Source: Mariniphaga sediminis (GTDB taxonomy: Bacteria; Bacteroidota; Bacteroidia; Bacteroidales; Prolixibacteraceae). Taken from it: 64,000 nt of DNA. The translations under genes were made by a program, and so were the position numbers. The notes under the pieces were generated by a model that was not told the DNA's origin, made no database searches, and was given only the letters and a program-made list of their open reading frames with translations. Below are positions 1 through 64,000 of the stretch, piece by piece. Position 1 is the first letter of the stretch. Every line of letters starts with the position of its first letter. The stretch spans positions 62,001-126,000 of the forward strand of contig NZ_QWET01000015.1 of NCBI RefSeq assembly GCF_003573545.1. Direction: 5' to 3'.

Positions 1-1
1 G

Positions 2-118
2 ATACCGGTAAACGATTACCTGTTCATGATTGGCGAGGATGGTTTTTACCAGTATGATTATTCCGATTTGAACGATATTAGGCAAATTAGCTATATCCCT
101 GTGAAGAATGACAGTTAA
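2..118 (+). CDS. LVIVD-repeat-containing protein, C-terminal end (partial)
   Basis: The window opens inside a gene. The frame starting at base 2 reads 38 residues to a TAA at 116-118. The visible tail contains LFMIGEDGFYQYDYSDL, which matches the end of the beta-propeller-like LVIVD repeat unit found in secreted Bacteroidota proteins of unknown function. The start and any signal peptide lie upstream of the window. The short lipoprotein at 201-602 follows on the same strand and could be its partner. The family call rests on one repeat unit, so it is moderate. Confidence 0.55.
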   Translation: MPVNDYLFMIGEDGFYQYDYSDLNDIRQISYIPVKNDS

Positions 119-200
119 GCAATATTGGAACAAGGAGTCAGATTATTGCTCAGCGTGATGTCATGACTTGTAATTTGGAAAGTAATGTTACAAGATAAAA

Positions 201-602
201 ATGTATAACCCGGTGAACAGGTATCTTAAATATATATTAGTGCTGTTGGCTGTTTTCTACCTATCCGGGTGCAGGAGTGATTCAGGAGGGGGAGATTTTT
301 TCCTGGTGAAGGTAATCGGAAAAGGAGTGGATTGCAATGAAACGTATCTGGTTAAATTTCAGGAAGAAGATGAGGAAAGAGTGAGCAAATACATGGAGGG
401 AATGAACACTCATTTTCCTGTTTTTTATGCCAACAATTTACCGGAAAAGTTTAAAGAAAAGGGGCGTACTCTCAAAGTAAAATTATATGAATGCCAACAA
501 GGGGAGTTGCCTCTTTGTACCGCAAAGGATCCGGGTTTTGGTTCTGTTTGTATCGAATCTGCCACAGCCATTAGTTTGGCAATGCCCTGGATGTTGTTTT
601 AG
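201..602 (+). CDS. small lipoprotein, unknown function
   Basis: This encodes 133 residues. The N-terminus has a basic start, a hydrophobic stretch (about residues 9-22) and a lipobox LSGC with the lipidated Cys near residue 24, so the product is probably an outer-membrane or periplasmic lipoprotein. The mature part is about 110 residues with four further cysteines (CNE, ECQ, LCT, VCI), which could form disulfides. I do not recognise the family. It lies 82 bp downstream of the LVIVD-repeat gene on the same strand and may share its transcript. It is followed by about 1 kb without intact genes. Confidence 0.6.
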   Translation: MYNPVNRYLKYILVLLAVFYLSGCRSDSGGGDFFLVKVIGKGVDCNETYLVKFQEEDEERVSKYMEGMNTHFPVFYANNLPEKFKEKGRTLKVKLYECQQGELPLCTAKDPGFGSVCIESATAISLAMPWMLF

Positions 603-715
603 CGTTTTCTGTTTTGAATGTTAGAATAAGGTTTTGACAAAAAAATATAGCCACTGGCGGTTGCGAATTGGTTTGTCTTAATTATCCTTATCCAAATGTA
701 GAATACCCAACAATC

Positions 716-917
716 AATATCCAAAGATGGAGAAACATTTAGGTTGGCAATACAACCTTTGCAACTCTCTGTGTCTTCTCTGCGCCCTTTGTGGTTAAAT
801 AAAATTAGCCAAAGACAACCACAAAGAAAGCACAAAGGGGATGAAGAGAGGATTGAAAATATGTTTCTTTTTTCGGAAAATACCCAATGCAGAATACTCA
901 ATGTTCAATATCCAAAT
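716..917. repeat. dispersed hairpin repeat, copy 1
   Basis: This ~200-bp unit is repeated in diverged form at 983-1170, offset 267 bp. Its core holds CTCTGTGTCTTCTCTGCG, then an inverted repeat CTTTGTGGTT (787-796) and AACCACAAAG (817-826). Open frames through it are by-products of the repeat. Similar 'ctctgtg...gtggtta' sequences occur as dispersed repeats in many environmental bacterial genomes, from general knowledge; no search was done. Confidence 0.7.
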
Positions 918-982
918 AGCAGTTTTTTGTTGGGTATTGGGTATTGGTTGTTGATTATTGGAAATTTGTTTTTTTTTTACGA

Positions 983-1170
983 AATATCCAAAGCAGAAAA
1001 AAACATTTGGGTTGGTAAAACTACTTTGCGGTTCTCTGTGTCTTCTCTGCGTCCTCTGTGGTTATATAAAAAAGTTAACCACAAAGAAAGCACAAAGAGA
1101 ATGAAGAGAGGATTAAGATTTTTGCCCCTCTTCTCAGAAATATTCAATGTAAAATACCCAACATTCAAAC
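983..1170. repeat. dispersed hairpin repeat, copy 2
   Basis: This is the second diverged copy of the unit at 716-917. It shares AATATCCAAAG, the run TTCTCTGTGTCTTCTCTGCG, the inverted repeat CTCTGTGGTTA / TAACCACAAAG (the second arm ending at 1086), and the trailing GAATGAAGAGAGGATT. Copies match along most of their length with small indels, so this looks like duplication or repeated insertion of one element and then drift. Confidence 0.7.
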
Positions 1171-1646
1171 CTGAAGGAATATTTGGGATAGCATCAGAAA
1201 ATAAAGGGATTTGATGCGACGGTAAAAGCATTGGTAAAGAATAAACCGGTAACAAAAACCAGCGATAAAATAGGGAGCTGCAGGAAAGAACAGGATGAAA
1301 ATCATACCTGTTTTTTTAATCGGGATAACACATAAAGGAGTGAGTATGGGCAGCCTGAAATATTATACAGGAAAGAAATTGCAGAAATAAAAAATTAAAT
1401 AGTTTTGTAAACCAGTAAATGCAGAATAAACATTTGCTCCTATCAGAAATTAGAAATAAAATTTTTCAAATTATTTTAGGAAAGGTCAGGAAGTTTTTTT
1501 CTCCATGGGGAGAGGATACCACGGAGTCTGAAGTTGCAGGGAATGTAATTAAAGAGCAGGGAGAGAAAATAGAATTGTGAAGAGGCAATGCGGGAGAATA
1601 GTAGCTTTTGATAAATTAATATTATAATAAATAGAATAAGTCTACG
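1171..1646. other. intergenic stretch without an intact gene
   Basis: No credible complete gene is seen here. From 1210 one frame reads FDATVKALVKNKPV and ends at a TAA near 1327. It loosely resembles the C-terminal tail of redoxin/AhpC-TSA-like proteins and may be a decayed gene end, but the match is weak. The last 60 bases before the GH92 start are very AT-rich and contain TAGCTTTTG (near 1601), a possible imperfect -7 box. Confidence 0.4.
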
Positions 1647-4526
1647 ATGAACTACTTCAAAATTTTTACGCTTCTTTTAGTCGTTTTTATCCATGCCGGT
1701 TGTACGCAACAAACAGGCTCCAAAGAAAAAGATTATGCTGCGCTGGTAAATCCATTTATTGGCACAATTGGCGGAGGTAATACGTTTACAGGCCCGGTTT
1801 TACCCTATGGAATGATTCAACCTGGTCCGTATATGGAATATGAGGATGATAAAAAATCTGGAGTAGTCTATGGTTTTAGTCATACGCATTTAAGCGGGAT
1901 GGCAGGTGGAGGTGTTTTGGCGCCCGGCGATATTTTAGTTATGCCTGTAGATAAACCTGATTTGTATACTTCAGATGTACAGTCTGCGTTTTTTCATAGT
2001 AATGAAACGGCTGCTCCTGGCTACTATAAGGTAGTTCTGAATGATCCGGAAATAATGGTTGAACTCACTGCTTCAACACGCGTTGCATTCCATAAATATA
2101 CATTCCCCCAAAATATAAGCCGGGGAGTTTTCCTGAAACTCGAAAATGGATTTGTTACTGTGAACGGGAATGAGATTTCAGGCTGTAATAACAACAAAAT
2201 TTATTTTGTAGCCCGTTTTTCAGAGCCGTTTGAAAATTATGAAATAGCTGTAAACAACACGCCGGTAACTGAACCGGATACCGTAAAAGCCAATGAAATA
2301 AAAAGTATTTTCAAATTTAAGCAACAAGACGAAAAACCCATTTTACTTAAGGTTGCCATTTCTACAGTCAGTATTGAAGGAGCCCGAAAGAATCTTGAAT
2401 CAGAGATGTCCGGCTGGGATTTTGAACAGGCAAAAAAAGAAGCACGCCAAACCTGGAATAAAGAATTGAATAAAATTCAGGTTGAAGGGGGTACAGAAAC
2501 AGAACAGATTATTTTTTACACGTCGTTGTATCACTCTATGATTCATCCTAATGTATATATGGACGTTGACGGCAAATATCGCAGTACCAACGGAAAAGTT
2601 TATACTGCAAATGATTTCGTCAATTATACCAACTTTTCTCTTTGGGATACTTTTCGCGCACTTCACCCTCTGTTTACAATAATCAATCAAGAGCTTACTG
2701 TTGATTTTATCCGCACATTCCTGGAACGGTATGATCACAACGGGCGCATGTTAATAATGGAGTTTAACAACGAAGAAGGAGAAGTGCCGCCTATGATTGG
2801 CTACCATTCGCTTTCGGTTGTTGCAGATGCCTATGAAAAAGGAATTCGCGATTTTGATGTGCAAAAAGCACTGCAAGCAATGGTCAAATTAGCTAATGAC
2901 TCAATCCGTCCCGAAAAAGAGTTATATCTTCAATACGGATTTATTCCTGCCGATTTTAAAGGGCAATCGGTTTCGAAAACGCTTGAATATTGTTATGATG
3001 ACTGGTGTGTTACCCGTCTTGCAAAAGATTTAGATAACGATATTGAAAAGAGTTTCAGTCAGCGGGGCAATTTTTATAAAAATGTATTTTCTCCTGAAGT
3101 AAATTTTATGCGTGGCCGTAAAAGCAATTTCAGGTTTGTCGATAATTTTGATCCCAAAGAAACCATCAATCATTATACTGAAGCAAATGCTTATCAGTAT
3201 TCTACGTTTGTTCCGCATGATATTAACGGTTTAATCGAATTAATGGGGGGCGATACCGTTTTTGAAGCCTGGCTTGATTCCTGTTTCTCAATAGAACCCG
3301 ATTTTTCGAAAATTAACCTGCGCGATGTTACGGGTTTGATTGGTCAGTATGCACATGGTAACGAGCCAAGCCACCATATTGCTTACCTGTATAATTATGT
3401 TGGCCTTCCCTGGAAAACTCAGGAAATGGTTCGCCGGATTCTTACTGAAATGTATAAAAATCAACAGGATGGTTTAGAGGGAAACGAAGACTGCGGCCAA
3501 ATGTCGGCCTGGTACGTAATGAGTGCTATGGGTTTTTATTCGGTAACTCCGGGGTTAGACTACTATGCCATTGGAAGTCCGGTTTTTGATAAAGTAACAA
3601 TGAACCTTGAAAATGGGAAAAAATTCGAAATTATTGCTAAACATAATGACCAAAGAAACATCTATATACAATCAGCAATTCTTAACGAAAATCCGTATTC
3701 AAAAAGTTATTTAAAACATGCCGATATAATAAATGGAGGAACCCTTGTTTTTGAGATGGGGGATTCGCCAAATAAGAGTTGGGGGGCAAATGTTGACGAC
3801 AGGCCGGTTGCATCCAACAATAAATTTAAATTTGCAGCATCGCCGGATATCGAATTCTCTGATGTCCTTTTTCTCAACAGCCGCGAAATTAAAATGTCTT
3901 TAACTGAACCGAATTCAAAAATCTATTATACGCTGGACGGGACCGAACCGACCAGGCATTCCAATTCATACCAGGATCCTATTGTTGTTTCGAAACCAAC
4001 TGTTCTGAAAACAATAAGTTTTGCGGATGACAAAAATCCAGGTTATCCGGTAACGGTTCATTTTAAACAAATTGCGATGCTCGACGCGGTAAATGTGGAT
4101 GGTTTGAAACCGGGTATTAAGTTTCTTTATCGTGAAGGGCCCCAGATAAAAAATGCAAAAGAACAAAGCCTGGCACCAATTCTGGATACCGGAGTTTTGA
4201 AAACATTTAATGTGGATGCCATAAAAGATGGCCGGGCATTTGGTTACAACCTGTCAGGTTATCTAAAAGTTCTCGAAACGGGTGTATACAGATTCTGGCT
4301 CGAAGCAAATGACGGAGCGGTTTTGTATATCAATGACAAGTTGATTATTGATAATGATGGAGGACATCGTGCACAGGTGCTCGACTCAAAAATTGGCTTG
4401 AAAAAAGGATGGCACCCGATAAAAGTTGATTATTTCCAGCAGGGGCTTGCAAAAAGCCTTCAGCTAAAATGGAGCGGGCCCGGAACTGAGGAACAGGAAG
4501 TATCCTCAGAGGTGCTGTTTCATTAA
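1647..4526 (+). CDS. GH92 family alpha-mannosidase-like lipoprotein with CHB/HEX-type and PA14 C-terminal domains
   Basis: This is a predicted exo-acting alpha-mannosidase (GH92 members are Ca-dependent and mostly alpha-1,2) of 959 residues. The N-terminus has a signal peptide with lipobox HAGC (Cys about 19), suggesting a surface or periplasmic lipoprotein. GH92 hallmarks are NPFIGTIGGGNTFTGP (about 34-50), GFSHTHLSGMAGGG (about 77-90) and the catalytic-region motif GNEDCGQMSAWY (about 612-623). After the (alpha/alpha)6 catalytic part come a chitobiase/hexosaminidase C-terminal-type domain (about 745-815, YYTLDGTEPT) and a PA14 domain (about 825-955, FWLEANDGAVLYINDK), probably for glycan binding. 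It stands alone, with no SusC/D beside it and a gene on the opposite strand downstream. The family call is firm; the exact linkage is unknown. Confidence 0.93.
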   Translation: MNYFKIFTLLLVVFIHAGCTQQTGSKEKDYAALVNPFIGTIGGGNTFTGPVLPYGMIQPGPYMEYEDDKKSGVVYGFSHTHLSGMAGGGVLAPGDILVMPVDKPDLYTSDVQSAFFHSNETAAPGYYKVVLNDPEIMVELTASTRVAFHKYTFPQNISRGVFLKLENGFVTVNGNEISGCNNNKIYFVARFSEPFENYEIAVNNTPVTEPDTVKANEIKSIFKFKQQDEKPILLKVAISTVSIEGARKNLESEMSGWDFEQAKKEARQTWNKELNKIQVEGGTETEQIIFYTSLYHSMIHPNVYMDVDGKYRSTNGKVYTANDFVNYTNFSLWDTFRALHPLFTIINQELTVDFIRTFLERYDHNGRMLIMEFNNEEGEVPPMIGYHSLSVVADAYEKGIRDFDVQKALQAMVKLANDSIRPEKELYLQYGFIPADFKGQSVSKTLEYCYDDWCVTRLAKDLDNDIEKSFSQRGNFYKNVFSPEVNFMRGRKSNFRFVDNFDPKETINHYTEANAYQYSTFVPHDINGLIELMGGDTVFEAWLDSCFSIEPDFSKINLRDVTGLIGQYAHGNEPSHHIAYLYNYVGLPWKTQEMVRRILTEMYKNQQDGLEGNEDCGQMSAWYVMSAMGFYSVTPGLDYYAIGSPVFDKVTMNLENGKKFEIIAKHNDQRNIYIQSAILNENPYSKSYLKHADIINGGTLVFEMGDSPNKSWGANVDDRPVASNNKFKFAASPDIEFSDVLFLNSREIKMSLTEPNSKIYYTLDGTEPTRHSNSYQDPIVVSKPTVLKTISFADDKNPGYPVTVHFKQIAMLDAVNVDGLKPGIKFLYREGPQIKNAKEQSLAPILDTGVLKTFNVDAIKDGRAFGYNLSGYLKVLETGVYRFWLEANDGAVLYINDKLIIDNDGGHRAQVLDSKIGLKKGWHPIKVDYFQQGLAKSLQLKWSGPGTEEQEVSSEVLFH

Positions 4527-4717
4527 ATTTTTTATAAATAATATCTTCCAGATGTGTGGGCCTGTTGTTAGAATGATCATACTCAAAAAATGCATGTAAA
4601 TAGAGGATTATATGCTGCCAATTCTGTGTGATGCAGTGAACCGGCAAACGGGTAATTCTTTAGGTTTTTAATTGCTCTCCCTGCCAGCCAGACTGGATTT
4701 TGGTTCCCTCTGGATGA

Positions 4718-5602
4718 TTATCCGATTTTTACAGAAGTCATGGTTAATGAGCCCGCAACAGCTTTATCGTTGAACAGTTCAATTTCTTCTTTTTTTCCAC
4801 TTAACGCAAGCGAATACAGCAGTGGTAAATAATGTTCCGGGGTAGGAATAGCAAGCTGGAACGCTTTTCCCAGGGACGAATAGGCAATTAAAGGTTGGTG
4901 GTTTCTGTCCAGGATAAGTTCCTTCATTTTTGTGTTGGCTTCAATGGCCCAGTCGAACCCGAAATCTTCCGTATTTAGTTTATCCCAGGCAACCCTTCTC
5001 AGGTTATGTACCATATTTCCGCTGCCAACTATCAAGACTCCCTTTTCCCTCAGTTTTGAAAGTTCCCGGGCAAGCTGGTAATGATAGGCAGGCGATTTGG
5101 TATAGTCGAGGCTCATTTGAATGACGGGAATGTCTGCATCCGGATACAGGTGCTTAATGACCGACCAGGCGCCGTGGTCCAGTCCCCATTTTTGGTCCAG
5201 CCCAATTTCGGTCATTTGTACCAGGTTTTTGGTTTCTTCAGCTAACTCAGGGCTCCCGGGAGCCGGGTATTGTACCTCAAACAATTTTTTAGGAAATCCT
5301 CCAAAATCATGTATCGTTCGTGGATGCTTCATTGCGGTGACTAACGTTCCTCTGGTTTCCCAATGCGCGGAAATACAAAGTACAGCTTTGGGTTTCTCAA
5401 ACGATTGTGAAATTTTTCTGAATCCGCTTACAAACTCATTTTCTTCAATGGCATTCATGGGGCTGCCATGACCAAGAAAAAGTACCGGCATTTTTTCGGT
5501 ATTTTCAAAGGTCTCCGTCATTTTATTTAATCCTTGCATTTTCATGGTAACAGCTGTTAACGGCAATACCGAAATTGTTTTTAAGAAGTGTTTTCTTTTC
5601 AT
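4718..5602 (-). CDS. ygiD: 4,5-DOPA dioxygenase-like extradiol dioxygenase (LigB/DODA family, YgiD-like)
   Basis: This is a class III extradiol ring-cleaving dioxygenase-like protein of about 294 residues. Family signatures are MPVLFLGHGSPMNA near the N-terminus, ISAHWETRGT, and GSGNMVHNLR; the histidines in these motifs fit the metal ligands of the YgiD/DODA family. I chose the ATG at 5602 because GAGAAAGAGG precedes it and the protein then begins MKRKHFLKTISVLPLT; a TTG at 5635 would extend it by 11 residues. The start resembles a Tat-like or weak signal sequence, unusual for this normally cytoplasmic enzyme. It follows DoxX by 33 bp and ends a probable araC-yceI-doxX-ygiD series. The true substrate is unknown. 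Confidence 0.85.
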   Translation of the reverse strand: MKRKHFLKTISVLPLTAVTMKMQGLNKMTETFENTEKMPVLFLGHGSPMNAIEENEFVSGFRKISQSFEKPKAVLCISAHWETRGTLVTAMKHPRTIHDFGGFPKKLFEVQYPAPGSPELAEETKNLVQMTEIGLDQKWGLDHGAWSVIKHLYPDADIPVIQMSLDYTKSPAYHYQLARELSKLREKGVLIVGSGNMVHNLRRVAWDKLNTEDFGFDWAIEANTKMKELILDRNHQPLIAYSSLGKAFQLAIPTPEHYLPLLYSLALSGKKEEIELFNDKAVAGSLTMTSVKIG

Positions 5603-5635
5603 CCTCTTTCTCTTGTACGCAAAGTAATCATGCAA

Positions 5636-6064
5636 CTACTGACTTTTCTTCATCTTTTCTGAAAGTAAATAGTCAATCGAATATTTCCCGGCTCCTGTTA
5701 GTAACAGAACGATAAAAATTAATCCGAATAACAGGGACTTTTCCTTGCTGGAAAAGGGATCAGCACCGTGGATATGGAAAGCAGCAATAAGCATGGTTAT
5801 AATAAGCGGAATGGATGACAGCCGGGTCCCCAGTCCGAATAATATAAAAATGGAACAAATTACTTCTGCAAATACTGCAAGTGCAAGGGATAAAACCGTA
5901 CTCATCCCAAAAACACTTGCAAAAGCAATGGGTTCACCCGAAAAAAATTGCATCAGTTTTGGAACCCCATGTGTCAGCATCATCAAAGCTGCCCCGGCCC
6001 GAAGTAATAATAGCGCAAAATTAGTATTGGCTATTTGCATTGTTTTTATTAATGACTGATTCAT
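5636..6064 (-). CDS. DoxX family membrane protein
   Basis: This is a 142-residue integral membrane protein with four hydrophobic segments (about residues 16-35, 52-75, 80-98, 108-126). The motif RAGAALMMLTHGVPKL near the N-terminus and the mid-protein loop HGADPFSSKE are typical of the short DoxX/YphA family. DoxX proteins are associated with redox and quinone-linked functions and often sit beside YceI and dioxygenase-like genes in Bacteroidota. It lies between YceI (64 bp upstream) and the DODA-like gene (33 bp downstream) on the same strand, so co-transcription is likely. No catalytic residues can be assigned. Confidence 0.85.
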   Translation of the reverse strand: MNQSLIKTMQIANTNFALLLLRAGAALMMLTHGVPKLMQFFSGEPIAFASVFGMSTVLSLALAVFAEVICSIFILFGLGTRLSSIPLIITMLIAAFHIHGADPFSSKEKSLLFGLIFIVLLLTGAGKYSIDYLLSEKMKKSQ

Positions 6065-6127
6065 GTCAAGAACACTAATTAATTGTTTCCTATTGTTTTC
6101 TGTCTCTTCTGTAAAGTGGCTTTGTGC

Positions 6128-6655
6128 TTAGTTTTGTTTCATAAACTGCACTTCTGCCAGAATTTTAACCTCATCGCTTACCAAAACACCTCCAGATTCC
6201 AGTACAGCATTCCAGTTCAAACCCCAGTCTTTCCGGTTGATTTTTCCGGTGAGTGAAAATCCTGCTTTTTCATTTCCCCAGGGGTCTTTGTTGGTTCCGC
6301 CAAACTCAACATCAAGAACCACCTCTTTTGATATACCTTTAATGGTAAGAATTCCTTTGAGTTTAAATTCATCGTCGTCAGTTTTAACAAGCGATGTTGA
6401 CTCGAAGGTAAGCTCCTTGTGTTTTTCCACATCGAAAAAGTCGCCACTTTTCAGGTGATTGTCGCGGTCTTCGTTATTGGTAAAAACCGATGAGCTGTCA
6501 ATGGTTACTTTAACACGAGATTTTGTAAAATCCTCGCCGTCAATTTCTGCAGAAATTTTTCTGAATTCACCTTTTACATTGGTTATCATCAGGTGTTTTA
6601 CTCTGAATAAAAGTTCACTGTGGGTTGGGTCTAATACCCATTTTGTTGTTGCCAT
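6128..6655 (-). CDS. YceI family lipocalin-like protein
   Basis: This 175-residue single-domain protein matches the YceI family from end to end. It starts TKWVLDPTHSELLFRVKHLM and contains SGDFFDVEKHKELTFEST and LTIKGISKEVVLDVEFGG, the standard YceI signatures. YceI folds as a lipocalin-like beta-barrel that binds polyprenyl or other lipophilic molecules. No signal peptide is visible, so this copy appears cytoplasmic, as in many Bacteroidota. A good -7 box lies at 6689-6696 upstream. The gene probably heads the transcript that continues into DoxX and the DODA-like gene. Confidence 0.92.
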   Translation of the reverse strand: MATTKWVLDPTHSELLFRVKHLMITNVKGEFRKISAEIDGEDFTKSRVKVTIDSSSVFTNNEDRDNHLKSGDFFDVEKHKELTFESTSLVKTDDDEFKLKGILTIKGISKEVVLDVEFGGTNKDPWGNEKAGFSLTGKINRKDWGLNWNAVLESGGVLVSDEVKILAEVQFMKQN

Positions 6656-6688
6656 TTTCTTTCTTTTTAATGATTTATACTAACGGTA

Positions 6689-6696
6689 CAAAAATA
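6689..6696 (-). promoter_or_regulatory. Bacteroidota -7 promoter element for the YceI operon
   Basis: On the minus strand this reads TATTTTTG, a full match to the Bacteroidota consensus TAnnTTTG, about 35 bp before the YceI start codon. I see no clear TTTG -33 element at the usual 19-20 bp spacing, so this is a partial match only. Confidence 0.4.
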
Positions 6697-6747
6697 CAGG
6701 CAGACCGGGACAGTGTGGTTACAGTTTTCGGAAAAGCTGTTGTAAAA

Positions 6748-7578
6748 TCAGGAAAAGAGTTTTTTCATAGAGGTCCGAAAAGCCGATGGCGACTGTCCGG
6801 TTTTCTTCTTAAAGACGTTGGTAAAGTATGATTTTTCATTGTAACCCAACTCAAAGCCAATTTCGGCAATGGTCAGGTCGGTGGTTATCAGCATATTTTT
6901 TGCTTCGGTCAGCTTTCTGGTTTCAATTATTTCTGAAACACTCTGCTGCAGAATGTTCTGACATATTACGTTCAGGTTTCGGGGTGTCATAAATAGCTTT
7001 TCGGCATAAAATGAAACTCCGGCCGGCCTTCTGAAATTTTCCTCCAGCACGGCAAGGAAGTTTTTAAAGGTTTGGCTTTGGGTTTTAAGAAGTCCTTCCG
7101 TATCCGGAAGAATTTTTTTGCGTTGCGATTCAATCATTATAAACACCGCCTGAAGGAGGTGACGTATAATGGCCAGATCCGGATTCTCCTGCTGATATTC
7201 CAGGTACATCATTTCGCACAGGGTGTTTACCCGGTCGAAACAGGTTCCCCGTTCAAATTCAATATTTGCCTGATTGTGGTAAAACCCGTAAAGCTGAAAG
7301 ATGATTTCGGGAATAAATTCGCTTTGAAACCGAATAACCCAGGCAAAAAAAAGTTCGTTTTTTAACCGTGGCTGAACACGGTGTACCTTCCCTTTTGTGA
7401 TAAAACTGGCGTAGGGTGAATCTGTCCGGGTAGAATCAAAATCAATGAAATGCTCCAGTTGCCCTTCAATCCCGATAATCAATTCCTCGTAGTCGTGTTG
7501 GTGTGGTTCATTAACAGAAGCGTTAATCTTTTTTGCTTCTTCTACAGAAACCGGATATATTTTAAATGTTTCATTCAT
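6748..7578 (-). CDS. AraC family transcriptional regulator
   Basis: This is a 276-residue regulator. The N-terminal half is cupin-like (VNEPHQHDYEELIIGIEGQL, about residues 22-41), the usual ligand-sensing part. The C-terminal ~100 residues form the double helix-turn-helix AraC domain, with LTIAEIGFELGYNEKSYFTN and FKKKTGQSPSAFR as the second HTH signature. It is on the same strand as, and about 90 bp upstream of, the YceI-DoxX-DODA genes, and so is a natural candidate for their regulator. A 28-bp region with perfect 9-bp inverted arms lies 30-57 bp upstream of its start and could be its own operator. Confidence 0.92.
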   Translation of the reverse strand: MNETFKIYPVSVEEAKKINASVNEPHQHDYEELIIGIEGQLEHFIDFDSTRTDSPYASFITKGKVHRVQPRLKNELFFAWVIRFQSEFIPEIIFQLYGFYHNQANIEFERGTCFDRVNTLCEMMYLEYQQENPDLAIIRHLLQAVFIMIESQRKKILPDTEGLLKTQSQTFKNFLAVLEENFRRPAGVSFYAEKLFMTPRNLNVICQNILQQSVSEIIETRKLTEAKNMLITTDLTIAEIGFELGYNEKSYFTNVFKKKTGQSPSAFRTSMKKLFS

Positions 7579-7607
7579 TTCTGCTTATTTTATACAATAC
7601 TACTAAA

Positions 7608-7635
7608 AATTTTCAGGTAAAAGTATCTGAAAATT
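7608..7635. promoter_or_regulatory. perfect inverted repeat between araC and ECF sigma genes, candidate operator
   Basis: AATTTTCAG (7608-7616) and CTGAAAATT (7627-7635) are exact inverted arms of 9 bp separated by 10 bp. The site lies in the 202-bp divergent promoter region, 30-57 bp from the araC start. Arm length and spacing fit a dimeric regulator site. There is no gene end here that would call for a terminator. Confidence 0.4.
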
Positions 7636-7766
7636 ATTTCAGCCGTTTTACGAAGAAAGGCCGGTTAATTCCGGTATAAAAAAAGTTTCTGTTTATAGAA
7701 AAATGCGCGGATTAAATTTGAAATGGTAATTTTGGATTGATTTTTATAATCACGTTCAAAATAATT

Positions 7767-7774
7767 TACTTTTG
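7767..7774 (+). promoter_or_regulatory. -7 promoter element immediately before the ECF sigma gene
   Basis: TACTTTTG fits TAnnTTTG exactly and ends six bases before the ATG at 7781. Transcription starting at the usual distance would begin at or next to the start codon, giving a leaderless or nearly leaderless mRNA. No convincing TTTG -33 box is present. Confidence 0.4.
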
Positions 7775-7780
7775 TTCCTG

Positions 7781-8389
7781 ATGAACCTAATTAAAGAGAA
7801 CGAACATTCAGAAAAGAATAAATTTTTATTCGGTGATGAAAGAATGTTCGAATTTATTTTTAAAGCATATTTCCCCCGTTTAATGGCTTTTGCAATTAAG
7901 TTTATTCCGGATAGGGTGGAAGCGGAGGATATTATTCAGGAGGCTTTTTTGAAAATCTGGAAGGAAAGGGAAAAAATTGAAGAAGACACATTTCGGTCTT
8001 ATGTATTTACCTTGGTACGGAATGCCTGCTTAAACTACATTAAACATCAAAGAATAGTAAATAGTTATAACGCTGAATTAGAGGATAAGATAAAGGGAGA
8101 GGAACTATATTATACCGACTTTTTTAGCGACCCCTACCATCAAACTGTCTTCAACGAAATGGAAAGCGAGATTAAAGTGGTATTGAATAACCTTCCGGAG
8201 CAAACCAGAAGAGTTTTTTACCTTTCCCGTTTTAATGGATTAAAAAATTCAGAGATTGCACAAAAGCTGAATATTACATTAAGGACAGTCGAAAAACACA
8301 ATACCAAAGCGCTTCAAAAATTAAAAGAACATTTTACATCGAATTACCTTTTGGCCCTTGTTGTAATAGAAATGATTAAAGAGTTGTAG
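7781..8389 (+). CDS. ECF-type RNA polymerase sigma factor (FecI-like, Bacteroidota PUL type)
   Basis: This is a 202-residue sigma-70 family ECF factor starting at the ATG at 7781; a TTG at 7772 adds only three residues. Region 2 is seen at YFPRLMAFAIKFIPDRVEAE followed by DIIQEAFLKIWKE (about residues 28-65). Region 4 is seen at LPEQTRRVFYLSRFNGLKNS, then EIAQKLNITLRTVEKH (about 138-180). It precedes a FecR-type anti-sigma gene by 71 bp and then a SusC with an N-terminal signalling (STN) domain. That order is the standard trans-envelope signalling arrangement of Bacteroidota PULs, so it should direct transcription of the SusC/SusD genes when its glycan is imported. Confidence 0.93.
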   Translation: MNLIKENEHSEKNKFLFGDERMFEFIFKAYFPRLMAFAIKFIPDRVEAEDIIQEAFLKIWKEREKIEEDTFRSYVFTLVRNACLNYIKHQRIVNSYNAELEDKIKGEELYYTDFFSDPYHQTVFNEMESEIKVVLNNLPEQTRRVFYLSRFNGLKNSEIAQKLNITLRTVEKHNTKALQKLKEHFTSNYLLALVVIEMIKEL

Positions 8390-8460
8390 AATTTTTTTTG
8401 CATCATGGGGGGCGGTATTTTATTTCATAATTGTATTACTTATATAGAGTATTTTACATT

Positions 8461-9462
8461 ATGAATTACGGTTTTCAGGATAAACAAAAAATATTTCAAC
8501 AATATCTTCAGGGTGAATTGTCAGAAAGCAAAGAGTCACAATTAGTTGACTGGATAAATTCAGCCGATGACAATCTCCAGGTTTTTAAAAATTATATTGC
8601 TGAGAATGAGTTTACCCAAAGGCACACTGCCGAAACCCAAAAAGCGTGGTTACGAATCAGGGGAAAATTACATTCCGAATCAAATACCCCCCGTCATAAA
8701 AAAATAAGTTTACCCGGTTGGGCAAAGGTGGCAGCCCTGGTTGCTATTGCCTTTGTTTCAGGAATTATTATAAACAACGTTACCCACACGAAGAATGAGG
8801 AAGCGTATGTTTTGAATGAGATTATTGTTCCGGGAGGGGAGAAGTCACAGGTTATACTTTCTGATGGAAGCCGGGTGTTTTTAAATGCAAACACTCATTT
8901 TAAGTATCCTTCTTCTTTTAATCGAAAAGAGCGGGAAGTTGTTTTATCCGGAGAAGCCTTCTTTGAAATTGAAAAAGATGCATCAAAACCTTTTGTGGTT
9001 GAAACTCCCGGATTTGATGTCAGGGTAACAGGGACTTCTTTTAACTTATCGGCATACACTGATGATAATATAAACAGCATAACATTACATTCGGGTAGCG
9101 TGGCCATTGAAAAAAATGGACGCGAATATAAAATCAGCCCGGGGGAAAAATATGTCCTGAACAAGAAAACAAACAGATATAAAATAATTCAGACAGACCT
9201 TGCAAATTCATCGCTTTGGAAAGATGGGGTAAGTGTTGTAGAAAACCTGGATCTCCGGGAGATTCAAAAGATACTGGAAAGGAGGTTTAATGTAAAGATA
9301 GAAATAGCGGATGAACAACTTAAAGACATCAGATATACAGGGCACTTTAAACCGCACGAAACACTGGACGAGATTTTAGCGCTTATCCGGGATGCCTCGC
9401 CAATAAAATTTAATGTTGAATTTAATAAAACCAAAGATGTTGTAACGATCAGAAAAAAGTGA
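8461..9462 (+). CDS. FecR family anti-sigma factor
   Basis: This is a 333-residue inner-membrane anti-sigma factor; the start chosen is the ATG at 8461 (MNYGFQDKQ). The N-terminal ~70 residues are cytoplasmic and would hold the sigma factor. A single membrane segment follows (about 80-100, WAKVAALVAIAFVSGIII). Next comes the periplasmic FecR domain (IIVPGGEKSQVILSDGSRVF, LSGEAFFEIEKDASKPFVV) and a C-terminal DUF4974/STN-like domain (LREIQKILERRFNVKIEIAD), which contacts the TonB-dependent transducer. It lies between its sigma factor and the SusC. A hairpin at 9470-9499 separates it from SusC. Confidence 0.93.
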   Translation: MNYGFQDKQKIFQQYLQGELSESKESQLVDWINSADDNLQVFKNYIAENEFTQRHTAETQKAWLRIRGKLHSESNTPRHKKISLPGWAKVAALVAIAFVSGIIINNVTHTKNEEAYVLNEIIVPGGEKSQVILSDGSRVFLNANTHFKYPSSFNRKEREVVLSGEAFFEIEKDASKPFVVETPGFDVRVTGTSFNLSAYTDDNINSITLHSGSVAIEKNGREYKISPGEKYVLNKKTNRYKIIQTDLANSSLWKDGVSVVENLDLREIQKILERRFNVKIEIADEQLKDIRYTGHFKPHETLDEILALIRDASPIKFNVEFNKTKDVVTIRKK

Positions 9463-9469
9463 CATAAGA

Positions 9470-9499
9470 AAGCGGAGGATGTGGTCCCATTCTCCGCTT
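9470..9499 (+). terminator. hairpin between fecR and susC
   Basis: AAGCGGAG (9470-9477) and CTCCGCTT (9492-9499) form a perfect 8-bp stem seven bases after the FecR stop codon. No T-run follows, so it may act as a weak terminator or an mRNA processing/stability structure that separates low sigma/anti-sigma expression from high SusC expression. Confidence 0.4.
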
Positions 9500-9548
9500 C
9501 ATCAACTTAATTACCATAAAAATAGTAACTAATTAACAGTTCAAAAGT

Positions 9549-12500
9549 ATGAAAAAAAAGTGTGAAATGAGTCATTTCCTGCGAAGGAATGATCTCTTAA
9601 AAATTTGGATGATTATGAAATTTACATTCATTTTTTGGATGGTTTTTGTTGTACAACTTTCAGCAAGTGTTTATTCACCTGCGTATGCACAACCAGCGAA
9701 ATTGAAGGTAGAATTTAAAGAGGCAACTATTAAAGAAGTTATTGACGAAATAGAAAAACAGACTGATCTGACTTTCTTTTTTAGCGGCGACGTTTTAAAC
9801 ACAGGTCAAACAATTACCTTAAAAGTCCGCAATACGTCGGTCGATGAGATACTCGATCTGGTTAGTGAACAAACAGGGCTTTCTATTACCATTGTGCGGG
9901 ATCAGATTCTGGTGAAAAAAAATCTCCCGGCAAAAGATGTCCTCTTTCAGCAACCCAAAACAGTCTCAGGGAAAGTAACCGACTCCGGCGGCCAGCCACT
10001 GCCCGGGGTTACCGTGGTATTGAAAGGTACTACACAGGGAACTGTTACCAATGCCGACGGTGAATATTCGTTAAATAATATTCCGGCTGATGCCACCTTG
10101 CAATTTTCATTTGTGGGAATGAAAATACAGGAGATTCTTGTGGCAGGAAAAGCCAATATTAATGTAACAATGGAAGAAGAAACAGTTGGGATTGAAGAAG
10201 TGGTGGCAATTGGGTATGGCACTCAAAAAAAGATAAATATTACTGGGTCTGTTGATGTCGTCTCTAGCGAAATGCTGGAAAATCGTGCTTCTTCCAACAT
10301 GTCTCAAGCACTTCAGGGACAGTTGTCTGGGATTGATTTCTCCATTTCTGGCAGGGATGGCTATCAACCCGGCGCTGAAATGAACATGGATATTAGGGGA
10401 ATTGGGTCATTAAACGGTGGAAGTCCATATGTTCTGATTGACGGCTTTGAAGGTAACATGAATAGTCTTAATCCTGGAGATGTGGAATCGGTTACTGTTC
10501 TAAAAGATGCCGCCGCATCAGCCATCTACGGTGCTCGTGCCCCTTATGGCGTGATTCTCATTACCACCAAATCAGGTAAAAAGAACCAAAAGTTTTCTGC
10601 TACTTATAATGGACGCGTGAGTCTTGTCACTCCAGCGCCATTACCCCCAGAACTTGATTCATACACATTTGCACGTGTGTTAAATGAAGGACAGCTTAAT
10701 TATTTTTCAACCTACGCAGTAGCCCCTGAAACAATTGACCGAATTATTGCTTACCAGAATGGAGATTATGACTACATCGCCTCGACATTTCCTGATAATT
10801 TTCCAGTCGAACAGGTAAAGTTCTGGGATGCATACCCATTAACTAACGGATGGTGGGCCAGCAACCTGGCAGGACATGCCAATAATGATTATTGGGATAT
10901 GGCAACAGGTTCTGATATTAGTCACTCGCACAACTTTAATATCCAAGGCGGTTCTGAAAAAACAGCTTATTATGTCGCTCTCGGATATTTAGATCAGGCC
11001 AGCACACTGGAATGGGGAGACGACTATTTTAAGAGGGGTAATGTGATAGCAAAAATAAACACGGAGATCACCGATTGGTGGGATTTTTCCTATGAAACCC
11101 GATTTATGAAAAGCCAAAGGCACTATCCAAATGCAGGACGGTTAGATAATGATGATACTTACAATATCCTGTTTCATATTCTTCATAATACCGGTCCACT
11201 GCAACCCTTTACCAATAGTTTTGGGAACTGGGCACAATCCAATGTGAGAAACTTCTTTGAAGCCGGATTTAACAACAATGAAAAGACAGAAAACTGGCAA
11301 ACATTTAAAACCGAAATAAGACCTGTTCAGGGATGGAAAATAAACGCAGATTTTGCATATCAGTCCTGGGATTATTATTCATCCCGTTATTCCCGGGCAT
11401 TTAGGGAAGAAAACTGGATAACCGGTGAACTTTCAGGTGCCTGGGTTAACAGCGAAGTTTTGAAAATCCATAGTAGCGATTATTATTGGACGACCAATGC
11501 ATACACTTCGTATGAACGGAGATTGAATGAAATGCATAATTTTTTCCTGATGGCAGGTATGCAGTACGAAACCGGAACAGATAGAAACTTGAGATCAGGA
11601 GCAAAAGGTCTGATAGTTCCTGACATCGTATCTCTACAGACAGCTACAGGAGTTCCAACTGTACAGGAGAGTTTGGGACATTGGGCCACCGAAGGATTTT
11701 TTGGCAGGTTTTCCTACAATTACAAGGAAAAATACCTGTTTGAGTCCAATGTGCGGTACGATGGCACCTCCCGCTTCCTGGAGGGGAACCGGTGGGGATT
11801 TTTCCCTTCATTCTCGGCTGGCTGGGTAGTGAGTAAGGAAAATTTTTGGAAACAAATAATTCCTGTAATCAATACCTTGAAGATCAGGGGTTCTTGGGGT
11901 GAGCTTGGGAACCAGCAAGTTGCTGCTTACCAGGATTTGGCATTAATTCCAATTTCAAAAACGAGTCTTGATTGGCTACCCAATTACAATGCTGTCGGGC
12001 AAATTGGCTATACTCAAACGCCTACTTTAGTTAGTCAGTTCTTAACCTGGGAAACCGCATCCACCACAAATTTTGGTTTAAATGCAGGATTTTTAGATCA
12101 GAAATTACAAATTGATTTTGACTGGTATGAAAGAAATACCACTGATATGATTGGCCCGGCTGAAGCAAAGCCAGGTGTATTAGGAGCAGATGTACCACGA
12201 TCAAATAATGCTTCTCTGCGTACACGGGGCTTTGAGTTAGTATTGAAGTGGAAACAGAATTTAGGGAACGCTTTAAGTTATTTTGTCAACCTGAACCTGT
12301 ATGATGCCAAATCAGTTGTTACTAAATTTAATAACCCCACCGGTATATTAAGCACTTGGCGCGAAGGACAACAGATTGACGAAATTTGGGGTTGGTCGGC
12401 CCTTGGACTGTTCCAAACCCAGGAAGAAATAGACGCACACGTTGACCAGTCATATATTTATAATGTATGGAACACGGGCGATGTTAAGTATGAAGACCTT

Positions 12501-13130
12501 AATGATGACGGAAAAATTGATATGGGGAGTAACACTGTCAGCGACCCTGGTGACCGGAAAATAATTGGGTACTCTGCTCCACATTACCAGTATGGAATTT
12601 TCGCTGGATTAAATTATAAAGGTTTTGACTTTTCCATGTTATGGAAAGGAACGGCAAAAAGAGACTATGGGTTTACAGTTGATACTGGCACAAATTATTA
12701 TGGATGGAAAAATGCCGTGTGGTCTCACCCCAAAAAGGATCAATTGGATTATTACCGCGACCAACCGGGAACCAAATATGTCGGTTTATACGAAGGCGAA
12801 GCAAACATCAACACAGATGCTTACTATGCGAGGCCATATACCGGTAAAAGTGCAAACGCAAAAAATTTCAACATTAATTCAAGGTACCTGGCCAACTACG
12901 CTTACATTAAACTACAAAATGTACAATTGGGGTACACTTTTCCGAAAAGTTTCAGCTCTAAAATGGGCCTTCAGAATCTAAAAGTATATTTTACAGGTGA
13001 AAACCTGATTCGTGTAGATCATTTGCCTAAAGGTTTAGATGCGCAGTCTGTGGCAGGATCATACAAATCTCCTGGGAAAGATTACAGGCCTGACAGAATT
13101 TATTCATTAGGTGTGACCGTAACTTATTAG
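9549..13130 (+). CDS. SusC/RagA TonB-linked outer-membrane transporter with N-terminal STN signalling domain
   Basis: This 1193-residue outer-membrane protein imports glycan fragments with SusD. After a long signal sequence ending near AYAQPAKL comes an STN domain (about 50-122, FKEATIKEVIDEIEKQTDLT), then a carboxypeptidase-D-like regulatory domain (about 138-220, VSGKVTDSGGQPLPGVTVVL). The plug domain carries EEVVAIGYGTQKK and the SusC signature DVESVTVLKDAAASAIYGAR. The rest is the 22-strand barrel. The STN domain fits the adjacent FecI/FecR pair and implies signalling as well as transport. The gene is followed 28 bp later by its SusD partner. The substrate cannot be read from the sequence. 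Confidence 0.96.
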   Translation: MKKKCEMSHFLRRNDLLKIWMIMKFTFIFWMVFVVQLSASVYSPAYAQPAKLKVEFKEATIKEVIDEIEKQTDLTFFFSGDVLNTGQTITLKVRNTSVDEILDLVSEQTGLSITIVRDQILVKKNLPAKDVLFQQPKTVSGKVTDSGGQPLPGVTVVLKGTTQGTVTNADGEYSLNNIPADATLQFSFVGMKIQEILVAGKANINVTMEEETVGIEEVVAIGYGTQKKINITGSVDVVSSEMLENRASSNMSQALQGQLSGIDFSISGRDGYQPGAEMNMDIRGIGSLNGGSPYVLIDGFEGNMNSLNPGDVESVTVLKDAAASAIYGARAPYGVILITTKSGKKNQKFSATYNGRVSLVTPAPLPPELDSYTFARVLNEGQLNYFSTYAVAPETIDRIIAYQNGDYDYIASTFPDNFPVEQVKFWDAYPLTNGWWASNLAGHANNDYWDMATGSDISHSHNFNIQGGSEKTAYYVALGYLDQASTLEWGDDYFKRGNVIAKINTEITDWWDFSYETRFMKSQRHYPNAGRLDNDDTYNILFHILHNTGPLQPFTNSFGNWAQSNVRNFFEAGFNNNEKTENWQTFKTEIRPVQGWKINADFAYQSWDYYSSRYSRAFREENWITGELSGAWVNSEVLKIHSSDYYWTTNAYTSYERRLNEMHNFFLMAGMQYETGTDRNLRSGAKGLIVPDIVSLQTATGVPTVQESLGHWATEGFFGRFSYNYKEKYLFESNVRYDGTSRFLEGNRWGFFPSFSAGWVVSKENFWKQIIPVINTLKIRGSWGELGNQQVAAYQDLALIPISKTSLDWLPNYNAVGQIGYTQTPTLVSQFLTWETASTTNFGLNAGFLDQKLQIDFDWYERNTTDMIGPAEAKPGVLGADVPRSNNASLRTRGFELVLKWKQNLGNALSYFVNLNLYDAKSVVTKFNNPTGILSTWREGQQIDEIWGWSALGLFQTQEEIDAHVDQSYIYNVWNTGDVKYEDLNDDGKIDMGSNTVSDPGDRKIIGYSAPHYQYGIFAGLNYKGFDFSMLWKGTAKRDYGFTVDTGTNYYGWKNAVWSHPKKDQLDYYRDQPGTKYVGLYEGEANINTDAYYARPYTGKSANAKNFNINSRYLANYAYIKLQNVQLGYTFPKSFSSKMGLQNLKVYFTGENLIRVDHLPKGLDAQSVAGSYKSPGKDYRPDRIYSLGVTVTY

Positions 13131-13158
13131 GCATTTTTAACAAACTTATAATTTAAGA

Positions 13159-14886
13159 ATGATGAAAAGAATATATTTAATATTGATTTTAGCCATGCCG
13201 TTAGTTATGGCATGCGAAGACTTTATAGACCGCCCGCCATTAGACCAGATAAGCACGAATGACTACTGGAAGTCATCAGCGGATCTTCAAAATTATACAG
13301 CACAGTTTTATCTCGATTTTGTTGAGGGTCATGACGGTATTCCCAGCGCATCTGTAAGATATGAGGAAAATTCCGACAATATTGTTAGTACTGGAGTGAA
13401 TAACCTCCTTTCCGGGAGAGTAACGCCTGCAACAGGTACATGGAAATCACAATGGGAGATTATCCGAACTATTAATATCTTTTTTGATAATTACAGTAGG
13501 TGTGAAGATGATTTTTCAACATGGCAGCATTATCTGGGAGAAGCACAGTTTTTTAAAGCTTATCATTATTTTCAGCTTGTAAAAAGGTATGGCGATGTAC
13601 CTTGGTACACTCATTCGCTGATGCCTGATGATGAGGAATTGATGAAGGCAAGGAATCCGAGAACCCAGGTAGTAGATTCCTTATTAATTCTATTGGATCA
13701 GGCGTTTGTGAATATTTCAGGCAGGAATGATGCCCCCTGGGGAAATAACTCTATTAATAAGGAGGCTGTTTTAGCTTTCAAAACCCGTGTGGCACTTTTC
13801 GAAGGGACATGGCAAAAGTATCATGCCATGCTTAATGACCAGTTTAGCACTCCCGGAGCTAATCCCGACAAATATTTTCAGGCTTGTGTTGATGCGGCGG
13901 AGGAACTAATGAATGGAAATTATCGTGTTGGTATATACAACACAGGAAATCCGGAGACAGACTACTTCGACCTGTTTTCCATGAGCAACATGGGATCAAT
14001 TGATGAGGTTCTATTATACAAAGCTTATAACATAGATGAGGGATACGGGCATAATGCTAATTTTTATGCAACAACTTATCCATTTGGATATGGAACTACC
14101 TGGTCATATGTAACGTCACACCTTGGTAGGGATGGGGACTCCTTTGATTATTTGGGCTTAGCTGAAACAACAAAAGGAAATGACTTTATGGTGGCTATAG
14201 CCAACAATTGTGACCCAAGGTTACATCAAAATGTATGGATACCGGGTGAAGTAATTAGCAGTATATCTAATATTGTATGGGACAAACCACCAATTGATGA
14301 AGGTGGAGCTTTTCAAAATTCATCAGGTTTCCAATTTAGAAAATATACAAATACAACACAAACTCTTAATTATGCTGATGAAAACGATCAGGGATTTATT
14401 ATTTTTCGTTATGCCGAAGTATTACTCAATTATGCCGAGGCCAAATACGAATTGGATGGTGTGGTAGCATACGAACAGCTAAACCAGTTGCGTGCCAGGG
14501 CTGGTATGCCGGATTTTACAATCATTCCTCAGAGTACCGACCCAAATAGGCTGGATTATGGATATTCCATCCCGGATGAATTGTACGAGATTCGTAGGGA
14601 AAGAAGGGTGGAAACCGTCTTTGAAGGTTTGCGCGAAATGGATTGGAGACGCTGGGCAGCACATGCTTTGTTCACTGGTAAAAGGTTTAAAGGCTACCCG
14701 TTTAAACAGGATGAATTTCCCGAATTAACTGTTCATCTTGACGAAAATGGGTTAATTGACATCTTACAAAGTCTGATTCCCAATGGAAATCAATTCAGGC
14801 CTAATCAGGATTATTTATATAGTATCCCACTGCAAGAGTTGACTCTAAATCCGAACCTGGAACAGAATCCTGGCTGGGACAATTAA
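13159..14886 (+). CDS. SusD/RagB family surface glycan-binding lipoprotein
   Basis: This is the 575-residue partner of the upstream SusC, the lid that captures oligosaccharides at the cell surface. The signal peptide ends in the lipobox VMAC (Cys 19), and the mature protein begins EDFIDRPPLDQIS, the usual SusD start. TPR-type helices include YLGEAQFFKAYHYFQLVKRY; the C-terminal signature is RYAEVLLNYAEAKYEL, then ELYEIRRERRVETVFEG and the RW motif. It ends with NPNLEQNPGW, typical of SusD. A perfect 14-bp hairpin lies 37 bp after the stop codon, suggesting that the SusCD transcript ends or is processed there. Confidence 0.96.
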   Translation: MMKRIYLILILAMPLVMACEDFIDRPPLDQISTNDYWKSSADLQNYTAQFYLDFVEGHDGIPSASVRYEENSDNIVSTGVNNLLSGRVTPATGTWKSQWEIIRTINIFFDNYSRCEDDFSTWQHYLGEAQFFKAYHYFQLVKRYGDVPWYTHSLMPDDEELMKARNPRTQVVDSLLILLDQAFVNISGRNDAPWGNNSINKEAVLAFKTRVALFEGTWQKYHAMLNDQFSTPGANPDKYFQACVDAAEELMNGNYRVGIYNTGNPETDYFDLFSMSNMGSIDEVLLYKAYNIDEGYGHNANFYATTYPFGYGTTWSYVTSHLGRDGDSFDYLGLAETTKGNDFMVAIANNCDPRLHQNVWIPGEVISSISNIVWDKPPIDEGGAFQNSSGFQFRKYTNTTQTLNYADENDQGFIIFRYAEVLLNYAEAKYELDGVVAYEQLNQLRARAGMPDFTIIPQSTDPNRLDYGYSIPDELYEIRRERRVETVFEGLREMDWRRWAAHALFTGKRFKGYPFKQDEFPELTVHLDENGLIDILQSLIPNGNQFRPNQDYLYSIPLQELTLNPNLEQNPGWDN

Positions 14887-14923
14887 TTATACCAATAAAT
14901 CGGTGTTATAGTCAGGTAGAATA

Positions 14924-14973
14924 ATCCCGGAAATTGATTTAAAATTTTCTTGATTTTATTCAATTTCCGGGAT
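14924..14973 (+). terminator. strong hairpin after susD
   Basis: ATCCCGGAAATTGA (14924-14937) and TCAATTTCCGGGAT (14960-14973) are perfect 14-bp arms around a 22-base loop. The poly-T tail is absent (CTTC follows), so it may work as a 3'-end stabiliser or a partial terminator between SusCD and the hydrolase genes. The remaining 262 bp up to 15235 are AT-rich and contain no gene; a separate promoter for the hydrolases is possible, but I see no clear -33/-7 pair. Confidence 0.55.
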
Positions 14974-15235
14974 CTTCAAATGAATGACCACCTGCCAAAA
15001 TAATATAGAAGATACTTGCAAGTAAAAAATGAGAAATGATTTAACCCAATCGCTCAATTTAAAGACAAATATTTAATGATGCAGTAACTAAATTGTTTAC
15101 TGAAAGAACAAATTAAATTGGAACAGCAGCTTTATATGAAAAATAATACAATTCTCAATGCTCCATTTTGTATAAATAATCTTTTCATCTTGAAAAAATA
15201 AATGTGATTATAGTTTGTAAAGTGATAAAGATACA

Positions 15236-17425
15236 ATGAAAACAATAAAATCTGCAACTCAAATTTTTCTCATGTATTGGATTTTATTTTTTCCACATAC
15301 TACATGTCTTGCACAAAAAGAAAATCTAAAAGTATTTAATTGGTCTTCCAAGGGATACAAGAAGATTGAATGTAGCAACGGGGAAAATATTTTACAACTT
15401 TACCTCAACCAGCAAGCCTACAATTTGCTGGATCGGCGTGAACAAGAAATAGCTTCGTTAAAGACAAAGCAAGATTGGGAAAACAGACAAAAAAAAATAA
15501 AGACTATATTGTCAGATATTATCGGAGATTTCCCTGATAAAACACCACTCAATGCTAAAATTACTGGAGTTATACACAAGGAAGGTTTTCGGATAGAGAA
15601 GATCATTTTCGAATCTTTGCCCGGATTTTTTGTGACAGGCTGCCTGTATATTCCAGAAGGTAAAAAAGAAAAGAGGGCAGCTATTCTAAACGTAATAGGG
15701 CATTCCGCACAATCTTTCCGTCGCGATTTATATCAAAACTTTGACCAGAACTTAGTAAAAAAAGGGTTTATTGTTTTTGCCATTGACCCGATTGGCGGAG
15801 GAGAAAGAATTCAGTACTATGATCCGAATATAGAAAGATCTGTTATTGAAGGGGAGACAACAAATGAACATTCTTTTATAGCCAACCAGTACTTTCTGAT
15901 GGGCGGCTCATTGATAAAATATTATATATGGGACGGCATCCGTGCTATCGACTACCTTGTATCGCGAGAAGAAGTTGACTCAGCCAGAATTGGTTTAACA
16001 GGGCCTTCCGGCGGTGGCCAGCAAACGGCATTTATTAGCTCTTTTGACGATCGTATAAAAGCTTCGGCACCTACTTGCTACATTACGTCGTACAGGCGAA
16101 TGCTCGAAACAATTGGCCCGCAAGATGGGGAGCAAACCCTTTTTCACTGGCTGACGAACGGCCTCGACCATGCAGACTTGGTTGAAGTACAGGCACCAAA
16201 GCCAGCCTTGATTGTGGGCACTACCAATGATTTTTTCAGTATCCAGGGTGTCCGTGAAACATTTGAAGAGGTTAAAAAAGTATACCAGGCATTTGGGCAG
16301 GAAGGGAACATTAGCCTGGCAGAGGCAAATTACCGGCACGGGTTGAACCGTAAAAATAATGAAGCGACTTATGCTTTCTTTCAGAAAGAATTGGAAAACC
16401 CTGGTAGCCCAATCGAGGAAGACCTGGAAATACTACCTGAGGACGCACTGAATGTAACCTCTATAGGCATGGTTTCTACATCGTATAATGGGAAAACGGT
16501 GTTTGACCTGATCAAACCCGGGGCTGAAAAGCTTGCAGCAGATCTGGAAGAATCCAGAAAAAACAATCCGTCACATTTAGAGATTGTAAAACAGAAGGCA
16601 AAAGAACTTTCCGGTTATGTCCAACCCAAAACAGGAGGCAACCCAATCTTTACCGGGTGTTATGAACGTGATGGTTATACTGTTGAGAAATACATTTTAC
16701 CGGGAGATAAAGAATACGAAATCCCGCTTTTACTTGCGATTCCTGATGGGGATGAAAATTATTCGCCCGTTATATACATTCATCCGGAAGGAAAGGAAAA
16801 AGATATAGCCCCCGGTGACAATATTGAAAAACTGGTGAAACAGGGTTTTATAGTAGCCGCTCCTGACTTGTTGGGTACTGGCGAAACGCAATCTTCCAGA
16901 GATTACCCTGGCTCTCACGGATATGGAGCTATATTGATTGGAAGAAGCATAGTTGGCATTCAGGCTGGTGATATTGTCCGGGTTGTGGATTTCCTAAAAA
17001 GGCTTCGAAAAATTAAGACAGAAAACATACATGCGATTGCATTTGGGGAACAGTGTCCGGCATTGCTACATGCTGCGGTATTTGAACCGTCAATTGCAGG
17101 TATAGCACTTGTTGAAGCGCCGGTATCGTATTATAACATCACGCAAACAAAGCTGTACCAATACAGCTTGTCTTTTGACTGGGGTGTTGCAGGCGCCTTA
17201 ACTGCTTATGACCTGCCAGATTTGGCAGCATGTGTGGCACCAAGAAAACAGGCATTTATCGGATTGCTTGACGGAGAAAAAAAGCTGGCTGTTAAAGAAC
17301 TTGTTGCTGATCAAATGACTTATCCGAGATCAGTGTACACAAAAAATAATTCAGACAATTTAAAAATAATACCAGATAGAATTGATAAAACGAGTACTAT
17401 TCTTATTAAATGGCTTACAGAATAA
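15236..17425 (+). CDS. two-domain alpha/beta hydrolase (acetylxylan-esterase-like / ABhydrolase_7 type), copy A
   Basis: This is a 729-residue secreted hydrolase, probably a carbohydrate esterase. The signal peptide ends near TTCLAQKEN. The first alpha/beta domain (about 90-390) has an intact triad: nucleophile in GLTGPSGGG (Ser about 258), acid in TTNDFF (Asp about 332) and base in YRHGL (His about 368). NVIGHSAQSFRR and AIDPIGGGERIQYY are typical of the peptidase-like/acetylxylan esterase group. A second alpha/beta-like domain (about 480-729, IYIHPEGKEKDIAPG onwards) has AFGEQCP where the nucleophile elbow should be, so it is probably non-catalytic. The next gene is a close paralogue. The ester removed is unknown; O-acetyl groups are the simplest guess. 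Confidence 0.85.
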   Translation: MKTIKSATQIFLMYWILFFPHTTCLAQKENLKVFNWSSKGYKKIECSNGENILQLYLNQQAYNLLDRREQEIASLKTKQDWENRQKKIKTILSDIIGDFPDKTPLNAKITGVIHKEGFRIEKIIFESLPGFFVTGCLYIPEGKKEKRAAILNVIGHSAQSFRRDLYQNFDQNLVKKGFIVFAIDPIGGGERIQYYDPNIERSVIEGETTNEHSFIANQYFLMGGSLIKYYIWDGIRAIDYLVSREEVDSARIGLTGPSGGGQQTAFISSFDDRIKASAPTCYITSYRRMLETIGPQDGEQTLFHWLTNGLDHADLVEVQAPKPALIVGTTNDFFSIQGVRETFEEVKKVYQAFGQEGNISLAEANYRHGLNRKNNEATYAFFQKELENPGSPIEEDLEILPEDALNVTSIGMVSTSYNGKTVFDLIKPGAEKLAADLEESRKNNPSHLEIVKQKAKELSGYVQPKTGGNPIFTGCYERDGYTVEKYILPGDKEYEIPLLLAIPDGDENYSPVIYIHPEGKEKDIAPGDNIEKLVKQGFIVAAPDLLGTGETQSSRDYPGSHGYGAILIGRSIVGIQAGDIVRVVDFLKRLRKIKTENIHAIAFGEQCPALLHAAVFEPSIAGIALVEAPVSYYNITQTKLYQYSLSFDWGVAGALTAYDLPDLAACVAPRKQAFIGLLDGEKKLAVKELVADQMTYPRSVYTKNNSDNLKIIPDRIDKTSTILIKWLTE

Positions 17426-17487
17426 ATGTGATCATTAGTATAATGATATTGAGACTTACAGATGTTATAATTATCAAATAAAATATT

Positions 17488-19656
17488 ATGAAATATCTAA
17501 GAACACAAGTGAAAATAGTGTTAATATTTGGTTGTATGTTTGCTCCATTATACATGTACTCCCAGGAAGAAAATCTAAAGGTATTCGACGGGTGGGTTGA
17601 ATGGAGCAACGGGGAAAATATGCTTCAACTCTATCTCAACCGGCAGGCATATCAACTGTTGGATAAAAGGGAACAGCAAATTACTCAATTAAAAAACAAA
17701 CAAGATTGGATATTAAGGCAACAAAAAGTAAAAAGTACCCTGTCAGCTATTGTGGGGGCTTTCCCCGAAAAGACACCACTCAATGCCAAAATTACCGGAA
17801 TCATTCAGGAAGATGAATTTAGGGTTGAAAAAATTATGTATGAGTCGATACCAGGTTTTTATGTTAGCGGTTGCCTGTTCATTCCTAATTCTGGTACAGA
17901 AAAAAAGCCGGCAATATTAAATGTAATTGGACATTCTATTCAATCTTTCCGGCGGGATGTATATCAAAACGTAATTCTTAATCTGGTAAGAAAAGGATTT
18001 ATAGTCTTTGCAATTGACCCGATTGGTCAGGGGGAAAGAATTCAGTATTATGATCTGGATACAAACGGAAATGTTATTGGGAATTCAGCTACACACGAAC
18101 ATTCATTTTTGGCCAACCAGTGTTTCCTTGCTGGCTATTCCTTAGCAAAATACTTTATATGGGATGGCATTCGTGCAATCGACTATCTTTTATCGCGGGA
18201 AGAAGTTGATCCGGACAGGATTGGTTTGACAGGACTTTCAGGAGGAGGTACACAAACTGCGTTTATCGCCGCTTTCGATGAACGTGTAAAAGCTTCGGCT
18301 CCTTCCTGTTACATTACTTCTTACCGGCGTCTCTTTGAATCTATAGGAACCCAGGATGGAGAGCAGAATTTCTATCATGGGTTAATTAACGGCATTGACC
18401 ATGCCGATCTTCTGGAAATACGTGCTCCAAAACCAACATTGATAGTCAGCACAACCCATGACTTTTTCAGTATCGAGGGTGCACGGGAGACATATAAGGA
18501 AGTAAAAGAAGTATACCGGGCATTTGGTAAGCAGGAAAACATTACTATGTCCGAAGCAGATTATACGCATGGATTCGCACGGAAAAACAATGAAGTAACT
18601 TATGCTTTCTTTCAAAAAGAATTGGAAAATCCAGGCGACCCGGCTGAAAAGGATGTGAAAATATTCTCTCAAGAAAAACTGAATGTAACCCCTACCGGCC
18701 AGCTTTCGACATCCTATAAAGGAAAATTAGTTTTTGATCTGATTAAATCAGAGGCGGAGAATTTAGTAAAAGGATTAGAACAATCCAGAAAGAATAACCC
18801 GTCACATTTGGAAACTGTAAAACAGAAGGCGAAGGAACTTTCAGGTTTTATTACGCCTGAACAAGGAAACAAACATGTTTTCAGGGGACGCTACCAACGA
18901 GATGGATATGCTATTGAAATGTATGCATTAGAAAGAGGTGAGAATTATGTAATACCCTTATTATTGGCTATTCCTAACGACAGTAAAATCCATTCTCCGG
19001 TTATATACATCCATCCGGATGGAAAAGAAAAAGATATAGCTCCCGGAGGCAATATAGAAAAACTTGTTAAACAAGGATTCGTGGTTGCTGTCCCGGATTT
19101 ATTAGGTATTGGCGAGACACGATCGTCCAGAGGTTACCCTGGCTCGCATGGATATGGTGCTATGATGATTGGCAGAAGCATTGTGGGGATCCAGGCAGGA
19201 GACATTGTAAGAGTAGTCGATTTTTTGAAAGAACTGCCAGAGATTGAGACGGTAAATATACAAGCTATTGCGTTTGGGGAACGATGCCCGGCGCTGCTCC
19301 ATGCTGCAGTATTTGAACCGTCAATAACAGGGATTGCACTTGTTGAAGCGCCGGTGTCATATCACAACATCACGCAAACTAAGATGTATCAATATAGTTT
19401 GTCTTTTGACTGGGGTGTTGCAGGCGCCTTAACCGCTTATGACCTGCCAGATTTGGCAGCATGTATTGCACCCAGAAAACTCACATTCATCGGAATACTC
19501 GACGGGAAAAAAGTGCCGGCTAACAAAGAACTAATTGCAGGCCAAATGGCTTTCCCTGAAGCAATTTATGCTAATAATAATCCAGACTATCTAAAAATAA
19601 TACCGCTCCCTGGTGAGGGTGTAATGCAGGCACTTACAGGCTGGTTAAAAGAATAA
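17488..19656 (+). CDS. two-domain alpha/beta hydrolase (acetylxylan-esterase-like), copy B
   Basis: This 722-residue protein is a tandem paralogue of the preceding gene and is colinear along its whole length; long blocks such as YQYSLSFDWGVAGALTAYDL are identical. The signal peptide is at the N-terminus (IFGCMFAPLYMYSQ). Triad residues of the first domain are kept: GLTGLSGGG (Ser about 251), TTHDFF (Asp about 325), YTHGF (His about 361). In the second domain the nucleophile elbow reads AFGERCP, with Arg where copy A has Gln, again suggesting a non-catalytic domain. It starts 62 bp after copy A. The first domains differ around the acid and nucleophile loops (TND/THD, PSG/LSG), so substrate specificity may have split after duplication. 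Confidence 0.85.
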   Translation: MKYLRTQVKIVLIFGCMFAPLYMYSQEENLKVFDGWVEWSNGENMLQLYLNRQAYQLLDKREQQITQLKNKQDWILRQQKVKSTLSAIVGAFPEKTPLNAKITGIIQEDEFRVEKIMYESIPGFYVSGCLFIPNSGTEKKPAILNVIGHSIQSFRRDVYQNVILNLVRKGFIVFAIDPIGQGERIQYYDLDTNGNVIGNSATHEHSFLANQCFLAGYSLAKYFIWDGIRAIDYLLSREEVDPDRIGLTGLSGGGTQTAFIAAFDERVKASAPSCYITSYRRLFESIGTQDGEQNFYHGLINGIDHADLLEIRAPKPTLIVSTTHDFFSIEGARETYKEVKEVYRAFGKQENITMSEADYTHGFARKNNEVTYAFFQKELENPGDPAEKDVKIFSQEKLNVTPTGQLSTSYKGKLVFDLIKSEAENLVKGLEQSRKNNPSHLETVKQKAKELSGFITPEQGNKHVFRGRYQRDGYAIEMYALERGENYVIPLLLAIPNDSKIHSPVIYIHPDGKEKDIAPGGNIEKLVKQGFVVAVPDLLGIGETRSSRGYPGSHGYGAMMIGRSIVGIQAGDIVRVVDFLKELPEIETVNIQAIAFGERCPALLHAAVFEPSITGIALVEAPVSYHNITQTKMYQYSLSFDWGVAGALTAYDLPDLAACIAPRKLTFIGILDGKKVPANKELIAGQMAFPEAIYANNNPDYLKIIPLPGEGVMQALTGWLKE

Positions 19657-19660
19657 ATAT

Positions 19661-20044
19661 ATGGCAAAAATTATTTCATTAAAACGAAAAAATATTTATA
19701 GATGTGGAATCATAGTCATGCTTTTCGTGACATCTGTCAGCTATTGCCTGGCTGAAGACCTTGGGGTAATACCAACGCCCCGAAAGGTGGAATTTACAAG
19801 GGAATACTTCCAATTGGTGAAGCTGCCGCTAATCCGTACAGGACATGGTGGAGGAGATATGCACTTACTCGACAAGATATTTAAAAATCCAAACATATTC
19901 GATCTGTATAAACATTTGGCGGGAACACGCGACGGCGCTATGTCCATTTTAGTAGGAACTGCAGCCTGGAAAAGCATCGAAGAACAAAGACTTGTTAAAA
20001 TTTCTGAATTAAAAGATATCCCGGTTAATCCAAATCGTGGATAG
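19661..20044 (+). pseudogene. truncated glycosidase-like fragment (GH20-type N-terminal domain)
   Basis: This encodes 127 residues. A signal peptide (VMLFVTSVSYCLA) is followed by EDLGVIPTPRKVEFTREYF, which resembles the start of the non-catalytic N-terminal domain of GH20 beta-hexosaminidases and related enzymes (PTPxKVEF). GH20 proteins are usually 500-800 residues; this one stops at PVNPNRG with no catalytic domain, and the 45 bases that follow do not continue it. It begins four bases after the esterase B stop codon, so it is probably still transcribed and translated. The best reading is a 5' fragment left by a deletion that joined it to the DoxX gene. It could instead be a small exported protein in its own right. 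Confidence 0.5.
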
Positions 20045-20089
20045 TTTGATAAAGATGATGCAATACGTACTAATAAGAATATATTAATT

Positions 20090-20596
20090 ATGAAAAGCAA
20101 TAAACCATTTACCAACTTGCAACTGACAACTCTGGTTGTTTTACGAATTTTTATAGGGTGGCACCTGTTATTCGAAGGATTTTCAAAATTATTAAATCCT
20201 GGCTGGTCGTCTGCGAGATTTCTCCGTGAATCACAGTGGATTATGTCAGGTTTTTCAAACTGGGTTACATCAAATGCAGGTGTACTGAATGTAGTTGATT
20301 TTTTGAATACCTGGGGACTGATTGCCATAGGAGCAGGTTTAATCTTAGGGCTTTTTGCACGCACTGCTTCTGTCTTCGGAGCAATTTTACTTTTTTTATA
20401 TTTCCTGAATAACCCGCCATTGACCGGGTTGGAATATTCATTACCATCTGAAGGAAACTATCTGATAATCAACAAAACACTTATTGAAGCTGTGACACTG
20501 TTTGCACTGGCAATTTTCCCAACCAGCCAGATTGTTGGATTCGATTTGTTTTTAAATCGTATAATAAAAAGAAAAAAACAGGAGGAAAGAAAATAA
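20090..20596 (+). CDS. DoxX/DoxD-like membrane protein coupled to a Gfo/Idh oxidoreductase
   Basis: This 168-residue protein has four predicted membrane segments (about 14-32, 78-98, 103-118, 130-152). RIFIGWHLLFEGFSKLLNP near the N-terminus is the DoxX/TQO small-subunit-like signature. The stop codon overlaps the next gene's start by one base (TAATG at 20594-20598), which implies translational coupling with the Tat-exported Gfo/Idh/MocA oxidoreductase. DoxD-like proteins are linked to thiosulfate:quinone oxidoreductase, so a membrane electron-acceptor or anchoring role for the periplasmic dehydrogenase is a reasonable inference, not shown by the sequence. Confidence 0.85.
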   Translation: MKSNKPFTNLQLTTLVVLRIFIGWHLLFEGFSKLLNPGWSSARFLRESQWIMSGFSNWVTSNAGVLNVVDFLNTWGLIAIGAGLILGLFARTASVFGAILLFLYFLNNPPLTGLEYSLPSEGNYLIINKTLIEAVTLFALAIFPTSQIVGFDLFLNRIIKRKKQEERK

Positions 20597-22191
20597 TGGA
20601 TAAGAAAGAATCAAAACAAAACGCCAATCAAAAAATGGATCAGCCACAAAATAATAATCTTAATCGCAGAACTGTTTTAAAAGCGCTGGCGGGTGTCCCG
20701 GTTTTAGGGGTTTTCGGTTATGAGTTGATGAAAAACAGATCATACGCCAACAGAAAGGAAGGCCAGGTAATCAAAGAATTAGGATTGGAGTACCTAAATA
20801 TACCGAAAGAAAATTCAACGCATTCAGTAATAAATGGAAACAAATTACGGGTGGGCATGATTGGTTTTGGTAGTAGGGCCGGTGCATTGGCAAGGGGACT
20901 GGGTTTTATGCACCTTTCCGATGCTAAATCAAGAAAAGCCGGAGGAAATCTTGAAGACTGGCTGGCACAGGAGGATTTGAATGTAGATTTAGTTGGTATT
21001 TGTGATGTATTTGACTTTCATGCTGAAAGAGGGATGGATATCGCCAAAGAAGGCCTTCGTGTCAACGGTAAAACCGGTGCGGAATACGATATTAAAAGAT
21101 ATCGCAGTTACCAGGAAATGCTGGCCGATGATTCAATTGACGCCGTTATTGTGGCAACACCCGACCATCACCACGCACGAATAACTACCGACGCGGTTAA
21201 AGCAGGTAAACATGTTTACTGTGAGAAAAGTATCGCACTGACAGAGGAAGAGCTTAATGAAGTTTACAATGCGGTAAAAAACAGCGACAGGGTTTTCCAA
21301 TTAGGGCATCAGATTACCGAGAATGTAATTTTCGGGCAAGCCAGAGAGATGATAAAAAAAGATATTCTCGGAAAAATTTCGTTGATTGAGACGACAACGA
21401 ATCGGAACTCTGCCAGTGGTGCCTGGATTAGGCATCTGGACGCAGATGGCAACCCTAAACCCGGAAGTCTTGAAACCATTGATTGGGAACAATGGCTTGG
21501 CAACAGGCCAAAAGTACCGTTTAGTATAGACAGGTACTATAACTGGACAAAGTGGTTCGATTACGATACAGGAATGCTTGGTCAGCTTTTTTCACACGAA
21601 TATGATGCCATAAACCAGTTGTTACGGATTGGAATTCCCAAATCAGCAGTTGCTTCCGGTGGAATTTACTACTGGAAGGATAACCGCGAAATGCCGGACC
21701 TTATCCAGGCAGTATTTGAATACCCGGATAAGGAACTCACCCTAATGTATAGTGGTTGCCTGGCGAGTGCCCGTCAACGGGGACGTGTAATAATGGGACA
21801 CGACGCCTCAATGGAACTGGGTGGTTCGATTAGTGTTACTGCCGACTATGATTCTACTAAATACAAACGTCAGATTCAGGACGGAACGTTTGACACAAGA
21901 GGCCCGATATTAACGGTTACTCCGGGGTCAGGAGCTATTGATGCAGTGACTTCAGCAACAGAAAAATACTACTCTTCCAGGGGATTAACTTCGACAGTGG
22001 TGAACGGGCGAAATGTGGATGTTACCTACCTTCACATTAAAAACTGGATTGATTGTATCCGCTCCGGGGAAACCCCAACTTGCGATATCGAAAAGGCTTA
22101 TGAAGAGGGGGTGACTATCTTAATGGCACATAAATCGTATGTTGAAAAACGCAGGGTTGAATGGGATCCGGTACAGCGCAAAATCGTTTAA
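20596..22191 (+). CDS. Tat-exported Gfo/Idh/MocA family oxidoreductase
   Basis: This 531-residue NAD(P)-dependent sugar oxidoreductase has a twin-arginine signal, NRRTVLKALAGVPVLGVFG (about 25-43), so it should be exported folded with its cofactor. The Rossmann start is LRVGMIGFGSRAGALARGL (about 83-101), followed by VGICDVF, ATPDHHHARITTDAVKAG and HVYCEKSIAL, where the usual EKP loop reads EKS. The substrate-side motif is MLGQLFSHEYDAINQL. It is coupled by a one-base overlap to DoxX, and its stop is followed by a DUF6807 gene. A role oxidising a glycoside (for instance to a 3-keto sugar) in the periplasm fits the family; the substrate is unknown. Confidence 0.92.
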   Translation: MDKKESKQNANQKMDQPQNNNLNRRTVLKALAGVPVLGVFGYELMKNRSYANRKEGQVIKELGLEYLNIPKENSTHSVINGNKLRVGMIGFGSRAGALARGLGFMHLSDAKSRKAGGNLEDWLAQEDLNVDLVGICDVFDFHAERGMDIAKEGLRVNGKTGAEYDIKRYRSYQEMLADDSIDAVIVATPDHHHARITTDAVKAGKHVYCEKSIALTEEELNEVYNAVKNSDRVFQLGHQITENVIFGQAREMIKKDILGKISLIETTTNRNSASGAWIRHLDADGNPKPGSLETIDWEQWLGNRPKVPFSIDRYYNWTKWFDYDTGMLGQLFSHEYDAINQLLRIGIPKSAVASGGIYYWKDNREMPDLIQAVFEYPDKELTLMYSGCLASARQRGRVIMGHDASMELGGSISVTADYDSTKYKRQIQDGTFDTRGPILTVTPGSGAIDAVTSATEKYYSSRGLTSTVVNGRNVDVTYLHIKNWIDCIRSGETPTCDIEKAYEEGVTILMAHKSYVEKRRVEWDPVQRKIV

Positions 22192-22245
22192 TTGATGATA
22201 AAAAGTTTCGTTTTTGGCCTAAATGTGTCCATAACAAAAAATATC

Positions 22246-23217
22246 ATGGAAAAAAAACTTTTTAAAAAACGACATCTGAGGATGTCTTGTTTTTTCCTGC
22301 TTCTTATAATTTCTTGCAGTTCCCGGGAAATAGAACCCTCCTTTACATTTAAAGAGAATGAACAAGGAATAGAATTACTGGAAAACGGGCAATATGTATT
22401 TTTTTATCAGAAGAAGCCGAAGTTGCTTAACGGCCAATACGTTTGCTGCAATTACCTGCATCCGCTGTACAGTCTAAACGGCGATACGCTCACTGAGGAA
22501 TCTCCGGCTGACCACCCCCACCACCGTGGAATTTTTTGGGCCTGGCATCAAATGAGTGTCAACGGCAAAAGCCTGGGTGACGGCTGGATTATGGAAAACA
22601 TTGCACAGGAAGTTACTAATATCCGGACGACCGTTGACCAGTCCGCCAAACTGAATATAAATGCCGTTTGGAGATCTTCATTATTAGGGGACAAACCATT
22701 TCTTAGCGAACAAACTACAATAACAGTTCATCAATTTCAAAACGGTATTCGTAAAATAGACTTTGCTATTTCCCTGACGGCCCTGGTACCCGGTGTTGAG
22801 ATCGGAGGTTCGGACGACGAAAAAGGCTATGGCGGCTTTTGTGCGCGGATAAAACATCCGGGAGATCTGGCATTCGTTTCGGAAAATAAGATGGTTACGC
22901 CGCAATTGATTCAGATTGAAGCGGGCCCCTGGATGGATTTCTCAGGTTCATTTGGCAGTGAAGGGGAAACCAGCGGGATAGCAATCCTCTGCCATCCAGA
23001 AACACCCAATTATCCGGAACCATGGATATTACGTTCGAAAAGAAGTATGCAAAATGTTGTTTTTCCGGGAAGAAATCCGGTGGCAATACCTATTGACAGA
23101 CCTGTCATTTTGTATTACCTGCTAATAATTCATAACGGAAATGCAAGTAGCATTGATCTTAAAAAATTACAGTCTGAATATGAGAAAATGGAAGTTTCAA
23201 ATCAAAATGGAAATTGA
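22246..23217 (+). CDS. DUF6807 (PmoA-like) family lipoprotein
   Basis: This is a 323-residue lipoprotein. I chose the ATG at 22246 (MEKKLFKK) because a clean signal sequence with lipobox IISC follows; an ATG at 22195 would add 17 residues. The motif ADHPHHRGIFWAWH (about 87-100 in this numbering) is the hallmark of the family formerly annotated as methane-oxygenase PmoA, now DUF6807, which has nothing to do with methane oxidation. Members have a beta-sandwich fold and often accompany Gfo/Idh/MocA oxidoreductases, as here. The His-rich motif suggests a metal or catalytic site. The function is unknown; a sugar-modifying or lyase step downstream of the oxidoreductase is possible. Confidence 0.85.
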   Translation: MEKKLFKKRHLRMSCFFLLLIISCSSREIEPSFTFKENEQGIELLENGQYVFFYQKKPKLLNGQYVCCNYLHPLYSLNGDTLTEESPADHPHHRGIFWAWHQMSVNGKSLGDGWIMENIAQEVTNIRTTVDQSAKLNINAVWRSSLLGDKPFLSEQTTITVHQFQNGIRKIDFAISLTALVPGVEIGGSDDEKGYGGFCARIKHPGDLAFVSENKMVTPQLIQIEAGPWMDFSGSFGSEGETSGIAILCHPETPNYPEPWILRSKRSMQNVVFPGRNPVAIPIDRPVILYYLLIIHNGNASSIDLKKLQSEYEKMEVSNQNGN

Positions 23218-23240
23218 ATAAAGAGGTAAACCTAAATAAT

Positions 23241-23607
23241 TTGAAAAGTTTAATAAGATCAGCTTGTTTTATTTTGCATGCCTACTTATGTTTGATGTCA
23301 AAACAACCAGAACATAGAAGATATTACGGTGTAGGAAAAACCTGCTGATAAGATGATGAAGGATTACTTGATAAGTATCGCTGACAAACAATTTTCTAGG
23401 GATTCCTTGCTGTCAATACTCAAAACTGTTTCTGAATAGGATAGAAGGACACAAACGACCCGGGACTCCATGATTTCATGGACCGGATCTATCCCGGAAT
23501 GCACCCCGTTAAATGATTGTATCGCGGGCCGTATTGAAAGGGAAGATTATATTATCAGGAAAATCCTCTTTGAAAGCTGTTCAAAAGTTGATCCGGAAAA
23601 TATCTGA
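23241..23607 (+). pseudogene. decayed third copy of the alpha/beta hydrolase (5' part only)
   Basis: A TTG at 23241 opens a signal-peptide-like frame (KSLIRSACFILHAYLCL), which then needs a frameshift near 23345 to reach a frame starting about 23353: KDYLISIADKQFSRD, an in-frame TAG near 23438, then TGSIPECTPLND and IEREDYIIRKILFES, ending at TGA 23605-23607. The last parts align with FPDKTPLNAKITG and KEGFRIEKIIFES of the intact hydrolases at 15236 and 17488. It therefore appears to be the first ~120 residues of a related gene, broken by a frameshift, a nonsense codon and loss of the 3' end. Nothing recognisable follows up to 23880. Confidence 0.65.
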
Positions 23608-23880
23608 ATAAGCAGGAATTTGTCGACCTGCAACGTATCTAAACAGCAAGTAATTTTTTGGGGGGGACAGTTGGCTTGTACAGTGTATTATTCTCTGATG
23701 TAAAGATTTGCATAGATGAAGTAAAAAGTGCATGACCTTTTTCAGCAAAACAATAAAATATTATATGCACCAAAGGATTACAATCATTTTTTTTAATAAA
23801 ATGAGAAAATATATGGTTCACTGGATGAAGCAGAACATGAAATAAAAAATACATGTTATTATAAACTAAAATTCATTTAT

Positions 23881-24876
23881 ATGAAAAAGAAAATATCATT
23901 AGGATTTTTTCCAACCCCTTTACATGAACTAAAGAAACTTTCAAACTTGTTTCCCGATTACCGAATATTTATCAAAAGGGACGACAACAATGGTTTGGCA
24001 ACTGGAGGCAATAAAGTCAGGAAACTGGAGTATCTCCTTCAGGATGCTTTGGATAAAGGTTGCGATTCTGTAATAACAGCAGGAGCTTTACAATCGAACC
24101 ACTGCCGTATTACAGCTGCTGCCTGCGCCCGTATCGGAATAGAGTGCCATTTATTATTAGGAGGAGAAAAACCCAGGAGTTATAATGGTAATCTTTTACT
24201 GTCACATTTGGTTGGTGGCAAAATTCATTTTTCTAAAGAAAACAGAAAGGGAGAGGGAATGCATTTGGTAGAAAAAGAATTAAAAGAGAAAGGTTTTCAT
24301 CCATATATAATACCGTATGGCGGATCCAATTGGATAGGTGCTTTAGGATATACCAACGCAGTAGAAGAGATAAAAAATCAATTGGCTGAAATTGAGATGC
24401 CCATCCATTATATTGTTTTTGCTTCCAGTTCGGGCGGAACACATGCCGGATTGTTAGCGGGCGAAGATATTTATAAGCTGGGATGCCAGTATATAGGAAT
24501 TAATATTGATAAAGATGAAACAAACGGGCAATTATTGGAGGATAAAATTATAGAGCTATATTCATCTGTAATTGGACAACATCAACTTCCAGATTTTAAA
24601 ATGCAGCCTGAAATCCAGTTAAAAAGGGAATATGATAAAGGCGGTTATGGAGTGGTTACTGAGCAGGAAACTGAAACGATAATGCTTTTAGCAAAAGCAG
24701 AAGGGATTTTGTTAGACCCGGTTTATACCGCCAGGGCATTTAATGGAATGCTTGATATGATGAGAAAGAAAATGTTCGAGCCAGGGTCTAATATATTATT
24801 TATACATACTGGTGGTCTGCCAGCCATTTTTCATTACTGTAATACACTGAAATACCTTGACACAAAAGTAAAGTAA
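23881..24876 (+). CDS. D-cysteine desulfhydrase / ACC-deaminase family PLP enzyme
   Basis: This 331-residue protein of PLP fold type II matches the ACC deaminase/D-cysteine desulfhydrase family from end to end. FFPTPLHELKKLS begins the domain; IFIKRDDNNGLATGGNKVRK holds the PLP-binding Lys (in GGNKVRK); SNHCRITAAACARIG and SSSGGTHAGLLAGE (phosphate-binding Gly-rich loop) follow. D-cysteine breakdown to pyruvate, sulfide and ammonia is the most common activity, but family members vary. It has no signal peptide and is cytoplasmic. It is not functionally tied to its neighbours, and an IS-like fragment begins two bases after its stop codon. Confidence 0.88.
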   Translation: MKKKISLGFFPTPLHELKKLSNLFPDYRIFIKRDDNNGLATGGNKVRKLEYLLQDALDKGCDSVITAGALQSNHCRITAAACARIGIECHLLLGGEKPRSYNGNLLLSHLVGGKIHFSKENRKGEGMHLVEKELKEKGFHPYIIPYGGSNWIGALGYTNAVEEIKNQLAEIEMPIHYIVFASSSGGTHAGLLAGEDIYKLGCQYIGINIDKDETNGQLLEDKIIELYSSVIGQHQLPDFKMQPEIQLKREYDKGGYGVVTEQETETIMLLAKAEGILLDPVYTARAFNGMLDMMRKKMFEPGSNILFIHTGGLPAIFHYCNTLKYLDTKVK

Positions 24877-24878
24877 AA

Positions 24879-25169
24879 ATGAGTAAACAACAAGAGACCA
24901 TCTTGACCACCCACATGGAAGGCTTTCAAGATTTTGAAGTTGATTTTGGGAAGTATGAAATTAGTTTTCGCCGGTGGATTGTTAGCCAGCTTGATGGCAA
25001 CCACATGTCTGTGCAGGAGATCAGGGATCGTTTTCATCTGAGTCGGAGTCATTATTGGGATATATTGAAGCGATGGCAGGAGCGTTATTCTGAACCGTTG
25101 CACAGGGGCCACTCAATTCCTGCTGTGACCACCAGAAATTGCGTTGTGGAGGGTCCTTTTCCGTTGTGA
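24879..25169 (+). pseudogene. IS3-type transposase OrfA-like N-terminal fragment
   Basis: This encodes 96 residues. The helix-turn-helix region YEISFRRWIVSQLDGNHMSV and QEIRDRFHLSRSHYWDILKR resembles the N-terminal DNA-binding part of IS3-family OrfA proteins. The usual coiled-coil tail and the following orfB are missing: from about residue 73 the reading frame runs into the degenerate ~21-bp repeat at 25097-25320, where it stops by chance. It is most likely a transposase remnant; it could also be a small HTH protein. It begins two bases after the desulfhydrase stop codon, a spacing that suggests insertion rather than an evolved operon. No terminal inverted repeats were identified. Confidence 0.5.
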
Positions 25170-25320
25170 GCATATAAATTCTTGTTGTGGAGGGGGTAAT
25201 TCTCATTGTGAGACTGAAAATTTCCGTTATGGAAGGTGAAATCGCGTTGAGAGCACAAAAAATTGTATTATGGAGGGTGAAAAGTCGTTGGGAAGGGTAA
25301 AAAGCCCCCGTGGAAGGCCA
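25097..25320. repeat. degenerate ~21-bp tandem repeat array
   Basis: GTTGTGGAGGG-like words start at 25097, 25122, 25143, 25163, 25184, 25205, 25226, 25246, 25266, 25287 and 25309; after the first, spacings are 20-22 bp. Two forms tend to alternate, TGGAGGG and TGAGnnC, giving a ~41-bp higher-order period. The array starts inside the 3' end of the IS3-like fragment, and its last unit contributes to the terminator at 25299-25334. Spacing of two helical turns is compatible with a protein-binding array, but decay of a once exact repeat explains it equally well. Confidence 0.65.
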
Positions 25321-25334
25321 AATCCCACAGGGGC
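25299..25334 (-). terminator. intrinsic terminator for the 25361-26047 gene
   Basis: Read on the minus strand, GCCCCTGTGG and CCACGGGGGC form a 10-bp stem with one mismatch, followed by GCTTTTTACC with five T residues. It begins 27 bases after the stop codon of the minus-strand gene at 25361. Confidence 0.75.
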
Positions 25335-25360
25335 GTTTAAAATCAGTAATTTATAAGTTG

Positions 25361-26047
25361 CTAAGCATAGTATCTTTTCAATTTGTTTTCGTCTTTCCAG
25401 AACACATACTGGCCATATTCGCGAATAATCCGGGCCTTTTCGGCCAGCAGGATATACGCCTTGTCACGCAATACCTTAGACTCGTTGCCTTCGCCGACAG
25501 CGCCGTTTGAGGCAGCCAGCAATTCCGACATACTGTGTGAAAGGGCACGTGCCTGTTGAAGTTTTTCCATGTCGAAATGAATAGCTGCCAGCGGTTCCGG
25601 GTATTTTTCGCCCAAAACAGCCAAATCAATCAGGTCTTGTACCATGTCAGCATTACTTCCGCCTTCGCGGATGCGTATCACTTTCTTTCTAACATCGTCA
25701 AGATTACGGTAAGCAAATGAAAAATCATGCAAGAGTTCATCACGGAATTCAAAGGCCTGGGGCGATTGTTCTTTCCATTGGTTTTGGGCTTCCTCACGCG
25801 CCCGAAAGATACTCATCCAGTTGGCCTGGCAATAACGCAGTGCGCCACTTAGTGGCGTCAATTCGTCAATCAGCGTCACATCCAGGCCGGCAGCCGCCAA
25901 GGCGTCGCGGTCTTCGCTGGCATCAATGGCCAGGGTTTCGGTACTTGCCACAAAATCATCGATAGGAAGATTTGGCAGCTTAACATCTTTTTCCGGAACG
26001 TTTTCGATGTTCTCTTTCCATTGTTCAAAATCATCAGAGTAAGACAT
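25361..26047 (-). CDS. conserved helical protein of unknown function
   Basis: This encodes 228 residues, highly charged and almost wholly predicted helical, with no signal peptide or membrane segment, so it should be cytoplasmic. Acidic N-terminal segments (SYSDDFEQWKENIENV) precede a long helical body (REEAQNQWKEQSPQAFEFRD, LDDVRKKVIRIREGG, AYILLAEKARIIREYGQYV). I do not recognise a named domain. It has its own terminator (25299-25334) and is isolated between an IS-like remnant and a hairpin-rich spacer, so it is a single transcription unit. Its base composition looks more GC-rich than the neighbouring genes by eye, which could mean separate origin. No function is proposed. Confidence 0.7.
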   Translation of the reverse strand: MSYSDDFEQWKENIENVPEKDVKLPNLPIDDFVASTETLAIDASEDRDALAAAGLDVTLIDELTPLSGALRYCQANWMSIFRAREEAQNQWKEQSPQAFEFRDELLHDFSFAYRNLDDVRKKVIRIREGGSNADMVQDLIDLAVLGEKYPEPLAAIHFDMEKLQQARALSHSMSELLAASNGAVGEGNESKVLRDKAYILLAEKARIIREYGQYVFWKDENKLKRYYA

Positions 26048-26590
26048 AATTTGTTATTTTTGAAAAGTTAATATTGTGCCCTTCAAAAGGGCGTTATTTA
26101 TCACTGCCGGCAGGTTTTTACGGAACCTGCCGGTTTGTCGTTGGTCCTTTTTTACAGACTTGAAAAAACGGGCTGTTTGTATGGACTAAATGACACAAAC
26201 AGTCATTTTGCCGGGAAATATGCTCCGTTGATACCAATTTGCGGGTGGTTAATATCATTTTTATCTATTTGGGCCGGTTAACCAGAACCGGGGATTATAC
26301 GTGTGGCAAATTAGTAATTATGATCTTAATCTGCAATGTGTTATACAGCAGATAGGCTTTCCCCCACTCCCCGTTTGCAACGAGGGAGAGTGGGAAATAA
26401 GATTTTCCCTGTAGCTCGAATAACCTGACAGCGTCTCGCAGACCTGTCAGCGTTTAAAGGGAACAACTAACCCATGCTATTCACCCGGGTAGCTTGTCAA
26501 GCATGCTCCTGAAGCACTTTTCCCCGCCTATCCCTGATGAAAATACCGGAGACAGGCGGGGGATTTATTTTTTAGCAGCTTCCTGATGTT
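26048..26590. other. 543-bp spacer with a cluster of hairpins, no gene
   Basis: No credible gene is present. At least five inverted repeats are visible: GCCCTT/AAGGGC (26078-26092), CCGGCAGGTT/AACCTGCCGG (26107-26133), CCCACTC-CCC with GGGAGAGTGGG (about 26361-26394), CTGACAG/CTGTCAG (26425-26450) and CCCCGCCT/AGGCGGGG (26522 to about 26562). The last lies just past the end of the minus-strand FISUMP gene, but it lacks a T-run on that strand. The first would fall in the 5' leader of the 25361-26047 gene. Confidence 0.6.
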
Positions 26591-27664
26591 TTAATCCAGG
26601 CTCTCCAGAATACACCTGACACATAACGCCGATCGTTTATCTGCTGTGGACATAAAAAGTTGATTGCCTCCCAAAGACCAGTATGTAGCCCTGTAGTCAA
26701 TGAATTCATTATCAAAGGCATCATTTCTCTCGCTCGTCCAGTAATAGGCAGCCCAGGCCGGTGAATTTGAAATGTAAAGGAATCCAGTCAGGTAATCATA
26801 ATAGTAATTACCATTAGGGATGGCTGAAAAGCCGTAGAAGTCATCGCCTTTCATTGTACTCTCATCCCAAAGATAAGGGGCCATTAAACTCGATTGATAA
26901 CTTTCCGGTGGATAATTGGAAGAGGTGTATTCTCTTAAAATCTCTATATCTTCCTTCGTGGGGAGCCTCCATCCGTCGGGGCATACACCTTTAATTTTTT
27001 GTCCCATGCCGGCATAATACTGGCGGGTTGCCGCAGTATATGTATAACAGTAACCGGGCAGGGCATTACAGTATTCTTCAGAAGTTATCGGATTCGCATC
27101 ACAGGGATCGAGGTAGCACTTTACCGAATCCTCCAGCATAACCATTTCGCGGCCTGTCATTTCTTTTGTTATGGGTTCGCCGTCACTATACCTGCTTGTT
27201 CTCAGGGCATCTGCCATCCAAATCTGGTTTCCTGTTTTAACCCAGTCATAAGTGTTCCCGTCTATATCGGTTAAGGTTCCCAGGTACCCTTCATTTTTAA
27301 GCCTTTCATCGTATCCTGAACGGGCAAGAAATCCAATGCCAAATCCTTGTTCCAAAAGATCATTCAGTTCCGGAGATGTCAACTTGATGAAATCAGACAG
27401 TTCCTCCACTGCGGCTCCTGCCATGAGGATGTCATGCAGGCAAACCGGATCAATGTCAGCCAATTCAGAAACAGGAACATCGGCCTGTACCAGTTTTTCA
27501 AGAGTTGTCCCTGCCATATAGAGTTGTTGTGCGGTAACACCTTTGGCGTATAATTCCTTTGTAGATAATCCAAGCTCCAGTACCTTGGATGAATGAGGAT
27601 CGTCCTCCACACAGCCAAATGAAATAGTCGCTAAAAGGACCAGGCCTAAAAGTACTTTTTTCAT
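26591..27664 (-). CDS. FISUMP-domain lipoprotein with N-terminal decapeptide-like repeats
   Basis: This is a 357-residue surface or periplasmic lipoprotein; lipobox ISFGC (Cys about 18). Residues about 30-110 are a run of short Leu/Ala-rich units with a period near ten, such as GLSTKELYAK, GVTAQQLYMA, GTTLEKLVQA and DVPVSELADI. The C-terminal ~230 residues are a FISUMP (Fibrobacter succinogenes major paralogous) domain: DGNTYDWVKTGNQIWMADAL, CPDGWRLPTKEDIEIL and YYWTSER, ending with ALCVRCI. FISUMP domains occur in large paralogous secreted families of unknown function. Its ATG overlaps the stop of the upstream beta-barrel gene (ATGA), so the two are probably made together. Confidence 0.88.
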   Translation of the reverse strand: MKKVLLGLVLLATISFGCVEDDPHSSKVLELGLSTKELYAKGVTAQQLYMAGTTLEKLVQADVPVSELADIDPVCLHDILMAGAAVEELSDFIKLTSPELNDLLEQGFGIGFLARSGYDERLKNEGYLGTLTDIDGNTYDWVKTGNQIWMADALRTSRYSDGEPITKEMTGREMVMLEDSVKCYLDPCDANPITSEEYCNALPGYCYTYTAATRQYYAGMGQKIKGVCPDGWRLPTKEDIEILREYTSSNYPPESYQSSLMAPYLWDESTMKGDDFYGFSAIPNGNYYYDYLTGFLYISNSPAWAAYYWTSERNDAFDNEFIDYRATYWSLGGNQLFMSTADKRSALCVRCILESLD

Positions 27665-28266
27665 TTCCCCGGAATTATTGAAAGTCCAACTTCAATGCCA
27701 ATGCCCGAAATTGCCATTTTCAATTCGCGGTCCTGACTGTATCCCATATTTGCGTGTGCATATCCGACAGAGAAATCGAAAGAAACATGCTGGTTAATAA
27801 AACTTGACATACCAATGCTGGCTGCATACGCGAGCCCGCCAAAAAGATCATCCATCTCAGAACCGGTTACCTCGGAGTAACTTTTTGAAGCGAGGTACCC
27901 AACCTCGGCGCCAACAAAAGGCTTCCATTGATTCTCACCCAGATAGTATCTGCCAAACAAAGAAGCGCCATAAACGGATTCCTTTATTTCATAAAGGTCG
28001 TAGCCATTCTTCTGGAAACTCAGCGGAAGGCTTATGCCCACCGATAAATTGTCGGCAACAAAATAGCCGAATGCCGGCTCAAATTCGATGGCGGTTGTTT
28101 TTATACTTTTAAGATCATTTCCGTCATATTTGATCGTATTTTTTCCGAATGCGGCCGTCAAATCGGTGCCGGCATAGATTATAAACTTCCCTTTTTCTGT
28201 CTGTCCCAGGCTGAAAAGGGGTAACATGATCAGGATTAACCCGAAAAGAGTAAAATATTTTTTCAT
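27661..28266 (-). CDS. outer-membrane beta-barrel protein (small OmpA/OprF-like or PF13505 type)
   Basis: This encodes 201 residues from the ATG at 28266 (MKKYFTLFGLILIMLPLFSL, a good signal peptide ending near SLGQ); upstream in-frame codons to 28317 would precede the signal sequence and are less likely. The mature part has alternating amphipathic beta-strands (FIIYAGTDLTAAFGK, FEPAFGYFVADNLSVGISLP, WKPFVGAEVGYLAS, SFDFSVGYAHANMGY), as in eight-stranded outer-membrane barrels of the PF13505 type. The stop codon overlaps the start of the FISUMP lipoprotein by four bases, suggesting a coupled surface pair. Confidence 0.8.
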   Translation of the reverse strand: MKKYFTLFGLILIMLPLFSLGQTEKGKFIIYAGTDLTAAFGKNTIKYDGNDLKSIKTTAIEFEPAFGYFVADNLSVGISLPLSFQKNGYDLYEIKESVYGASLFGRYYLGENQWKPFVGAEVGYLASKSYSEVTGSEMDDLFGGLAYAASIGMSSFINQHVSFDFSVGYAHANMGYSQDRELKMAISGIGIEVGLSIIPGK

Positions 28267-28841
28267 TTGTCTGGAATTTATGGAGCTCATTTTCTGATTA
28301 GGTAAACGCTTTGTCATCCTTTGATATGCCTCAGCTTTACATCGCAGCTATGGGCCTTTTTGTACTTTTTAATTTTTGCAATTTTAAGGAAAAAGTTTCA
28401 AAATAATTGGGAATTATTTGCTGTGGAGGAATGATTATTCCCATTTCCCGGATAAACGGACTGGCGCTGGTTTTATCGCGCTTTCTGTCAGTCTGTTCGT
28501 CTGTGTTAATTTTGTTTTACTACAGCCTGGCTCAAAAGAATTAAGCCTCTTTCCTGCGGTTACGGAATGCTCTATTTTGTGGTTGTTGTCATTTCTCAAA
28601 CCGGAGCCTTTCTAAATCGGAGGTTTCCACGTTACTTCCCTCATTTTATTGCACATTCATGAAAAAGAAGAAGTGAATTTTATGAAAAAAGCAGGCTCAA
28701 ACAGTTTTTTCAGGTAACCCAATTACCTCTGAATTAATTTTCAGTTTCAGTATATTACCTTCCCAAGGTGTTCAATGGAAGGGAAAAACATGATTGAAGT
28801 CATTTATGATTTTTTTATTTAAAAAAAGTTTAATAAAATCA
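28267..28841. other. intergenic region, no gene seen
   Basis: About 575 bp separate the minus-strand barrel gene from the ROK gene. A 65-codon open frame at 28418-28615 lacks a plausible start context or recognisable protein features, and I consider it chance. The right end becomes strongly AT-rich and leads into the ROK promoter. Confidence 0.5.
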
Positions 28842-28872
28842 TTTGTAGTTAATAAAAAAAAATATAAACTTG
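28842..28872 (+). promoter_or_regulatory. Bacteroidota-type promoter of the ROK repressor gene
   Basis: TTTG at 28842-28845 and TAAACTTG at 28865-28872 match the -33 (TTTG) and -7 (TAnnTTTG, one mismatch) boxes with a 19-bp spacer, the usual spacing. Transcription would start about 30 bp before the ATG at 28907. Confidence 0.6.
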
Positions 28873-28906
28873 TACCCATCAAATAATAATTGTTACAAAA
28901 GCCTGC

Positions 28907-30118
28907 ATGGATCTATTAGTGAAAAATATCGACGATGTAAGTAATCAAAGTAGACATGACTCTCAAAAGAGAAAGATTATTTCAATACTGAATAAAGCGG
29001 AGCAGGCTTTAACGATTCCTGAATTGTGTAAAAAAGTAAGGTTAAGTATTCCAACAGGTACAAGACTTATTAATGAGCTTATTGAAGACAAGATAATTAT
29101 TGAGTCAGGAAAAAAAGAAACCGAAAATGGAAGACGCCCTTCGTTGTACAAAGTAGATAAAGATTATGCCTTTTCCATTGGTGTAATCGTTTTATTGAAA
29201 GGCCTTTCTTTTTCTGTTTACAATCTGGCCATGGAGGAAATATACTCTGTTGAACAGGAAGATTTTATTCTCGAAAATACTCAGGAATGCCTGGAAGGGG
29301 TTACCGCGTTTATTGATGAATCCATCCGGCAGTCAGGAATTAAAAGAAACAAAATTCTAGGAATTGGAATTGGCATTACCGGAAGAATCAATTCAAAAAC
29401 AGGCAATTCCTACAACTACTTTAATTTTTTGGAAAATTCTCTGGTCGAATACTTTGAAGAGAGCTTTCAGTTTTCAGCTTATATTGAAAATGATACGCAC
29501 TTGATCGGATTGGCCGAACAGGTTTTTGGGAAAGCCAAAAATGAAAAAAACGCTTTTGTCGTTAATTTAAGTCAGGGCCTGGGTATGACTATGATTACGA
29601 ACGGCGAAATTGTTTCGGGAGATGATGGTTTTGCCGGTGAATTTGGTCATATGCAAATTGTTGAATCGAACAAGTTGTGTTTGTGCGGGAAAAGAGGGTG
29701 CCTTGGTACCGAAGCATCAGGATATGCGCTGGAAGAAAGTTTTAAGGAACAAATGGAAGCCGGAGAAACTTCATTGCTGGCAATGAATGGAAATAATGAA
29801 AAGATTAGTTATAAAGAAATCCTTCATGCTGCCGGGAAAGGAGATGCCTTGTCCATTTCGCTTACATATAATATAGGGTTCAAACTTGGGAATGCATTGG
29901 GGAATATGATAAACCTGTTAAACCCGCATGTGATAATTATTGGCGGAAAGTTTGCGCCGGCAAAAGATATTTTGTCCGGGTCAATCAAGTCGGGGATGGT
30001 ACATACTGCTCTTTCATTGCCTCTTCAGTCTTGTAAACTTACCTTTAGCTCAATCGGGACAAGTGCAGCTATTAAGGGCGCTGGTGCTCTGGTATTAAGA
30101 AGAAAAAATCTTATTTAA
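28907..30118 (+). CDS. ROK family transcriptional repressor (NagC/XylR/Mlc type)
   Basis: This is a 403-residue sugar-responsive repressor. An N-terminal winged helix (about 15-70, ALTIPELCKKVRLSIPTGTR) precedes a ROK domain (about 85-400). ROK signatures present are AYIENDTHLIGLAEQVF, GFAGEFGHMQIVES, and the zinc-binding cysteines in CLCGKRGCLGTEASG. The winged helix marks it as a regulator rather than a sugar kinase. It sits at the head of the large plus-strand locus 30387-52683 and is the obvious candidate for its control. An N-acetylated amino sugar or related monosaccharide is a plausible inducer, given the AGE epimerase in the locus, but this is inference. Confidence 0.92.
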   Translation: MDLLVKNIDDVSNQSRHDSQKRKIISILNKAEQALTIPELCKKVRLSIPTGTRLINELIEDKIIIESGKKETENGRRPSLYKVDKDYAFSIGVIVLLKGLSFSVYNLAMEEIYSVEQEDFILENTQECLEGVTAFIDESIRQSGIKRNKILGIGIGITGRINSKTGNSYNYFNFLENSLVEYFEESFQFSAYIENDTHLIGLAEQVFGKAKNEKNAFVVNLSQGLGMTMITNGEIVSGDDGFAGEFGHMQIVESNKLCLCGKRGCLGTEASGYALEESFKEQMEAGETSLLAMNGNNEKISYKEILHAAGKGDALSISLTYNIGFKLGNALGNMINLLNPHVIIIGGKFAPAKDILSGSIKSGMVHTALSLPLQSCKLTFSSIGTSAAIKGAGALVLRRKNLI

Positions 30119-30181
30119 TAAATAACAATAATAATCTAAATCAAAAGGAATGAAAAAAAGTAGCGAAGAAGACTAAGAAGA

Positions 30182-30217
30182 GCCTGCCACATGGCTCCGT
30201 CAAGCTCATGGGCAGGC
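30182..30217 (+). terminator. hairpin after the ROK gene
   Basis: GCCTGCC (30182-30188) and GGCAGGC (30211-30217) form a 7-bp stem 64 bp downstream of the ROK stop codon. There is no T-run, so it is at best a weak terminator. Confidence 0.3.
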
Positions 30218-30386
30218 AAAGTAATTGCATATACATCACAAATTTACTTTAAAAAGATGATAAAATTCAGTTTTTCATAAAAAGAATTATTGATCATCTC
30301 TAAATATCTGCTACTTCCCGGGATAGCAGGTAATTCAATCTCAGTTTAGGATAAATACATACTCAATCCGAGTTTAAAATTTTTGT

Positions 30387-31517
30387 ATGATGACAAATCT
30401 GCAGAAAGCATCTCTCTTTTTTCTAAGTTTCCTCATGATAAGTATAATGGCTTGTTCTCGTGAATTAAGCCACGACGATAATGAGGAGGAGATAATTTTT
30501 AAAGAAGAATCTTCTACGGGTGAACCGGAGCATTATCAGGCGGTGCCGAATGACCTTGTGCTTATTTATGATGGTGGCGCTCACCGTAGGATTCAATGGG
30601 GTAAAGAACATTTTGCTCCTTATGTATCTGCGGAGGTTAACGGAGAAGAAAAGTGGTTGTTCGATGGATTTCTCTTTCTGGAAATCCACGATGGACGAGG
30701 CCGCGGCTTTGCCTCCGGATACCAGGCCATGGCTGCACGTAAAACCGAATGGGAAAATCTGCTGGAAAACTATTTTGCCAAAGGAAACGGCATCCATGCC
30801 TTGAACGAACAGATAGAAGAGATGCGTAAAACCGGACGGGTAACCGGAGAATTTGAGAAAAGAAAAGTTGTGTTGTGTATTCCCGAACCCATTCCTAATC
30901 AAACGGATTGGGGGCAACTGGATGGCCGGTCTCTCCAGTTTTTTAGAAAGGAAGACCGGATTGATGCCTGCAAATGGTACATTGATTTCGCCGAACAGCT
31001 TTTTCAGGATGCGAACTTTGAACATGTTGAACTGGTTGGATTTTACTGGTTGGCCGAAGAAGCCACAAACAGTAGAAACCTGGCGAAAGATGTAGCTGAC
31101 TATGTGTATGGGAAAAAATACGATTTCTACTGGATTCCCTATTTTAATTCCGATGGCTATTCGGAATGGAGAAACCTGGGGTTTAATGTACCCTATTATC
31201 AGCCCAATTATTTCTTTAGTGAGAGTATTCCTTATTCCCGCTTGCAGGAAGCCTGCGACAGGGCCCGTAAGTTTCAGATGAATATGGAAATTGAGTTTGA
31301 CGACAGGGCGTTGAAAAATAATGGATGGGGATACCGGTTAACGGATTATCTGGATGTTTATGAAAAAAACGGGGTTTTTGATTCACTAAAAGTAGCCTAT
31401 TACCAGGGGGGAGATGCTTTTTACAAGTTGTCTCAATCCGAAGAGGAGGCTGACCGGGCATTGTATCGCCGCATCATTCATTTGATAACGCAAAGAGCAG
31501 AAGAAGGCGTTGATTAA
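30387..31517 (+). CDS. DUF4855 domain lipoprotein
   Basis: This is a 376-residue lipoprotein with lipobox SIMAC (Cys about 23). It starts the mature domain with LVLIYDGGAHRRIQWGKEHF and contains FDGFLFLEIHDGRGRGFASG, VELVGFYWLAEEAT, YDFYWIPYFNSDGYSEW and QMNMEIEFDDRAL, which fit the DUF4855 family, predicted TIM-barrel proteins of unknown function found in PULs. The acidic residues in FYWLAEEA and MEIEFDD are candidate catalytic carboxylates. It is the first gene after the ROK regulator and lies 303 bp before SusC. A glycoside hydrolase-like activity is likely, but untested as far as I know. Confidence 0.8.
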   Translation: MMTNLQKASLFFLSFLMISIMACSRELSHDDNEEEIIFKEESSTGEPEHYQAVPNDLVLIYDGGAHRRIQWGKEHFAPYVSAEVNGEEKWLFDGFLFLEIHDGRGRGFASGYQAMAARKTEWENLLENYFAKGNGIHALNEQIEEMRKTGRVTGEFEKRKVVLCIPEPIPNQTDWGQLDGRSLQFFRKEDRIDACKWYIDFAEQLFQDANFEHVELVGFYWLAEEATNSRNLAKDVADYVYGKKYDFYWIPYFNSDGYSEWRNLGFNVPYYQPNYFFSESIPYSRLQEACDRARKFQMNMEIEFDDRALKNNGWGYRLTDYLDVYEKNGVFDSLKVAYYQGGDAFYKLSQSEEEADRALYRRIIHLITQRAEEGVD

Positions 31518-31820
31518 TCCATCTTCTGAAATGAAAATACTGAAGGGAAGATAAAATTCTAAAAACGGAATCGTGGACTCAACCAAAATAGTAGAAAATC
31601 TAACAGCGGATGATGGCCATAAAACCTTTAGGGAAGATAAAGAAACCACGTTCTCCTTTCGAAGGAGGGAGTTTTTACTCAAAGGAGGAAGAGATCCTTA
31701 GAGCATGGGCGAAAGACCTGAAATCTTTCAGAAATATTTTGTATTCAGAGAGTTGAAGGACTGAATATTTATAATTGAGATTCAACTTTATTCAATTTAA
31801 AAACTGTAAAAAAAAAATCA
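31518..31820. other. 303-bp spacer before the second SusC
   Basis: No gene is seen. A short inverted repeat CTCCTTTCGAAGGAG lies near 31653-31667. The right end is AT-rich and could hold a separate promoter for SusC, but I find no clean TTTG/TAnnTTTG pair. Confidence 0.4.
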
Positions 31821-34800
31821 ATGGAATGTGACAAACGATCTTTTATTTGGAAGAACAGATTTTTACAAAGTCTGTTTCTGGCACTATTCTTTTTTTTAAC
31901 CAGCGTTGCGTATGCACAGGTTAATGTAAAAGGGAAAGTGGTTGATGCAACAGGAGAAACACTGATTGGTGTGAATGTCCTGGTGAAAGATACGAACCAG
32001 GGTACCGTTACCGACGGGAGCGGGGAATTCACTCTTTCTGTACCATCTGCCAATAGTACACTGGTTTTCTCCTATGTGGGGTTTTTGGTTCAGGAGATTC
32101 CTCTGGATGGCAGGACCTACTTGAATGTTACAATGGAGCAAGACACGGAAGAGCTGGGTGAGGTCATCGTAGTAGGTTATGGTACCCAAAAGAAGGTAAG
32201 TGTTACAGGATCTGTAGCACAGATTGAAAGCAAAGATCTGTTGCAGGCTCCTTCGGGAGATATCACCTCTTTACTGGCCGGGAAATTACCGGGTCTTTCT
32301 ACCCTGCAAACTTCCGGACAACCAGGGTCTGACGGAGCCTCAATACGGGTGCGGGGAGTTTCTACATTAGGAAAAAGTTCAGCTACCCTGATTGTGGATG
32401 GAGTGCAGCGAAGTTTTGCCCAGTTGGATCCCAACGACATTGACAGGATATCCATTTTGAAGGATGCTTCTGCTGCGGCAGTTTACGGTGTTCAGGGGGC
32501 TGGTGGTGTCATTCTGGTTACAACCAAAAGAGGAACTGTACAGGCGCCAAAAATTACCTACACCGGAAAGGTTTCGTATAACCAGAATACTTTTTTTCCT
32601 GAATTCCTCGACGGGCCAGACTTCATCAAGTGGTATAACAAAGCCCTTGAGATGGACGGGAAAGATCCGGTTTTTACACAGAGCCTGTACGAGAAAGCCC
32701 TGAATGGTGATCCGGAAGGAAAAATACAAAATACCAACTGGTTTGATGAGATTATGAAGCCGGGCTCTTTCTCAACCCATCATAACATAAACGTGAACGG
32801 GGGGAATGAGTCGGTAAAATATTTCTTGTCGGCAGGTTATCTTTCGCAAGATGGTATTATTGACAACTTCGATTTCAAACGGTATAATGTGCGGTCGAAT
32901 GTGGATATAAACCTGAATCACGGATTTCGGTTGGAGCTGGATTTAGCAGCCCGGCAGGAAGATCGCAAATCGGGATATTTCAGTGTGTCTAACCAGTCTT
33001 GGAACAATCCGGTAACACTGGCATCCAAAGTATTCCCGTTTTTGCCGACTACCTACGAAGGATTGCCTACGGTAGGTCATTTTAATAAAAACAACACGTT
33101 TAACCCTGTGGTTTATAATAATGTGGGCTACAATAACTCCGTGTTGAATGTTTTGCAGTCTTCTGCAAAATTTGCCTGGGAACTTCCCTGGGTGAAAGGG
33201 CTGGAGTTTGGTATTAAAATGAGCTACGATAAAGATTATACCACGCGCCGCGCATGGGCTGCACCGGTAAAGGTAAACAGCTACGATATTGTTTCTAATA
33301 CCTACACCGAAGTATTAACGAATTTGTCTGTGACAGCGAATAACGTTGAATCTTTTACGCATGCAAACAGTCAGTTTTACCGGAGGACGTTACAGCCATC
33401 AATCAATTATGCGAATACATTTGGTAAACATGATATTTCCGGATTATTCCTGTTTGAGGAGGCGTTGCAGGAAGGTGAAAACCTGGGGGCTGTGGCCATT
33501 GATTATGATGTTACTACCCTGCATGAACTGGATATGGGGAATGATATTAAAGACAATAACGGAAAACCTAATGTCTGGGGAAACAGCAGTATATTCAAGC
33601 GCGCCGGGTTTGTAGGGAGGATCAATTACGGTTTCGACAATAAATACCTGGTTGAACTGGCAGCCCGTTACGACGGTTCTTCCCGTTTCGCCCCCGATAA
33701 CCGTTGGGGTTTCTTCCCCGCTGCATCTGCCGGATGGAGAATTTCGGAGGAACCCTTTTTCAGTGGGTTAAAGGATGTCATCGAGAACCTGAAACTTCGC
33801 GCTTCGGCCGGTGTACTGGGTAACGACCTGAATGTGGGGCAGTTTGCTTATCTGAATATGATGAGAAGAAACCCTCCAACTATTTATATTGGCGATAAAG
33901 AGTATATCTCAGTATATACTGCCGGAGAGGTAAACAGGGATATCACCTGGGAAAAAACGGCCACTTACAACCTCGGTTTCGAAATGATGTTTAACAGAGG
34001 GATATTCGGAATAGAGTTTGACTACTTTTACAAACACACCCGCGATATCCTGATTAGTGGTGCCAGCCTGTTTCCCTGGTCTCTGGGAGGAAACTACCCG
34101 GGAACCGTGAATGGAGGCGAAGTGGCAAACCGGGGTCTGGAACTGGTATTGAGCCATAATAATAAAGTGGGTCAGGTGCATTATAATATTAAAGGTAATT
34201 TGGGGTGGTCCAGGAATAAAGTCCTGAAAATGAATGAGAGCCCGAATACACCGGCGTATCAAAAACGTACCGGAAGAAAACTGGGTGAAAAAATGGGATT
34301 TATTGCGGAAGGCCTTTACGAAAGCGAAGCCCAGATCATGAATACGCCTACGTTAAGCCACCTTCAGAAGATTAGCCAGATCAGGCCAGGGGATATTATC
34401 TACAAAGATTTGAACGGAGATGGTAAAGTGGAGAGTTCTCAGGATTATACTTTCCTCGGAAACAGTAGCTTCCCTGAATTGATGTACGGCCTCAATATGG
34501 GCGCTTCATGGAAGAATTTTGACGCATCCGTCTTTTTCCAGGGTGCTGCAATCCGCGACATCTTTTTAAGTGGGGTTTACGGCAATGGTCATGTAGATGC
34601 TACTATCTATACCCGTCCTTTCCATGGGAACGGTAATTCACCCAGGTTCCTGATAGAAGACAGCTGGACTCCTGAAAACATGGATTCTGAGTTTGCCCGT
34701 CTTACTACTGTTGCCGCAGAGGTGGGTAATGCTAACGGGTGGGCTTCCTCCTGGTGGATGCGTGATGCCAGTTATCTTCGGTTAAAAAATGCCCAGATAG

Positions 34801-34991
34801 GATATACTTTGAATAGCAGCTACCTAAAAGGAGTTGGTTTGGAGGCTGTCCGGTTGAGTTTCACCGGGGCAAATCTTATCACATGGTCCGGTCTGAATAA
34901 GTATGGTATCGACCCGGAAGCTCCGGAGATAAGCAACGGGTATTATCCTCAGCAACGTACATACGAGTTCGGTCTAAGTGTAACATTTTAA
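31821..34991 (+). CDS. SusC/RagA TonB-linked outer-membrane transporter (no STN domain)
   Basis: This 1056-residue TonB-dependent transporter has a signal peptide ending near SVAYAQVNV and a carboxypeptidase-D-like domain (about 35-115, VKGKVVDATGETLIGVNVLV). The plug has EVIVVGYGTQKK and the SusC signature DRISILKDASAAAVYG, and the barrel extends to a C-terminal Phe (EFGLSVTF). Unlike the SusC at 9549 it lacks an STN domain, so it does not signal through an anti-sigma factor. This agrees with a ROK regulator instead of a FecI/FecR pair next to it. Its SusD partner starts 12 bp downstream. Length and features are normal for the family. Confidence 0.96.
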   Translation: MECDKRSFIWKNRFLQSLFLALFFFLTSVAYAQVNVKGKVVDATGETLIGVNVLVKDTNQGTVTDGSGEFTLSVPSANSTLVFSYVGFLVQEIPLDGRTYLNVTMEQDTEELGEVIVVGYGTQKKVSVTGSVAQIESKDLLQAPSGDITSLLAGKLPGLSTLQTSGQPGSDGASIRVRGVSTLGKSSATLIVDGVQRSFAQLDPNDIDRISILKDASAAAVYGVQGAGGVILVTTKRGTVQAPKITYTGKVSYNQNTFFPEFLDGPDFIKWYNKALEMDGKDPVFTQSLYEKALNGDPEGKIQNTNWFDEIMKPGSFSTHHNINVNGGNESVKYFLSAGYLSQDGIIDNFDFKRYNVRSNVDINLNHGFRLELDLAARQEDRKSGYFSVSNQSWNNPVTLASKVFPFLPTTYEGLPTVGHFNKNNTFNPVVYNNVGYNNSVLNVLQSSAKFAWELPWVKGLEFGIKMSYDKDYTTRRAWAAPVKVNSYDIVSNTYTEVLTNLSVTANNVESFTHANSQFYRRTLQPSINYANTFGKHDISGLFLFEEALQEGENLGAVAIDYDVTTLHELDMGNDIKDNNGKPNVWGNSSIFKRAGFVGRINYGFDNKYLVELAARYDGSSRFAPDNRWGFFPAASAGWRISEEPFFSGLKDVIENLKLRASAGVLGNDLNVGQFAYLNMMRRNPPTIYIGDKEYISVYTAGEVNRDITWEKTATYNLGFEMMFNRGIFGIEFDYFYKHTRDILISGASLFPWSLGGNYPGTVNGGEVANRGLELVLSHNNKVGQVHYNIKGNLGWSRNKVLKMNESPNTPAYQKRTGRKLGEKMGFIAEGLYESEAQIMNTPTLSHLQKISQIRPGDIIYKDLNGDGKVESSQDYTFLGNSSFPELMYGLNMGASWKNFDASVFFQGAAIRDIFLSGVYGNGHVDATIYTRPFHGNGNSPRFLIEDSWTPENMDSEFARLTTVAAEVGNANGWASSWWMRDASYLRLKNAQIGYTLNSSYLKGVGLEAVRLSFTGANLITWSGLNKYGIDPEAPEISNGYYPQQRTYEFGLSVTF

Positions 34992-35003
34992 AAAGGAACA
35001 ACA

Positions 35004-36626
35004 ATGAAAATAAGTAAGATGAAATATCAGTTACTTGTTCTGTCCGCATTTCTTCTGTTGGGTGCTTGTAGCGAGGAATACCTTAACCCGGAACCTCGCA
35101 CAGTGTACACAGAAGCAGAGATATGGAAGACAAAGGAGAATACATATTTGTATATCAACGGGTTTTATAAACCAATTTATGAGTATGGCCCTTACGGCAA
35201 AAAATATGCAGGTGTGGCATTAAACGATGGTTTTAGCGACATCGTTAAGTACAACCAGCATGTGATGGGACCTAATGGCGGCGACGTGAACAAAACAATC
35301 CTGAGTCCGATCATTAGCCCGACAACCAATGTGTTGTCCGATTATCAATATGAATACAACCGGATTCGCCGGATCAATGAGTTTCTGTATGGTCTGGAGA
35401 ATTATGTTACCTATTCAAAAGAAGACAAGCTGCTCATGGAAGCCCAGGCCCGGTTCTTTAGAGGGTTCCTGCATTTTATGCTGGTTAGAAGCCATGGCGG
35501 AGTAATTATCCGGGACTATATCGATGGCCCGAATGAAGCGTATAAAGCAAGAAGTACCGAGAGTGAATGTTATGATTTTATCACAAAAGAGCTGGATTTT
35601 GCCGCTGAAAACCTTCCCGCAAAATGGGACGCTGCCAGTTTAGGACGTCTGACCAGAGGGGGAGTATATGGCTACAAATCGAGAGTTATGCTCTATGCTG
35701 AAAGATGGCAGGATGCTATTGACGCAGCAGAAGAGGTGATAAAAGAAGAGGGTAATTTATACGGGCTGGAGTCGGACTATGATAAAATTTTCAAAACATT
35801 AGACAGCAAGGAAGGGGTTCTTTCGTATCGTTTTGGGGGTACTTTAGGACATTCGTTCCATCATTTGTATTGCCCCAAAGGCGATAAGAGCGAAGGTATT
35901 ATTGGTATTGCCGGGCCTACACTTGAAATGGTTGACTCTTACCGGATGGCCGATGGGAGTGAATTCGACTGGAATAACCCGGAGCATGCTGCCAATCCTT
36001 ATGCAAACAGGGAACCGCGCTTTTATGCTTCTGTGCTCTATAATGGTGCAACCTGGAAAGGACGTACCATTGAAACGTTTGTGGGAGGACAAGACGGTTT
36101 TGAACCCTACGCTGCACAGCAAAGTTCCGGAGGTACCACCACAGGATACTATATCCGTAAAATGATTGATGAGAAAGCTTCTATGGATGAGGTGAGCTCA
36201 CAAACCTGGTATGAAGTAAGGTATGCCGAAGTGCTTCTGAATCATGCTGAAGCGCTCAATGAACTGGGAAGAGGCGAGGAAGCCCTGGTTTCGCTCAATA
36301 AAGTCCGTATAAGGGCCAAGTTGCCGAAAATCACTGTCTCAGACAAAGAAGCATTGCGCGAGATTATCCGCGAAGAACGTAAAGTTGAACTCGCTTTTGA
36401 GGGACAACGCTACTGGGATTTACGTCGTTGGAAACTGGCAACAGAAGTTCTCAACGGAGTGAGGATGCATGGTACCAAAATCACGAAGGATGGAGACACA
36501 TTCATTTATGAAACGGTAGAATGTGATGATAAGGATCGCGTGTTTAAAGAGAGCTATTATAAGTTCCCTGTTCCGCAAAATGAGATAGATAATAATCCTT
36601 TATGCAAGCAAACACCGCTTTGGTAA
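35004..36626 (+). CDS. SusD/RagB family surface glycan-binding lipoprotein
   Basis: This is a 540-residue lipoprotein with lipobox LLGAC (Cys about 22), directly followed by SEEYLNPEPRTVYTEAEIW. SusD features are RIRRINEFLYGLENY, LLMEAQARFFRGFLHFML (TPR helices), WYEVRYAEVLLNHAEALNEL, and REIIREERKVELAFEGQRYW followed by DLRRWK. It is the lid for the SusC 12 bp upstream and binds the oligosaccharide taken up by this locus. It is followed 13 bp later by a second lipoprotein, so the three surface genes form one transcript. Confidence 0.96.
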   Translation: MKISKMKYQLLVLSAFLLLGACSEEYLNPEPRTVYTEAEIWKTKENTYLYINGFYKPIYEYGPYGKKYAGVALNDGFSDIVKYNQHVMGPNGGDVNKTILSPIISPTTNVLSDYQYEYNRIRRINEFLYGLENYVTYSKEDKLLMEAQARFFRGFLHFMLVRSHGGVIIRDYIDGPNEAYKARSTESECYDFITKELDFAAENLPAKWDAASLGRLTRGGVYGYKSRVMLYAERWQDAIDAAEEVIKEEGNLYGLESDYDKIFKTLDSKEGVLSYRFGGTLGHSFHHLYCPKGDKSEGIIGIAGPTLEMVDSYRMADGSEFDWNNPEHAANPYANREPRFYASVLYNGATWKGRTIETFVGGQDGFEPYAAQQSSGGTTTGYYIRKMIDEKASMDEVSSQTWYEVRYAEVLLNHAEALNELGRGEEALVSLNKVRIRAKLPKITVSDKEALREIIREERKVELAFEGQRYWDLRRWKLATEVLNGVRMHGTKITKDGDTFIYETVECDDKDRVFKESYYKFPVPQNEIDNNPLCKQTPLW

Positions 36627-36639
36627 AAAAAGAACAATC

Positions 36640-38031
36640 ATGAAAAAAAATGTATATATATTATTATCGTTGTGCATATTCAGTTTAGCCTTCCTGCTTA
36701 CAGGGTGCCAGGAACCTGAAGAACTGGTCCCTACAGCCGGAAATAAACTGACGGCACTTAGTTTCCTTACTGCTGATTTGGTTGATACCAAAATTACAGT
36801 AGAAGAAACGGATACAGAAGGTGTTATCGCCATTGATGCTGATGTAAATGGGTTGAAAACTACCGATATGACAAAAATTAGTGTGTCGGCAAATATTCCC
36901 AACAATGCCCGTGTGGAGCCGGCTTTTGTCGGACCAGTGGATCTCTCCGAACCGTATCAGTTTGAAGTGGTAGGAGCCGACGGAGAAAGACAGGCTTACG
37001 TTATCGAAGCCCGGTTAAGTGTAGTTTATCAGCATCAGACGCTGTGGAGAAAAACAGCCACTGAATTGAACTTTACCAACCATAACAACGGTGCGGTGGG
37101 TTTCAGCGGCGATTATGTAGTGGTACACGACAGGGGCGGATTTTTTTACGTCAACATTTCTGACGGAGAAAGAGCCGGTGATATTTCCATGGAAGGAATC
37201 GACTGGGGCAGCCTGCAAAGAACCGTGCCGCTGCACATGGCTACCGATGATGCCGGGAATATTGCTTCTTGTAACTTTGGTGTGGCTGAAGGTGATGTAA
37301 TACACATGTATTGGTGGGAAGGCGTAACGGCAACCCCTGAAATGTTGTTCGAATATGTACTGGATATTCCGGGAGTACAGGTTGGTAGAAAGATTTATGT
37401 AAGAGGCGATATGACCGACCATGCGTTCCTCTACCTGGGCCTCTCCAATAAAAACATGTTCCTGCAATGGGAAATCAAAAACGGGCAGGTAGTGTCGGAA
37501 GAACCCAGAAGAGTGGATTATTCGCTCGACTATACCATGGGCGTACAGGCCAAAATTATACCGATTGAGGTGGGGGCCAACAGCAACTATTTTGTAGCCC
37601 GCTACGAGAGCGGCGTTGCCAAAGTTGCCATTACGTATATGGATGGAACAACCAATCAGCCAATCTATCAATCAGAGCATCACATTCAGGGAATTTATCA
37701 CCAATGGTTAGGTGGAGGCCATGCTTTTGATTATGCTCAAATGGATGGAGCCTACTATATGTTTATGCTTGAGCAAAATACGTATAACTGGATGCGGGAG
37801 ATTTTCGACCTCAGAAAGGTAATGCTCAGACCGGATAAAATTAATTCGATTATGGATCTTATTAAATTCAGGCAATGGAATAATTGGTTGGAGTTTCCGT
37901 TAGATCCAAATTTTGCCAGTAACGGAAATGTTACCGGCGAGGTGAAAGTGAGGGTGAGTCCGGACGGACAATCTGCGTTGGTTGCATTCTTGTGTACCAA
38001 CGGAGGCGTAGAACTTTGGGAAGTCTATTAA
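36640..38031 (+). CDS. DUF5018-like surface lipoprotein, putative glycan-binding (SGBP position)
   Basis: This 463-residue lipoprotein has lipobox LLTGC (Cys about 23). The first ~125 residues form an Ig-like module (NKLTALSFLTADLVDTKITV, PYQFEVVGADGERQAYVIEA) of the DUF5018 type. The rest (about 130-463) has repeated strand patterns with Trp/Tyr-rich segments (GGFFYVNISDG, HMYWWEGVT, NMFLQWEI, GGVELWEVY), suggesting a beta-propeller-like binding domain. Its place directly after SusD is where PULs usually encode a surface glycan-binding protein. No catalytic signature is seen. The family assignment of the N-terminal module is moderate and the binding role is inferred from position. Confidence 0.7.
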   Translation: MKKNVYILLSLCIFSLAFLLTGCQEPEELVPTAGNKLTALSFLTADLVDTKITVEETDTEGVIAIDADVNGLKTTDMTKISVSANIPNNARVEPAFVGPVDLSEPYQFEVVGADGERQAYVIEARLSVVYQHQTLWRKTATELNFTNHNNGAVGFSGDYVVVHDRGGFFYVNISDGERAGDISMEGIDWGSLQRTVPLHMATDDAGNIASCNFGVAEGDVIHMYWWEGVTATPEMLFEYVLDIPGVQVGRKIYVRGDMTDHAFLYLGLSNKNMFLQWEIKNGQVVSEEPRRVDYSLDYTMGVQAKIIPIEVGANSNYFVARYESGVAKVAITYMDGTTNQPIYQSEHHIQGIYHQWLGGGHAFDYAQMDGAYYMFMLEQNTYNWMREIFDLRKVMLRPDKINSIMDLIKFRQWNNWLEFPLDPNFASNGNVTGEVKVRVSPDGQSALVAFLCTNGGVELWEVY

Positions 38032-38057
38032 TATTTGCGTCAGCCGGATAGAGAGTA

Positions 38058-38150
38058 GAAGAGGAGGGCTGGATTTTGGCGCCAAATTTCCTGTAGTAAT
38101 CAATGTCAGGAAGCGTCTGCCGGAAATTCAGCCGCCTCTCTGTTCTTTTT
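38058..38150 (+). terminator. possible terminator after the DUF5018-like gene
   Basis: AGAGGAGGGCTG (about 38059-38071) can pair imperfectly with CAGCCGCCTCTCT (38129-38141), followed by GTTCTTTTT. The loop is long (about 57 bases) and the stem has an indel, so the call is weak. Confidence 0.3.
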
Positions 38151-38212
38151 AAGTTGATATTTTTTTGGTGTATATTATGACATTATTTAGATCCGATTTT
38201 TTTCTTGCTGCT

Positions 38213-39526
38213 ATGAATAATAAATTTTATACCGCATTTATCTGTCTGCTGCTATTCACTGCATGTTCTGGTTCTGAAGGATATGATCTTGGAGACGATG
38301 AGGTGCAATGGAAAGAACCTCCTGTCGAGCTGCCTTCCATTCCGGTAAATGAAAAGCCCAGGATTTTATGGATGGATGCTTCGGCAAATTTTGATTTTCT
38401 GGCAAACAGCAAAGAAAATATTCGGAGCTGTCTCGTTAAAGCAAAATATACCGGATTCACGGAAATTGTTGTGGATGTGAGGCCAACCTGTGGAGATGTT
38501 TTGTATAACAGCAGTTTGGTGGAGCAAATCACAACGTTAAATCATGTGGAAAGAACGGCCTCCTGGGATTATCTTGGTACTTTCATCGAAGAAGCACATA
38601 ACCTGGGGCTGAAAGTGAATGCAAACATCAATGTCATGGTGGGAGGAAATATACGTGACGGAGGGGTTTTGTACCGGGATAGCGAAAAGAGCTCCTGGGC
38701 AACGCAGCTCTATTATCCGTCCGGCATTATCTCAATCATGGATGACGAGAGATCGCACGCCAAGTTTTTTAATCCGGTGAATCCGGAAGTGCAGGCGTAT
38801 CTTTTGTCTCTCATCAGGGAACTGGCGCAAAATTATTCCAACCTGGATGGTATTATTTTGGACAGGGCCCGTTTTAATTCCATTGAAAGCGATTTTTCTC
38901 AGCTCACAAAAACTGCGTTTGAAAAATATATCGGAAAAACGGTGGATGCATTTCCCTATTCCGTTTTTACCTGGAATGCAGATAAGGTAAAACCAGGATT
39001 ATATTATAAACAGTGGCTGGAATTCAGGGCGAAAATTACCCATGATTTTTTCCAAAAGGCAGGGGAAACAATTAAAGGAGTAAATCCGGATATCAAATTT
39101 GGCACCTACACCGGATCGTGGTATTCATCGTATTATAACGAAGGAGTGAACTGGGCCAGTAACCGGTTTGATGCTTCTGCCCATTATTCCTGGGCAACTC
39201 CGGAATACAAAAACTATGGATATGCCTCCCTTTTGGATTTATACATGACGGGAGCTTACGGTAAAACGTTGTACGGCGCAGAAAATGAATGGACCGTTGA
39301 AGGGGCGATCCTGAATGCGAAGAAAGTTACCCTGGGAGATGTAAATGTTATCGGGAGCTTATACGGATTAAATTATGAAAACAAGCCAAACGATGCGGAA
39401 GAAGCTGTATATATTACGCTGACGGTGGGCGACGGGTTAATGTTTTTCGATATGATTTATTTAAGAATGTACGACCAGTGGAATGCTGTTAAACGGGGCA
39501 TCGACCGCGCTTTGGAGAATGACTAG
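38213..39526 (+). CDS. GHL10-like family 10 glycosyl-hydrolase-like lipoprotein
   Basis: This encodes 437 residues from the ATG at 38213 (MNNKFYTAF), giving a signal peptide with lipobox LFTAC; the longer start at 38165 would bury the signal. The TIM-barrel part begins KPRILWMDASANFDFLANSK and contains YTGFTEIVVDVRPTCGDVLY, NLGLKVNANINVMVGG and NLDGIILDRARFNS, patterns typical of the glycosyl-hydrolase-like GHL10/DUF4015 group. The Asp of IILDRAR on a barrel-strand end is a candidate catalytic residue. It is a predicted cell-surface or periplasmic glycan-processing enzyme of unknown substrate and lies between the SusD block and a DUF4434 gene. Confidence 0.75.
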   Translation: MNNKFYTAFICLLLFTACSGSEGYDLGDDEVQWKEPPVELPSIPVNEKPRILWMDASANFDFLANSKENIRSCLVKAKYTGFTEIVVDVRPTCGDVLYNSSLVEQITTLNHVERTASWDYLGTFIEEAHNLGLKVNANINVMVGGNIRDGGVLYRDSEKSSWATQLYYPSGIISIMDDERSHAKFFNPVNPEVQAYLLSLIRELAQNYSNLDGIILDRARFNSIESDFSQLTKTAFEKYIGKTVDAFPYSVFTWNADKVKPGLYYKQWLEFRAKITHDFFQKAGETIKGVNPDIKFGTYTGSWYSSYYNEGVNWASNRFDASAHYSWATPEYKNYGYASLLDLYMTGAYGKTLYGAENEWTVEGAILNAKKVTLGDVNVIGSLYGLNYENKPNDAEEAVYITLTVGDGLMFFDMIYLRMYDQWNAVKRGIDRALEND

Positions 39527-39589
39527 AATGAAAGAAATAGTGCTGTCTGGCAAAGCCGGGTAGTAGGAGTAATTAAGTGATAAAATATT

Positions 39590-40642
39590 ATGGCCTTTGA
39601 GATATCAAGAAGACGCTTTGTAAAAACGTTAAGTGCAACAACGATGGGACTTGGAATCATGCCCTCTGTTACGGCAGGAATGAAGAGTTCGAATGCAATA
39701 AAACCCATTGTAGGCTCCTGGTTCGAATTTCAGCACCATAGTTTGGCCGAAGGGAAGTATTGGAACGCTACCCTGGCCAGTTTTACTGCCAGCCAGTGGG
39801 AGCATAAAATAAAAGAAATAGCTCAGTCCGGTATTCGTTATCTTGTGCTGCTGAATACGGCCATTCGCGATAAAACCTTCTATCCGTCAAAATTTATCCC
39901 CGGGCACCAGTTGGCCTGTGAGGATCCCCTGGAAGTTGTGCTGTCCGCCGCTGATAAATATGGCGTGAAGTTTTTTGTGAGCAATGGATTTTACGGAGAA
40001 TGGACCAGGCCTGCTTTTCTGATGCAGGATAAAGAGATTGAGAAAATCAGGCTGCGCGCCATGAATGAAATAGCTGAAAAATACGGGCATCATAAAAGTT
40101 TTTATGGCTGGTATTATCCCAACGAAACAGGGATTCAGGGGCATTATGATGATTTTTTTATCCGTTATGTAAACCATTCTACGGCCGAAGCGACAAAACT
40201 TACCCCAAAAGCCAAAACGCTGATTGCGCCTTACGGAACCCGCAATGTAAAAGCCGATGATAATTACCTGCGGCAGCTGGAACAACTGGATGTCGATTTT
40301 ATAGCATACCAGGATGAAATTGGCGTTGAAAAAACAAAGGTGGAGGAGAGCGCCGGATTTTTTGAAAGTTTATATAAGCTACACAAAAAGGCGGCAAAAT
40401 CAAAGATTTGGGCTGATGTGGAAGTTTTTCAGTTTGAAGGACAGGTTTACCAAAGTGCCCTGTTGCCCGCCCCGGCCGAACGGGTTATCAGGCAACTGGA
40501 AGCGGTTTCCCCTTTTGTGGAAAAAATATTTATTTACCAGTACACCGGTTTGATAAATGCTCCCGGAAGTAAAGCGTATGCCGGGCACCCTGATTCAACA
40601 AAACTTTATCAGGCGTTGAAAAAGAATCGTTTTTTAAAGTGA
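39590..40642 (+). CDS. Tat-exported DUF4434 family protein (TIM-barrel, putative glycosidase)
   Basis: This 350-residue protein has a twin-arginine signal, EISRRRFVKTLSATTMGLGI (about 4-23). The mature domain begins KPIVGSWFEFQHHSLAEGKY and has SGIRYLVLLNTAIRDKTFYP, KSFYGWYYPNETG, VDFIAYQDEIG and SKIWADVEVFQFEG, matching DUF4434, a predicted (beta/alpha)8 family. Carboxylates in YPNETG and AYQDEIG are candidate catalytic residues. A second DUF4434 protein without a signal is encoded at 45399. Tat export suggests folding before export; no cofactor-binding motif is visible. Confidence 0.8.
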   Translation: MAFEISRRRFVKTLSATTMGLGIMPSVTAGMKSSNAIKPIVGSWFEFQHHSLAEGKYWNATLASFTASQWEHKIKEIAQSGIRYLVLLNTAIRDKTFYPSKFIPGHQLACEDPLEVVLSAADKYGVKFFVSNGFYGEWTRPAFLMQDKEIEKIRLRAMNEIAEKYGHHKSFYGWYYPNETGIQGHYDDFFIRYVNHSTAEATKLTPKAKTLIAPYGTRNVKADDNYLRQLEQLDVDFIAYQDEIGVEKTKVEESAGFFESLYKLHKKAAKSKIWADVEVFQFEGQVYQSALLPAPAERVIRQLEAVSPFVEKIFIYQYTGLINAPGSKAYAGHPDSTKLYQALKKNRFLK

Positions 40643-40740
40643 AATGACAGCGTATGAGAAGCATGAACTTTATGGGTTCGTCATATACATTCAGTTTTAA
40701 ACAAAAGTTCTCTTTTTTTTTAGATTTTTAAGAAAAAAAG

Positions 40741-40905
40741 ATGGATCCGTATCGTTCTAAAGTATATTTTAACCGGGAGGAGATTGGCAGAGAGTATTTC
40801 AGGGGAGAAGGGATAACCCGGATTAGCTGGCAAAAAATACAGTTTCATCGTTCCAGCGGAGAAGGTTCATGGAAGTTGTGGCATAAAAAGGAGGATGATT
40901 TGTGA
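40741..40905 (+). CDS. possible small protein, 54 residues, unknown
   Basis: In the 345-bp gap between DUF4434 and Gfo/Idh, an ATG at 40741 opens 54 codons ending at TGA 40903-40905. The product is basic and rich in aromatic residues (SKVYFNREEIGREYFRGEGI, RISWQKIQFHRSSGEG, SWKLWHKKEDDL), not low-complexity. A poly-purine stretch AAGAAAAAAAG precedes the ATG. It may be a true small gene or the tail of a lost gene. I do not recognise it. The rest of the gap holds nothing else recognisable. Confidence 0.3.
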   Translation: MDPYRSKVYFNREEIGREYFRGEGITRISWQKIQFHRSSGEGSWKLWHKKEDDL

Positions 40906-40987
40906 TGTTATTCATTGTGTTTGGTGTGACTTAGAGGATTAAGTAACAAACAATTATAAATATATTGAACAACAAATTTATGAACAG

Positions 40988-42490
40988 ATGAAGAATATAA
41001 ACAGAAGAAATTTTGTCAAAAAAACTGCTTTGGCCGGCGCTGCGTTTACCGTGGTGCCTGGTTCGGTTTTGGGCAAAGCTGCCGGGCATGTTTCCCCCAG
41101 TGATAAACTGAATATAGCCGGTGTTGGTATCGGGGGTATGGGCCGCAATAACCTGCGTAATATGAGCGGAGAAAACATTGTGGCCCTGTGCGATGTGGAC
41201 TGGAATTATGCCGGGAAAACATTCAAGGATTACCCTAAAGCCCAAAAGTTTAAAGACTGGCGTGAGATGCTCGATAAAGCGGGTAACTCCATTGATGCGG
41301 TAATGGTTGCAACACCTGATCATACACATGCCGGGGTAACAGCGCATTCCATTACCCTCGGGAAACACGTGTATACCCAAAAACCGCTGACCCATTCCGT
41401 TTACGAATCACGGCTTTTAACCAAACTGGCCGAAAAATATGGAGTGGCCACTCAAATGGGCAACCAGGGGAATTCATTTGGCGATATTCGCAGGGTGTGC
41501 GAATGGATCTGGTCCGGGGCAATCGGCGAAGTTACCGAAGTACATGCATGGACTGATCGCCCCATTTGGCCGCAGGGATTACAGCGCCCGGTCGAAAATA
41601 TGAAAGTTCCGGAAACATTGAATTGGGATTTGTTCCTGGGGCCGGCTGCTTACCGTCCGTATCATTCGGCTTATACTCCGTGGAACTGGCGTGGCTGGTG
41701 GGATTTTGGAACCGGCGCATTAGGCGATATGGCTTGCCATGTGCTCGACCCGGTATTCTGGGCGCTTAACCTGAAATATCCTTCCCAGGTGGAAGGTTCT
41801 TCCACGTTGGTAAATACCGAAAGTCCGCCTCATGCGGAAGTCGTAAAATACACCTTCCCTGCCCGCGAAAGTATGCCAAACGTTGGAATGCCTGAAGTGA
41901 AAGTAATCTGGTATGACGGGGGGCTTTTACCAGCTCGTCCTGTTGAACTCCCGGATGGCGAAGTTTTAGGGAAAGACAGTGGCGGTGGATTGCTCTTCGT
42001 GGGTACCAAAGGTAAAATAATGACCAGCTATTATGGAATGAAGCCTACCTTACTGCCTTACTCCAAAATGGAAGATTTTAAAGAACCCGAACCGGTATTA
42101 CGCCGAATTCCGGGATCTGAATCCGGACCATGGTCGGGGGCACACGAACGCGACTGGATCCGGGCTTGTAAAGAATCAGCAGAAAACCGCACGGAAACAA
42201 ACGCCAACTTTGCCTATTCCGGCCCGTTTAACGAAATGGTGGTAATGGGTGTGCTGGCTGTTCGTCTTCAGGGATTGAACCGTATTCTGGACTGGGATGG
42301 CGAAAACATGCGCTTTACCAATATCTCCGATTCGGATAAAATTAAAGTGGTTACGAATGATAAATTTGAAGTGATTGACGGCGATCCAAAATTCAAAAGG
42401 GATTATGCCGAATTCAATGCCCGGGAAATGGCAGAAGAATGGATAAATCACACATATAGAAGTGGGTGGTCTTTGCCGGATATGCCCTGA
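40988..42490 (+). CDS. Tat-exported Gfo/Idh/MocA family oxidoreductase
   Basis: This 500-residue NAD(P)-dependent oxidoreductase has the Tat signal NRRNFVKKTALAGAAFTVVP. The Rossmann motif is IAGVGIGGMGRNNLRN (about 43-58), then ALCDVDW, ATPDHTHAGVTAHSI and HVYTQKPLTHSVYESR, where the usual EKP is QKP, as in one large periplasmic subgroup. The C-terminal substrate domain has DFGTGALGDMACHVLDPVFW. The following gene is a secreted TIM-barrel isomerase/epimerase-like protein, a pairing known from periplasmic 3-keto-glycoside formation and cleavage in Bacteroides. A strong intrinsic terminator follows 19 bp after the stop codon, so downstream genes probably need another promoter or read-through. 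Confidence 0.92.
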   Translation: MKNINRRNFVKKTALAGAAFTVVPGSVLGKAAGHVSPSDKLNIAGVGIGGMGRNNLRNMSGENIVALCDVDWNYAGKTFKDYPKAQKFKDWREMLDKAGNSIDAVMVATPDHTHAGVTAHSITLGKHVYTQKPLTHSVYESRLLTKLAEKYGVATQMGNQGNSFGDIRRVCEWIWSGAIGEVTEVHAWTDRPIWPQGLQRPVENMKVPETLNWDLFLGPAAYRPYHSAYTPWNWRGWWDFGTGALGDMACHVLDPVFWALNLKYPSQVEGSSTLVNTESPPHAEVVKYTFPARESMPNVGMPEVKVIWYDGGLLPARPVELPDGEVLGKDSGGGLLFVGTKGKIMTSYYGMKPTLLPYSKMEDFKEPEPVLRRIPGSESGPWSGAHERDWIRACKESAENRTETNANFAYSGPFNEMVVMGVLAVRLQGLNRILDWDGENMRFTNISDSDKIKVVTNDKFEVIDGDPKFKRDYAEFNAREMAEEWINHTYRSGWSLPDMP

Positions 42491-42509
42491 GATTAGTTAG
42501 TAGAAATAA

Positions 42510-42550
42510 GGTAGAGTTGTTTTTGTAACGACTCTGCCTGCTTTTTTTTT
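42510..42550 (+). terminator. strong intrinsic terminator after Gfo/Idh
   Basis: GGTAGAGTTGTT (42510-42521) pairs with AACGACTCTGCC (42527-42538) over 12 bp including two G-T wobbles, loop of five, followed after three bases by nine T residues (42542-42550). This is the clearest Rho-independent terminator in the window, and it lies inside the second PUL. Confidence 0.85.
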
Positions 42551-42585
42551 AATTCATTTTTTATTTTTAATACTTCATAAAAATT

Positions 42586-43446
42586 ATGGCTATAAAAGAA
42601 CTTGTTGTTAAATGTATACTGATTGTTTTTTCCTTTGCTTTATCATTAAATGGCGCGGCTCAAAAAAGTCATTTTGAAAAAGCCGGTTGGAAACTGGGGG
42701 TCCAAAGTTATACCTTCCATAAATTTACTTTTCAGGAGGCAGTTGATAAGGCACAACAACTGGGATTAAAATACATTGAAGTTTATTATGGCCAGCCGCT
42801 CGGGGAAGGAATGGAAGGGACAATGGATTTCCGGATGGATAAAAATACCCGGAAGCAGGTGCTAAAATATGCCAAATCGAAAAAGGTTAAAATTGTGGCC
42901 AGCGGGGTGGTTATTTGTAAAGACGAACAGGAGTGGGAGCAGCTTTTCCGGTTTGCCGATGCCATGGGGATTGAAATAATTACCTGCGAGCCGGAGTATA
43001 AGCATCTGAAATATGTAGACAGTCTGGCAAATAAATATAAAATTGATGTCGCCATTCATAATCATCCAAAACCCTCTAATTATTGGAATCCCGATATGTT
43101 TCTCGAAGCAGTGGAAGGATTGAGTGCCCGGATTGGAGCCTGTGCCGATGTGGGGCATTGGGAGAGAATGGGCCTCGATGCCGTGGAGTGTTTAAAAAAG
43201 TTGGACGGCCGTGTAAAAGCGCTTCATTTTAAAGATATTAAAGAAAAGGTAGAGGGCGAAGCAGAACAACACGACGTAATATGGGGAACAGGTATTCTGG
43301 ATATAAATGGAATGCTAACCGAGTTGAAACGACAAAATTTCGAGGGGCTGTTTTCCATTGAATACGAACACAACTGGTATAATTCGGTACCGGATATAGA
43401 AAAAAATATAAGTTACTTTACGGATATGACAAATAAGATTTTGTAA
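42586..43446 (+). CDS. secreted sugar phosphate isomerase/epimerase-like TIM-barrel protein
   Basis: This 286-residue protein has a signal peptide (IVFSFALSLNGAAQ) and an AP-endonuclease-2/xylose-isomerase-like TIM barrel. Motifs in order are WKLGVQSYTFHKFTFQEAVD, KYIEVYYGQ, VASGVVI, IAIHNHPKP-like (VAIHNHPKPSNYW), GACADVGHWERMG, VKALHFKDI and SIEYEHNW, with Glu, His and Asp positions of the metal site kept. Despite the name, exported members act on glycans; related Bacteroides proteins act as lyases on 3-keto-glycosides (family knowledge). Next to a Tat-exported Gfo/Idh this is the likely reaction here, but the assignment is inference. Confidence 0.85.
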   Translation: MAIKELVVKCILIVFSFALSLNGAAQKSHFEKAGWKLGVQSYTFHKFTFQEAVDKAQQLGLKYIEVYYGQPLGEGMEGTMDFRMDKNTRKQVLKYAKSKKVKIVASGVVICKDEQEWEQLFRFADAMGIEIITCEPEYKHLKYVDSLANKYKIDVAIHNHPKPSNYWNPDMFLEAVEGLSARIGACADVGHWERMGLDAVECLKKLDGRVKALHFKDIKEKVEGEAEQHDVIWGTGILDINGMLTELKRQNFEGLFSIEYEHNWYNSVPDIEKNISYFTDMTNKIL

Positions 43447-43457
43447 AATTATCAGGG

Positions 43458-45293
43458 ATGAAGTTCGATTGGATAGATTTATCGATCATTGCCCTTTATA
43501 TTGTACTTAGCATTTTTATTGGCTTCTGGATTTCAAAAAAAGCCGGGAAAAGCTTACAAAACTATTTTTTGGGCGGAAACCAATTGAAATGGTATTACCT
43601 GGGGTTATCCAATGGTTCCGGAATGTTTGATGTGTCCGGCGCTGCCTGGACGGTTACTATCTTTTTTGTTTATGGGTTAAAAAGTGTTTGGATTCCCTGG
43701 CTCTGGCCTGTGTGGAATCAGATTTTTGTCATGATTTTTATGGCTGTCTGGCTGCGGCGTTCGAATGTAATGACGGGCGCAGAGTGGATTACCACCCGGT
43801 TTGGGAATGACCGCGGCGGGAAGTTTTCCCACATTATTGTAGTCGTTTTTGCGGTGATTAGCGCCATTGGCTTTATTGCTTACTTTTTTGTGGGGATCGG
43901 GAAATTTGCCGTGATGATTTTTCCCTGGGATCTATCTTTTTCGCTGGGCAGGGTACATATTATTTCTGAATATGCCTATGCGACTATTCTTCTTACCATT
44001 ACCACATTGTATGTTATAAAAGGCGGTATGTATAGTGTGGTGGCCACAGAGGTGATGCAGTTTTTTGTGATGACCATTGCCTGTATTGCAGTAGCCTGGT
44101 TTGCCATGAAACATGTGTCGGCAGAGCAAATAGAAGCTTCGGTTCCCAATGGCTGGTTTGATATTGTTCCGCGTTGGGATGGAGGCCTCGATTGGACTGA
44201 CATCTTTGCTCAGGCAAACGATAAAATTGCTGAAGACGGATATGGCATGTTGGGGGCCATGGTAATGATGATGTTATTCAAAGGAATTTTTTCCAGTCTG
44301 GCCGGACCCGTGCCAAGTTACGATATGCAACGCATATTGTCAACAAAAACACCGCGCGATGCCGCCAAGATGAGCGGACTTACTTCCCTGGTCCTCTATC
44401 CGCCAAGGTACCTGATGATTGCCGGACTGGGTATTTTGGCACTGGTGTCGGTCGGGCCTATGCTGGAGGCGAGTAACGGCACTTTCGATTTCGAAAAAAT
44501 ACTTCCGTTTGTGATAAATAATTTATTGCCTGTGGGGCTGAAGGGAATTATTCTGGCCGGGTTGTTGGCCGCTTTTATGTCCACTTTTTCGGCATTTGTT
44601 AATTCGGCGCCGGCCTATATTGTTAACGATTTATACAAAAAGTATATCAATCCCAATGCTTCCGGAAAACGGTATATTCGTATCAGCTACTTTTCCTCCA
44701 TCGGTATGGTAGTGGTCGGAATCATTTTTGGTTTTTTCTCTGCATCCATTAATTCACTTACCCTTTGGATTACCTCGTCGTTATACGGTGGATATGTCGC
44801 TGCAAATGTGTTAAAATGGGTGTGGTGGCGTTTTAACGGGTATGGATATTTTTGGGGAATGCTGGCCGGACTGGCAGGCTCAACCATTAAGTTTCTGTTT
44901 TTTCCCGCAACGCCTGACATATACCTGTTCCCAATCATCCTTATTATGGCATCGGCCGGCAGTTTTTTGGGATGTCTTTTTACCAAACCTGTTGATGATG
45001 ATACACTGATTGAATTTTATAAAAATGTGCGTCCCTGGGGGTGGTGGAAACCGGTTTACCTCAAAGCAAAGAAAAAATACCCCGGCATAACCAAAAACAA
45101 GGATTTGCCACGGGATGCATTCAATATCGTTATTGGGATTATTTGGCAAACCGTTTTAATAACGGCCCCTGTGTACTTTGTACTTCGGAAGCCTCAGGGG
45201 GTGCTCATTTCACTGGCTGTGTTTATTTTGACATCCATCATATTAAAATTTAACTGGTTAGATAAAATAAAGGATTATGAAACGAGCGTGTAA
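43458..45293 (+). CDS. sodium:solute symporter (SSS family)
   Basis: This 611-residue inner-membrane transporter has about 13-14 hydrophobic segments. Family hallmarks are WISKKAGKSLQNYFLGGNQL (start), LSNGSGMFDVSGAAWTV, TGAEWITTRFG, SLAGPVPSYDMQRILSTKTP and LAGLLAAFMSTFSAFVNSAP. It starts 11 bp after the isomerase-like gene, so the two are co-transcribed. It should import a monosaccharide or sugar acid produced in the periplasm by the upstream enzymes. The exact ligand cannot be read from the sequence. Confidence 0.93.
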   Translation: MKFDWIDLSIIALYIVLSIFIGFWISKKAGKSLQNYFLGGNQLKWYYLGLSNGSGMFDVSGAAWTVTIFFVYGLKSVWIPWLWPVWNQIFVMIFMAVWLRRSNVMTGAEWITTRFGNDRGGKFSHIIVVVFAVISAIGFIAYFFVGIGKFAVMIFPWDLSFSLGRVHIISEYAYATILLTITTLYVIKGGMYSVVATEVMQFFVMTIACIAVAWFAMKHVSAEQIEASVPNGWFDIVPRWDGGLDWTDIFAQANDKIAEDGYGMLGAMVMMMLFKGIFSSLAGPVPSYDMQRILSTKTPRDAAKMSGLTSLVLYPPRYLMIAGLGILALVSVGPMLEASNGTFDFEKILPFVINNLLPVGLKGIILAGLLAAFMSTFSAFVNSAPAYIVNDLYKKYINPNASGKRYIRISYFSSIGMVVVGIIFGFFSASINSLTLWITSSLYGGYVAANVLKWVWWRFNGYGYFWGMLAGLAGSTIKFLFFPATPDIYLFPIILIMASAGSFLGCLFTKPVDDDTLIEFYKNVRPWGWWKPVYLKAKKKYPGITKNKDLPRDAFNIVIGIIWQTVLITAPVYFVLRKPQGVLISLAVFILTSIILKFNWLDKIKDYETSV

Positions 45294-45398
45294 AACATAA
45301 GCCGGACTGGCATACTATACCTTTGAAAATAAACAACTTTAATAGCATGAAAAATAGGAATAAAATATAAGTTTATTACAACACTGAAAGAGAAAAGG

Positions 45399-46334
45399 AT
45401 GAAGATAAAGGGTACTTTTTTAGATGAGATAAGCCATGATATCCCGCATCAGAATTGGGGAAGAGAAGAGTGGAGGAGAGATTTCAGTTATATGAAAAAG
45501 GCAGGTATCGATACAGTTATTCTTATCCGTGCCGGCTATCGGAAATGGCAAACATTCCCTTCTGAAGTTTTGATGCAACAGGAAGGAGCACATCGTCCGC
45601 CGGTAGATCTGGTTCAGATGTTTCTGGAGCTGGCTGAGGAAAACGGAATGGATTTTTACTTCGGATTGTATGATTCGGGTAAATACTGGACTGACGGAAG
45701 ATTTGGGCAGGAGATCGATATTAATAAAAGATTTATCGATGAGGTTTGGAAAAGATATGAGAAAATGCCAGCTTTTAAAGGATGGTATATTCCTCATGAA
45801 ATCAGCCGGGATACAGGCCGGATTATAGATCTTTATGCGGAACTGGCCAGGCATGGAAAAGATATTTCAAATGGATTATCAGTACTCATTTCTCCCTATA
45901 TCGATGGAATCAAAAATGTAACCCAATACAAGACCAATACCACAAAAAGCTGTGGGGTTACCTTGAAACAACATGAGACTGAATGGTGCGAAATTTTTGA
46001 CGGAATAAAAGGGGCCGTTGATATAGTGGCGTTTCAGGACGGACATGTGGATTACCAGGATTTGACAAGCTTCCTTCAAATCAATAAATCCCTGGCCGAC
46101 AAATTTGGCCTTGAATGCTGGACAAATTCGGAGACTTTCGACCGAGACATGCCCATCAAATTTATGCCCATCAAATGGGAAAAGCTTTTATTGAAACTTG
46201 AAATGGCAGCCAAAGCCGGAATTGAACAGGCCATTACCTTTGAGTTTTCGCATTTTATGAGCCCTCAATCGGCCTATTTACAGGCGGGGCATTTATACAA
46301 CCGGTACATGGACTATTTGCAGAACCTGAAATAA
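45399..46334 (+). CDS. cytoplasmic DUF4434 family protein
   Basis: This 311-residue protein has no signal peptide: it begins at once with KIKGTFLDEISHDIPHQNWG, the start of the DUF4434 barrel. Other motifs are AGIDTVILIRAGYRKWQTFP, MDFYFGLYDSGKYW, FKGWYIPHEISRD and VDIVAFQDGHVD. It parallels the Tat-exported DUF4434 at 39590 (GWYYPNETG, AYQDEIG), with Glu kept in WYIPHE and Asp in FQDGH. Having one exported and one cytoplasmic member suggests that the substrate or a similar intermediate is processed on both sides of the inner membrane. The activity is unknown; a glycosidase-like reaction is likely from the fold. Confidence 0.8.
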   Translation: MKIKGTFLDEISHDIPHQNWGREEWRRDFSYMKKAGIDTVILIRAGYRKWQTFPSEVLMQQEGAHRPPVDLVQMFLELAEENGMDFYFGLYDSGKYWTDGRFGQEIDINKRFIDEVWKRYEKMPAFKGWYIPHEISRDTGRIIDLYAELARHGKDISNGLSVLISPYIDGIKNVTQYKTNTTKSCGVTLKQHETEWCEIFDGIKGAVDIVAFQDGHVDYQDLTSFLQINKSLADKFGLECWTNSETFDRDMPIKFMPIKWEKLLLKLEMAAKAGIEQAITFEFSHFMSPQSAYLQAGHLYNRYMDYLQNLK

Positions 46335-46357
46335 AAAGTTAACTCAATCAGTAAAAT

Positions 46358-48070
46358 ATGAAACGAAGAAATTTTATAACTCTTGTATCTGCCGGAAGCG
46401 GAGGGTTACTGTTAACCGCACCGGTAAAGAGTTCCGCTTTAGCAAATGCAAATAAAAAGAATAAAGTTAGTCCCGGCGGGCTATCTGCCGATGTTATTAT
46501 AGCAGGCGGAGGAATGGGGGGATGTGCAACTGCCCTGGCTGCATGCCGCAATGGCCTGAGCGTTATAATGACGGAAGAAACCGACTGGATTGGAGGGCAA
46601 CTATCGCAGCAAGGTGTTCCGCCGGATGAGCATTCCTGGATTGAAACACATGGTGCACCTTCTTCATATCGGGATTTCAGAAACCGGGTGCGGGCCTACT
46701 ATAAACGCAATTATCCTTTGACAGAGGGAGCCCGCAACCGCGAAAATCTCAATCCCGGCGATGGTTCTGTCTCCCGGCTATGTCACGAACCCAAAGTGGC
46801 AGTGGCTGTGTTGCTGGAAATGTTGCATCCTTACATGAGTTCCGGTAAATTGGTACTGCTGACGGAACATAAAATATATAGAGCAGATGTTACCGGCGAC
46901 ATGGTAAAATTTGTGGAGGCAACAAACCTGAAAAATAATCAGAAAGTGGTGCTGGAAGCTCCTTACTTTGTCGATGCGACGGAGTGTGGCGATCTTCTTC
47001 CGCTTACCAATACGGAATATGTTACCGGTACCGAATCAAAAAAGCAGACCGGCGAACTGCATGCCCCGGAAAAAGGAAACCCCAAAAATAACCAGGCATT
47101 CACCTTGTGTTTTGCCATGGATTATCAGCCCGGGGTAAACAATATTATCGACCGCCCGGAGGATTACAGCTTCTGGAGTAATTACGTCCCAGAAATGACA
47201 CCGCCCTGGGCAGGGAAACTGTTGGATTTGAACTATTCAAATCCCAGGACTTTGGAGCCCAAAGAACTTGGGTTTCACCCGGAAGGAGTACGGACAGGGA
47301 GTGTGTTGAACCTTTGGAATTACCGGCGGATAATCAATAAAAATAATTTTGCCCCCGGAATATATGACGGCGATATAACCATTGTAAACTGGCCGCAGAA
47401 TGACTATTTTTTAGGGGACATCATTGATGTAAGCGAAAAAGAGTTTAAGAAACACATCGAAGCTTCCCGTCAGTTAAGTTTATCCCTGTTTTACTGGTTG
47501 CAGACCGAAGCGCCGCGGCCTGACGGAGGTCTTGGCTGGCCGGGGTTACGCCTGCGGGGCGATGTAATGGGAACCAATGACGGAATGGCCAAGTATCCTT
47601 ACATCAGGGAATCCCGAAGGATTAAGGCAGAGTTTACCATTCTGGAAGAACATGTGGGAGCGGAAAACCGGAAACTGGTGGCCGGAGAAGAGGCCGGGAA
47701 AAAAGCTGCCGGTTTTTATGACAGTGTGGGAACAGGGTATTATCATATCGACCTTCATCCCAGCAGCCAGGGCGACAATTACATCGACTTTGGCTCTCTG
47801 CCGTTTCAAATTCCGTTAGGCGCTTTGCTGCCACAACGTATGAATAACCTGCTGCCGGCCAATAAAAATATTGGCACCACGCATATTACCAACGGATGTT
47901 ACCGGCTGCACCCGGTCGAATGGAGCATTGGCGAAGCTGTTGGTTCATTGATTGCCTTTGCCCGGAAGAAAAAAACGCTCCCCAGGGCCGTGCGGGAAAA
48001 CAGAAACTTGCTGGAAGAATTTCAGGGGTGGATTCGTAGCCAGGGATTAGAAACTCACTGGCCCGGATAA
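46358..48070 (+). CDS. Tat-exported FAD-dependent oxidoreductase (PF12831)
   Basis: This 570-residue flavoprotein has a Tat signal KRRNFITLVSAGSGGLLL. The dinucleotide-binding motif is ADVIIAGGGMGGCATALAAC (about 45-64), followed by TEETDWIGGQLSQQGVPPDE, the usual PF12831 start. Other matches are FVDATECGDLLPLT, RESRRIKAEFTILEEHVG and the C-terminal NIGTTHITNGCYRLHPVEWS. The protein would be exported folded with FAD. It sits between DUF4434 and an MFS sugar porter; a second PF12831 gene lies at 50776. These enzymes are frequent in PULs of environmental Bacteroidota, but their substrates are largely unknown; oxidation of a sugar is the simplest proposal. Confidence 0.9.
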   Translation: MKRRNFITLVSAGSGGLLLTAPVKSSALANANKKNKVSPGGLSADVIIAGGGMGGCATALAACRNGLSVIMTEETDWIGGQLSQQGVPPDEHSWIETHGAPSSYRDFRNRVRAYYKRNYPLTEGARNRENLNPGDGSVSRLCHEPKVAVAVLLEMLHPYMSSGKLVLLTEHKIYRADVTGDMVKFVEATNLKNNQKVVLEAPYFVDATECGDLLPLTNTEYVTGTESKKQTGELHAPEKGNPKNNQAFTLCFAMDYQPGVNNIIDRPEDYSFWSNYVPEMTPPWAGKLLDLNYSNPRTLEPKELGFHPEGVRTGSVLNLWNYRRIINKNNFAPGIYDGDITIVNWPQNDYFLGDIIDVSEKEFKKHIEASRQLSLSLFYWLQTEAPRPDGGLGWPGLRLRGDVMGTNDGMAKYPYIRESRRIKAEFTILEEHVGAENRKLVAGEEAGKKAAGFYDSVGTGYYHIDLHPSSQGDNYIDFGSLPFQIPLGALLPQRMNNLLPANKNIGTTHITNGCYRLHPVEWSIGEAVGSLIAFARKKKTLPRAVRENRNLLEEFQGWIRSQGLETHWPG

Positions 48071-48132
48071 TACCTGGAAAGAAAAAGGTACGGTTAACGA
48101 AAACGAAATAGGTTAATTAAATATAAAAACAG

Positions 48133-49563
48133 ATGAACATTGACAACAAATTTGTCCATATGAGGTATGTCGCCTTTATCTCATTTGTTGCGGCATTGGG
48201 CGGATTATTATTTGGGTATGACACGGCGGTTATCTCGGGTACGGTGTCTCAGGTTACGGAACAATTCGGCTTAAGTACCATGCAAAGTGGCTGGTATGTG
48301 GGGTGTGCTTTAATTGGATCAATCGTTGGGGTTGTGCTCGCCGGAAGGCTGAGCGATCACCTGGGCCGGAAAAGCACCATGATTCTCTCTGCTCTTCTTT
48401 TTACTTCCTCAGCTGTGGGGTGCGCCCTTTCAAACAGTTTTAACCAGTTGGTTCTTTGGCGCATTGTGGGAGGCGCAGGAATCGGAATTGTTTCGGTAGT
48501 GTGCCCGCTGTACATTTCCGAAGTATCGCCGGCTTCGCACCGGGGGCGGTTGGTTTCGTTATACCAGCTTGCCATAACGGTAGGCTTTTTAGGGGCATAC
48601 CTGGTCAACTATTTGTTGCTCAATCTTTCTGCCGGTTTTTCATCGTCGAGCGCAATCTTGCAAAAAGTTTTTGGACTGGAACCGTGGCGCGGGATGCTGG
48701 GAGCTGAAACATTGCCTGCCGCGCTGTTTTTTATGGTAACTTTTTTAATTCCTGAAAGTCCGCGCTGGTTGCTGGTAAAAGGAAGGGAGAACCAGGCCTC
48801 TTTAATTTTTGCGAAAATTTTTGTGAAAAAAGAAGACATCGCACGCCTGGTGCTGGAAACAAAAAAGATGCTGCAACTACAATCAGAAGCTAAATCAGAC
48901 TGGAAAGTGCTCATGCAACCGGGATTCCGTAAAGCGGTAATTATCGGTTCTGCCATAGCCATATTGGGCCAGTTTATGGGGGTGAATGCCGTGCTTTACT
49001 ACGGGCCTTCCATTTTTGAAAGCAGCGGCCTGTCCAGTGGAGATTCCCTGTTTTATCAATCGCTTATTGGTACGGTAAACATGGTGACAACCGTGCTGGC
49101 GTTGCTTGTTATCGATAAAGTGGGGCGTAAAAAACTGGTTTACTTTGGAGTTTCAGGAATGGTTCTTTCGCTGGTTTTTATTGGCTTCTACTTTTTGTTT
49201 TCCGGTATGTTGGGGCTGTCTGGTGTTTTCCTGCTGGTTTGTTTCCTTGCGTATATCTTTTTCACTGCGGGCTCCATCAGTGCTGTAATTTTTGTTTTTC
49301 TTTCAGAAATGTATCCTACGCGTATCCGGGGATTTGCCATGTCAATCGCGACCCTTTCTTTGTGGATTGGAACGTATCTAATCGGTCAGCTTACCCCGTG
49401 GATGCTGGAAAATCTGACACCGGCAGGTACCTTTTTCCTTTTTGCAGCAATGTGTTTCCCCTACATGTTCATCGTTTGGCGGTTAATGCCGGAAACAACC
49501 GGAAAATCGCTTGAAGAGATTGAACTGTTTTGGCTCAGGGATGAAAATAAAAAGCATAAATAA
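48133..49563 (+). CDS. MFS sugar porter (sugar:H+ symporter family)
   Basis: This 476-residue inner-membrane transporter has 12 predicted membrane helices. Sugar-porter signatures are LFGYDTAVISGTV (helix 1), GRLSDHLGRKSTMI (loop 2-3), VCPLYISEVSPASHRGRLVS, PESPRWLLVKGR (PESPR motif), DKVGRKKLV and PETTGKSLEEIE near the C-terminus. It resembles the XylE/GLUT group. Together with the SSS symporter at 43458 the locus encodes two different monomer importers, which suggests that at least two products reach the cytoplasm. It starts 62 bp after the FAD gene and 11 bp before the AGE gene. Confidence 0.94.
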   Translation: MNIDNKFVHMRYVAFISFVAALGGLLFGYDTAVISGTVSQVTEQFGLSTMQSGWYVGCALIGSIVGVVLAGRLSDHLGRKSTMILSALLFTSSAVGCALSNSFNQLVLWRIVGGAGIGIVSVVCPLYISEVSPASHRGRLVSLYQLAITVGFLGAYLVNYLLLNLSAGFSSSSAILQKVFGLEPWRGMLGAETLPAALFFMVTFLIPESPRWLLVKGRENQASLIFAKIFVKKEDIARLVLETKKMLQLQSEAKSDWKVLMQPGFRKAVIIGSAIAILGQFMGVNAVLYYGPSIFESSGLSSGDSLFYQSLIGTVNMVTTVLALLVIDKVGRKKLVYFGVSGMVLSLVFIGFYFLFSGMLGLSGVFLLVCFLAYIFFTAGSISAVIFVFLSEMYPTRIRGFAMSIATLSLWIGTYLIGQLTPWMLENLTPAGTFFLFAAMCFPYMFIVWRLMPETTGKSLEEIELFWLRDENKKHK

Positions 49564-49574
49564 GAATATATATT

Positions 49575-50744
49575 ATGGATTTCAAGGCATTAGAACAAAA
49601 ATATAAAAGCGAGTTGTTTGATCGTGTGCTCCCTTTTTGGCTGGATAAATCGCAAGACAAAGAGTTTGGGGGGTATTTTACCTGCCTCGACCGCGAAGGG
49701 AATGTATTTGATACCGATAAATTTATCTGGCTTCAGGCACGGGAAGTCTGGCTTTTTTCAATGTTGTATAATAAGGTGGAAAAAAATCCGGAGTGGCTCC
49801 GTTGTGCCGTTCAGGGCGGGGAATTTCTTAAAAAGTTTGGTCACGATGGCAATCACAACTGGTTTTTTAGTCTGACCCGTGAAGGGAACCCGTTGGTGCA
49901 GCCCTACAACATTTTTTCATACACGTTTGCCGCAATGGCTTTTGCACAACTGGGCCTGGCCACAGGTAATTCCGAGTACAGGGATATTGCCCGCAAAACC
50001 TTCGACCGGATTGTGGAGCGTCAGGATAACCCCAAAGGGAAATACAACAAGGCTTTTCCGGGGACACGGAACCTTAAAAATTTTGCGTTGCCTATGATAA
50101 TGTGCAACCTTGCTCTCGAAATGGAACATATTCTGGGAGAAGAGGAGGTAAAAAAAACAGCCCGGTCGGTTATGAACGAAGTGCTCAACGTGTTTTACCG
50201 TCCCGAGCTTGGGCTGGTTGTTGAAAATGTAAACACAGATAACTCGTTTTCCGATACGTTTGACGGACGTCTGCTCAACCCCGGCCATGCCATCGAGGCC
50301 ATGTGGTTTATCATGGATTTAGGGGTCCGGTTCAATAATAACGAGGTGGTTGAGAAAGCCGAAAAGATAATGCACCAGACATTGGAGCATGGCTGGGATA
50401 AAAAATACGGAGGCATCTTTTACTTTATGGACGCCGGCGGACATCCGACCCAGCAACTTGAGTGGGACCAGAAACTGTGGTGGGTACATATTGAAACCCT
50501 CATTTCCTTGCTGAAAAGTTATCATCTTACCGGGTCATCAAAATCGCTGGAGTGGTTTGAAAAAGTACATGATTACACCTGGTCGCACTTTGCTGATGAG
50601 CAGTACCCCGAATGGTTTGGTTACCTCGACAGGCAGGGCAAAGTATTGCTGAACCTGAAAGGGGGAAAATGGAAAGGATGCTTTCACGTTCCGCGCGGAT
50701 TGTACCAATGCTGGCAAACCCTCGGGAGATTAGCCGAAAAATAA
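49575..50744 (+). CDS. N-acylglucosamine 2-epimerase (AGE) family protein
   Basis: This 389-residue cytoplasmic enzyme has the (alpha/alpha)6 AGE barrel. The start DRVLPFWLDKSQDKEFGGYF is typical, followed by LQAREVWLFSMLY, LLNPGHAIEAMWFIMDLG, KLWWVHIETLISLL and GGKWKGCFHVPRGLYQ. The conserved Arg, His and Glu of the AGE active site appear to be present in these motifs. Family members interconvert GlcNAc/ManNAc, glucose/mannose or cellobiose at C2. Absence of a signal places the step after import by the SSS or MFS porter. It starts 11 bp after the MFS stop codon, so the two are linked. Together with the ROK regulator it hints at a hexosamine or hexose intermediate. Confidence 0.9.
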   Translation: MDFKALEQKYKSELFDRVLPFWLDKSQDKEFGGYFTCLDREGNVFDTDKFIWLQAREVWLFSMLYNKVEKNPEWLRCAVQGGEFLKKFGHDGNHNWFFSLTREGNPLVQPYNIFSYTFAAMAFAQLGLATGNSEYRDIARKTFDRIVERQDNPKGKYNKAFPGTRNLKNFALPMIMCNLALEMEHILGEEEVKKTARSVMNEVLNVFYRPELGLVVENVNTDNSFSDTFDGRLLNPGHAIEAMWFIMDLGVRFNNNEVVEKAEKIMHQTLEHGWDKKYGGIFYFMDAGGHPTQQLEWDQKLWWVHIETLISLLKSYHLTGSSKSLEWFEKVHDYTWSHFADEQYPEWFGYLDRQGKVLLNLKGGKWKGCFHVPRGLYQCWQTLGRLAEK

Positions 50745-50775
50745 TTCTGAATTTTTAGCCGGATATTTTTTTAGC

Positions 50776-52683
50776 ATGAAATTGTTACATTTTTTGGGGC
50801 TGGTTTTGCTGACCAGCCTTATTTCCTGTACAGGGAAGGAAATGGCCTATGACCTTGAAGCAGATGTTTTAGTCATAGGAGGAGGGGCCAGCGGTACCAT
50901 GGCAGGCATCCAGTCGGCGCGCCTGGGAGCTTCTACTTTAATGGTTGAGGAAACCCCGTGGCTGGGAGGAATGCTTACCTCCGCGGGAGTGAGCGCCATT
51001 GATGGAAACTACAGGCTTTATTCCGGGCTTTGGGAAGAATTCAGGCAAAAGCTGTATAACCATTACGGGAGCGCCGGAGCGGTGAATACAGGCTGGGTCA
51101 GCAATGTGTTATTCGAACCTTCGGTTGGGGCAAACATTCTTTGGGAAATGGCTTCAGCCGAACAAAAGCTGGAAGTAAAATTTGACAGCAAACTTCACAG
51201 TCTGAAAAAAACTGAAGATGGCTGGGTCGCAGTTTTTACTGCCGGGGAGGCCCGTTTTTCTGTTAAAGCAACCGTAATTATTGATGGGACCGAACTGGGT
51301 GACGTGGCTAAAATGGCCGGGATTCCCTACGATGTGGGTATGGATTCACGCCACGAAACCGGCGAAGCCATTGCACCGGAAAAAGCAAACAACATTGTTC
51401 AGGATCTTACGTACGTGGCAATCCTTAAAGATTACGGCAAAGGAGCCGATAAAACCATCCCCCGTCCTGAAAATTATGATCCTGCCCCATTTCGGTGCAC
51501 CTGTGCCAGCGACTCCTGCAAAGAGGATAATTACGAACGTGAACCATGGGGGTGCGACTACATGATGGAATATGGGCATCTTCCCAATAACAAATTTATG
51601 ATCAACTGGCCTATAAATGGGAATGATTATTATGTGAACGTTGTCGAAATGTCGGAGGCAGGGCGGCAGGCAGCTTACAAAAAGGCCAAATGGCACACCC
51701 GCTGTTATATCTATTACCTGCAAACAGAATTGGGATTTAATAACCTGGGCATTGCCGAAGGTGAATTTCCTACCGCCGACGGGTTCCCGTTATTTCCTTA
51801 TCACCGGGAGTCAAGACGTATTAAAGGGAAGGTGCGTTTTACCGTAAATGATATGGCCCGGCCGTTTGATCAGCAGAGGGCCCTTTACCGGACAGGAATT
51901 GCCGTTGGCGATTATGCGGTTGATCATCACCACGCAGCGTATCCGGACCCCTCGGAAGTGCCCGATTTGCATTTTTACCCGGTGCCATCGTATACCCTTC
52001 CGCTTGGAGCTCTTATTCCCGCCAACCAGGAAAATTTGATTGTAGCCGAAAAATCCGTTTCTGTTACCAATATAGTAAACGGCACCACCCGTTTGCAGCC
52101 TGTCTGTATGCTTATCGGACAGGCCGCAGGAGTATTGGGAGCCCTGGCGACTCAGACCGGGGTAGCTCCGGCCGATGTGCCCATACGCAGGGTGCAGGAG
52201 GCTTTGCTGGATGCGGGCGCTTATATTCAGCCTTATTCTGACATTACTCCTGAAGATTCTTACTGGAAAGCAGTTCAGCGTATTGGTGCAACCGGCATTA
52301 TTAAAGGAGAAGGTAAAAATCAGGGATGGGCCAACCTTACCCTTTTTCATCCCGATTCGGTAATGACTTCAAAAGCCCTGTCGGAAGGGCTGAAAGAGTT
52401 GGTTCCGGATGTTGAATTCCATTTCGAAGGCGCTTTTGTAACGGGGAAGGAAGCCGGCGAAATAGCTATGAAAACGGGAATTATTCTGGGAACCTGTAAA
52501 AAAGCAGACGAAGATTTGCTTCTGCAAAAAATTGAAAATAGTTGGGCGGAATATGGTTTTGGAACATTTCTGCCCAATGAACCGGTTTCACGGTGTCAGA
52601 TGGCGGTAATTCTGCATGAAATTGCCAACCCGTTCAACGTCGAAATCGATTGGGAGGGCAACTTTAAAAAAAATTGCCGCTGA
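50776..52683 (+). CDS. FAD-dependent oxidoreductase lipoprotein (PF12831) with SLH-like C-terminal domain
   Basis: This is a 635-residue flavoprotein with a lipoprotein signal (LLTSLISC, Cys about 19). The FAD motif is ADVLVIGGGASGTMAGIQSA (about 29-48), followed by VEETPWLGGMLTSAGVSAID. FRCTCASDSCKEDNYERE is a Cys-rich insert (about 238-255). After the oxidoreductase core (to about 480) the tail reads TPEDSYWKAVQRIGATGIIK and FLPNEPVSRCQMAVILHEIA, resembling S-layer-homology-type repeats. The lipid anchor differs from the soluble Tat paralogue at 46358. Its stop codon lies only 14 bp from the stop of the minus-strand PL8-like gene. The substrate is unknown. Confidence 0.88.
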   Translation: MKLLHFLGLVLLTSLISCTGKEMAYDLEADVLVIGGGASGTMAGIQSARLGASTLMVEETPWLGGMLTSAGVSAIDGNYRLYSGLWEEFRQKLYNHYGSAGAVNTGWVSNVLFEPSVGANILWEMASAEQKLEVKFDSKLHSLKKTEDGWVAVFTAGEARFSVKATVIIDGTELGDVAKMAGIPYDVGMDSRHETGEAIAPEKANNIVQDLTYVAILKDYGKGADKTIPRPENYDPAPFRCTCASDSCKEDNYEREPWGCDYMMEYGHLPNNKFMINWPINGNDYYVNVVEMSEAGRQAAYKKAKWHTRCYIYYLQTELGFNNLGIAEGEFPTADGFPLFPYHRESRRIKGKVRFTVNDMARPFDQQRALYRTGIAVGDYAVDHHHAAYPDPSEVPDLHFYPVPSYTLPLGALIPANQENLIVAEKSVSVTNIVNGTTRLQPVCMLIGQAAGVLGALATQTGVAPADVPIRRVQEALLDAGAYIQPYSDITPEDSYWKAVQRIGATGIIKGEGKNQGWANLTLFHPDSVMTSKALSEGLKELVPDVEFHFEGAFVTGKEAGEIAMKTGIILGTCKKADEDLLLQKIENSWAEYGFGTFLPNEPVSRCQMAVILHEIANPFNVEIDWEGNFKKNCR

Positions 52684-52697
52684 CCCTGTTTGACGTA

Positions 52698-55600
52698 TTA
52701 TTTCTCTTCGGGAATTTCCAAAACAACGGGCACGCCCGAATAGAGCGCCGACTGGTAATTATAATATGCTTCGTCCCGGGTGTCGGGCAGTTCAATTACA
52801 ATGGAAGAATTTTTTCCCTCTCTTTTTACAGTGGCATATTCTCCGTCTCGTGGATAAATACCGGGCACAGTGTACGTATATTTCCCTTCTTTTAAAGGGA
52901 CAGACAGGTGAAGGGTGATCTGTTTTTTATACACATCGGCTGTTGGGTCGCCTACCGCAATTGTCCAGTTGCCGTGGTTTTCTTTCAGCATTACCATGGC
53001 TGTGTTGTCGCATTCGAAGGTCTTCCCGTTTTGTGTAATTTTTCCGGCTTTAAAAAATGCAATCTGCGTGATTTTTTCCGTTTGATCATATATTGCATGA
53101 ATGGAATCGTTTGTCAGATTGCAGTTCAGTTCGTTTGCATACCGGGCTGCCAGCAGGGGCATTTCATCTGCCGAAACATTGGGAACCGACAGGTAAAAAT
53201 AGCTGTTGTCTTCCTGCTGTCCCGGATTTGTACCATGCCCGATGGCAAGGACGTAATTGGGCTCATTGTTTGAAATCCGGGTGTCGGTAACATTGATTTT
53301 GTTCCCCGTTTTTATTGCCAGTCCGCATGCCTTTTGCGGATACACAATGAACCCCCTGTCGCCGGTATGAACCCAGGATGGTTGGGTAATATTTTCATGG
53401 ATTTCAACCGATTGGTTTGCCTTAGTTTTTTTGATTTTTCCATTGGCCGACCATGTCAGTTCGTTTGTAAAGCCTGCCTGGTCAATACAGGTAAATATCC
53501 CTTTTTGTTGTCCGCTCCTGTATCGCCGGATGTTACTTCCCAGCGCTGCTATTTTATCGCCAATAAAGTGGTAGCTTTTCAGTGCCGTGGCTGAGCTGTA
53601 GGTTTCACGGGGCAGGTGGTGGTACATGGCCATTCCGGTTTCACCATCGGAAAGAACGCCTGCTATTTTGTTTAACCCCGGCAAACAAGCCTGAGCCCCG
53701 CCTTTTGCCGGAAGCGGATCGGTTCGCCATTCTTCTGTAATTCCGGGCAGCATGTGCCAGTCCATATTTTCGAGTACCTGCTGGCTGTACTCATCGCCTG
53801 TGGTGCGTACCTGCAGAACGCCACTTCCGGTGTGCCACGATTTGCGCACCCGGTCAAAATCTTCGGCGCCTACAACTCGTTCCGATTTTAATTTCACCGA
53901 AGCATAAAACGAATTGTTTTCGTTTTCACGGCGATGCACTAAAAATTCATTCACCCAGTAAGCATCTGTTCCCGAATATTGATGCGTATTGGCTGCGATG
54001 TCATTTTTTAATTTTATCAGTTCATCCTGGTTTGTGATTTCGTTTTTTTGGCTTTTTGATTCGAGCAGTTCGTCAATGGCCTCCACGAAGGTTTTTGTTA
54101 CAAATTTGTGCATATCCGATAAATGAGAACGTCCGGCCATGGTGAAATCAAACCTGTTTTTATATATCAATTTGCCGTAAACATGGAGCAGACGATCGGC
54201 CGGGAATTGAAAGTATTTATCTTCCAGGCAGAAAGGGGTATCTTTAAACTGATTAAACCCAACAAATGGCACAGTCAGCCATTCAAAACCGTAAGCGATC
54301 AGCGGAGCATCGGTTCCGTGCCCTACGTGATGCGAAACAGTGCCATCAGGATGGAACCCGGACTGGGCAAATTCATGCGAAGGAACATTAAATTTTGTGA
54401 GCCACCTCCTTACATCAGGTACCACTCCATACGGACTCCAGCCGGGTGAAAAACTGAAGTTTTTAAACGGTTTATTGTTGTAAAAGTCGCTGTACCAGTA
54501 AGGCACGTATGTCATTGGCCGGTTGTAGTCGGCCCAGATAATGGGCAGTGCCAGCATAATCCGCAGCCGGTGCCCGAGGTTGGCATCTGCCCAGGCGCCT
54601 TCCGAATAAATAGTATCCTGAATTTCGCCCCAGCGTTGCGAAGGATCATCAATGGCCCTTCGCTGTTTTACAATGGACGTAAAAAGCTGGTAAAACTGCA
54701 CCAGCGAATGGTACACTTCAATCGCCTCTTTGTCCTCCTCCTGTATGTCTTTCAACAAGTCAGGCATTAAATGCACCGCCGGGGCAACCAACGGATCAGA
54801 TACTACCCACTGGTGGGTTCCCACCTGGTGCCCGATCATTCCGTGTTCCACAAGGTTAGCAAATCCGTCACCTGTATATTCCCCAATGGGTTGGCCATCA
54901 ATTAAAATGTCGTTCCCTTCAATGGGGACACAGCCGGTGTAAGCAAGAATGGCTTTGTAAAGGGCTTTTTTTAGCCGTTCTCTTGATGCCGGATTGCCGG
55001 TGGGGCCGTATTTTTCAGAGCGGGCATAGGCATATCCTAATCCGCCAATTTGTTTGGCTACATTTTCCCATTCATACTCAATGGTCCCGTAAACCCTTCC
55101 GTTTAAGGGATCGACGTTCGTGTGTTCCAGGTAATCTTTAGGATGTTGGGTGTAGCATTTAAATCCGTTGAACCGGCCGTTGTTCTTTTCCAGCTCGGAA
55201 ATTTTTGCCGCCACTTCTTTGTCGGAGAAACTGGTCCGGCCATACATCCGGTTTCCTTTTTGGCTCACCGTAAAATCTTTGTAACGTTCATATAAAATGT
55301 TCCAAAGCGTTTGATTTACAATTTTTACCGTAACCGGGAAACGGCTTATAACCTCGTTGTTGTTTTTTAGCAGCACCGTGAGTTGGTATGGTTTTTCGGT
55401 GTTGCCTGTATTCCGGTCTTTGTCCACAACCAATACCCCCATGATGCGGTGGTGCAAATCGTACCGGGTTTCGATGGTAAAGAGGTTGCCCTCCTGGTTT
55501 TCGATATAAAAATGATACCCTTCAGGAATGGGGGACTTTAAAACATCCTTATTCCTTTCCAGATGGATTCTTCCGGTCACTTCGGTTCCTTCCGGACTGT

Positions 55601-55715
55601 TGGTGGCAATATCGAAATACGTAGCAAATATTTTTTCCGTTGCGCTAAGTTCAGTAATTGTCAGAAATCCTGAAAAAACAAAAATTAAAACAAGGGCAAT
55701 GGTTTTTGTATTCAT
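52698..55715 (-). CDS. PL8-like polysaccharide lyase family protein (hyaluronate/chondroitin lyase superfamily)
   Basis: This 1005-residue secreted protein has a signal peptide (about 1-26, ending ELSATEK). An N-terminal beta domain (about 27-135) is followed by an alpha-helical toroid (about 140-560) and C-terminal beta-sandwich domains. PL8-type signatures are SGFHPDGTVSHHVGHG (about 452-467, with His 462/463), FTMAGRSHLSD, MDWHMLPGITEEWRTDPL, and MAMYHHLPRETYSSATALKS with ALGSNIRRYRSG. The catalytic Tyr that follows the His by 7-9 residues in known PL8 enzymes is not seen; the nearest downstream Tyr is about +12. Beta-elimination of a uronate-containing polysaccharide is the expected reaction, but the active site may differ. 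It is the last gene of the minus-strand arm. Confidence 0.75.
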   Translation of the reverse strand: MNTKTIALVLIFVFSGFLTITELSATEKIFATYFDIATNSPEGTEVTGRIHLERNKDVLKSPIPEGYHFYIENQEGNLFTIETRYDLHHRIMGVLVVDKDRNTGNTEKPYQLTVLLKNNNEVISRFPVTVKIVNQTLWNILYERYKDFTVSQKGNRMYGRTSFSDKEVAAKISELEKNNGRFNGFKCYTQHPKDYLEHTNVDPLNGRVYGTIEYEWENVAKQIGGLGYAYARSEKYGPTGNPASRERLKKALYKAILAYTGCVPIEGNDILIDGQPIGEYTGDGFANLVEHGMIGHQVGTHQWVVSDPLVAPAVHLMPDLLKDIQEEDKEAIEVYHSLVQFYQLFTSIVKQRRAIDDPSQRWGEIQDTIYSEGAWADANLGHRLRIMLALPIIWADYNRPMTYVPYWYSDFYNNKPFKNFSFSPGWSPYGVVPDVRRWLTKFNVPSHEFAQSGFHPDGTVSHHVGHGTDAPLIAYGFEWLTVPFVGFNQFKDTPFCLEDKYFQFPADRLLHVYGKLIYKNRFDFTMAGRSHLSDMHKFVTKTFVEAIDELLESKSQKNEITNQDELIKLKNDIAANTHQYSGTDAYWVNEFLVHRRENENNSFYASVKLKSERVVGAEDFDRVRKSWHTGSGVLQVRTTGDEYSQQVLENMDWHMLPGITEEWRTDPLPAKGGAQACLPGLNKIAGVLSDGETGMAMYHHLPRETYSSATALKSYHFIGDKIAALGSNIRRYRSGQQKGIFTCIDQAGFTNELTWSANGKIKKTKANQSVEIHENITQPSWVHTGDRGFIVYPQKACGLAIKTGNKINVTDTRISNNEPNYVLAIGHGTNPGQQEDNSYFYLSVPNVSADEMPLLAARYANELNCNLTNDSIHAIYDQTEKITQIAFFKAGKITQNGKTFECDNTAMVMLKENHGNWTIAVGDPTADVYKKQITLHLSVPLKEGKYTYTVPGIYPRDGEYATVKREGKNSSIVIELPDTRDEAYYNYQSALYSGVPVVLEIPEEK

Positions 55716-55735
55716 TTGGTTTTTGTTTTAACGGT

Positions 55736-57700
55736 TTATTTTGTTGTTGTCAAGGTTATATTTATTTCCCTTCCTTCAAGGGCAAACGGAATGGCTTCCA
55801 TACCGGGGACATGATTAAAAATTCTTTTTTTACCTTCCAGTACCGGAAGTTTTTTTATCGGCCGGTCAGCTTCTACCAGGATATTTCCGGCTGCTTTTTT
55901 AATCAGGAATTTTCGGTCTGAAAGTTTCCGGATATCCTCCTCTGAATTTGAAATAAGCGGAAGCACAAACTCCGGGAGGGATGTTTCGGAAGCATCATGT
56001 GCCACTTTGATTTTTACAGCCTCTTCCGAGAAAAACCAGGAGATTTTGCAGGCTATTTCTCCGGATTGAGGTTTTTGTTGGGAACCATCAACCAATTTTG
56101 ATTTTGTATGAATGGCAATGGTGTCTCCTGATTTTTGAGCTTCAACTGTTGCCGCCAGGTCGGAAATGTTCATGTATTTCCCATCCTTTGTTTGCAGGCG
56201 GGGGGTCAGGCTCATCGAATATGGATCATACTGTGCCTGCATATTGGTAGCTTCAATTAGCTGGTACTGGTTCATACTCGATACCAGTACCGGGCCCAGT
56301 GTCCGGTGATAAAGTAAAGTCAGCGCCCCGCCGGAAGGGTGTCCGTTTTTAAACTTGTATTCCCGGTCGTAGCCGGTAATCGTCGCCGCCCAGCTTTTGT
56401 TTGAGACGAGCCAGGTTTGTATATCTTCAAATTTTTTGATTCCGTAATGTTGTTCACGGGGCAGCTTTAACTCCTTTGTACCGGCTGTTTCTGCGGGGCC
56501 GTGGTCGAGGATGGCTGCCAGCGCCTTGGCATGGCAAAACGTGTGGTGAATACAGGGTAACACTCCGTGGGTATGGTATTGTGGCCCTCCGTGCAATAAT
56601 CCATTGTGTGTGCAATTTTGCAACAACAAAGTATTTTGCAACGCTGCTTTATAAAATACCGGATTTCTGTCGGCAAGCAACGCATAAGCTGTCTGGCAGC
56701 CATCGCTGGTGCGGCTTCCCCAGTATGTCCATTTAAAACTGCGGGTTCCCCAGCTGTTGTCCCAGGCACCGTCAGGAAGCATAAATTCCATGTGTACACC
56801 GAGTGATTCGGTTACCAACTCCAAAATCTCTTCGTTTTGATTTTCGAGTCCGTACAGTGCCAGCGCCGGGAGCGACTCTTCCACGTTGTATCCCAGGTCA
56901 ACCGGGAGGCATCCTTTGGGACTGAGTGTATATCGGTCGCCTCCGCCTTCTCCGAAAAGGAATTTGTCTTTTGGCGTGAAAAAACGGAGCGAAGCCTGGG
57001 CCAGTTCTTCAGCATGAGAAAAATATCTCTTGTCATTGAAAATTTTGCCCATCAGAAACAAAGCATAGGTTCCGGTAACCGGGTAGTTTACATTGGAATA
57101 TTCAATATGAAAGGTTAGGTGAATAAATTCGGCCGCTTTTTGCAGCCTTGCCAGCCATTGCTCTTTTACATCGCGGGGAAGTAATTCTCCGTGGTTCAGG
57201 ATGGCTTCGCCCAGTGAGATAGCCCCGAAAACTGTTATCCCGTTCCATTTCGACACATTGACATCGTTGACCCATGAACCATTGGGTAAACTGACATTTT
57301 GCTCCATCCACTCAAATAGTAAACGGGCCGATCGAAGGTATTTTTCGTCTCCGGTTTTCTGCGCCATATAAAGCATCGGGTAAATGGCATCCCCGCAACG
57401 CCCGTGTATCCGGGCACATGCCGGGCAAAGAATTCCGCCATGCAACCCCGGTTTGGCCGCATCGTTTACCTGGTAGCTGATAAGCGTGTCGCACCAGGTT
57501 TTTAACAGGTTGTAGCTGACATCTGCTAATGACTTTCCCGGGGTAAATGGGTTGGCGTTTGACTGGTTAAAAAGCGAAACTCCTATTGTAACGCCTGCGC
57601 TGCCAATGGCCACTTTCTTTACAAAACTTCTGCGGGAGAAGCTTTGTTTATCCGAATGGCTATTTTGTTTGAGCGGGGTGCGGTTGACTGCTTTATCCAT
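55736..57700 (-). CDS. Tat-exported (alpha/alpha)-toroid protein of unknown family, putative polysaccharide-active enzyme
   Basis: This encodes 654 residues. The Tat signal is SFSRRSFVKKVAIGSAGVTI, preceded by a ~20-residue polar leader. The mature N-terminal two thirds are helical with paired-helix spacing, as in (alpha/alpha)6 barrels. Notable conserved-looking segments are HGGILCPACARIHGRCGDAI (about 84-103), GVHMEFMLPDGAWDNSWGTR, KWTYWGSRTSDGCQTAY and GGPQYHTHGVLPCIHHTFCH. The last third (about 440-654) is probably a beta-sandwich. The Cys and His clusters suggest a metal site. I do not recognise a CAZy family. It sits 21 bp upstream of the PL8-like gene and after a sulfatase in one operon, so an accessory lyase or unsaturated-sugar hydrolase role is likely but inferred. 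Confidence 0.7.
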   Translation of the reverse strand: MDKAVNRTPLKQNSHSDKQSFSRRSFVKKVAIGSAGVTIGVSLFNQSNANPFTPGKSLADVSYNLLKTWCDTLISYQVNDAAKPGLHGGILCPACARIHGRCGDAIYPMLYMAQKTGDEKYLRSARLLFEWMEQNVSLPNGSWVNDVNVSKWNGITVFGAISLGEAILNHGELLPRDVKEQWLARLQKAAEFIHLTFHIEYSNVNYPVTGTYALFLMGKIFNDKRYFSHAEELAQASLRFFTPKDKFLFGEGGGDRYTLSPKGCLPVDLGYNVEESLPALALYGLENQNEEILELVTESLGVHMEFMLPDGAWDNSWGTRSFKWTYWGSRTSDGCQTAYALLADRNPVFYKAALQNTLLLQNCTHNGLLHGGPQYHTHGVLPCIHHTFCHAKALAAILDHGPAETAGTKELKLPREQHYGIKKFEDIQTWLVSNKSWAATITGYDREYKFKNGHPSGGALTLLYHRTLGPVLVSSMNQYQLIEATNMQAQYDPYSMSLTPRLQTKDGKYMNISDLAATVEAQKSGDTIAIHTKSKLVDGSQQKPQSGEIACKISWFFSEEAVKIKVAHDASETSLPEFVLPLISNSEEDIRKLSDRKFLIKKAAGNILVEADRPIKKLPVLEGKKRIFNHVPGMEAIPFALEGREINITLTTTK

Positions 57701-57773
57701 CTTTGTTTTTATTAAAGTCCTGTTTAAGTTACATCTATTTATTTAGTATGAATGATAATAAAAGCTTTTGTTT

Positions 57774-59396
57774 TTACGGATGATTGATCGGATCAGCATA
57801 CAATTCCTGCTGATTTTTCAGTTCCTCTTTCATACTTTTTACAACTTCCTGATATTCGGGGTGCCCATAAATGTTGTTCATTTCCTGCGGGTCATTTTGC
57901 ATGTCGTACAATTCCCACTCATCAACGTCATTATAAAAATGGATCAGTTTGAACCGTTCGGTCCGAATTCCGTAATGACGCTTAACTGAATGCCACGACG
58001 GAAATTCATAATAATGGTAATAAGTGGATTCTCTCCAGCCTTCAGGTTTTTTTCCATCGTTTTCAAAAACAGGTCGCAGCGATTTTCCCTGCATGGCATT
58101 GGGAACCGGAACATTGGCATAGTCGAGGAAGGTAGGCGCAAAGTCCACATTCATCACAAATGCGTCGGAAACTGTTCCCGGTTGAATGGCTTTGGGATAG
58201 CGAATGAGCAAGGGCATGCGGTAGCTTTCTTCGTACATAAACCGTTTGTCGAACCACCCGTGTTCGCCCAGAAAAAATCCCTGGTCGGAAGTGTAAACAA
58301 TGATTGTATTTTCTAATTGTTTGGTTTCTTCGAGGTAATTCACAATACGGCCGATGTTTTCATCCAGGGAAAGAATACAGGCCAGGTAATCCCGCATGTA
58401 CAACTGGTATTTCCAGCGGATAAGATCGTTCCCTTCGGGTTTGTTGTTTTTGTATTTTTCAACGCGTTTGGCGTATGCGCTGTGCCATTTATCTTTTTCT
58501 TCGGGAGAAAGCCGGCTGTAAACGCGGTATAATTTTTCAAAGTCCTCGCTACGCTTATTCGCTCCTTCCACGTCGTGCTGCTTGGCATCGGTTATTATTT
58601 CGAGAGTAGTGTTTTCTCCAAATTTTTCCAGCTCATCACGGGTTGCCAGTTTTAGATCCCAGGCATCCCACAGATGGTTGGAAATTTCCATCTCCTGCTG
58701 GCGGGCGGCACTACCGCGTCCCTGGTAATCATCCAAAAGGGTTTCCGGAACCGGGAAATCTTTGTCTTCGAAAATACCGAGGTGCCTCGTTGCCGGAATC
58801 CAGTTCCGATGCGGGGCTTTATGCTGATAAACCATAGCAAAAGGTTTGTCCGGAGTTTTTTCACTGAGCCATTCGATGGCTTTATCGGTTATAACATCGG
58901 TTACATAACCATTTTCGGTAATTGTATCTCCCATTTCAATAAACTGGGGCTGGTAATAATCGCCCTGGCCGGGCAGTACACTCCAGTAATCGAATCCGGT
59001 GGGAGCAGAGCCAAGGTGCCATTTTCCGATAACGGCTGTCTGGTAGCCTGCCTTCTGTAACAACTTGGGATAGGTAACCTGCGTTCCATCAAATATTTTT
59101 GCATTGTCTGTTACGCCGTTCAGGTGGCTGAACTTTCCGGTAAGTATGGCTGCCCTCGAAGGCGCACAAATAGAATTGGTAACATAGCAATGATCAAAAC
59201 GCATCCCTTCGTCCGAAATTCGATCCAGGTTGGGAGTTTCAATAAACTTGCTTCCGTAACAGCTCATTGCCTGGGTGGTATGATCATCGGACATGATGAA
59301 CAGGATGTTCGGGCGTATTTCCTCCTTTGTCGGTTTATTTGTTGCGTTGCACGAGAAAAGAAGGAGTAATATTCCTGAAATGGTGAATAGTTTCAT
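57774..59396 (-). CDS. family S1 sulfatase, lipoprotein
   Basis: This 540-residue sulfatase has lipobox LLFSC (Cys about 16). PNILFIMSDDHTTQAMSCYG gives the metal-binding Asp pair. The formylglycine motif is SICAPSRAAILTG (CxPxR, Cys about 76), requiring an anaerobic sulfatase-maturating enzyme that is not in this window. Other signatures are AVIGKWHLGS, VYQHKAPHRNWIP, YTSDQGFFLGEHGWFDKRFM and YDMQNDPQEMNNIY. The pattern is close to the S1 subfamilies annotated as mucin-desulfating or heparan-type sulfatases; the exact position of the sulfate is unknown. It is the first gene of the minus-strand arm, so its promoter must lie in the 59397-59857 region. Confidence 0.94.
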   Translation of the reverse strand: MKLFTISGILLLLFSCNATNKPTKEEIRPNILFIMSDDHTTQAMSCYGSKFIETPNLDRISDEGMRFDHCYVTNSICAPSRAAILTGKFSHLNGVTDNAKIFDGTQVTYPKLLQKAGYQTAVIGKWHLGSAPTGFDYWSVLPGQGDYYQPQFIEMGDTITENGYVTDVITDKAIEWLSEKTPDKPFAMVYQHKAPHRNWIPATRHLGIFEDKDFPVPETLLDDYQGRGSAARQQEMEISNHLWDAWDLKLATRDELEKFGENTTLEIITDAKQHDVEGANKRSEDFEKLYRVYSRLSPEEKDKWHSAYAKRVEKYKNNKPEGNDLIRWKYQLYMRDYLACILSLDENIGRIVNYLEETKQLENTIIVYTSDQGFFLGEHGWFDKRFMYEESYRMPLLIRYPKAIQPGTVSDAFVMNVDFAPTFLDYANVPVPNAMQGKSLRPVFENDGKKPEGWRESTYYHYYEFPSWHSVKRHYGIRTERFKLIHFYNDVDEWELYDMQNDPQEMNNIYGHPEYQEVVKSMKEELKNQQELYADPINHP

Positions 59397-59857
59397 GATA
59401 TCTGTTTTTGTTTTAAATTATTACCTGATTAAAAAAGTTATTCCAAAACTAAGGGATCGCTATGCGTTGCAGTTTTAAGAATGTGTTGAATAGTAGAGAC
59501 AGGGGGATGTTATTTTATAGTTATATCGAATTTTATATCAAAATGGTTGAATACAGGGAAACATTCTTCGGACGCATTATTTTTTGGCCGGAAATCAGGT
59601 TCACTTCCTGGCCGGTTTCCGGACCTAAACTGGAAATTTAAGGAGGAATGTGAATCGAAAACAAGCAATTCAACAAGATTAACAGAGAAATGGATATTTG
59701 TAATAGTTTGACGGTTGGAACTGAAAGGATTGTTTCTGTCTGTTTTTTACCTTCGAACTGTAGAATATGAAAATAGAAATGGATTTCCCTTCACTTACTA
59801 TTTTTTGGTCGTAAAAGAACAAGGGAAAAATGAGGTTTTTTAGGAGGGGATAATAAA
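59397..59857. promoter_or_regulatory. divergent regulatory region between the two lyase/sulfatase arms
   Basis: This 461-bp gene-free region must contain promoters for both arms. TTATTTTTTGGCCG (about 59577-59590) and CTATTTTTTGGTCG (about 59798-59811) are near-identical direct repeats, 221 bp apart, one toward each arm. The first runs into an inverted repeat in which CCGGAAA and CAGG are matched by CCTG and TTTCCGG (about 59588-59625). AGGAGGGG lies at 59842-59849, just before the plus arm. No clear TTTG/TAnnTTTG pair was found. Confidence 0.4.
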
Positions 59858-59872
59858 TTGTTTCAGTCTAAG

Positions 59873-60715
59873 ATGATGCGAATTAGTAAGTTAGTTGTGG
59901 CTTCCCTGTTCCTGTCTTTCCTGAGTCTGGCTGGCTGGGGGCAGGAGAAAGTGATTTTTCATTATCGTTTTAATGAAAATGACAATTTATCTGACTGGAC
60001 AATGGAAGGGGAGGGGAAAGCATATATTGAAGACGGGAAATTAATTCTTGAGCCAATTCATTATTCAATGCTGAAATCGTTGATGGATGAAGGGACGCTT
60101 TCTACCAATAATGTGCAGGAAGAATACCGGCCCTGGCTGGTGGAGGCCATGACCAAAAAGTATGGCGACGACATGGAAAGGTATTACATAAAAGGAGAAA
60201 ACGGGGAACCGGTTTTTCGCGGCGGGCATTTTAATTTTTGGAATAAAAAGTATCCCGCTCCGGATGATTTTGCCCTTGAATTCGAGTTTAAAAGTTTGTC
60301 TCCGGCTCCTTTGCATATGATTATGTTTTGTGCCCTGGGGAAAAACGGAGAAAGCATTTTTGTCCCGTCAATGCCGCCCAGATATGGTTTGGCGCAGGAG
60401 ATTATGTATGGCCCCATGTTTCAATACCGAATTTCCTATTTTCATCCTTCCCGAAAAACGGCAAATATGCGCCGGGCACCCGGAAGGGAAATGGTAGCCA
60501 AAGGGAAAGATGCCGTATCAGGCACTCCCGGGAAAACATATTTGTGCCGGGTGGAAAGAGTGGGGAAAAAGGTGAAGTACATTGTTGATGGTGAGACAAT
60601 CCTAACTTTCCACGATGAAACCCCGTTAAAAGGAGGGTACTGGGGATTTCGGCTAATGGCTTGCGCCAGGGGGGAATACGACAATATAAAAGTGTTGGAT
60701 TTAACTACTCCCTGA
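59873..60715 (+). CDS. DUF1961-like secreted protein
   Basis: This is a 280-residue secreted protein with a signal peptide (LVVASLFLSFLSLAGWGQ). I place the start at the ATG at 59873 (MMRISKLVV). A TTG at 59858 is in frame and has AGGAGGGG eight bases upstream, so it is a real alternative. The mature part has a jelly-roll pattern: FHYRFNENDNLSDWTMEGEG, FRGGHFNFWNKKYPAPDDFA, FALEFEFKSLSP, HMIMFCALGKNGESIF and GGYWGFRLMACARGEYDNIK, fitting DUF1961, a family common in PULs for uronate-rich glycans. It may be a lyase or a carbohydrate-binding protein; the family is not well characterised. Confidence 0.75.
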   Translation: MMRISKLVVASLFLSFLSLAGWGQEKVIFHYRFNENDNLSDWTMEGEGKAYIEDGKLILEPIHYSMLKSLMDEGTLSTNNVQEEYRPWLVEAMTKKYGDDMERYYIKGENGEPVFRGGHFNFWNKKYPAPDDFALEFEFKSLSPAPLHMIMFCALGKNGESIFVPSMPPRYGLAQEIMYGPMFQYRISYFHPSRKTANMRRAPGREMVAKGKDAVSGTPGKTYLCRVERVGKKVKYIVDGETILTFHDETPLKGGYWGFRLMACARGEYDNIKVLDLTTP

Positions 60716-60742
60716 TTTAACAGCAAACTTGACAACTAAAAA

Positions 60743-62086
60743 ATGAAACGACGAGAATTTTTTAAAACTTCAGCCGGATTGTTAGTTACCCCACTGGCAT
60801 TGGACTTATACCATGTCAATACCTGGTTTTCAGAGAAGAAAAAGTATACATTTGAGTTTTACAGGAAAGGAGAAACGGCAGTTCCTGTAAAAAAAGTAAC
60901 TCCTTCCGATGGTTTTTACCTGCATACATTTTACGATGTGTGCCCGTTCAGTCCGTCGCAAAAATATCTTGCAGTTACAAAACTCCCTTTTCAAAACCGG
61001 GATGCCAGATTCGGGGATATTGCAGAAATATGCCTTATTGATCTGGAAGAAGAAGCGATAAAAACAGTCTATAAAACAAAAGGCTGGGGGTTTCAGTTGG
61101 GAGCCAATTTAGAGTGGGGGAAAACCGACCGGTTTTTATATACCAACGACATTATTAATAACGAGGCCGTTTGTGTACGGATTGACCTGGAAACGGGCGA
61201 AATTATAGCGTACAAAGGCCCCAAGTACCATCTTTCTCCAAACGAAGATACAGTTATTGGCTTTCCGTTGGATTTAATAAATACGACCCAGATGGGGTAT
61301 GGAGTTCCTGATTATAGTCCGGGGAAAGAAATAAAAGGTGCACCATCTGACAACGGCCTCTGGAAAACCAATCTCAAAACCAATGAGAAAAAACTTTTGG
61401 TTTCCCTGGAAGAGGCATCCCAAAGTGCCACAGATCCCGGATACCTTCAGGGTGGAAACTGCTATTTCTTCCATTCGAAATTCAATTCCCGGGGAGACAA
61501 AATTATGCAGGTTATGCGGTGTTTGTTTCCCGGTAACCCTCAAAAAAGGGGCAGGAACGCTTCTTTGCTGACATTTTCCGGGAACGGCGGCAATATCAAA
61601 GAAATCATTTCCCGCGAACAGTGGGGCTATGGAGGAAACCATCCTAACTGGCATCCCAACGGGAACTCCATAATCATGAATATTGTGCCGGGGTGGCTTG
61701 GAGAAAAAACGATGCGGTTCTGTAAGTTTGATGCCGACGGAAATAACTTCGAAATTTTGAGCGAGAAATTTTCGGGCAGCGGGCATCCCTCGGTGACGCC
61801 GGATACAAAGTATTTGTTGTCGGACTATTACGTCAGTAAACTAAAGAATGAATATAACGGAGAAGTTCCTGTCCGGATGATTGATTTAACAACTCAAACA
61901 GAAGTCCATATTTGTAAAATTTTTACCGACATGGAATATATGAAAAAGGACCCGGTTCTCCGTCTTGATCCCCATCCGGCCTGGAGCAGAGACTATAAAC
62001 AGGTTTGTTTCAACGGAGCCCCAAATGGGGAAAGGAGTGTGTTCATTGCACGCCTGGATGAGATAATTGTTGAAAAATACGGGTAA
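60743..62086 (+). CDS. Tat-exported beta-propeller protein (PL22 / oligogalacturonate-lyase-like)
   Basis: This 447-residue protein has the Tat signal KRREFFKTSAGLLVTPLALD. The mature part has propeller blades with WD40-like PD40 strands: CPFSPSQKYLAVTK, FQLGANLEWGKTDRFLYTND, NHPNWHPNGNSIIMNIVPGW, GSGHPSVTPDTKYLLSDYY and LRLDPHPAWSRDYKQVCFNG. The His residues in NHPNWHP, GHPSVTP and PHPAWS fit the metal-binding arrangement of PL22 oligogalacturonate lyases and related propeller lyases. It starts 27 bp after the DUF1961 gene and is followed by a sulfatase. A lyase that trims uronate-containing oligosaccharides is the best guess; exact family membership is uncertain. Confidence 0.75.
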   Translation: MKRREFFKTSAGLLVTPLALDLYHVNTWFSEKKKYTFEFYRKGETAVPVKKVTPSDGFYLHTFYDVCPFSPSQKYLAVTKLPFQNRDARFGDIAEICLIDLEEEAIKTVYKTKGWGFQLGANLEWGKTDRFLYTNDIINNEAVCVRIDLETGEIIAYKGPKYHLSPNEDTVIGFPLDLINTTQMGYGVPDYSPGKEIKGAPSDNGLWKTNLKTNEKKLLVSLEEASQSATDPGYLQGGNCYFFHSKFNSRGDKIMQVMRCLFPGNPQKRGRNASLLTFSGNGGNIKEIISREQWGYGGNHPNWHPNGNSIIMNIVPGWLGEKTMRFCKFDADGNNFEILSEKFSGSGHPSVTPDTKYLLSDYYVSKLKNEYNGEVPVRMIDLTTQTEVHICKIFTDMEYMKKDPVLRLDPHPAWSRDYKQVCFNGAPNGERSVFIARLDEIIVEKYG

Positions 62087-62126
62087 AAACAGATACAGAA
62101 TTTTTAACCTTTTAGATATATTATTG

Positions 62127-63710
62127 ATGATGAAAAGAATATTACCATTACTAATCCCTTTGCAATTCATTTTTTTTGGGTGTCAAACCAGTTCGCCGGT
62201 TTTCCCAAAGCCCAATGTGCTTTTTATTGCTGTCGACGATCTGAATGACTGGACGGGGGCAATGGGAGGAAACAACCAGGCGATTACGCCCAACCTGGAC
62301 CGGCTCAATTCACAGGGAGTACTTTTTACCAATGCCCATTCTTCCATGCCTGTTTGTGTGGCTTCGCGCAATTCACTGATGAGTGGCCTGCACCCTACTA
62401 CTACAGGCTGGTACACCGGGGTGGGAGAGAAACAGGCGATGGTTAATTCCTACCATGAGGTGATGCAAGGAAAAAAGATGCTCCCGGAATATTTTAAAGA
62501 TAACGGCTACAAAACATTTTGCGCCGGGAAGGTATTTCATTCCGGGGCAACCGATTATCCCTTTTTGCTTGATTCGCTCTGGGATGATGTAGCTCCCGGG
62601 TATGAAGATAAAATTACCGGGAAATTTTTGGAACGGGGCGAAGGATACGGCGGCCTTTTCTTTTATCCGTTTCCTAAAAACGGCAGCCAGTTAAAACGGC
62701 ATTATGGGGACAAACTGGGAGCGGGGCATTCGTTATGCGGCGGCCCGCTGGACGAAGAAGATATTCCCGGAGGCAAAATGTACGACGAACTGATAGCAGA
62801 TTATGCTGTTGAAAAACTGAACGAAAACCACGACGAGCCGTTTTTTCTGTCGGTGGGGTTTGTTCGTCCGCATGTGCCTTTTACGGCTCCGCAAAAATAT
62901 TTTGATTTATACGACAAAGCGCAGATAAAAATTCCGGAAGTGCCTGAAGATGAAATGTCGGACATCCCCCTAATGGGGAAATCAATTGCCTACGGCTCCA
63001 CAAATTTTGGCGATCATCAGGCCGTATTGGGAGTGGGGGAAGATTATTGGCGCCACTTGGTTTATTCTTATCTCGCCTGCGTCTCTTTTGTGGACGATCA
63101 GATTGGCCGGGTGCTGAAAACACTGGAAAGCAGCCAGTATGCCCGCAATACCATTATTGTACTTTGGAGCGACCACGGGCAAAACCTGGGAGAAAAGAAA
63201 CACTGGCGGAAAATGTGCCTCTGGGAAGAATCTACCCGCGTACCACTTTGTATTGTAGTGCCCGGAAATGAGGCCAACGGACAAAACTGTGATGAGCCGG
63301 TGAGCCTGCTCGATATATACCCAACCCTGGCCAGTTTGTGCCACCTGCCGGTTCCGGAACACCTGGAAGGACAAAACCTGCAACCGTTAATAGAATCACC
63401 CGAATCGGAATGGCCCCATGTTGTATTAAGTAGTTGGATGTATAAAAATTATTCGGTACGAAATAAAGATTACAGGTACATCCTTTACCGCGATGGAACA
63501 GAAGAACTTTACAATCATAAGGAAGATCCGGGAGAACACATCAACCTGGCAGGCAATGATGCGTACAAAAAAATAAAAGCCCGGCTAAAAAGAGCCATAC
63601 CGGAAAATCCGGCCCTACCCGCTGGCTCTGAAAACTGGAAAGGAGATAAACTTGACGATCGGATTCGTTTATGGCAGGCTCAGGATAGTATTCCGGTTTG
63701 GCTTCGATAA
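62127..63710 (+). CDS. family S1 sulfatase (iduronate-2-sulfatase-like), lipoprotein
   Basis: This encodes 527 residues from the ATG at 62127 (MMKRILPLLIPLQFIFFGC, lipobox FFGC). PNVLFIAVDDLNDWTGAMGG is the typical start of the iduronate-2-sulfatase-like S1_7 group. The formylglycine motif reads PVCVASRNSLMSG (CxAxR rather than CxPxR), still compatible with anaerobic sulfatase maturation. Other motifs are CAGKVFHSG, LSVGFVRPHVPFTAPQKYFD, LWSDHGQNLGEKKHWRKMCL and EDPGEHINLA. An in-frame TTG at 62067 overlapping the propeller gene is rejected because the signal peptide starts later. It is the last gene of the plus arm. The preferred sulfated sugar is unknown. Confidence 0.93.
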   Translation: MMKRILPLLIPLQFIFFGCQTSSPVFPKPNVLFIAVDDLNDWTGAMGGNNQAITPNLDRLNSQGVLFTNAHSSMPVCVASRNSLMSGLHPTTTGWYTGVGEKQAMVNSYHEVMQGKKMLPEYFKDNGYKTFCAGKVFHSGATDYPFLLDSLWDDVAPGYEDKITGKFLERGEGYGGLFFYPFPKNGSQLKRHYGDKLGAGHSLCGGPLDEEDIPGGKMYDELIADYAVEKLNENHDEPFFLSVGFVRPHVPFTAPQKYFDLYDKAQIKIPEVPEDEMSDIPLMGKSIAYGSTNFGDHQAVLGVGEDYWRHLVYSYLACVSFVDDQIGRVLKTLESSQYARNTIIVLWSDHGQNLGEKKHWRKMCLWEESTRVPLCIVVPGNEANGQNCDEPVSLLDIYPTLASLCHLPVPEHLEGQNLQPLIESPESEWPHVVLSSWMYKNYSVRNKDYRYILYRDGTEELYNHKEDPGEHINLAGNDAYKKIKARLKRAIPENPALPAGSENWKGDKLDDRIRLWQAQDSIPVWLR

Positions 63711-63979
63711 TTGATTCGCCGGATTTAGGATGTAAAAAGAATGATATAAATCATGTTGTTCGTAATCTTTTGATTTTCAGTATTTTGTTTGTTATGCCTG
63801 TTTGTGTGCTATGGCCTGTTTTGAGGCAAATTCAACAATTTTTAAAGTGGATTCAACAATACTAAAACATTTTCCATAGGGTTGAAAGAATATTCGACCC
63901 TGCTGCAATCGATTGCGAGACAGGTTTATCATTTTTGTAAAAAAATATGGAGTTAATTGAAAATTTTAAAATCAAAATT

Positions 63980-64000
63980 ATGGCTAAATCAAAATTCATC
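63980..64000 (+). CDS. start of a gene running out of the window
   Basis: ATG at 63980 opens MAKSKFI at the edge of the window, preceded by the AT-rich sequence AAAATCAAAATT. An in-frame ATG at 63947 would add 11 residues. Too little is visible to identify the product. Confidence 0.35.

Follow-up and report, generated by a model that had tools for sequence, protein, structure and literature searches.

The window, as we call the whole 64,000-nucleotide stretch of Mariniphaga sediminis DNA analysed here, holds a SusC/SusD polysaccharide utilisation locus (PUL) which quite possibly, although we put this tentatively, serves the degradation of a glycan containing N-acetylhexosamine by means of predicted GH-A-like glycosidases of the DUF4434 family and an accessory 3-keto-elimination step.

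Gene content of the locus

The locus comprises 15 ORFs (28907-52683), all on the + strand, listed below in order with the Pfam families whose gathering score they exceed and other supporting matches.

28907..30118, + strand: ROK-family repressor, winged HTH and ROK (PF00480 167 bits, PF13412)
30387..31517, + strand: DUF4855 lipoprotein (PF16147 312.7 bits; lipobox-like N terminus)
31821..34991, + strand: SusC-like TonB-dependent transporter (CarbopepD_reg_2/Plug; TIGR04056 941 bits)
35004..36626, + strand: SusD-like lipoprotein (PF07980, PF14322)
36640..38031, + strand: DUF5018 surface lipoprotein, probably glycan-binding (PF16410 82 bits)
38165..39526, + strand: GHL10 lipoprotein with C-terminal DUF4985, predicted glycan-cleaving TIM barrel (PF02638 61.6 bits, PF16373 105.4 bits)
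39590..40642, + strand: DUF4434a, predicted GH-A-like glycosidase, apparently exported (twin-Arg-like N terminus; PF14488 194 bits)
40988..42490, + strand: Gfo/Idh, BT_2158-family glycoside 3-dehydrogenase by sequence (NF058561 850.2 bits, cut-off 750)
42586..43446, + strand: AP_endonuc_2 TIM barrel, signal-like N terminus, predicted 3-keto-glycoside beta-eliminase (PF01261)
43458..45293, + strand: SSF sodium/solute symporter (PF00474 96.4 bits)
45399..46334, + strand: DUF4434b, GH-A-like barrel by its model, BT_0435 relative (PF14488 262.4 bits)
46358..48070, + strand: FAD oxidoreductase a (FAD_oxidored, PF12831 318.8 bits; twin-Arg-like N terminus)
48133..49563, + strand: MFS sugar porter (Sugar_tr; TIGR00879 348.6 bits, cut-off 237.8)
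49575..50744, + strand: N-acyl-D-glucosamine 2-epimerase, AGE (GlcNAc_2-epim; NF052547 705 bits, cut-off 600)
50776..52683, + strand: FAD oxidoreductase b (FAD_oxidored, PF12831 329 bits; lipobox-like N terminus)

The adjacent SusC and SusD genes are accompanied by enzymes predicted from family models to be glycan-active (GHL10, the glycoside 3-dehydrogenase and AGE), the combination by which a SusC/SusD PUL is recognised, and on sequence grounds we class the locus as one. The single SusC/SusD pair, two importers, surface lipoprotein and ROK repressor of the original prediction were all recovered with Pfam, the last two as the DUF5018 and PF00480 matches. Its view that no standard CAZy hydrolase family is present was likewise upheld by Pfam, NCBIfam and PDB sequence searches, since among the 15 proteins no GH or PL family passed the Pfam cut-off besides GHL10 ("glycosyl hydrolase-like"); a GH76 match to the epimerase fell below it. 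NagC/Mlc equivalog models matched the ROK protein, but below their cut-offs, and upstream of the ROK, DUF4855 and SusC genes only AT-rich or short repeats, and no convincing operator, were found. No PDB sequence relative was found for either FAD protein at the thresholds used, nor for the DUF5018 protein at E<=0.001; FAD oxidoreductase b has an additional SLH match (25.9 vs 20.8 bits). Export and location of the proteins are predicted throughout from N-terminal sequences, and DUF4434b as called begins without a signal-like sequence. PL8 lyase and sulfatase genes adjoin the locus and, lying on the opposite strand, probably belong to a separate one.

The DUF4434 proteins

Both DUF4434 proteins clear the gathering score of 30 bits by a wide margin, match each other in profile-profile comparison (100% probability) and are the only DUF4434 matches in the whole 5.83-Mb genome at E<=0.001. 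DUF4434b is 60% identical to BT_0435 (E 5e-125), whose crystal structure, PDB 4h41, dates from 2012; the family name was not found in the open-licence literature searched, and PMC12596196 and PMC10994844 contain none of the gene names sought. The putative name deposited with 4h41, alpha-L-fucosidase, was not adopted, and no fucose genes were recognised among the 15.

In its structure model (pLDDT 91.2), DUF4434b is a TIM barrel which folds like the hydrolases of clan GH-A, of which we take GH164, GH5 and GH42 to be members: fold comparison gave Z 45.3 for BT_0435, followed by Cwp19 (21.8), GH164 (20.3) and GH5/GH42 (about 19-20). With these glycosidases it shares the (beta/alpha)8 barrel (Z about 18-20) and, apparently, the beta4/beta7 glutamates, although identity is as low as 9-16% in the rows listed. 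The two glutamates, E134 just following beta4 and E245 where beta7 ends, were invariant in 30 of 30 rows, DUF4434a included, in which E179 and E278 align with them; they were likened to the GH-A pair by where they lie on the strands rather than through a superposition of coordinates. We predict from model and alignment that both proteins are GH-A-like glycosidases, in agreement with the original prediction, which had proposed DUF4434 as a new type of glycosidase or lyase and the structures of the 39590 and 45399 products, DUF4434a and DUF4434b, as a check.

One scan found at least 592 relatives. Among the best 80 of these, nine are titled as non-Bacteroidota (Chloroflexi, Spirochaetaceae, KSB1, Armatimonadetes and Ignavibacteria), although nearly all nine are metagenome bins and may be misassigned. 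Closer to the host, DUF4434b is patchy, occurring in 34 of 140 genomes of the same family and in 5 of 198 sampled across the order.

The GHL10 and DUF4855 proteins

The GHL10 domain of the 38165..39526 protein (61.6 vs 27.9 bits) is followed by a DUF4985 domain absent from the earlier description. The listed ORF starts with TTG at 38165; judging by the sequence, the ATG at 38213, from which a lipoprotein-like signal begins, is the more probable start. Its only PDB match below E 0.001 was Cwp19 (5oq2, E 1.2e-5), which has a GHL10 domain too and, as seen above, is a fold neighbour of DUF4434b. Cwp19 is described as a peptidoglycan lytic transglycosylase in PMC6016235, and the earlier view of GHL10 as uncharacterised therefore does not hold for the family. 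That activity is not simply transferable, however, because the position of Cwp19 D196, whose catalytic role is itself a proposal in PMC5765458, is occupied by R234, and DUF4985 stands in place of the Cwp19 cell-wall-binding repeats. Across 58 aligned rows, the 15 most frequent motifs listed have either R or Y as the equivalent residue, and assignment of Cwp19 activity was dropped with D196 missing.

The proposal that DUF4855 is a glycosidase or lyase found no support here. It has no PDB relative at E<=1, its model from a single sequence reached pLDDT 38, and hhalign against the single GHL10 sequence and each of the two DUF4434 proteins gave probabilities below 1% with a shallow profile (Neff 2.1), as did the negative control, AGE. 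A visual likeness to DUF4434 motifs (GFYWLAEE, MEIEFDD) was likewise unsupported by profile comparison, a weak test given this shallow profile.

A predicted oxidation-elimination pair

The Gfo/Idh protein passes the curated NCBIfam cut-off for the BT_2158-family glycoside 3-dehydrogenase, has a twin-Arg signal match (TIGR01409, 19.8 vs 16.7 bits) and matches PDB entries 8tdf and 8tdh; by sequence it is a member of this family, and C3 oxidation is predicted. BT_2158 is described in PMC11300592 as periplasmic and required for growth of B. theta on trehalose, leucrose and palatinose. The neighbouring TIM barrel matches PDB entry 3p6l (E 3.2e-97), no AtOGE entry being among its three PDB matches at E<=1e-8. 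AtOGE is a characterised 3-keto-glycoside eliminase, for which metal/catalytic residue positions are given in PMC10628242, and its pattern of His-x-His (metal, catalytic), Asp, His and Glu on successive late strands is present: H158/H160, D188, H214 and E259 have near-identical spacing to the five AtOGE residues H132/H134, D163, H189 and E233, compared by published residue numbers and not through an aligned AtOGE sequence. All five are invariant in 12 aligned rows, two of which are repeats from genomes present in two sets.

Given a 3-dehydrogenase over its cut-off together with this residue pattern, an oxidation-elimination module of a known kind is likely present, as the original prediction had supposed in pairing Gfo/Idh with an isomerase-like TIM barrel. 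The elimination part of what it called an undescribed pathway is, however, no longer new, as 3-keto cleavage has already been published; an alternative glycan pathway is reportedly the subject of a 2024 Nature paper. The likeness to the 3-keto-glycoside pathway (BT2156-BT2160 type; AtOGE) lies in these two proteins, whereas the window locus has neither a BT_2159-type dehydrogenase over cut-off nor a DUF1080 match, and none of the latter was found on its contig, C7. Elsewhere in the host genome there are 34 DUF1080 matches, which suggests that the host uses 3-keto chemistry there. In one relative, L191, the 3-keto pair occurs together with a DUF1080 3-keto-disaccharide hydrolase and DUF4434a.

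Conservation in relatives and a possible amino-sugar link

The steady partners of DUF4434b relatives (best 80 of at least 592; many contigs short) are AGE (57/80), a Na+/solute symporter (49/80), GHL10 (40/80) and an FAD oxidoreductase (34/80), counted as best BLAST hits (E<=1e-8) on either strand and at any place in the fetched stretch, with proteins of the window or of neighbours as reference, some at less than 35% identity. They are far more regular than Gfo/Idh, for which close homologues were found in 2 of 20 DUF4434b regions and two distant paralogues only among the 80, although 20-kb stretches can miss genes. Thirteen DUF4434a regions, selected among 24 sites spread over 18 genomes and fetched alongside three more centred on other genes, hold some Gfo/Idh in seven and an APendo2 homologue in four; four of the seven Gfo/Idh are only 27-34% identical to that of the window, and the one of these tested (L186) lies far below the BT_2158 cut-off. 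Counts from the two locus sets are not independent because at least six genomes are in both.

The closest syntenic relative, L182, keeps the order DUF4855-SusC-SusD-DUF5018-GHL10-DUF4434a-GfoIdh-APendo2-FADa-MFS-AGE at 81-92% identity, and the gene set is therefore beyond chance. As it is without DUF4434b, and also without SSF, DUF4434b is not essential to the set; it has an extra 748-aa gene, for whose family no PDB sequence relative was found at the thresholds used. The co-conservation around DUF4434 that had been proposed as a check was thus found, and neither outcome named as refuting, a characterised GH family with a known substrate or a lack of co-conservation, was encountered in the Pfam, NCBIfam and PDB searches or in synteny.

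AGE passes the N-acyl-D-glucosamine 2-epimerase cut-off of an annotation model (NF052547), and its nearest PDB chains, 6f04 and 2gz6, are named GlcNAc 2-epimerases, although AGE-family enzymes are able to act on other sugars. Of the 73 loci which keep their anchor gene, 49 have AGE as the next gene after DUF4434b, including records titled Chloroflexi (L103) and KSB1 (L104); the remaining seven of the 80 loci lost their anchor to the longest-ORF rule. AGE was not seen in the DUF4434b regions L035, L044 and L045. Among the 140 same-family genomes, an over-cut-off AGE is present in 32/34 with DUF4434b and 28/106 without (Fisher 8e-13, kinship ignored; like those of 12/34 and 4/106, these counts were taken by hand). 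Further links come from genes which are absent from the window locus: DUF5009 homologues in 29 of the 80 stretches (best 80 of at least 592), an ORF cluster in five loci whose one scanned member (L112) is GH20, and a GH2 with an exo-beta-glucosaminidase Ig domain adjoining DUF4434a in L050 and, by BLAST cluster, L051. The DUF5009 family intermixes with HGSNAT according to PMC12423673. Other sugars are pointed to by an ORF cluster in six relative loci whose one scanned member is GH92, and by an alpha-galactosidase in L191. In B. theta, the GH89 Bt0438 was not the efficient heparosan enzyme, which was Bt3590 (PMC8225759).

Discussion

We infer the substrate class, the order of steps, the locations and each enzymatic activity in the following model. 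The glycan would be bound at the surface by DUF5018 and SusD, first cuts would be made by the GHL10 lipoprotein (perhaps DUF4855 too), and oligosaccharides would be imported through SusC. In the periplasm, exported DUF4434a may cleave glycosides through E179 and E278, whilst exported Gfo/Idh would oxidise a sugar at C3 and thereby allow elimination of its aglycone by the metal-site TIM barrel. The two FAD proteins, which also bear export signals, would be further oxidases. Released sugars or disaccharides would be carried inward by SSF and MFS, and DUF4434b, apparently cytoplasmic, may then cleave a small imported glycoside (E134, E245). The epimerase would interconvert GlcNAc-type and ManNAc-type sugars for catabolism, with ROK as product sensor.

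That the glycan is instead degraded mainly by C3 oxidation and beta-elimination, with DUF4434 and DUF4855 serving that chemistry or being lyases themselves, seems unlikely. The dehydrogenase over its cut-off, the eliminase residue pattern, the export-like N termini of both FAD oxidoreductases, the Gfo/Idh and APendo2 genes of the DUF4434a regions, the DUF1080 gene of L191 and the 34 DUF1080 matches of the host all argue for it, but contig C7 has no DUF1080 match, several of those Gfo/Idh are remote, and the glutamate pair of DUF4434b, apparently GH-A-like, is of a kind typical of hydrolases. The word "mainly" in the original prediction is not supported, close Gfo/Idh being rare in the stretches fetched beside the regular GHL10, AGE, SSF and FAD partners. 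The pair is not the conserved core of the locus, and in the reading we prefer it is an accessory step. It is decidedly improbable that the substrate is peptidoglycan or some other glycan of bacterial cell walls or biofilms; here GHL10 would attack GlcNAc-containing strands in the manner of Cwp19 or of DigH, a GHL10 member acting on denuded glycans, and the remaining genes would salvage amino sugars. Cwp19, a lytic transglycosylase, is the sole PDB match of this GHL10 below E 0.001 and comes second to BT_0435 in fold similarity to DUF4434b, and DigH is named a glycosyl hydrolase in PMC12288456; however, the similarity is remote in sequence, the candidate catalytic D196 is not conserved, and amidase, endopeptidase and SIS/MurQ-type Pfam matches are absent among the 15 proteins.

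A glycosaminoglycan or mucin-type host glycan, with a purpose like that of the B. thetaiotaomicron region BT0435-BT0454 (orphan PULs), is also improbable. Besides BT_0435 itself, a table passage in PMC10434189 lists BT0438 alpha-N-acetylglucosaminidase (GH89), BT0439-40 SusC/D, BT0442 DUF4855, BT0446 DUF5009, a sugar porter and BT0447/0449 "family 10 glycosylhydrolase", by name apparently GHL10-type; PMC5238430 reports BT_0439 on galactooligosaccharides as well as on milk oligosaccharides, and the PL8 and sulfatase genes adjoin our locus, albeit as a probably separate one. Unlike that region, the window locus has no GH89 match among its 15 proteins and does have the Gfo/Idh-eliminase pair and FAD proteins, which are not in that table passage. 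Of at least 592 relatives, the best 80 come mostly from organisms whose titles do not mark them as host-associated.

A broader proposal, which we regard as doubtful, is that DUF4434 represents a GH-A-like glycosidase family, as yet undescribed, with ties to GlcNAc/ManNAc metabolism in several phyla, here in tandem with C3 oxidation-elimination, and that DUF4855 is a further undescribed glycan-active fold belonging to this pathway. If true, hydrolysis and oxidation-elimination would be combined in one locus for the degradation of an amino-sugar glycan. Concrete candidate substrates are offered by the partners that recur in relatives, namely the epimerase, symporter, GHL10 and esterase.

Composition of the locus

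The locus, carried on contig C7 of a 5.83 Mb host genome, comprises 15 ORFs (28907-52683), all on the + strand. The original prediction listed the protein families of this region and was right in that observation, as Pfam searches returned those families for the 15 ORFs, with DUF4985 also present on the GHL10 protein. DUF4434 has two matches in the whole genome, both in the locus; these are referred to here as DUF4434a (39590-40642) and DUF4434b (45399-46334). In a search limited to open-licence literature, DUF4434 is named in no paper, DUF4855 occurs in one as a table entry, and GHL10, DUF4985, DUF5018 and DUF5009 are named in 12 between them. Convergent with the locus are genes on the opposite strand, including:

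Within 52698-59396, - strand, PL8 lyase (PF02278)
Within 52698-59396, - strand, protein of 654 aa carrying a twin-arginine-like signal, for which Pfam gave no match up to E 5
Within 52698-59396, - strand, sulfatase

A family of ~745-aa proteins was seen in stretches of other genomes around relatives of the locus genes (L182:7919-10165 and ORFs in L186, L188, L189, L190 and L197). Its members have signal-like N termini and share 66-86% identity among these six loci, which lie near DUF4434a or DUF4855; the host genome holds relatives at 54% and 45% identity. No Pfam match was found for the members scanned, nor an NCBIfam or PDB match for that of L182, and one stretch has a weak similarity (E 0.003) to the PL8 gene of the window.

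DUF4434b and its gene company

DUF4434b is 60% identical to PDB 4h41 (BT_0435), deposited as a putative alpha-L-fucosidase, and its closest named relatives among the matches listed, which may omit records very near the window, are from Anaerophaga (85% identity) and Marinilabilia (80%). The AlphaFold model (30 sequences, pLDDT 91.2) has as fold neighbours 4h41 (Z 45.3), then the GHL10 family protein Cwp19 (21.8), a GH164 beta-mannosidase (20.3), GH5 mannanases (19-20) and GH42 enzymes (about 19), where rows no more than 1 Z apart are ties and a shared fold is in itself no proof of function. All 30 aligned rows keep E115, E134, D214 and E245, including that of DUF4434a, which is only 25% identical, carries a PNE motif at the position matching E134, and whose profile matches that of DUF4434b at 100% probability. 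In the model E134 comes after strand 4 (126-131) and E245 is the last residue of strand 7 (239-245); we take this to be the layout of clan GH-A. As called, DUF4434b is without a signal sequence; the N terminus of DUF4434a is twin-arginine-like. Elsewhere, L062:246-2286 holds a tandem pair of DUF4434b-type genes, one with a lipoprotein-like signal sequence and the other without.

DUF4434b was found in 34 of 140 genomes of the family (E<=1e-30) and in five of 198 genomes drawn from the wider order (E<=1e-60), and is therefore patchy. Its neighbours were counted in 80 stretches from named genomes, the best 80 of at least 592 relatives: homologues of AGE (N-acyl-D-glucosamine 2-epimerase) occurred in 57, the Na+/solute symporter SSF in 49, GHL10 in 40, a GDSL esterase in 36, the FAD oxidoreductase FADb in 34, SusC and SusD in 31 each, DUF5009 in 29, DUF5018 in 20 and ROK in 19. 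In 49 of 73 anchored loci, from this same best 80 of at least 592, the gene immediately after DUF4434b is AGE, and an AGE above cut-off is present in 32 of the 34 genomes with DUF4434b as against 28 of the 106 without; uncorrected for relatedness, the association is strong.

Two proposed modules

DUF4434a was found in 18 of the 140 genomes. Thirteen of its regions, chosen from 24 places, have DUF4855 in nine, some Gfo/Idh in seven (three at 70-92% identity to that of the window, four at 27-34%) and a homologue of the AP_endonuc_2 barrel, APendo2, in four. L182 follows the window gene order without SSF and DUF4434b, with an added 748-aa protein which has no Pfam match. In L191, SusC is followed in turn by a 559-aa ORF placed where SusD would be, DUF1080, Gfo/Idh (831.7 bits, above the BT_2158 cut-off), APendo2, two homologues of DUF4434a (30 and 54%), a Reg_prop protein and an alpha-galactosidase; L192 resembles this locus by BLAST and in the lengths of its ORFs. 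From such arrangements the window locus therefore looks like a fusion of a GHL10-DUF4434a-DUF4855-3-keto module with an SSF-DUF4434b-AGE-FAD module.

The DUF4855 protein matches its Pfam family strongly and occurs in 12 of the 34 genomes with DUF4434b as against four of the 106 without (one of the four below the family cut-off). Sequence search gave no PDB relative, structure prediction no confident fold (pLDDT 38), and its shallow profile no link to the DUF4434a, DUF4434b or GHL10 sequence.

Cwp19 is a lytic transglycosylase (PMC6016235), with D196 proposed as catalytic (PMC5765458); the GHL10 protein of the locus instead has R234, and the residues D233 and R236 are found in every one of 58 aligned rows. 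The subgroup found in these loci may differ from Cwp19 in mechanism. The GHL10 protein (38165-39526) and its homologues have a common LD[RY]xR[FY] motif where Cwp19 has FDDYF, and proteins with this motif are perhaps a distinct GHL10 subgroup.

With 850 bits, the Gfo/Idh protein (the 40988 product) exceeds the cut-off of 750 for NF058561, the BT_2158 family of glycoside 3-dehydrogenases. Deletion of BT_2158 abolished growth on trehalose, leucrose or palatinose (PMC11300592), and in another study BT2157 and BT2158 deletions had no growth defect on raffinose-family sugars (PMC11501099). APendo2 (the 42586 product) has a signal-like N terminus, is related to PDB 3p6l, and shares H158, H160, D188, H214 and E259 with all members of a 12-row alignment that includes two repeats of the same genomes. 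The characterised 3-keto-O-glycoside eliminase AtOGE uses H132, H134, D163 and H189, and E233 weakly (PMC10628242); the spacings are 2/28/26/45 in APendo2 and 2/29/26/44 in AtOGE, the latter calculated from the residue numbers in the publication and not from aligned sequences. Compared in this way, the residue pattern supports a putative eliminase-type chemistry. DUF1080 (3-keto-disaccharide hydrolase) has 34 matches in the host genome, some two per protein, none of them on contig C7.

Substrate and novelty

As substrate we favour a HexNAc glycan, based on AGE, the relation of DUF5009 to HGSNAT, a cluster with GH20 in five loci of DUF4434b relatives and a glucosaminidase-type GH2 which adjoins DUF4434a in the stretch L050. 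PMC12423673 relates DUF5009 to HGSNAT and states that no function is confirmed for any DUF5009 protein. Some loci have GH92 or alpha-galactosidase neighbours, which points to substrate variety. The efficient heparosan enzyme is Bt3590, not Bt0438, in PMC8225759, and heparosan is therefore not favoured by that study.

The original prediction also proposed that the locus may break down its glycan mainly by oxidation and elimination. Oxidation-elimination is well supported for one module, and the chemistry of that module is already known; what is new is the DUF4434 family together with the epimerase that accompanies it.
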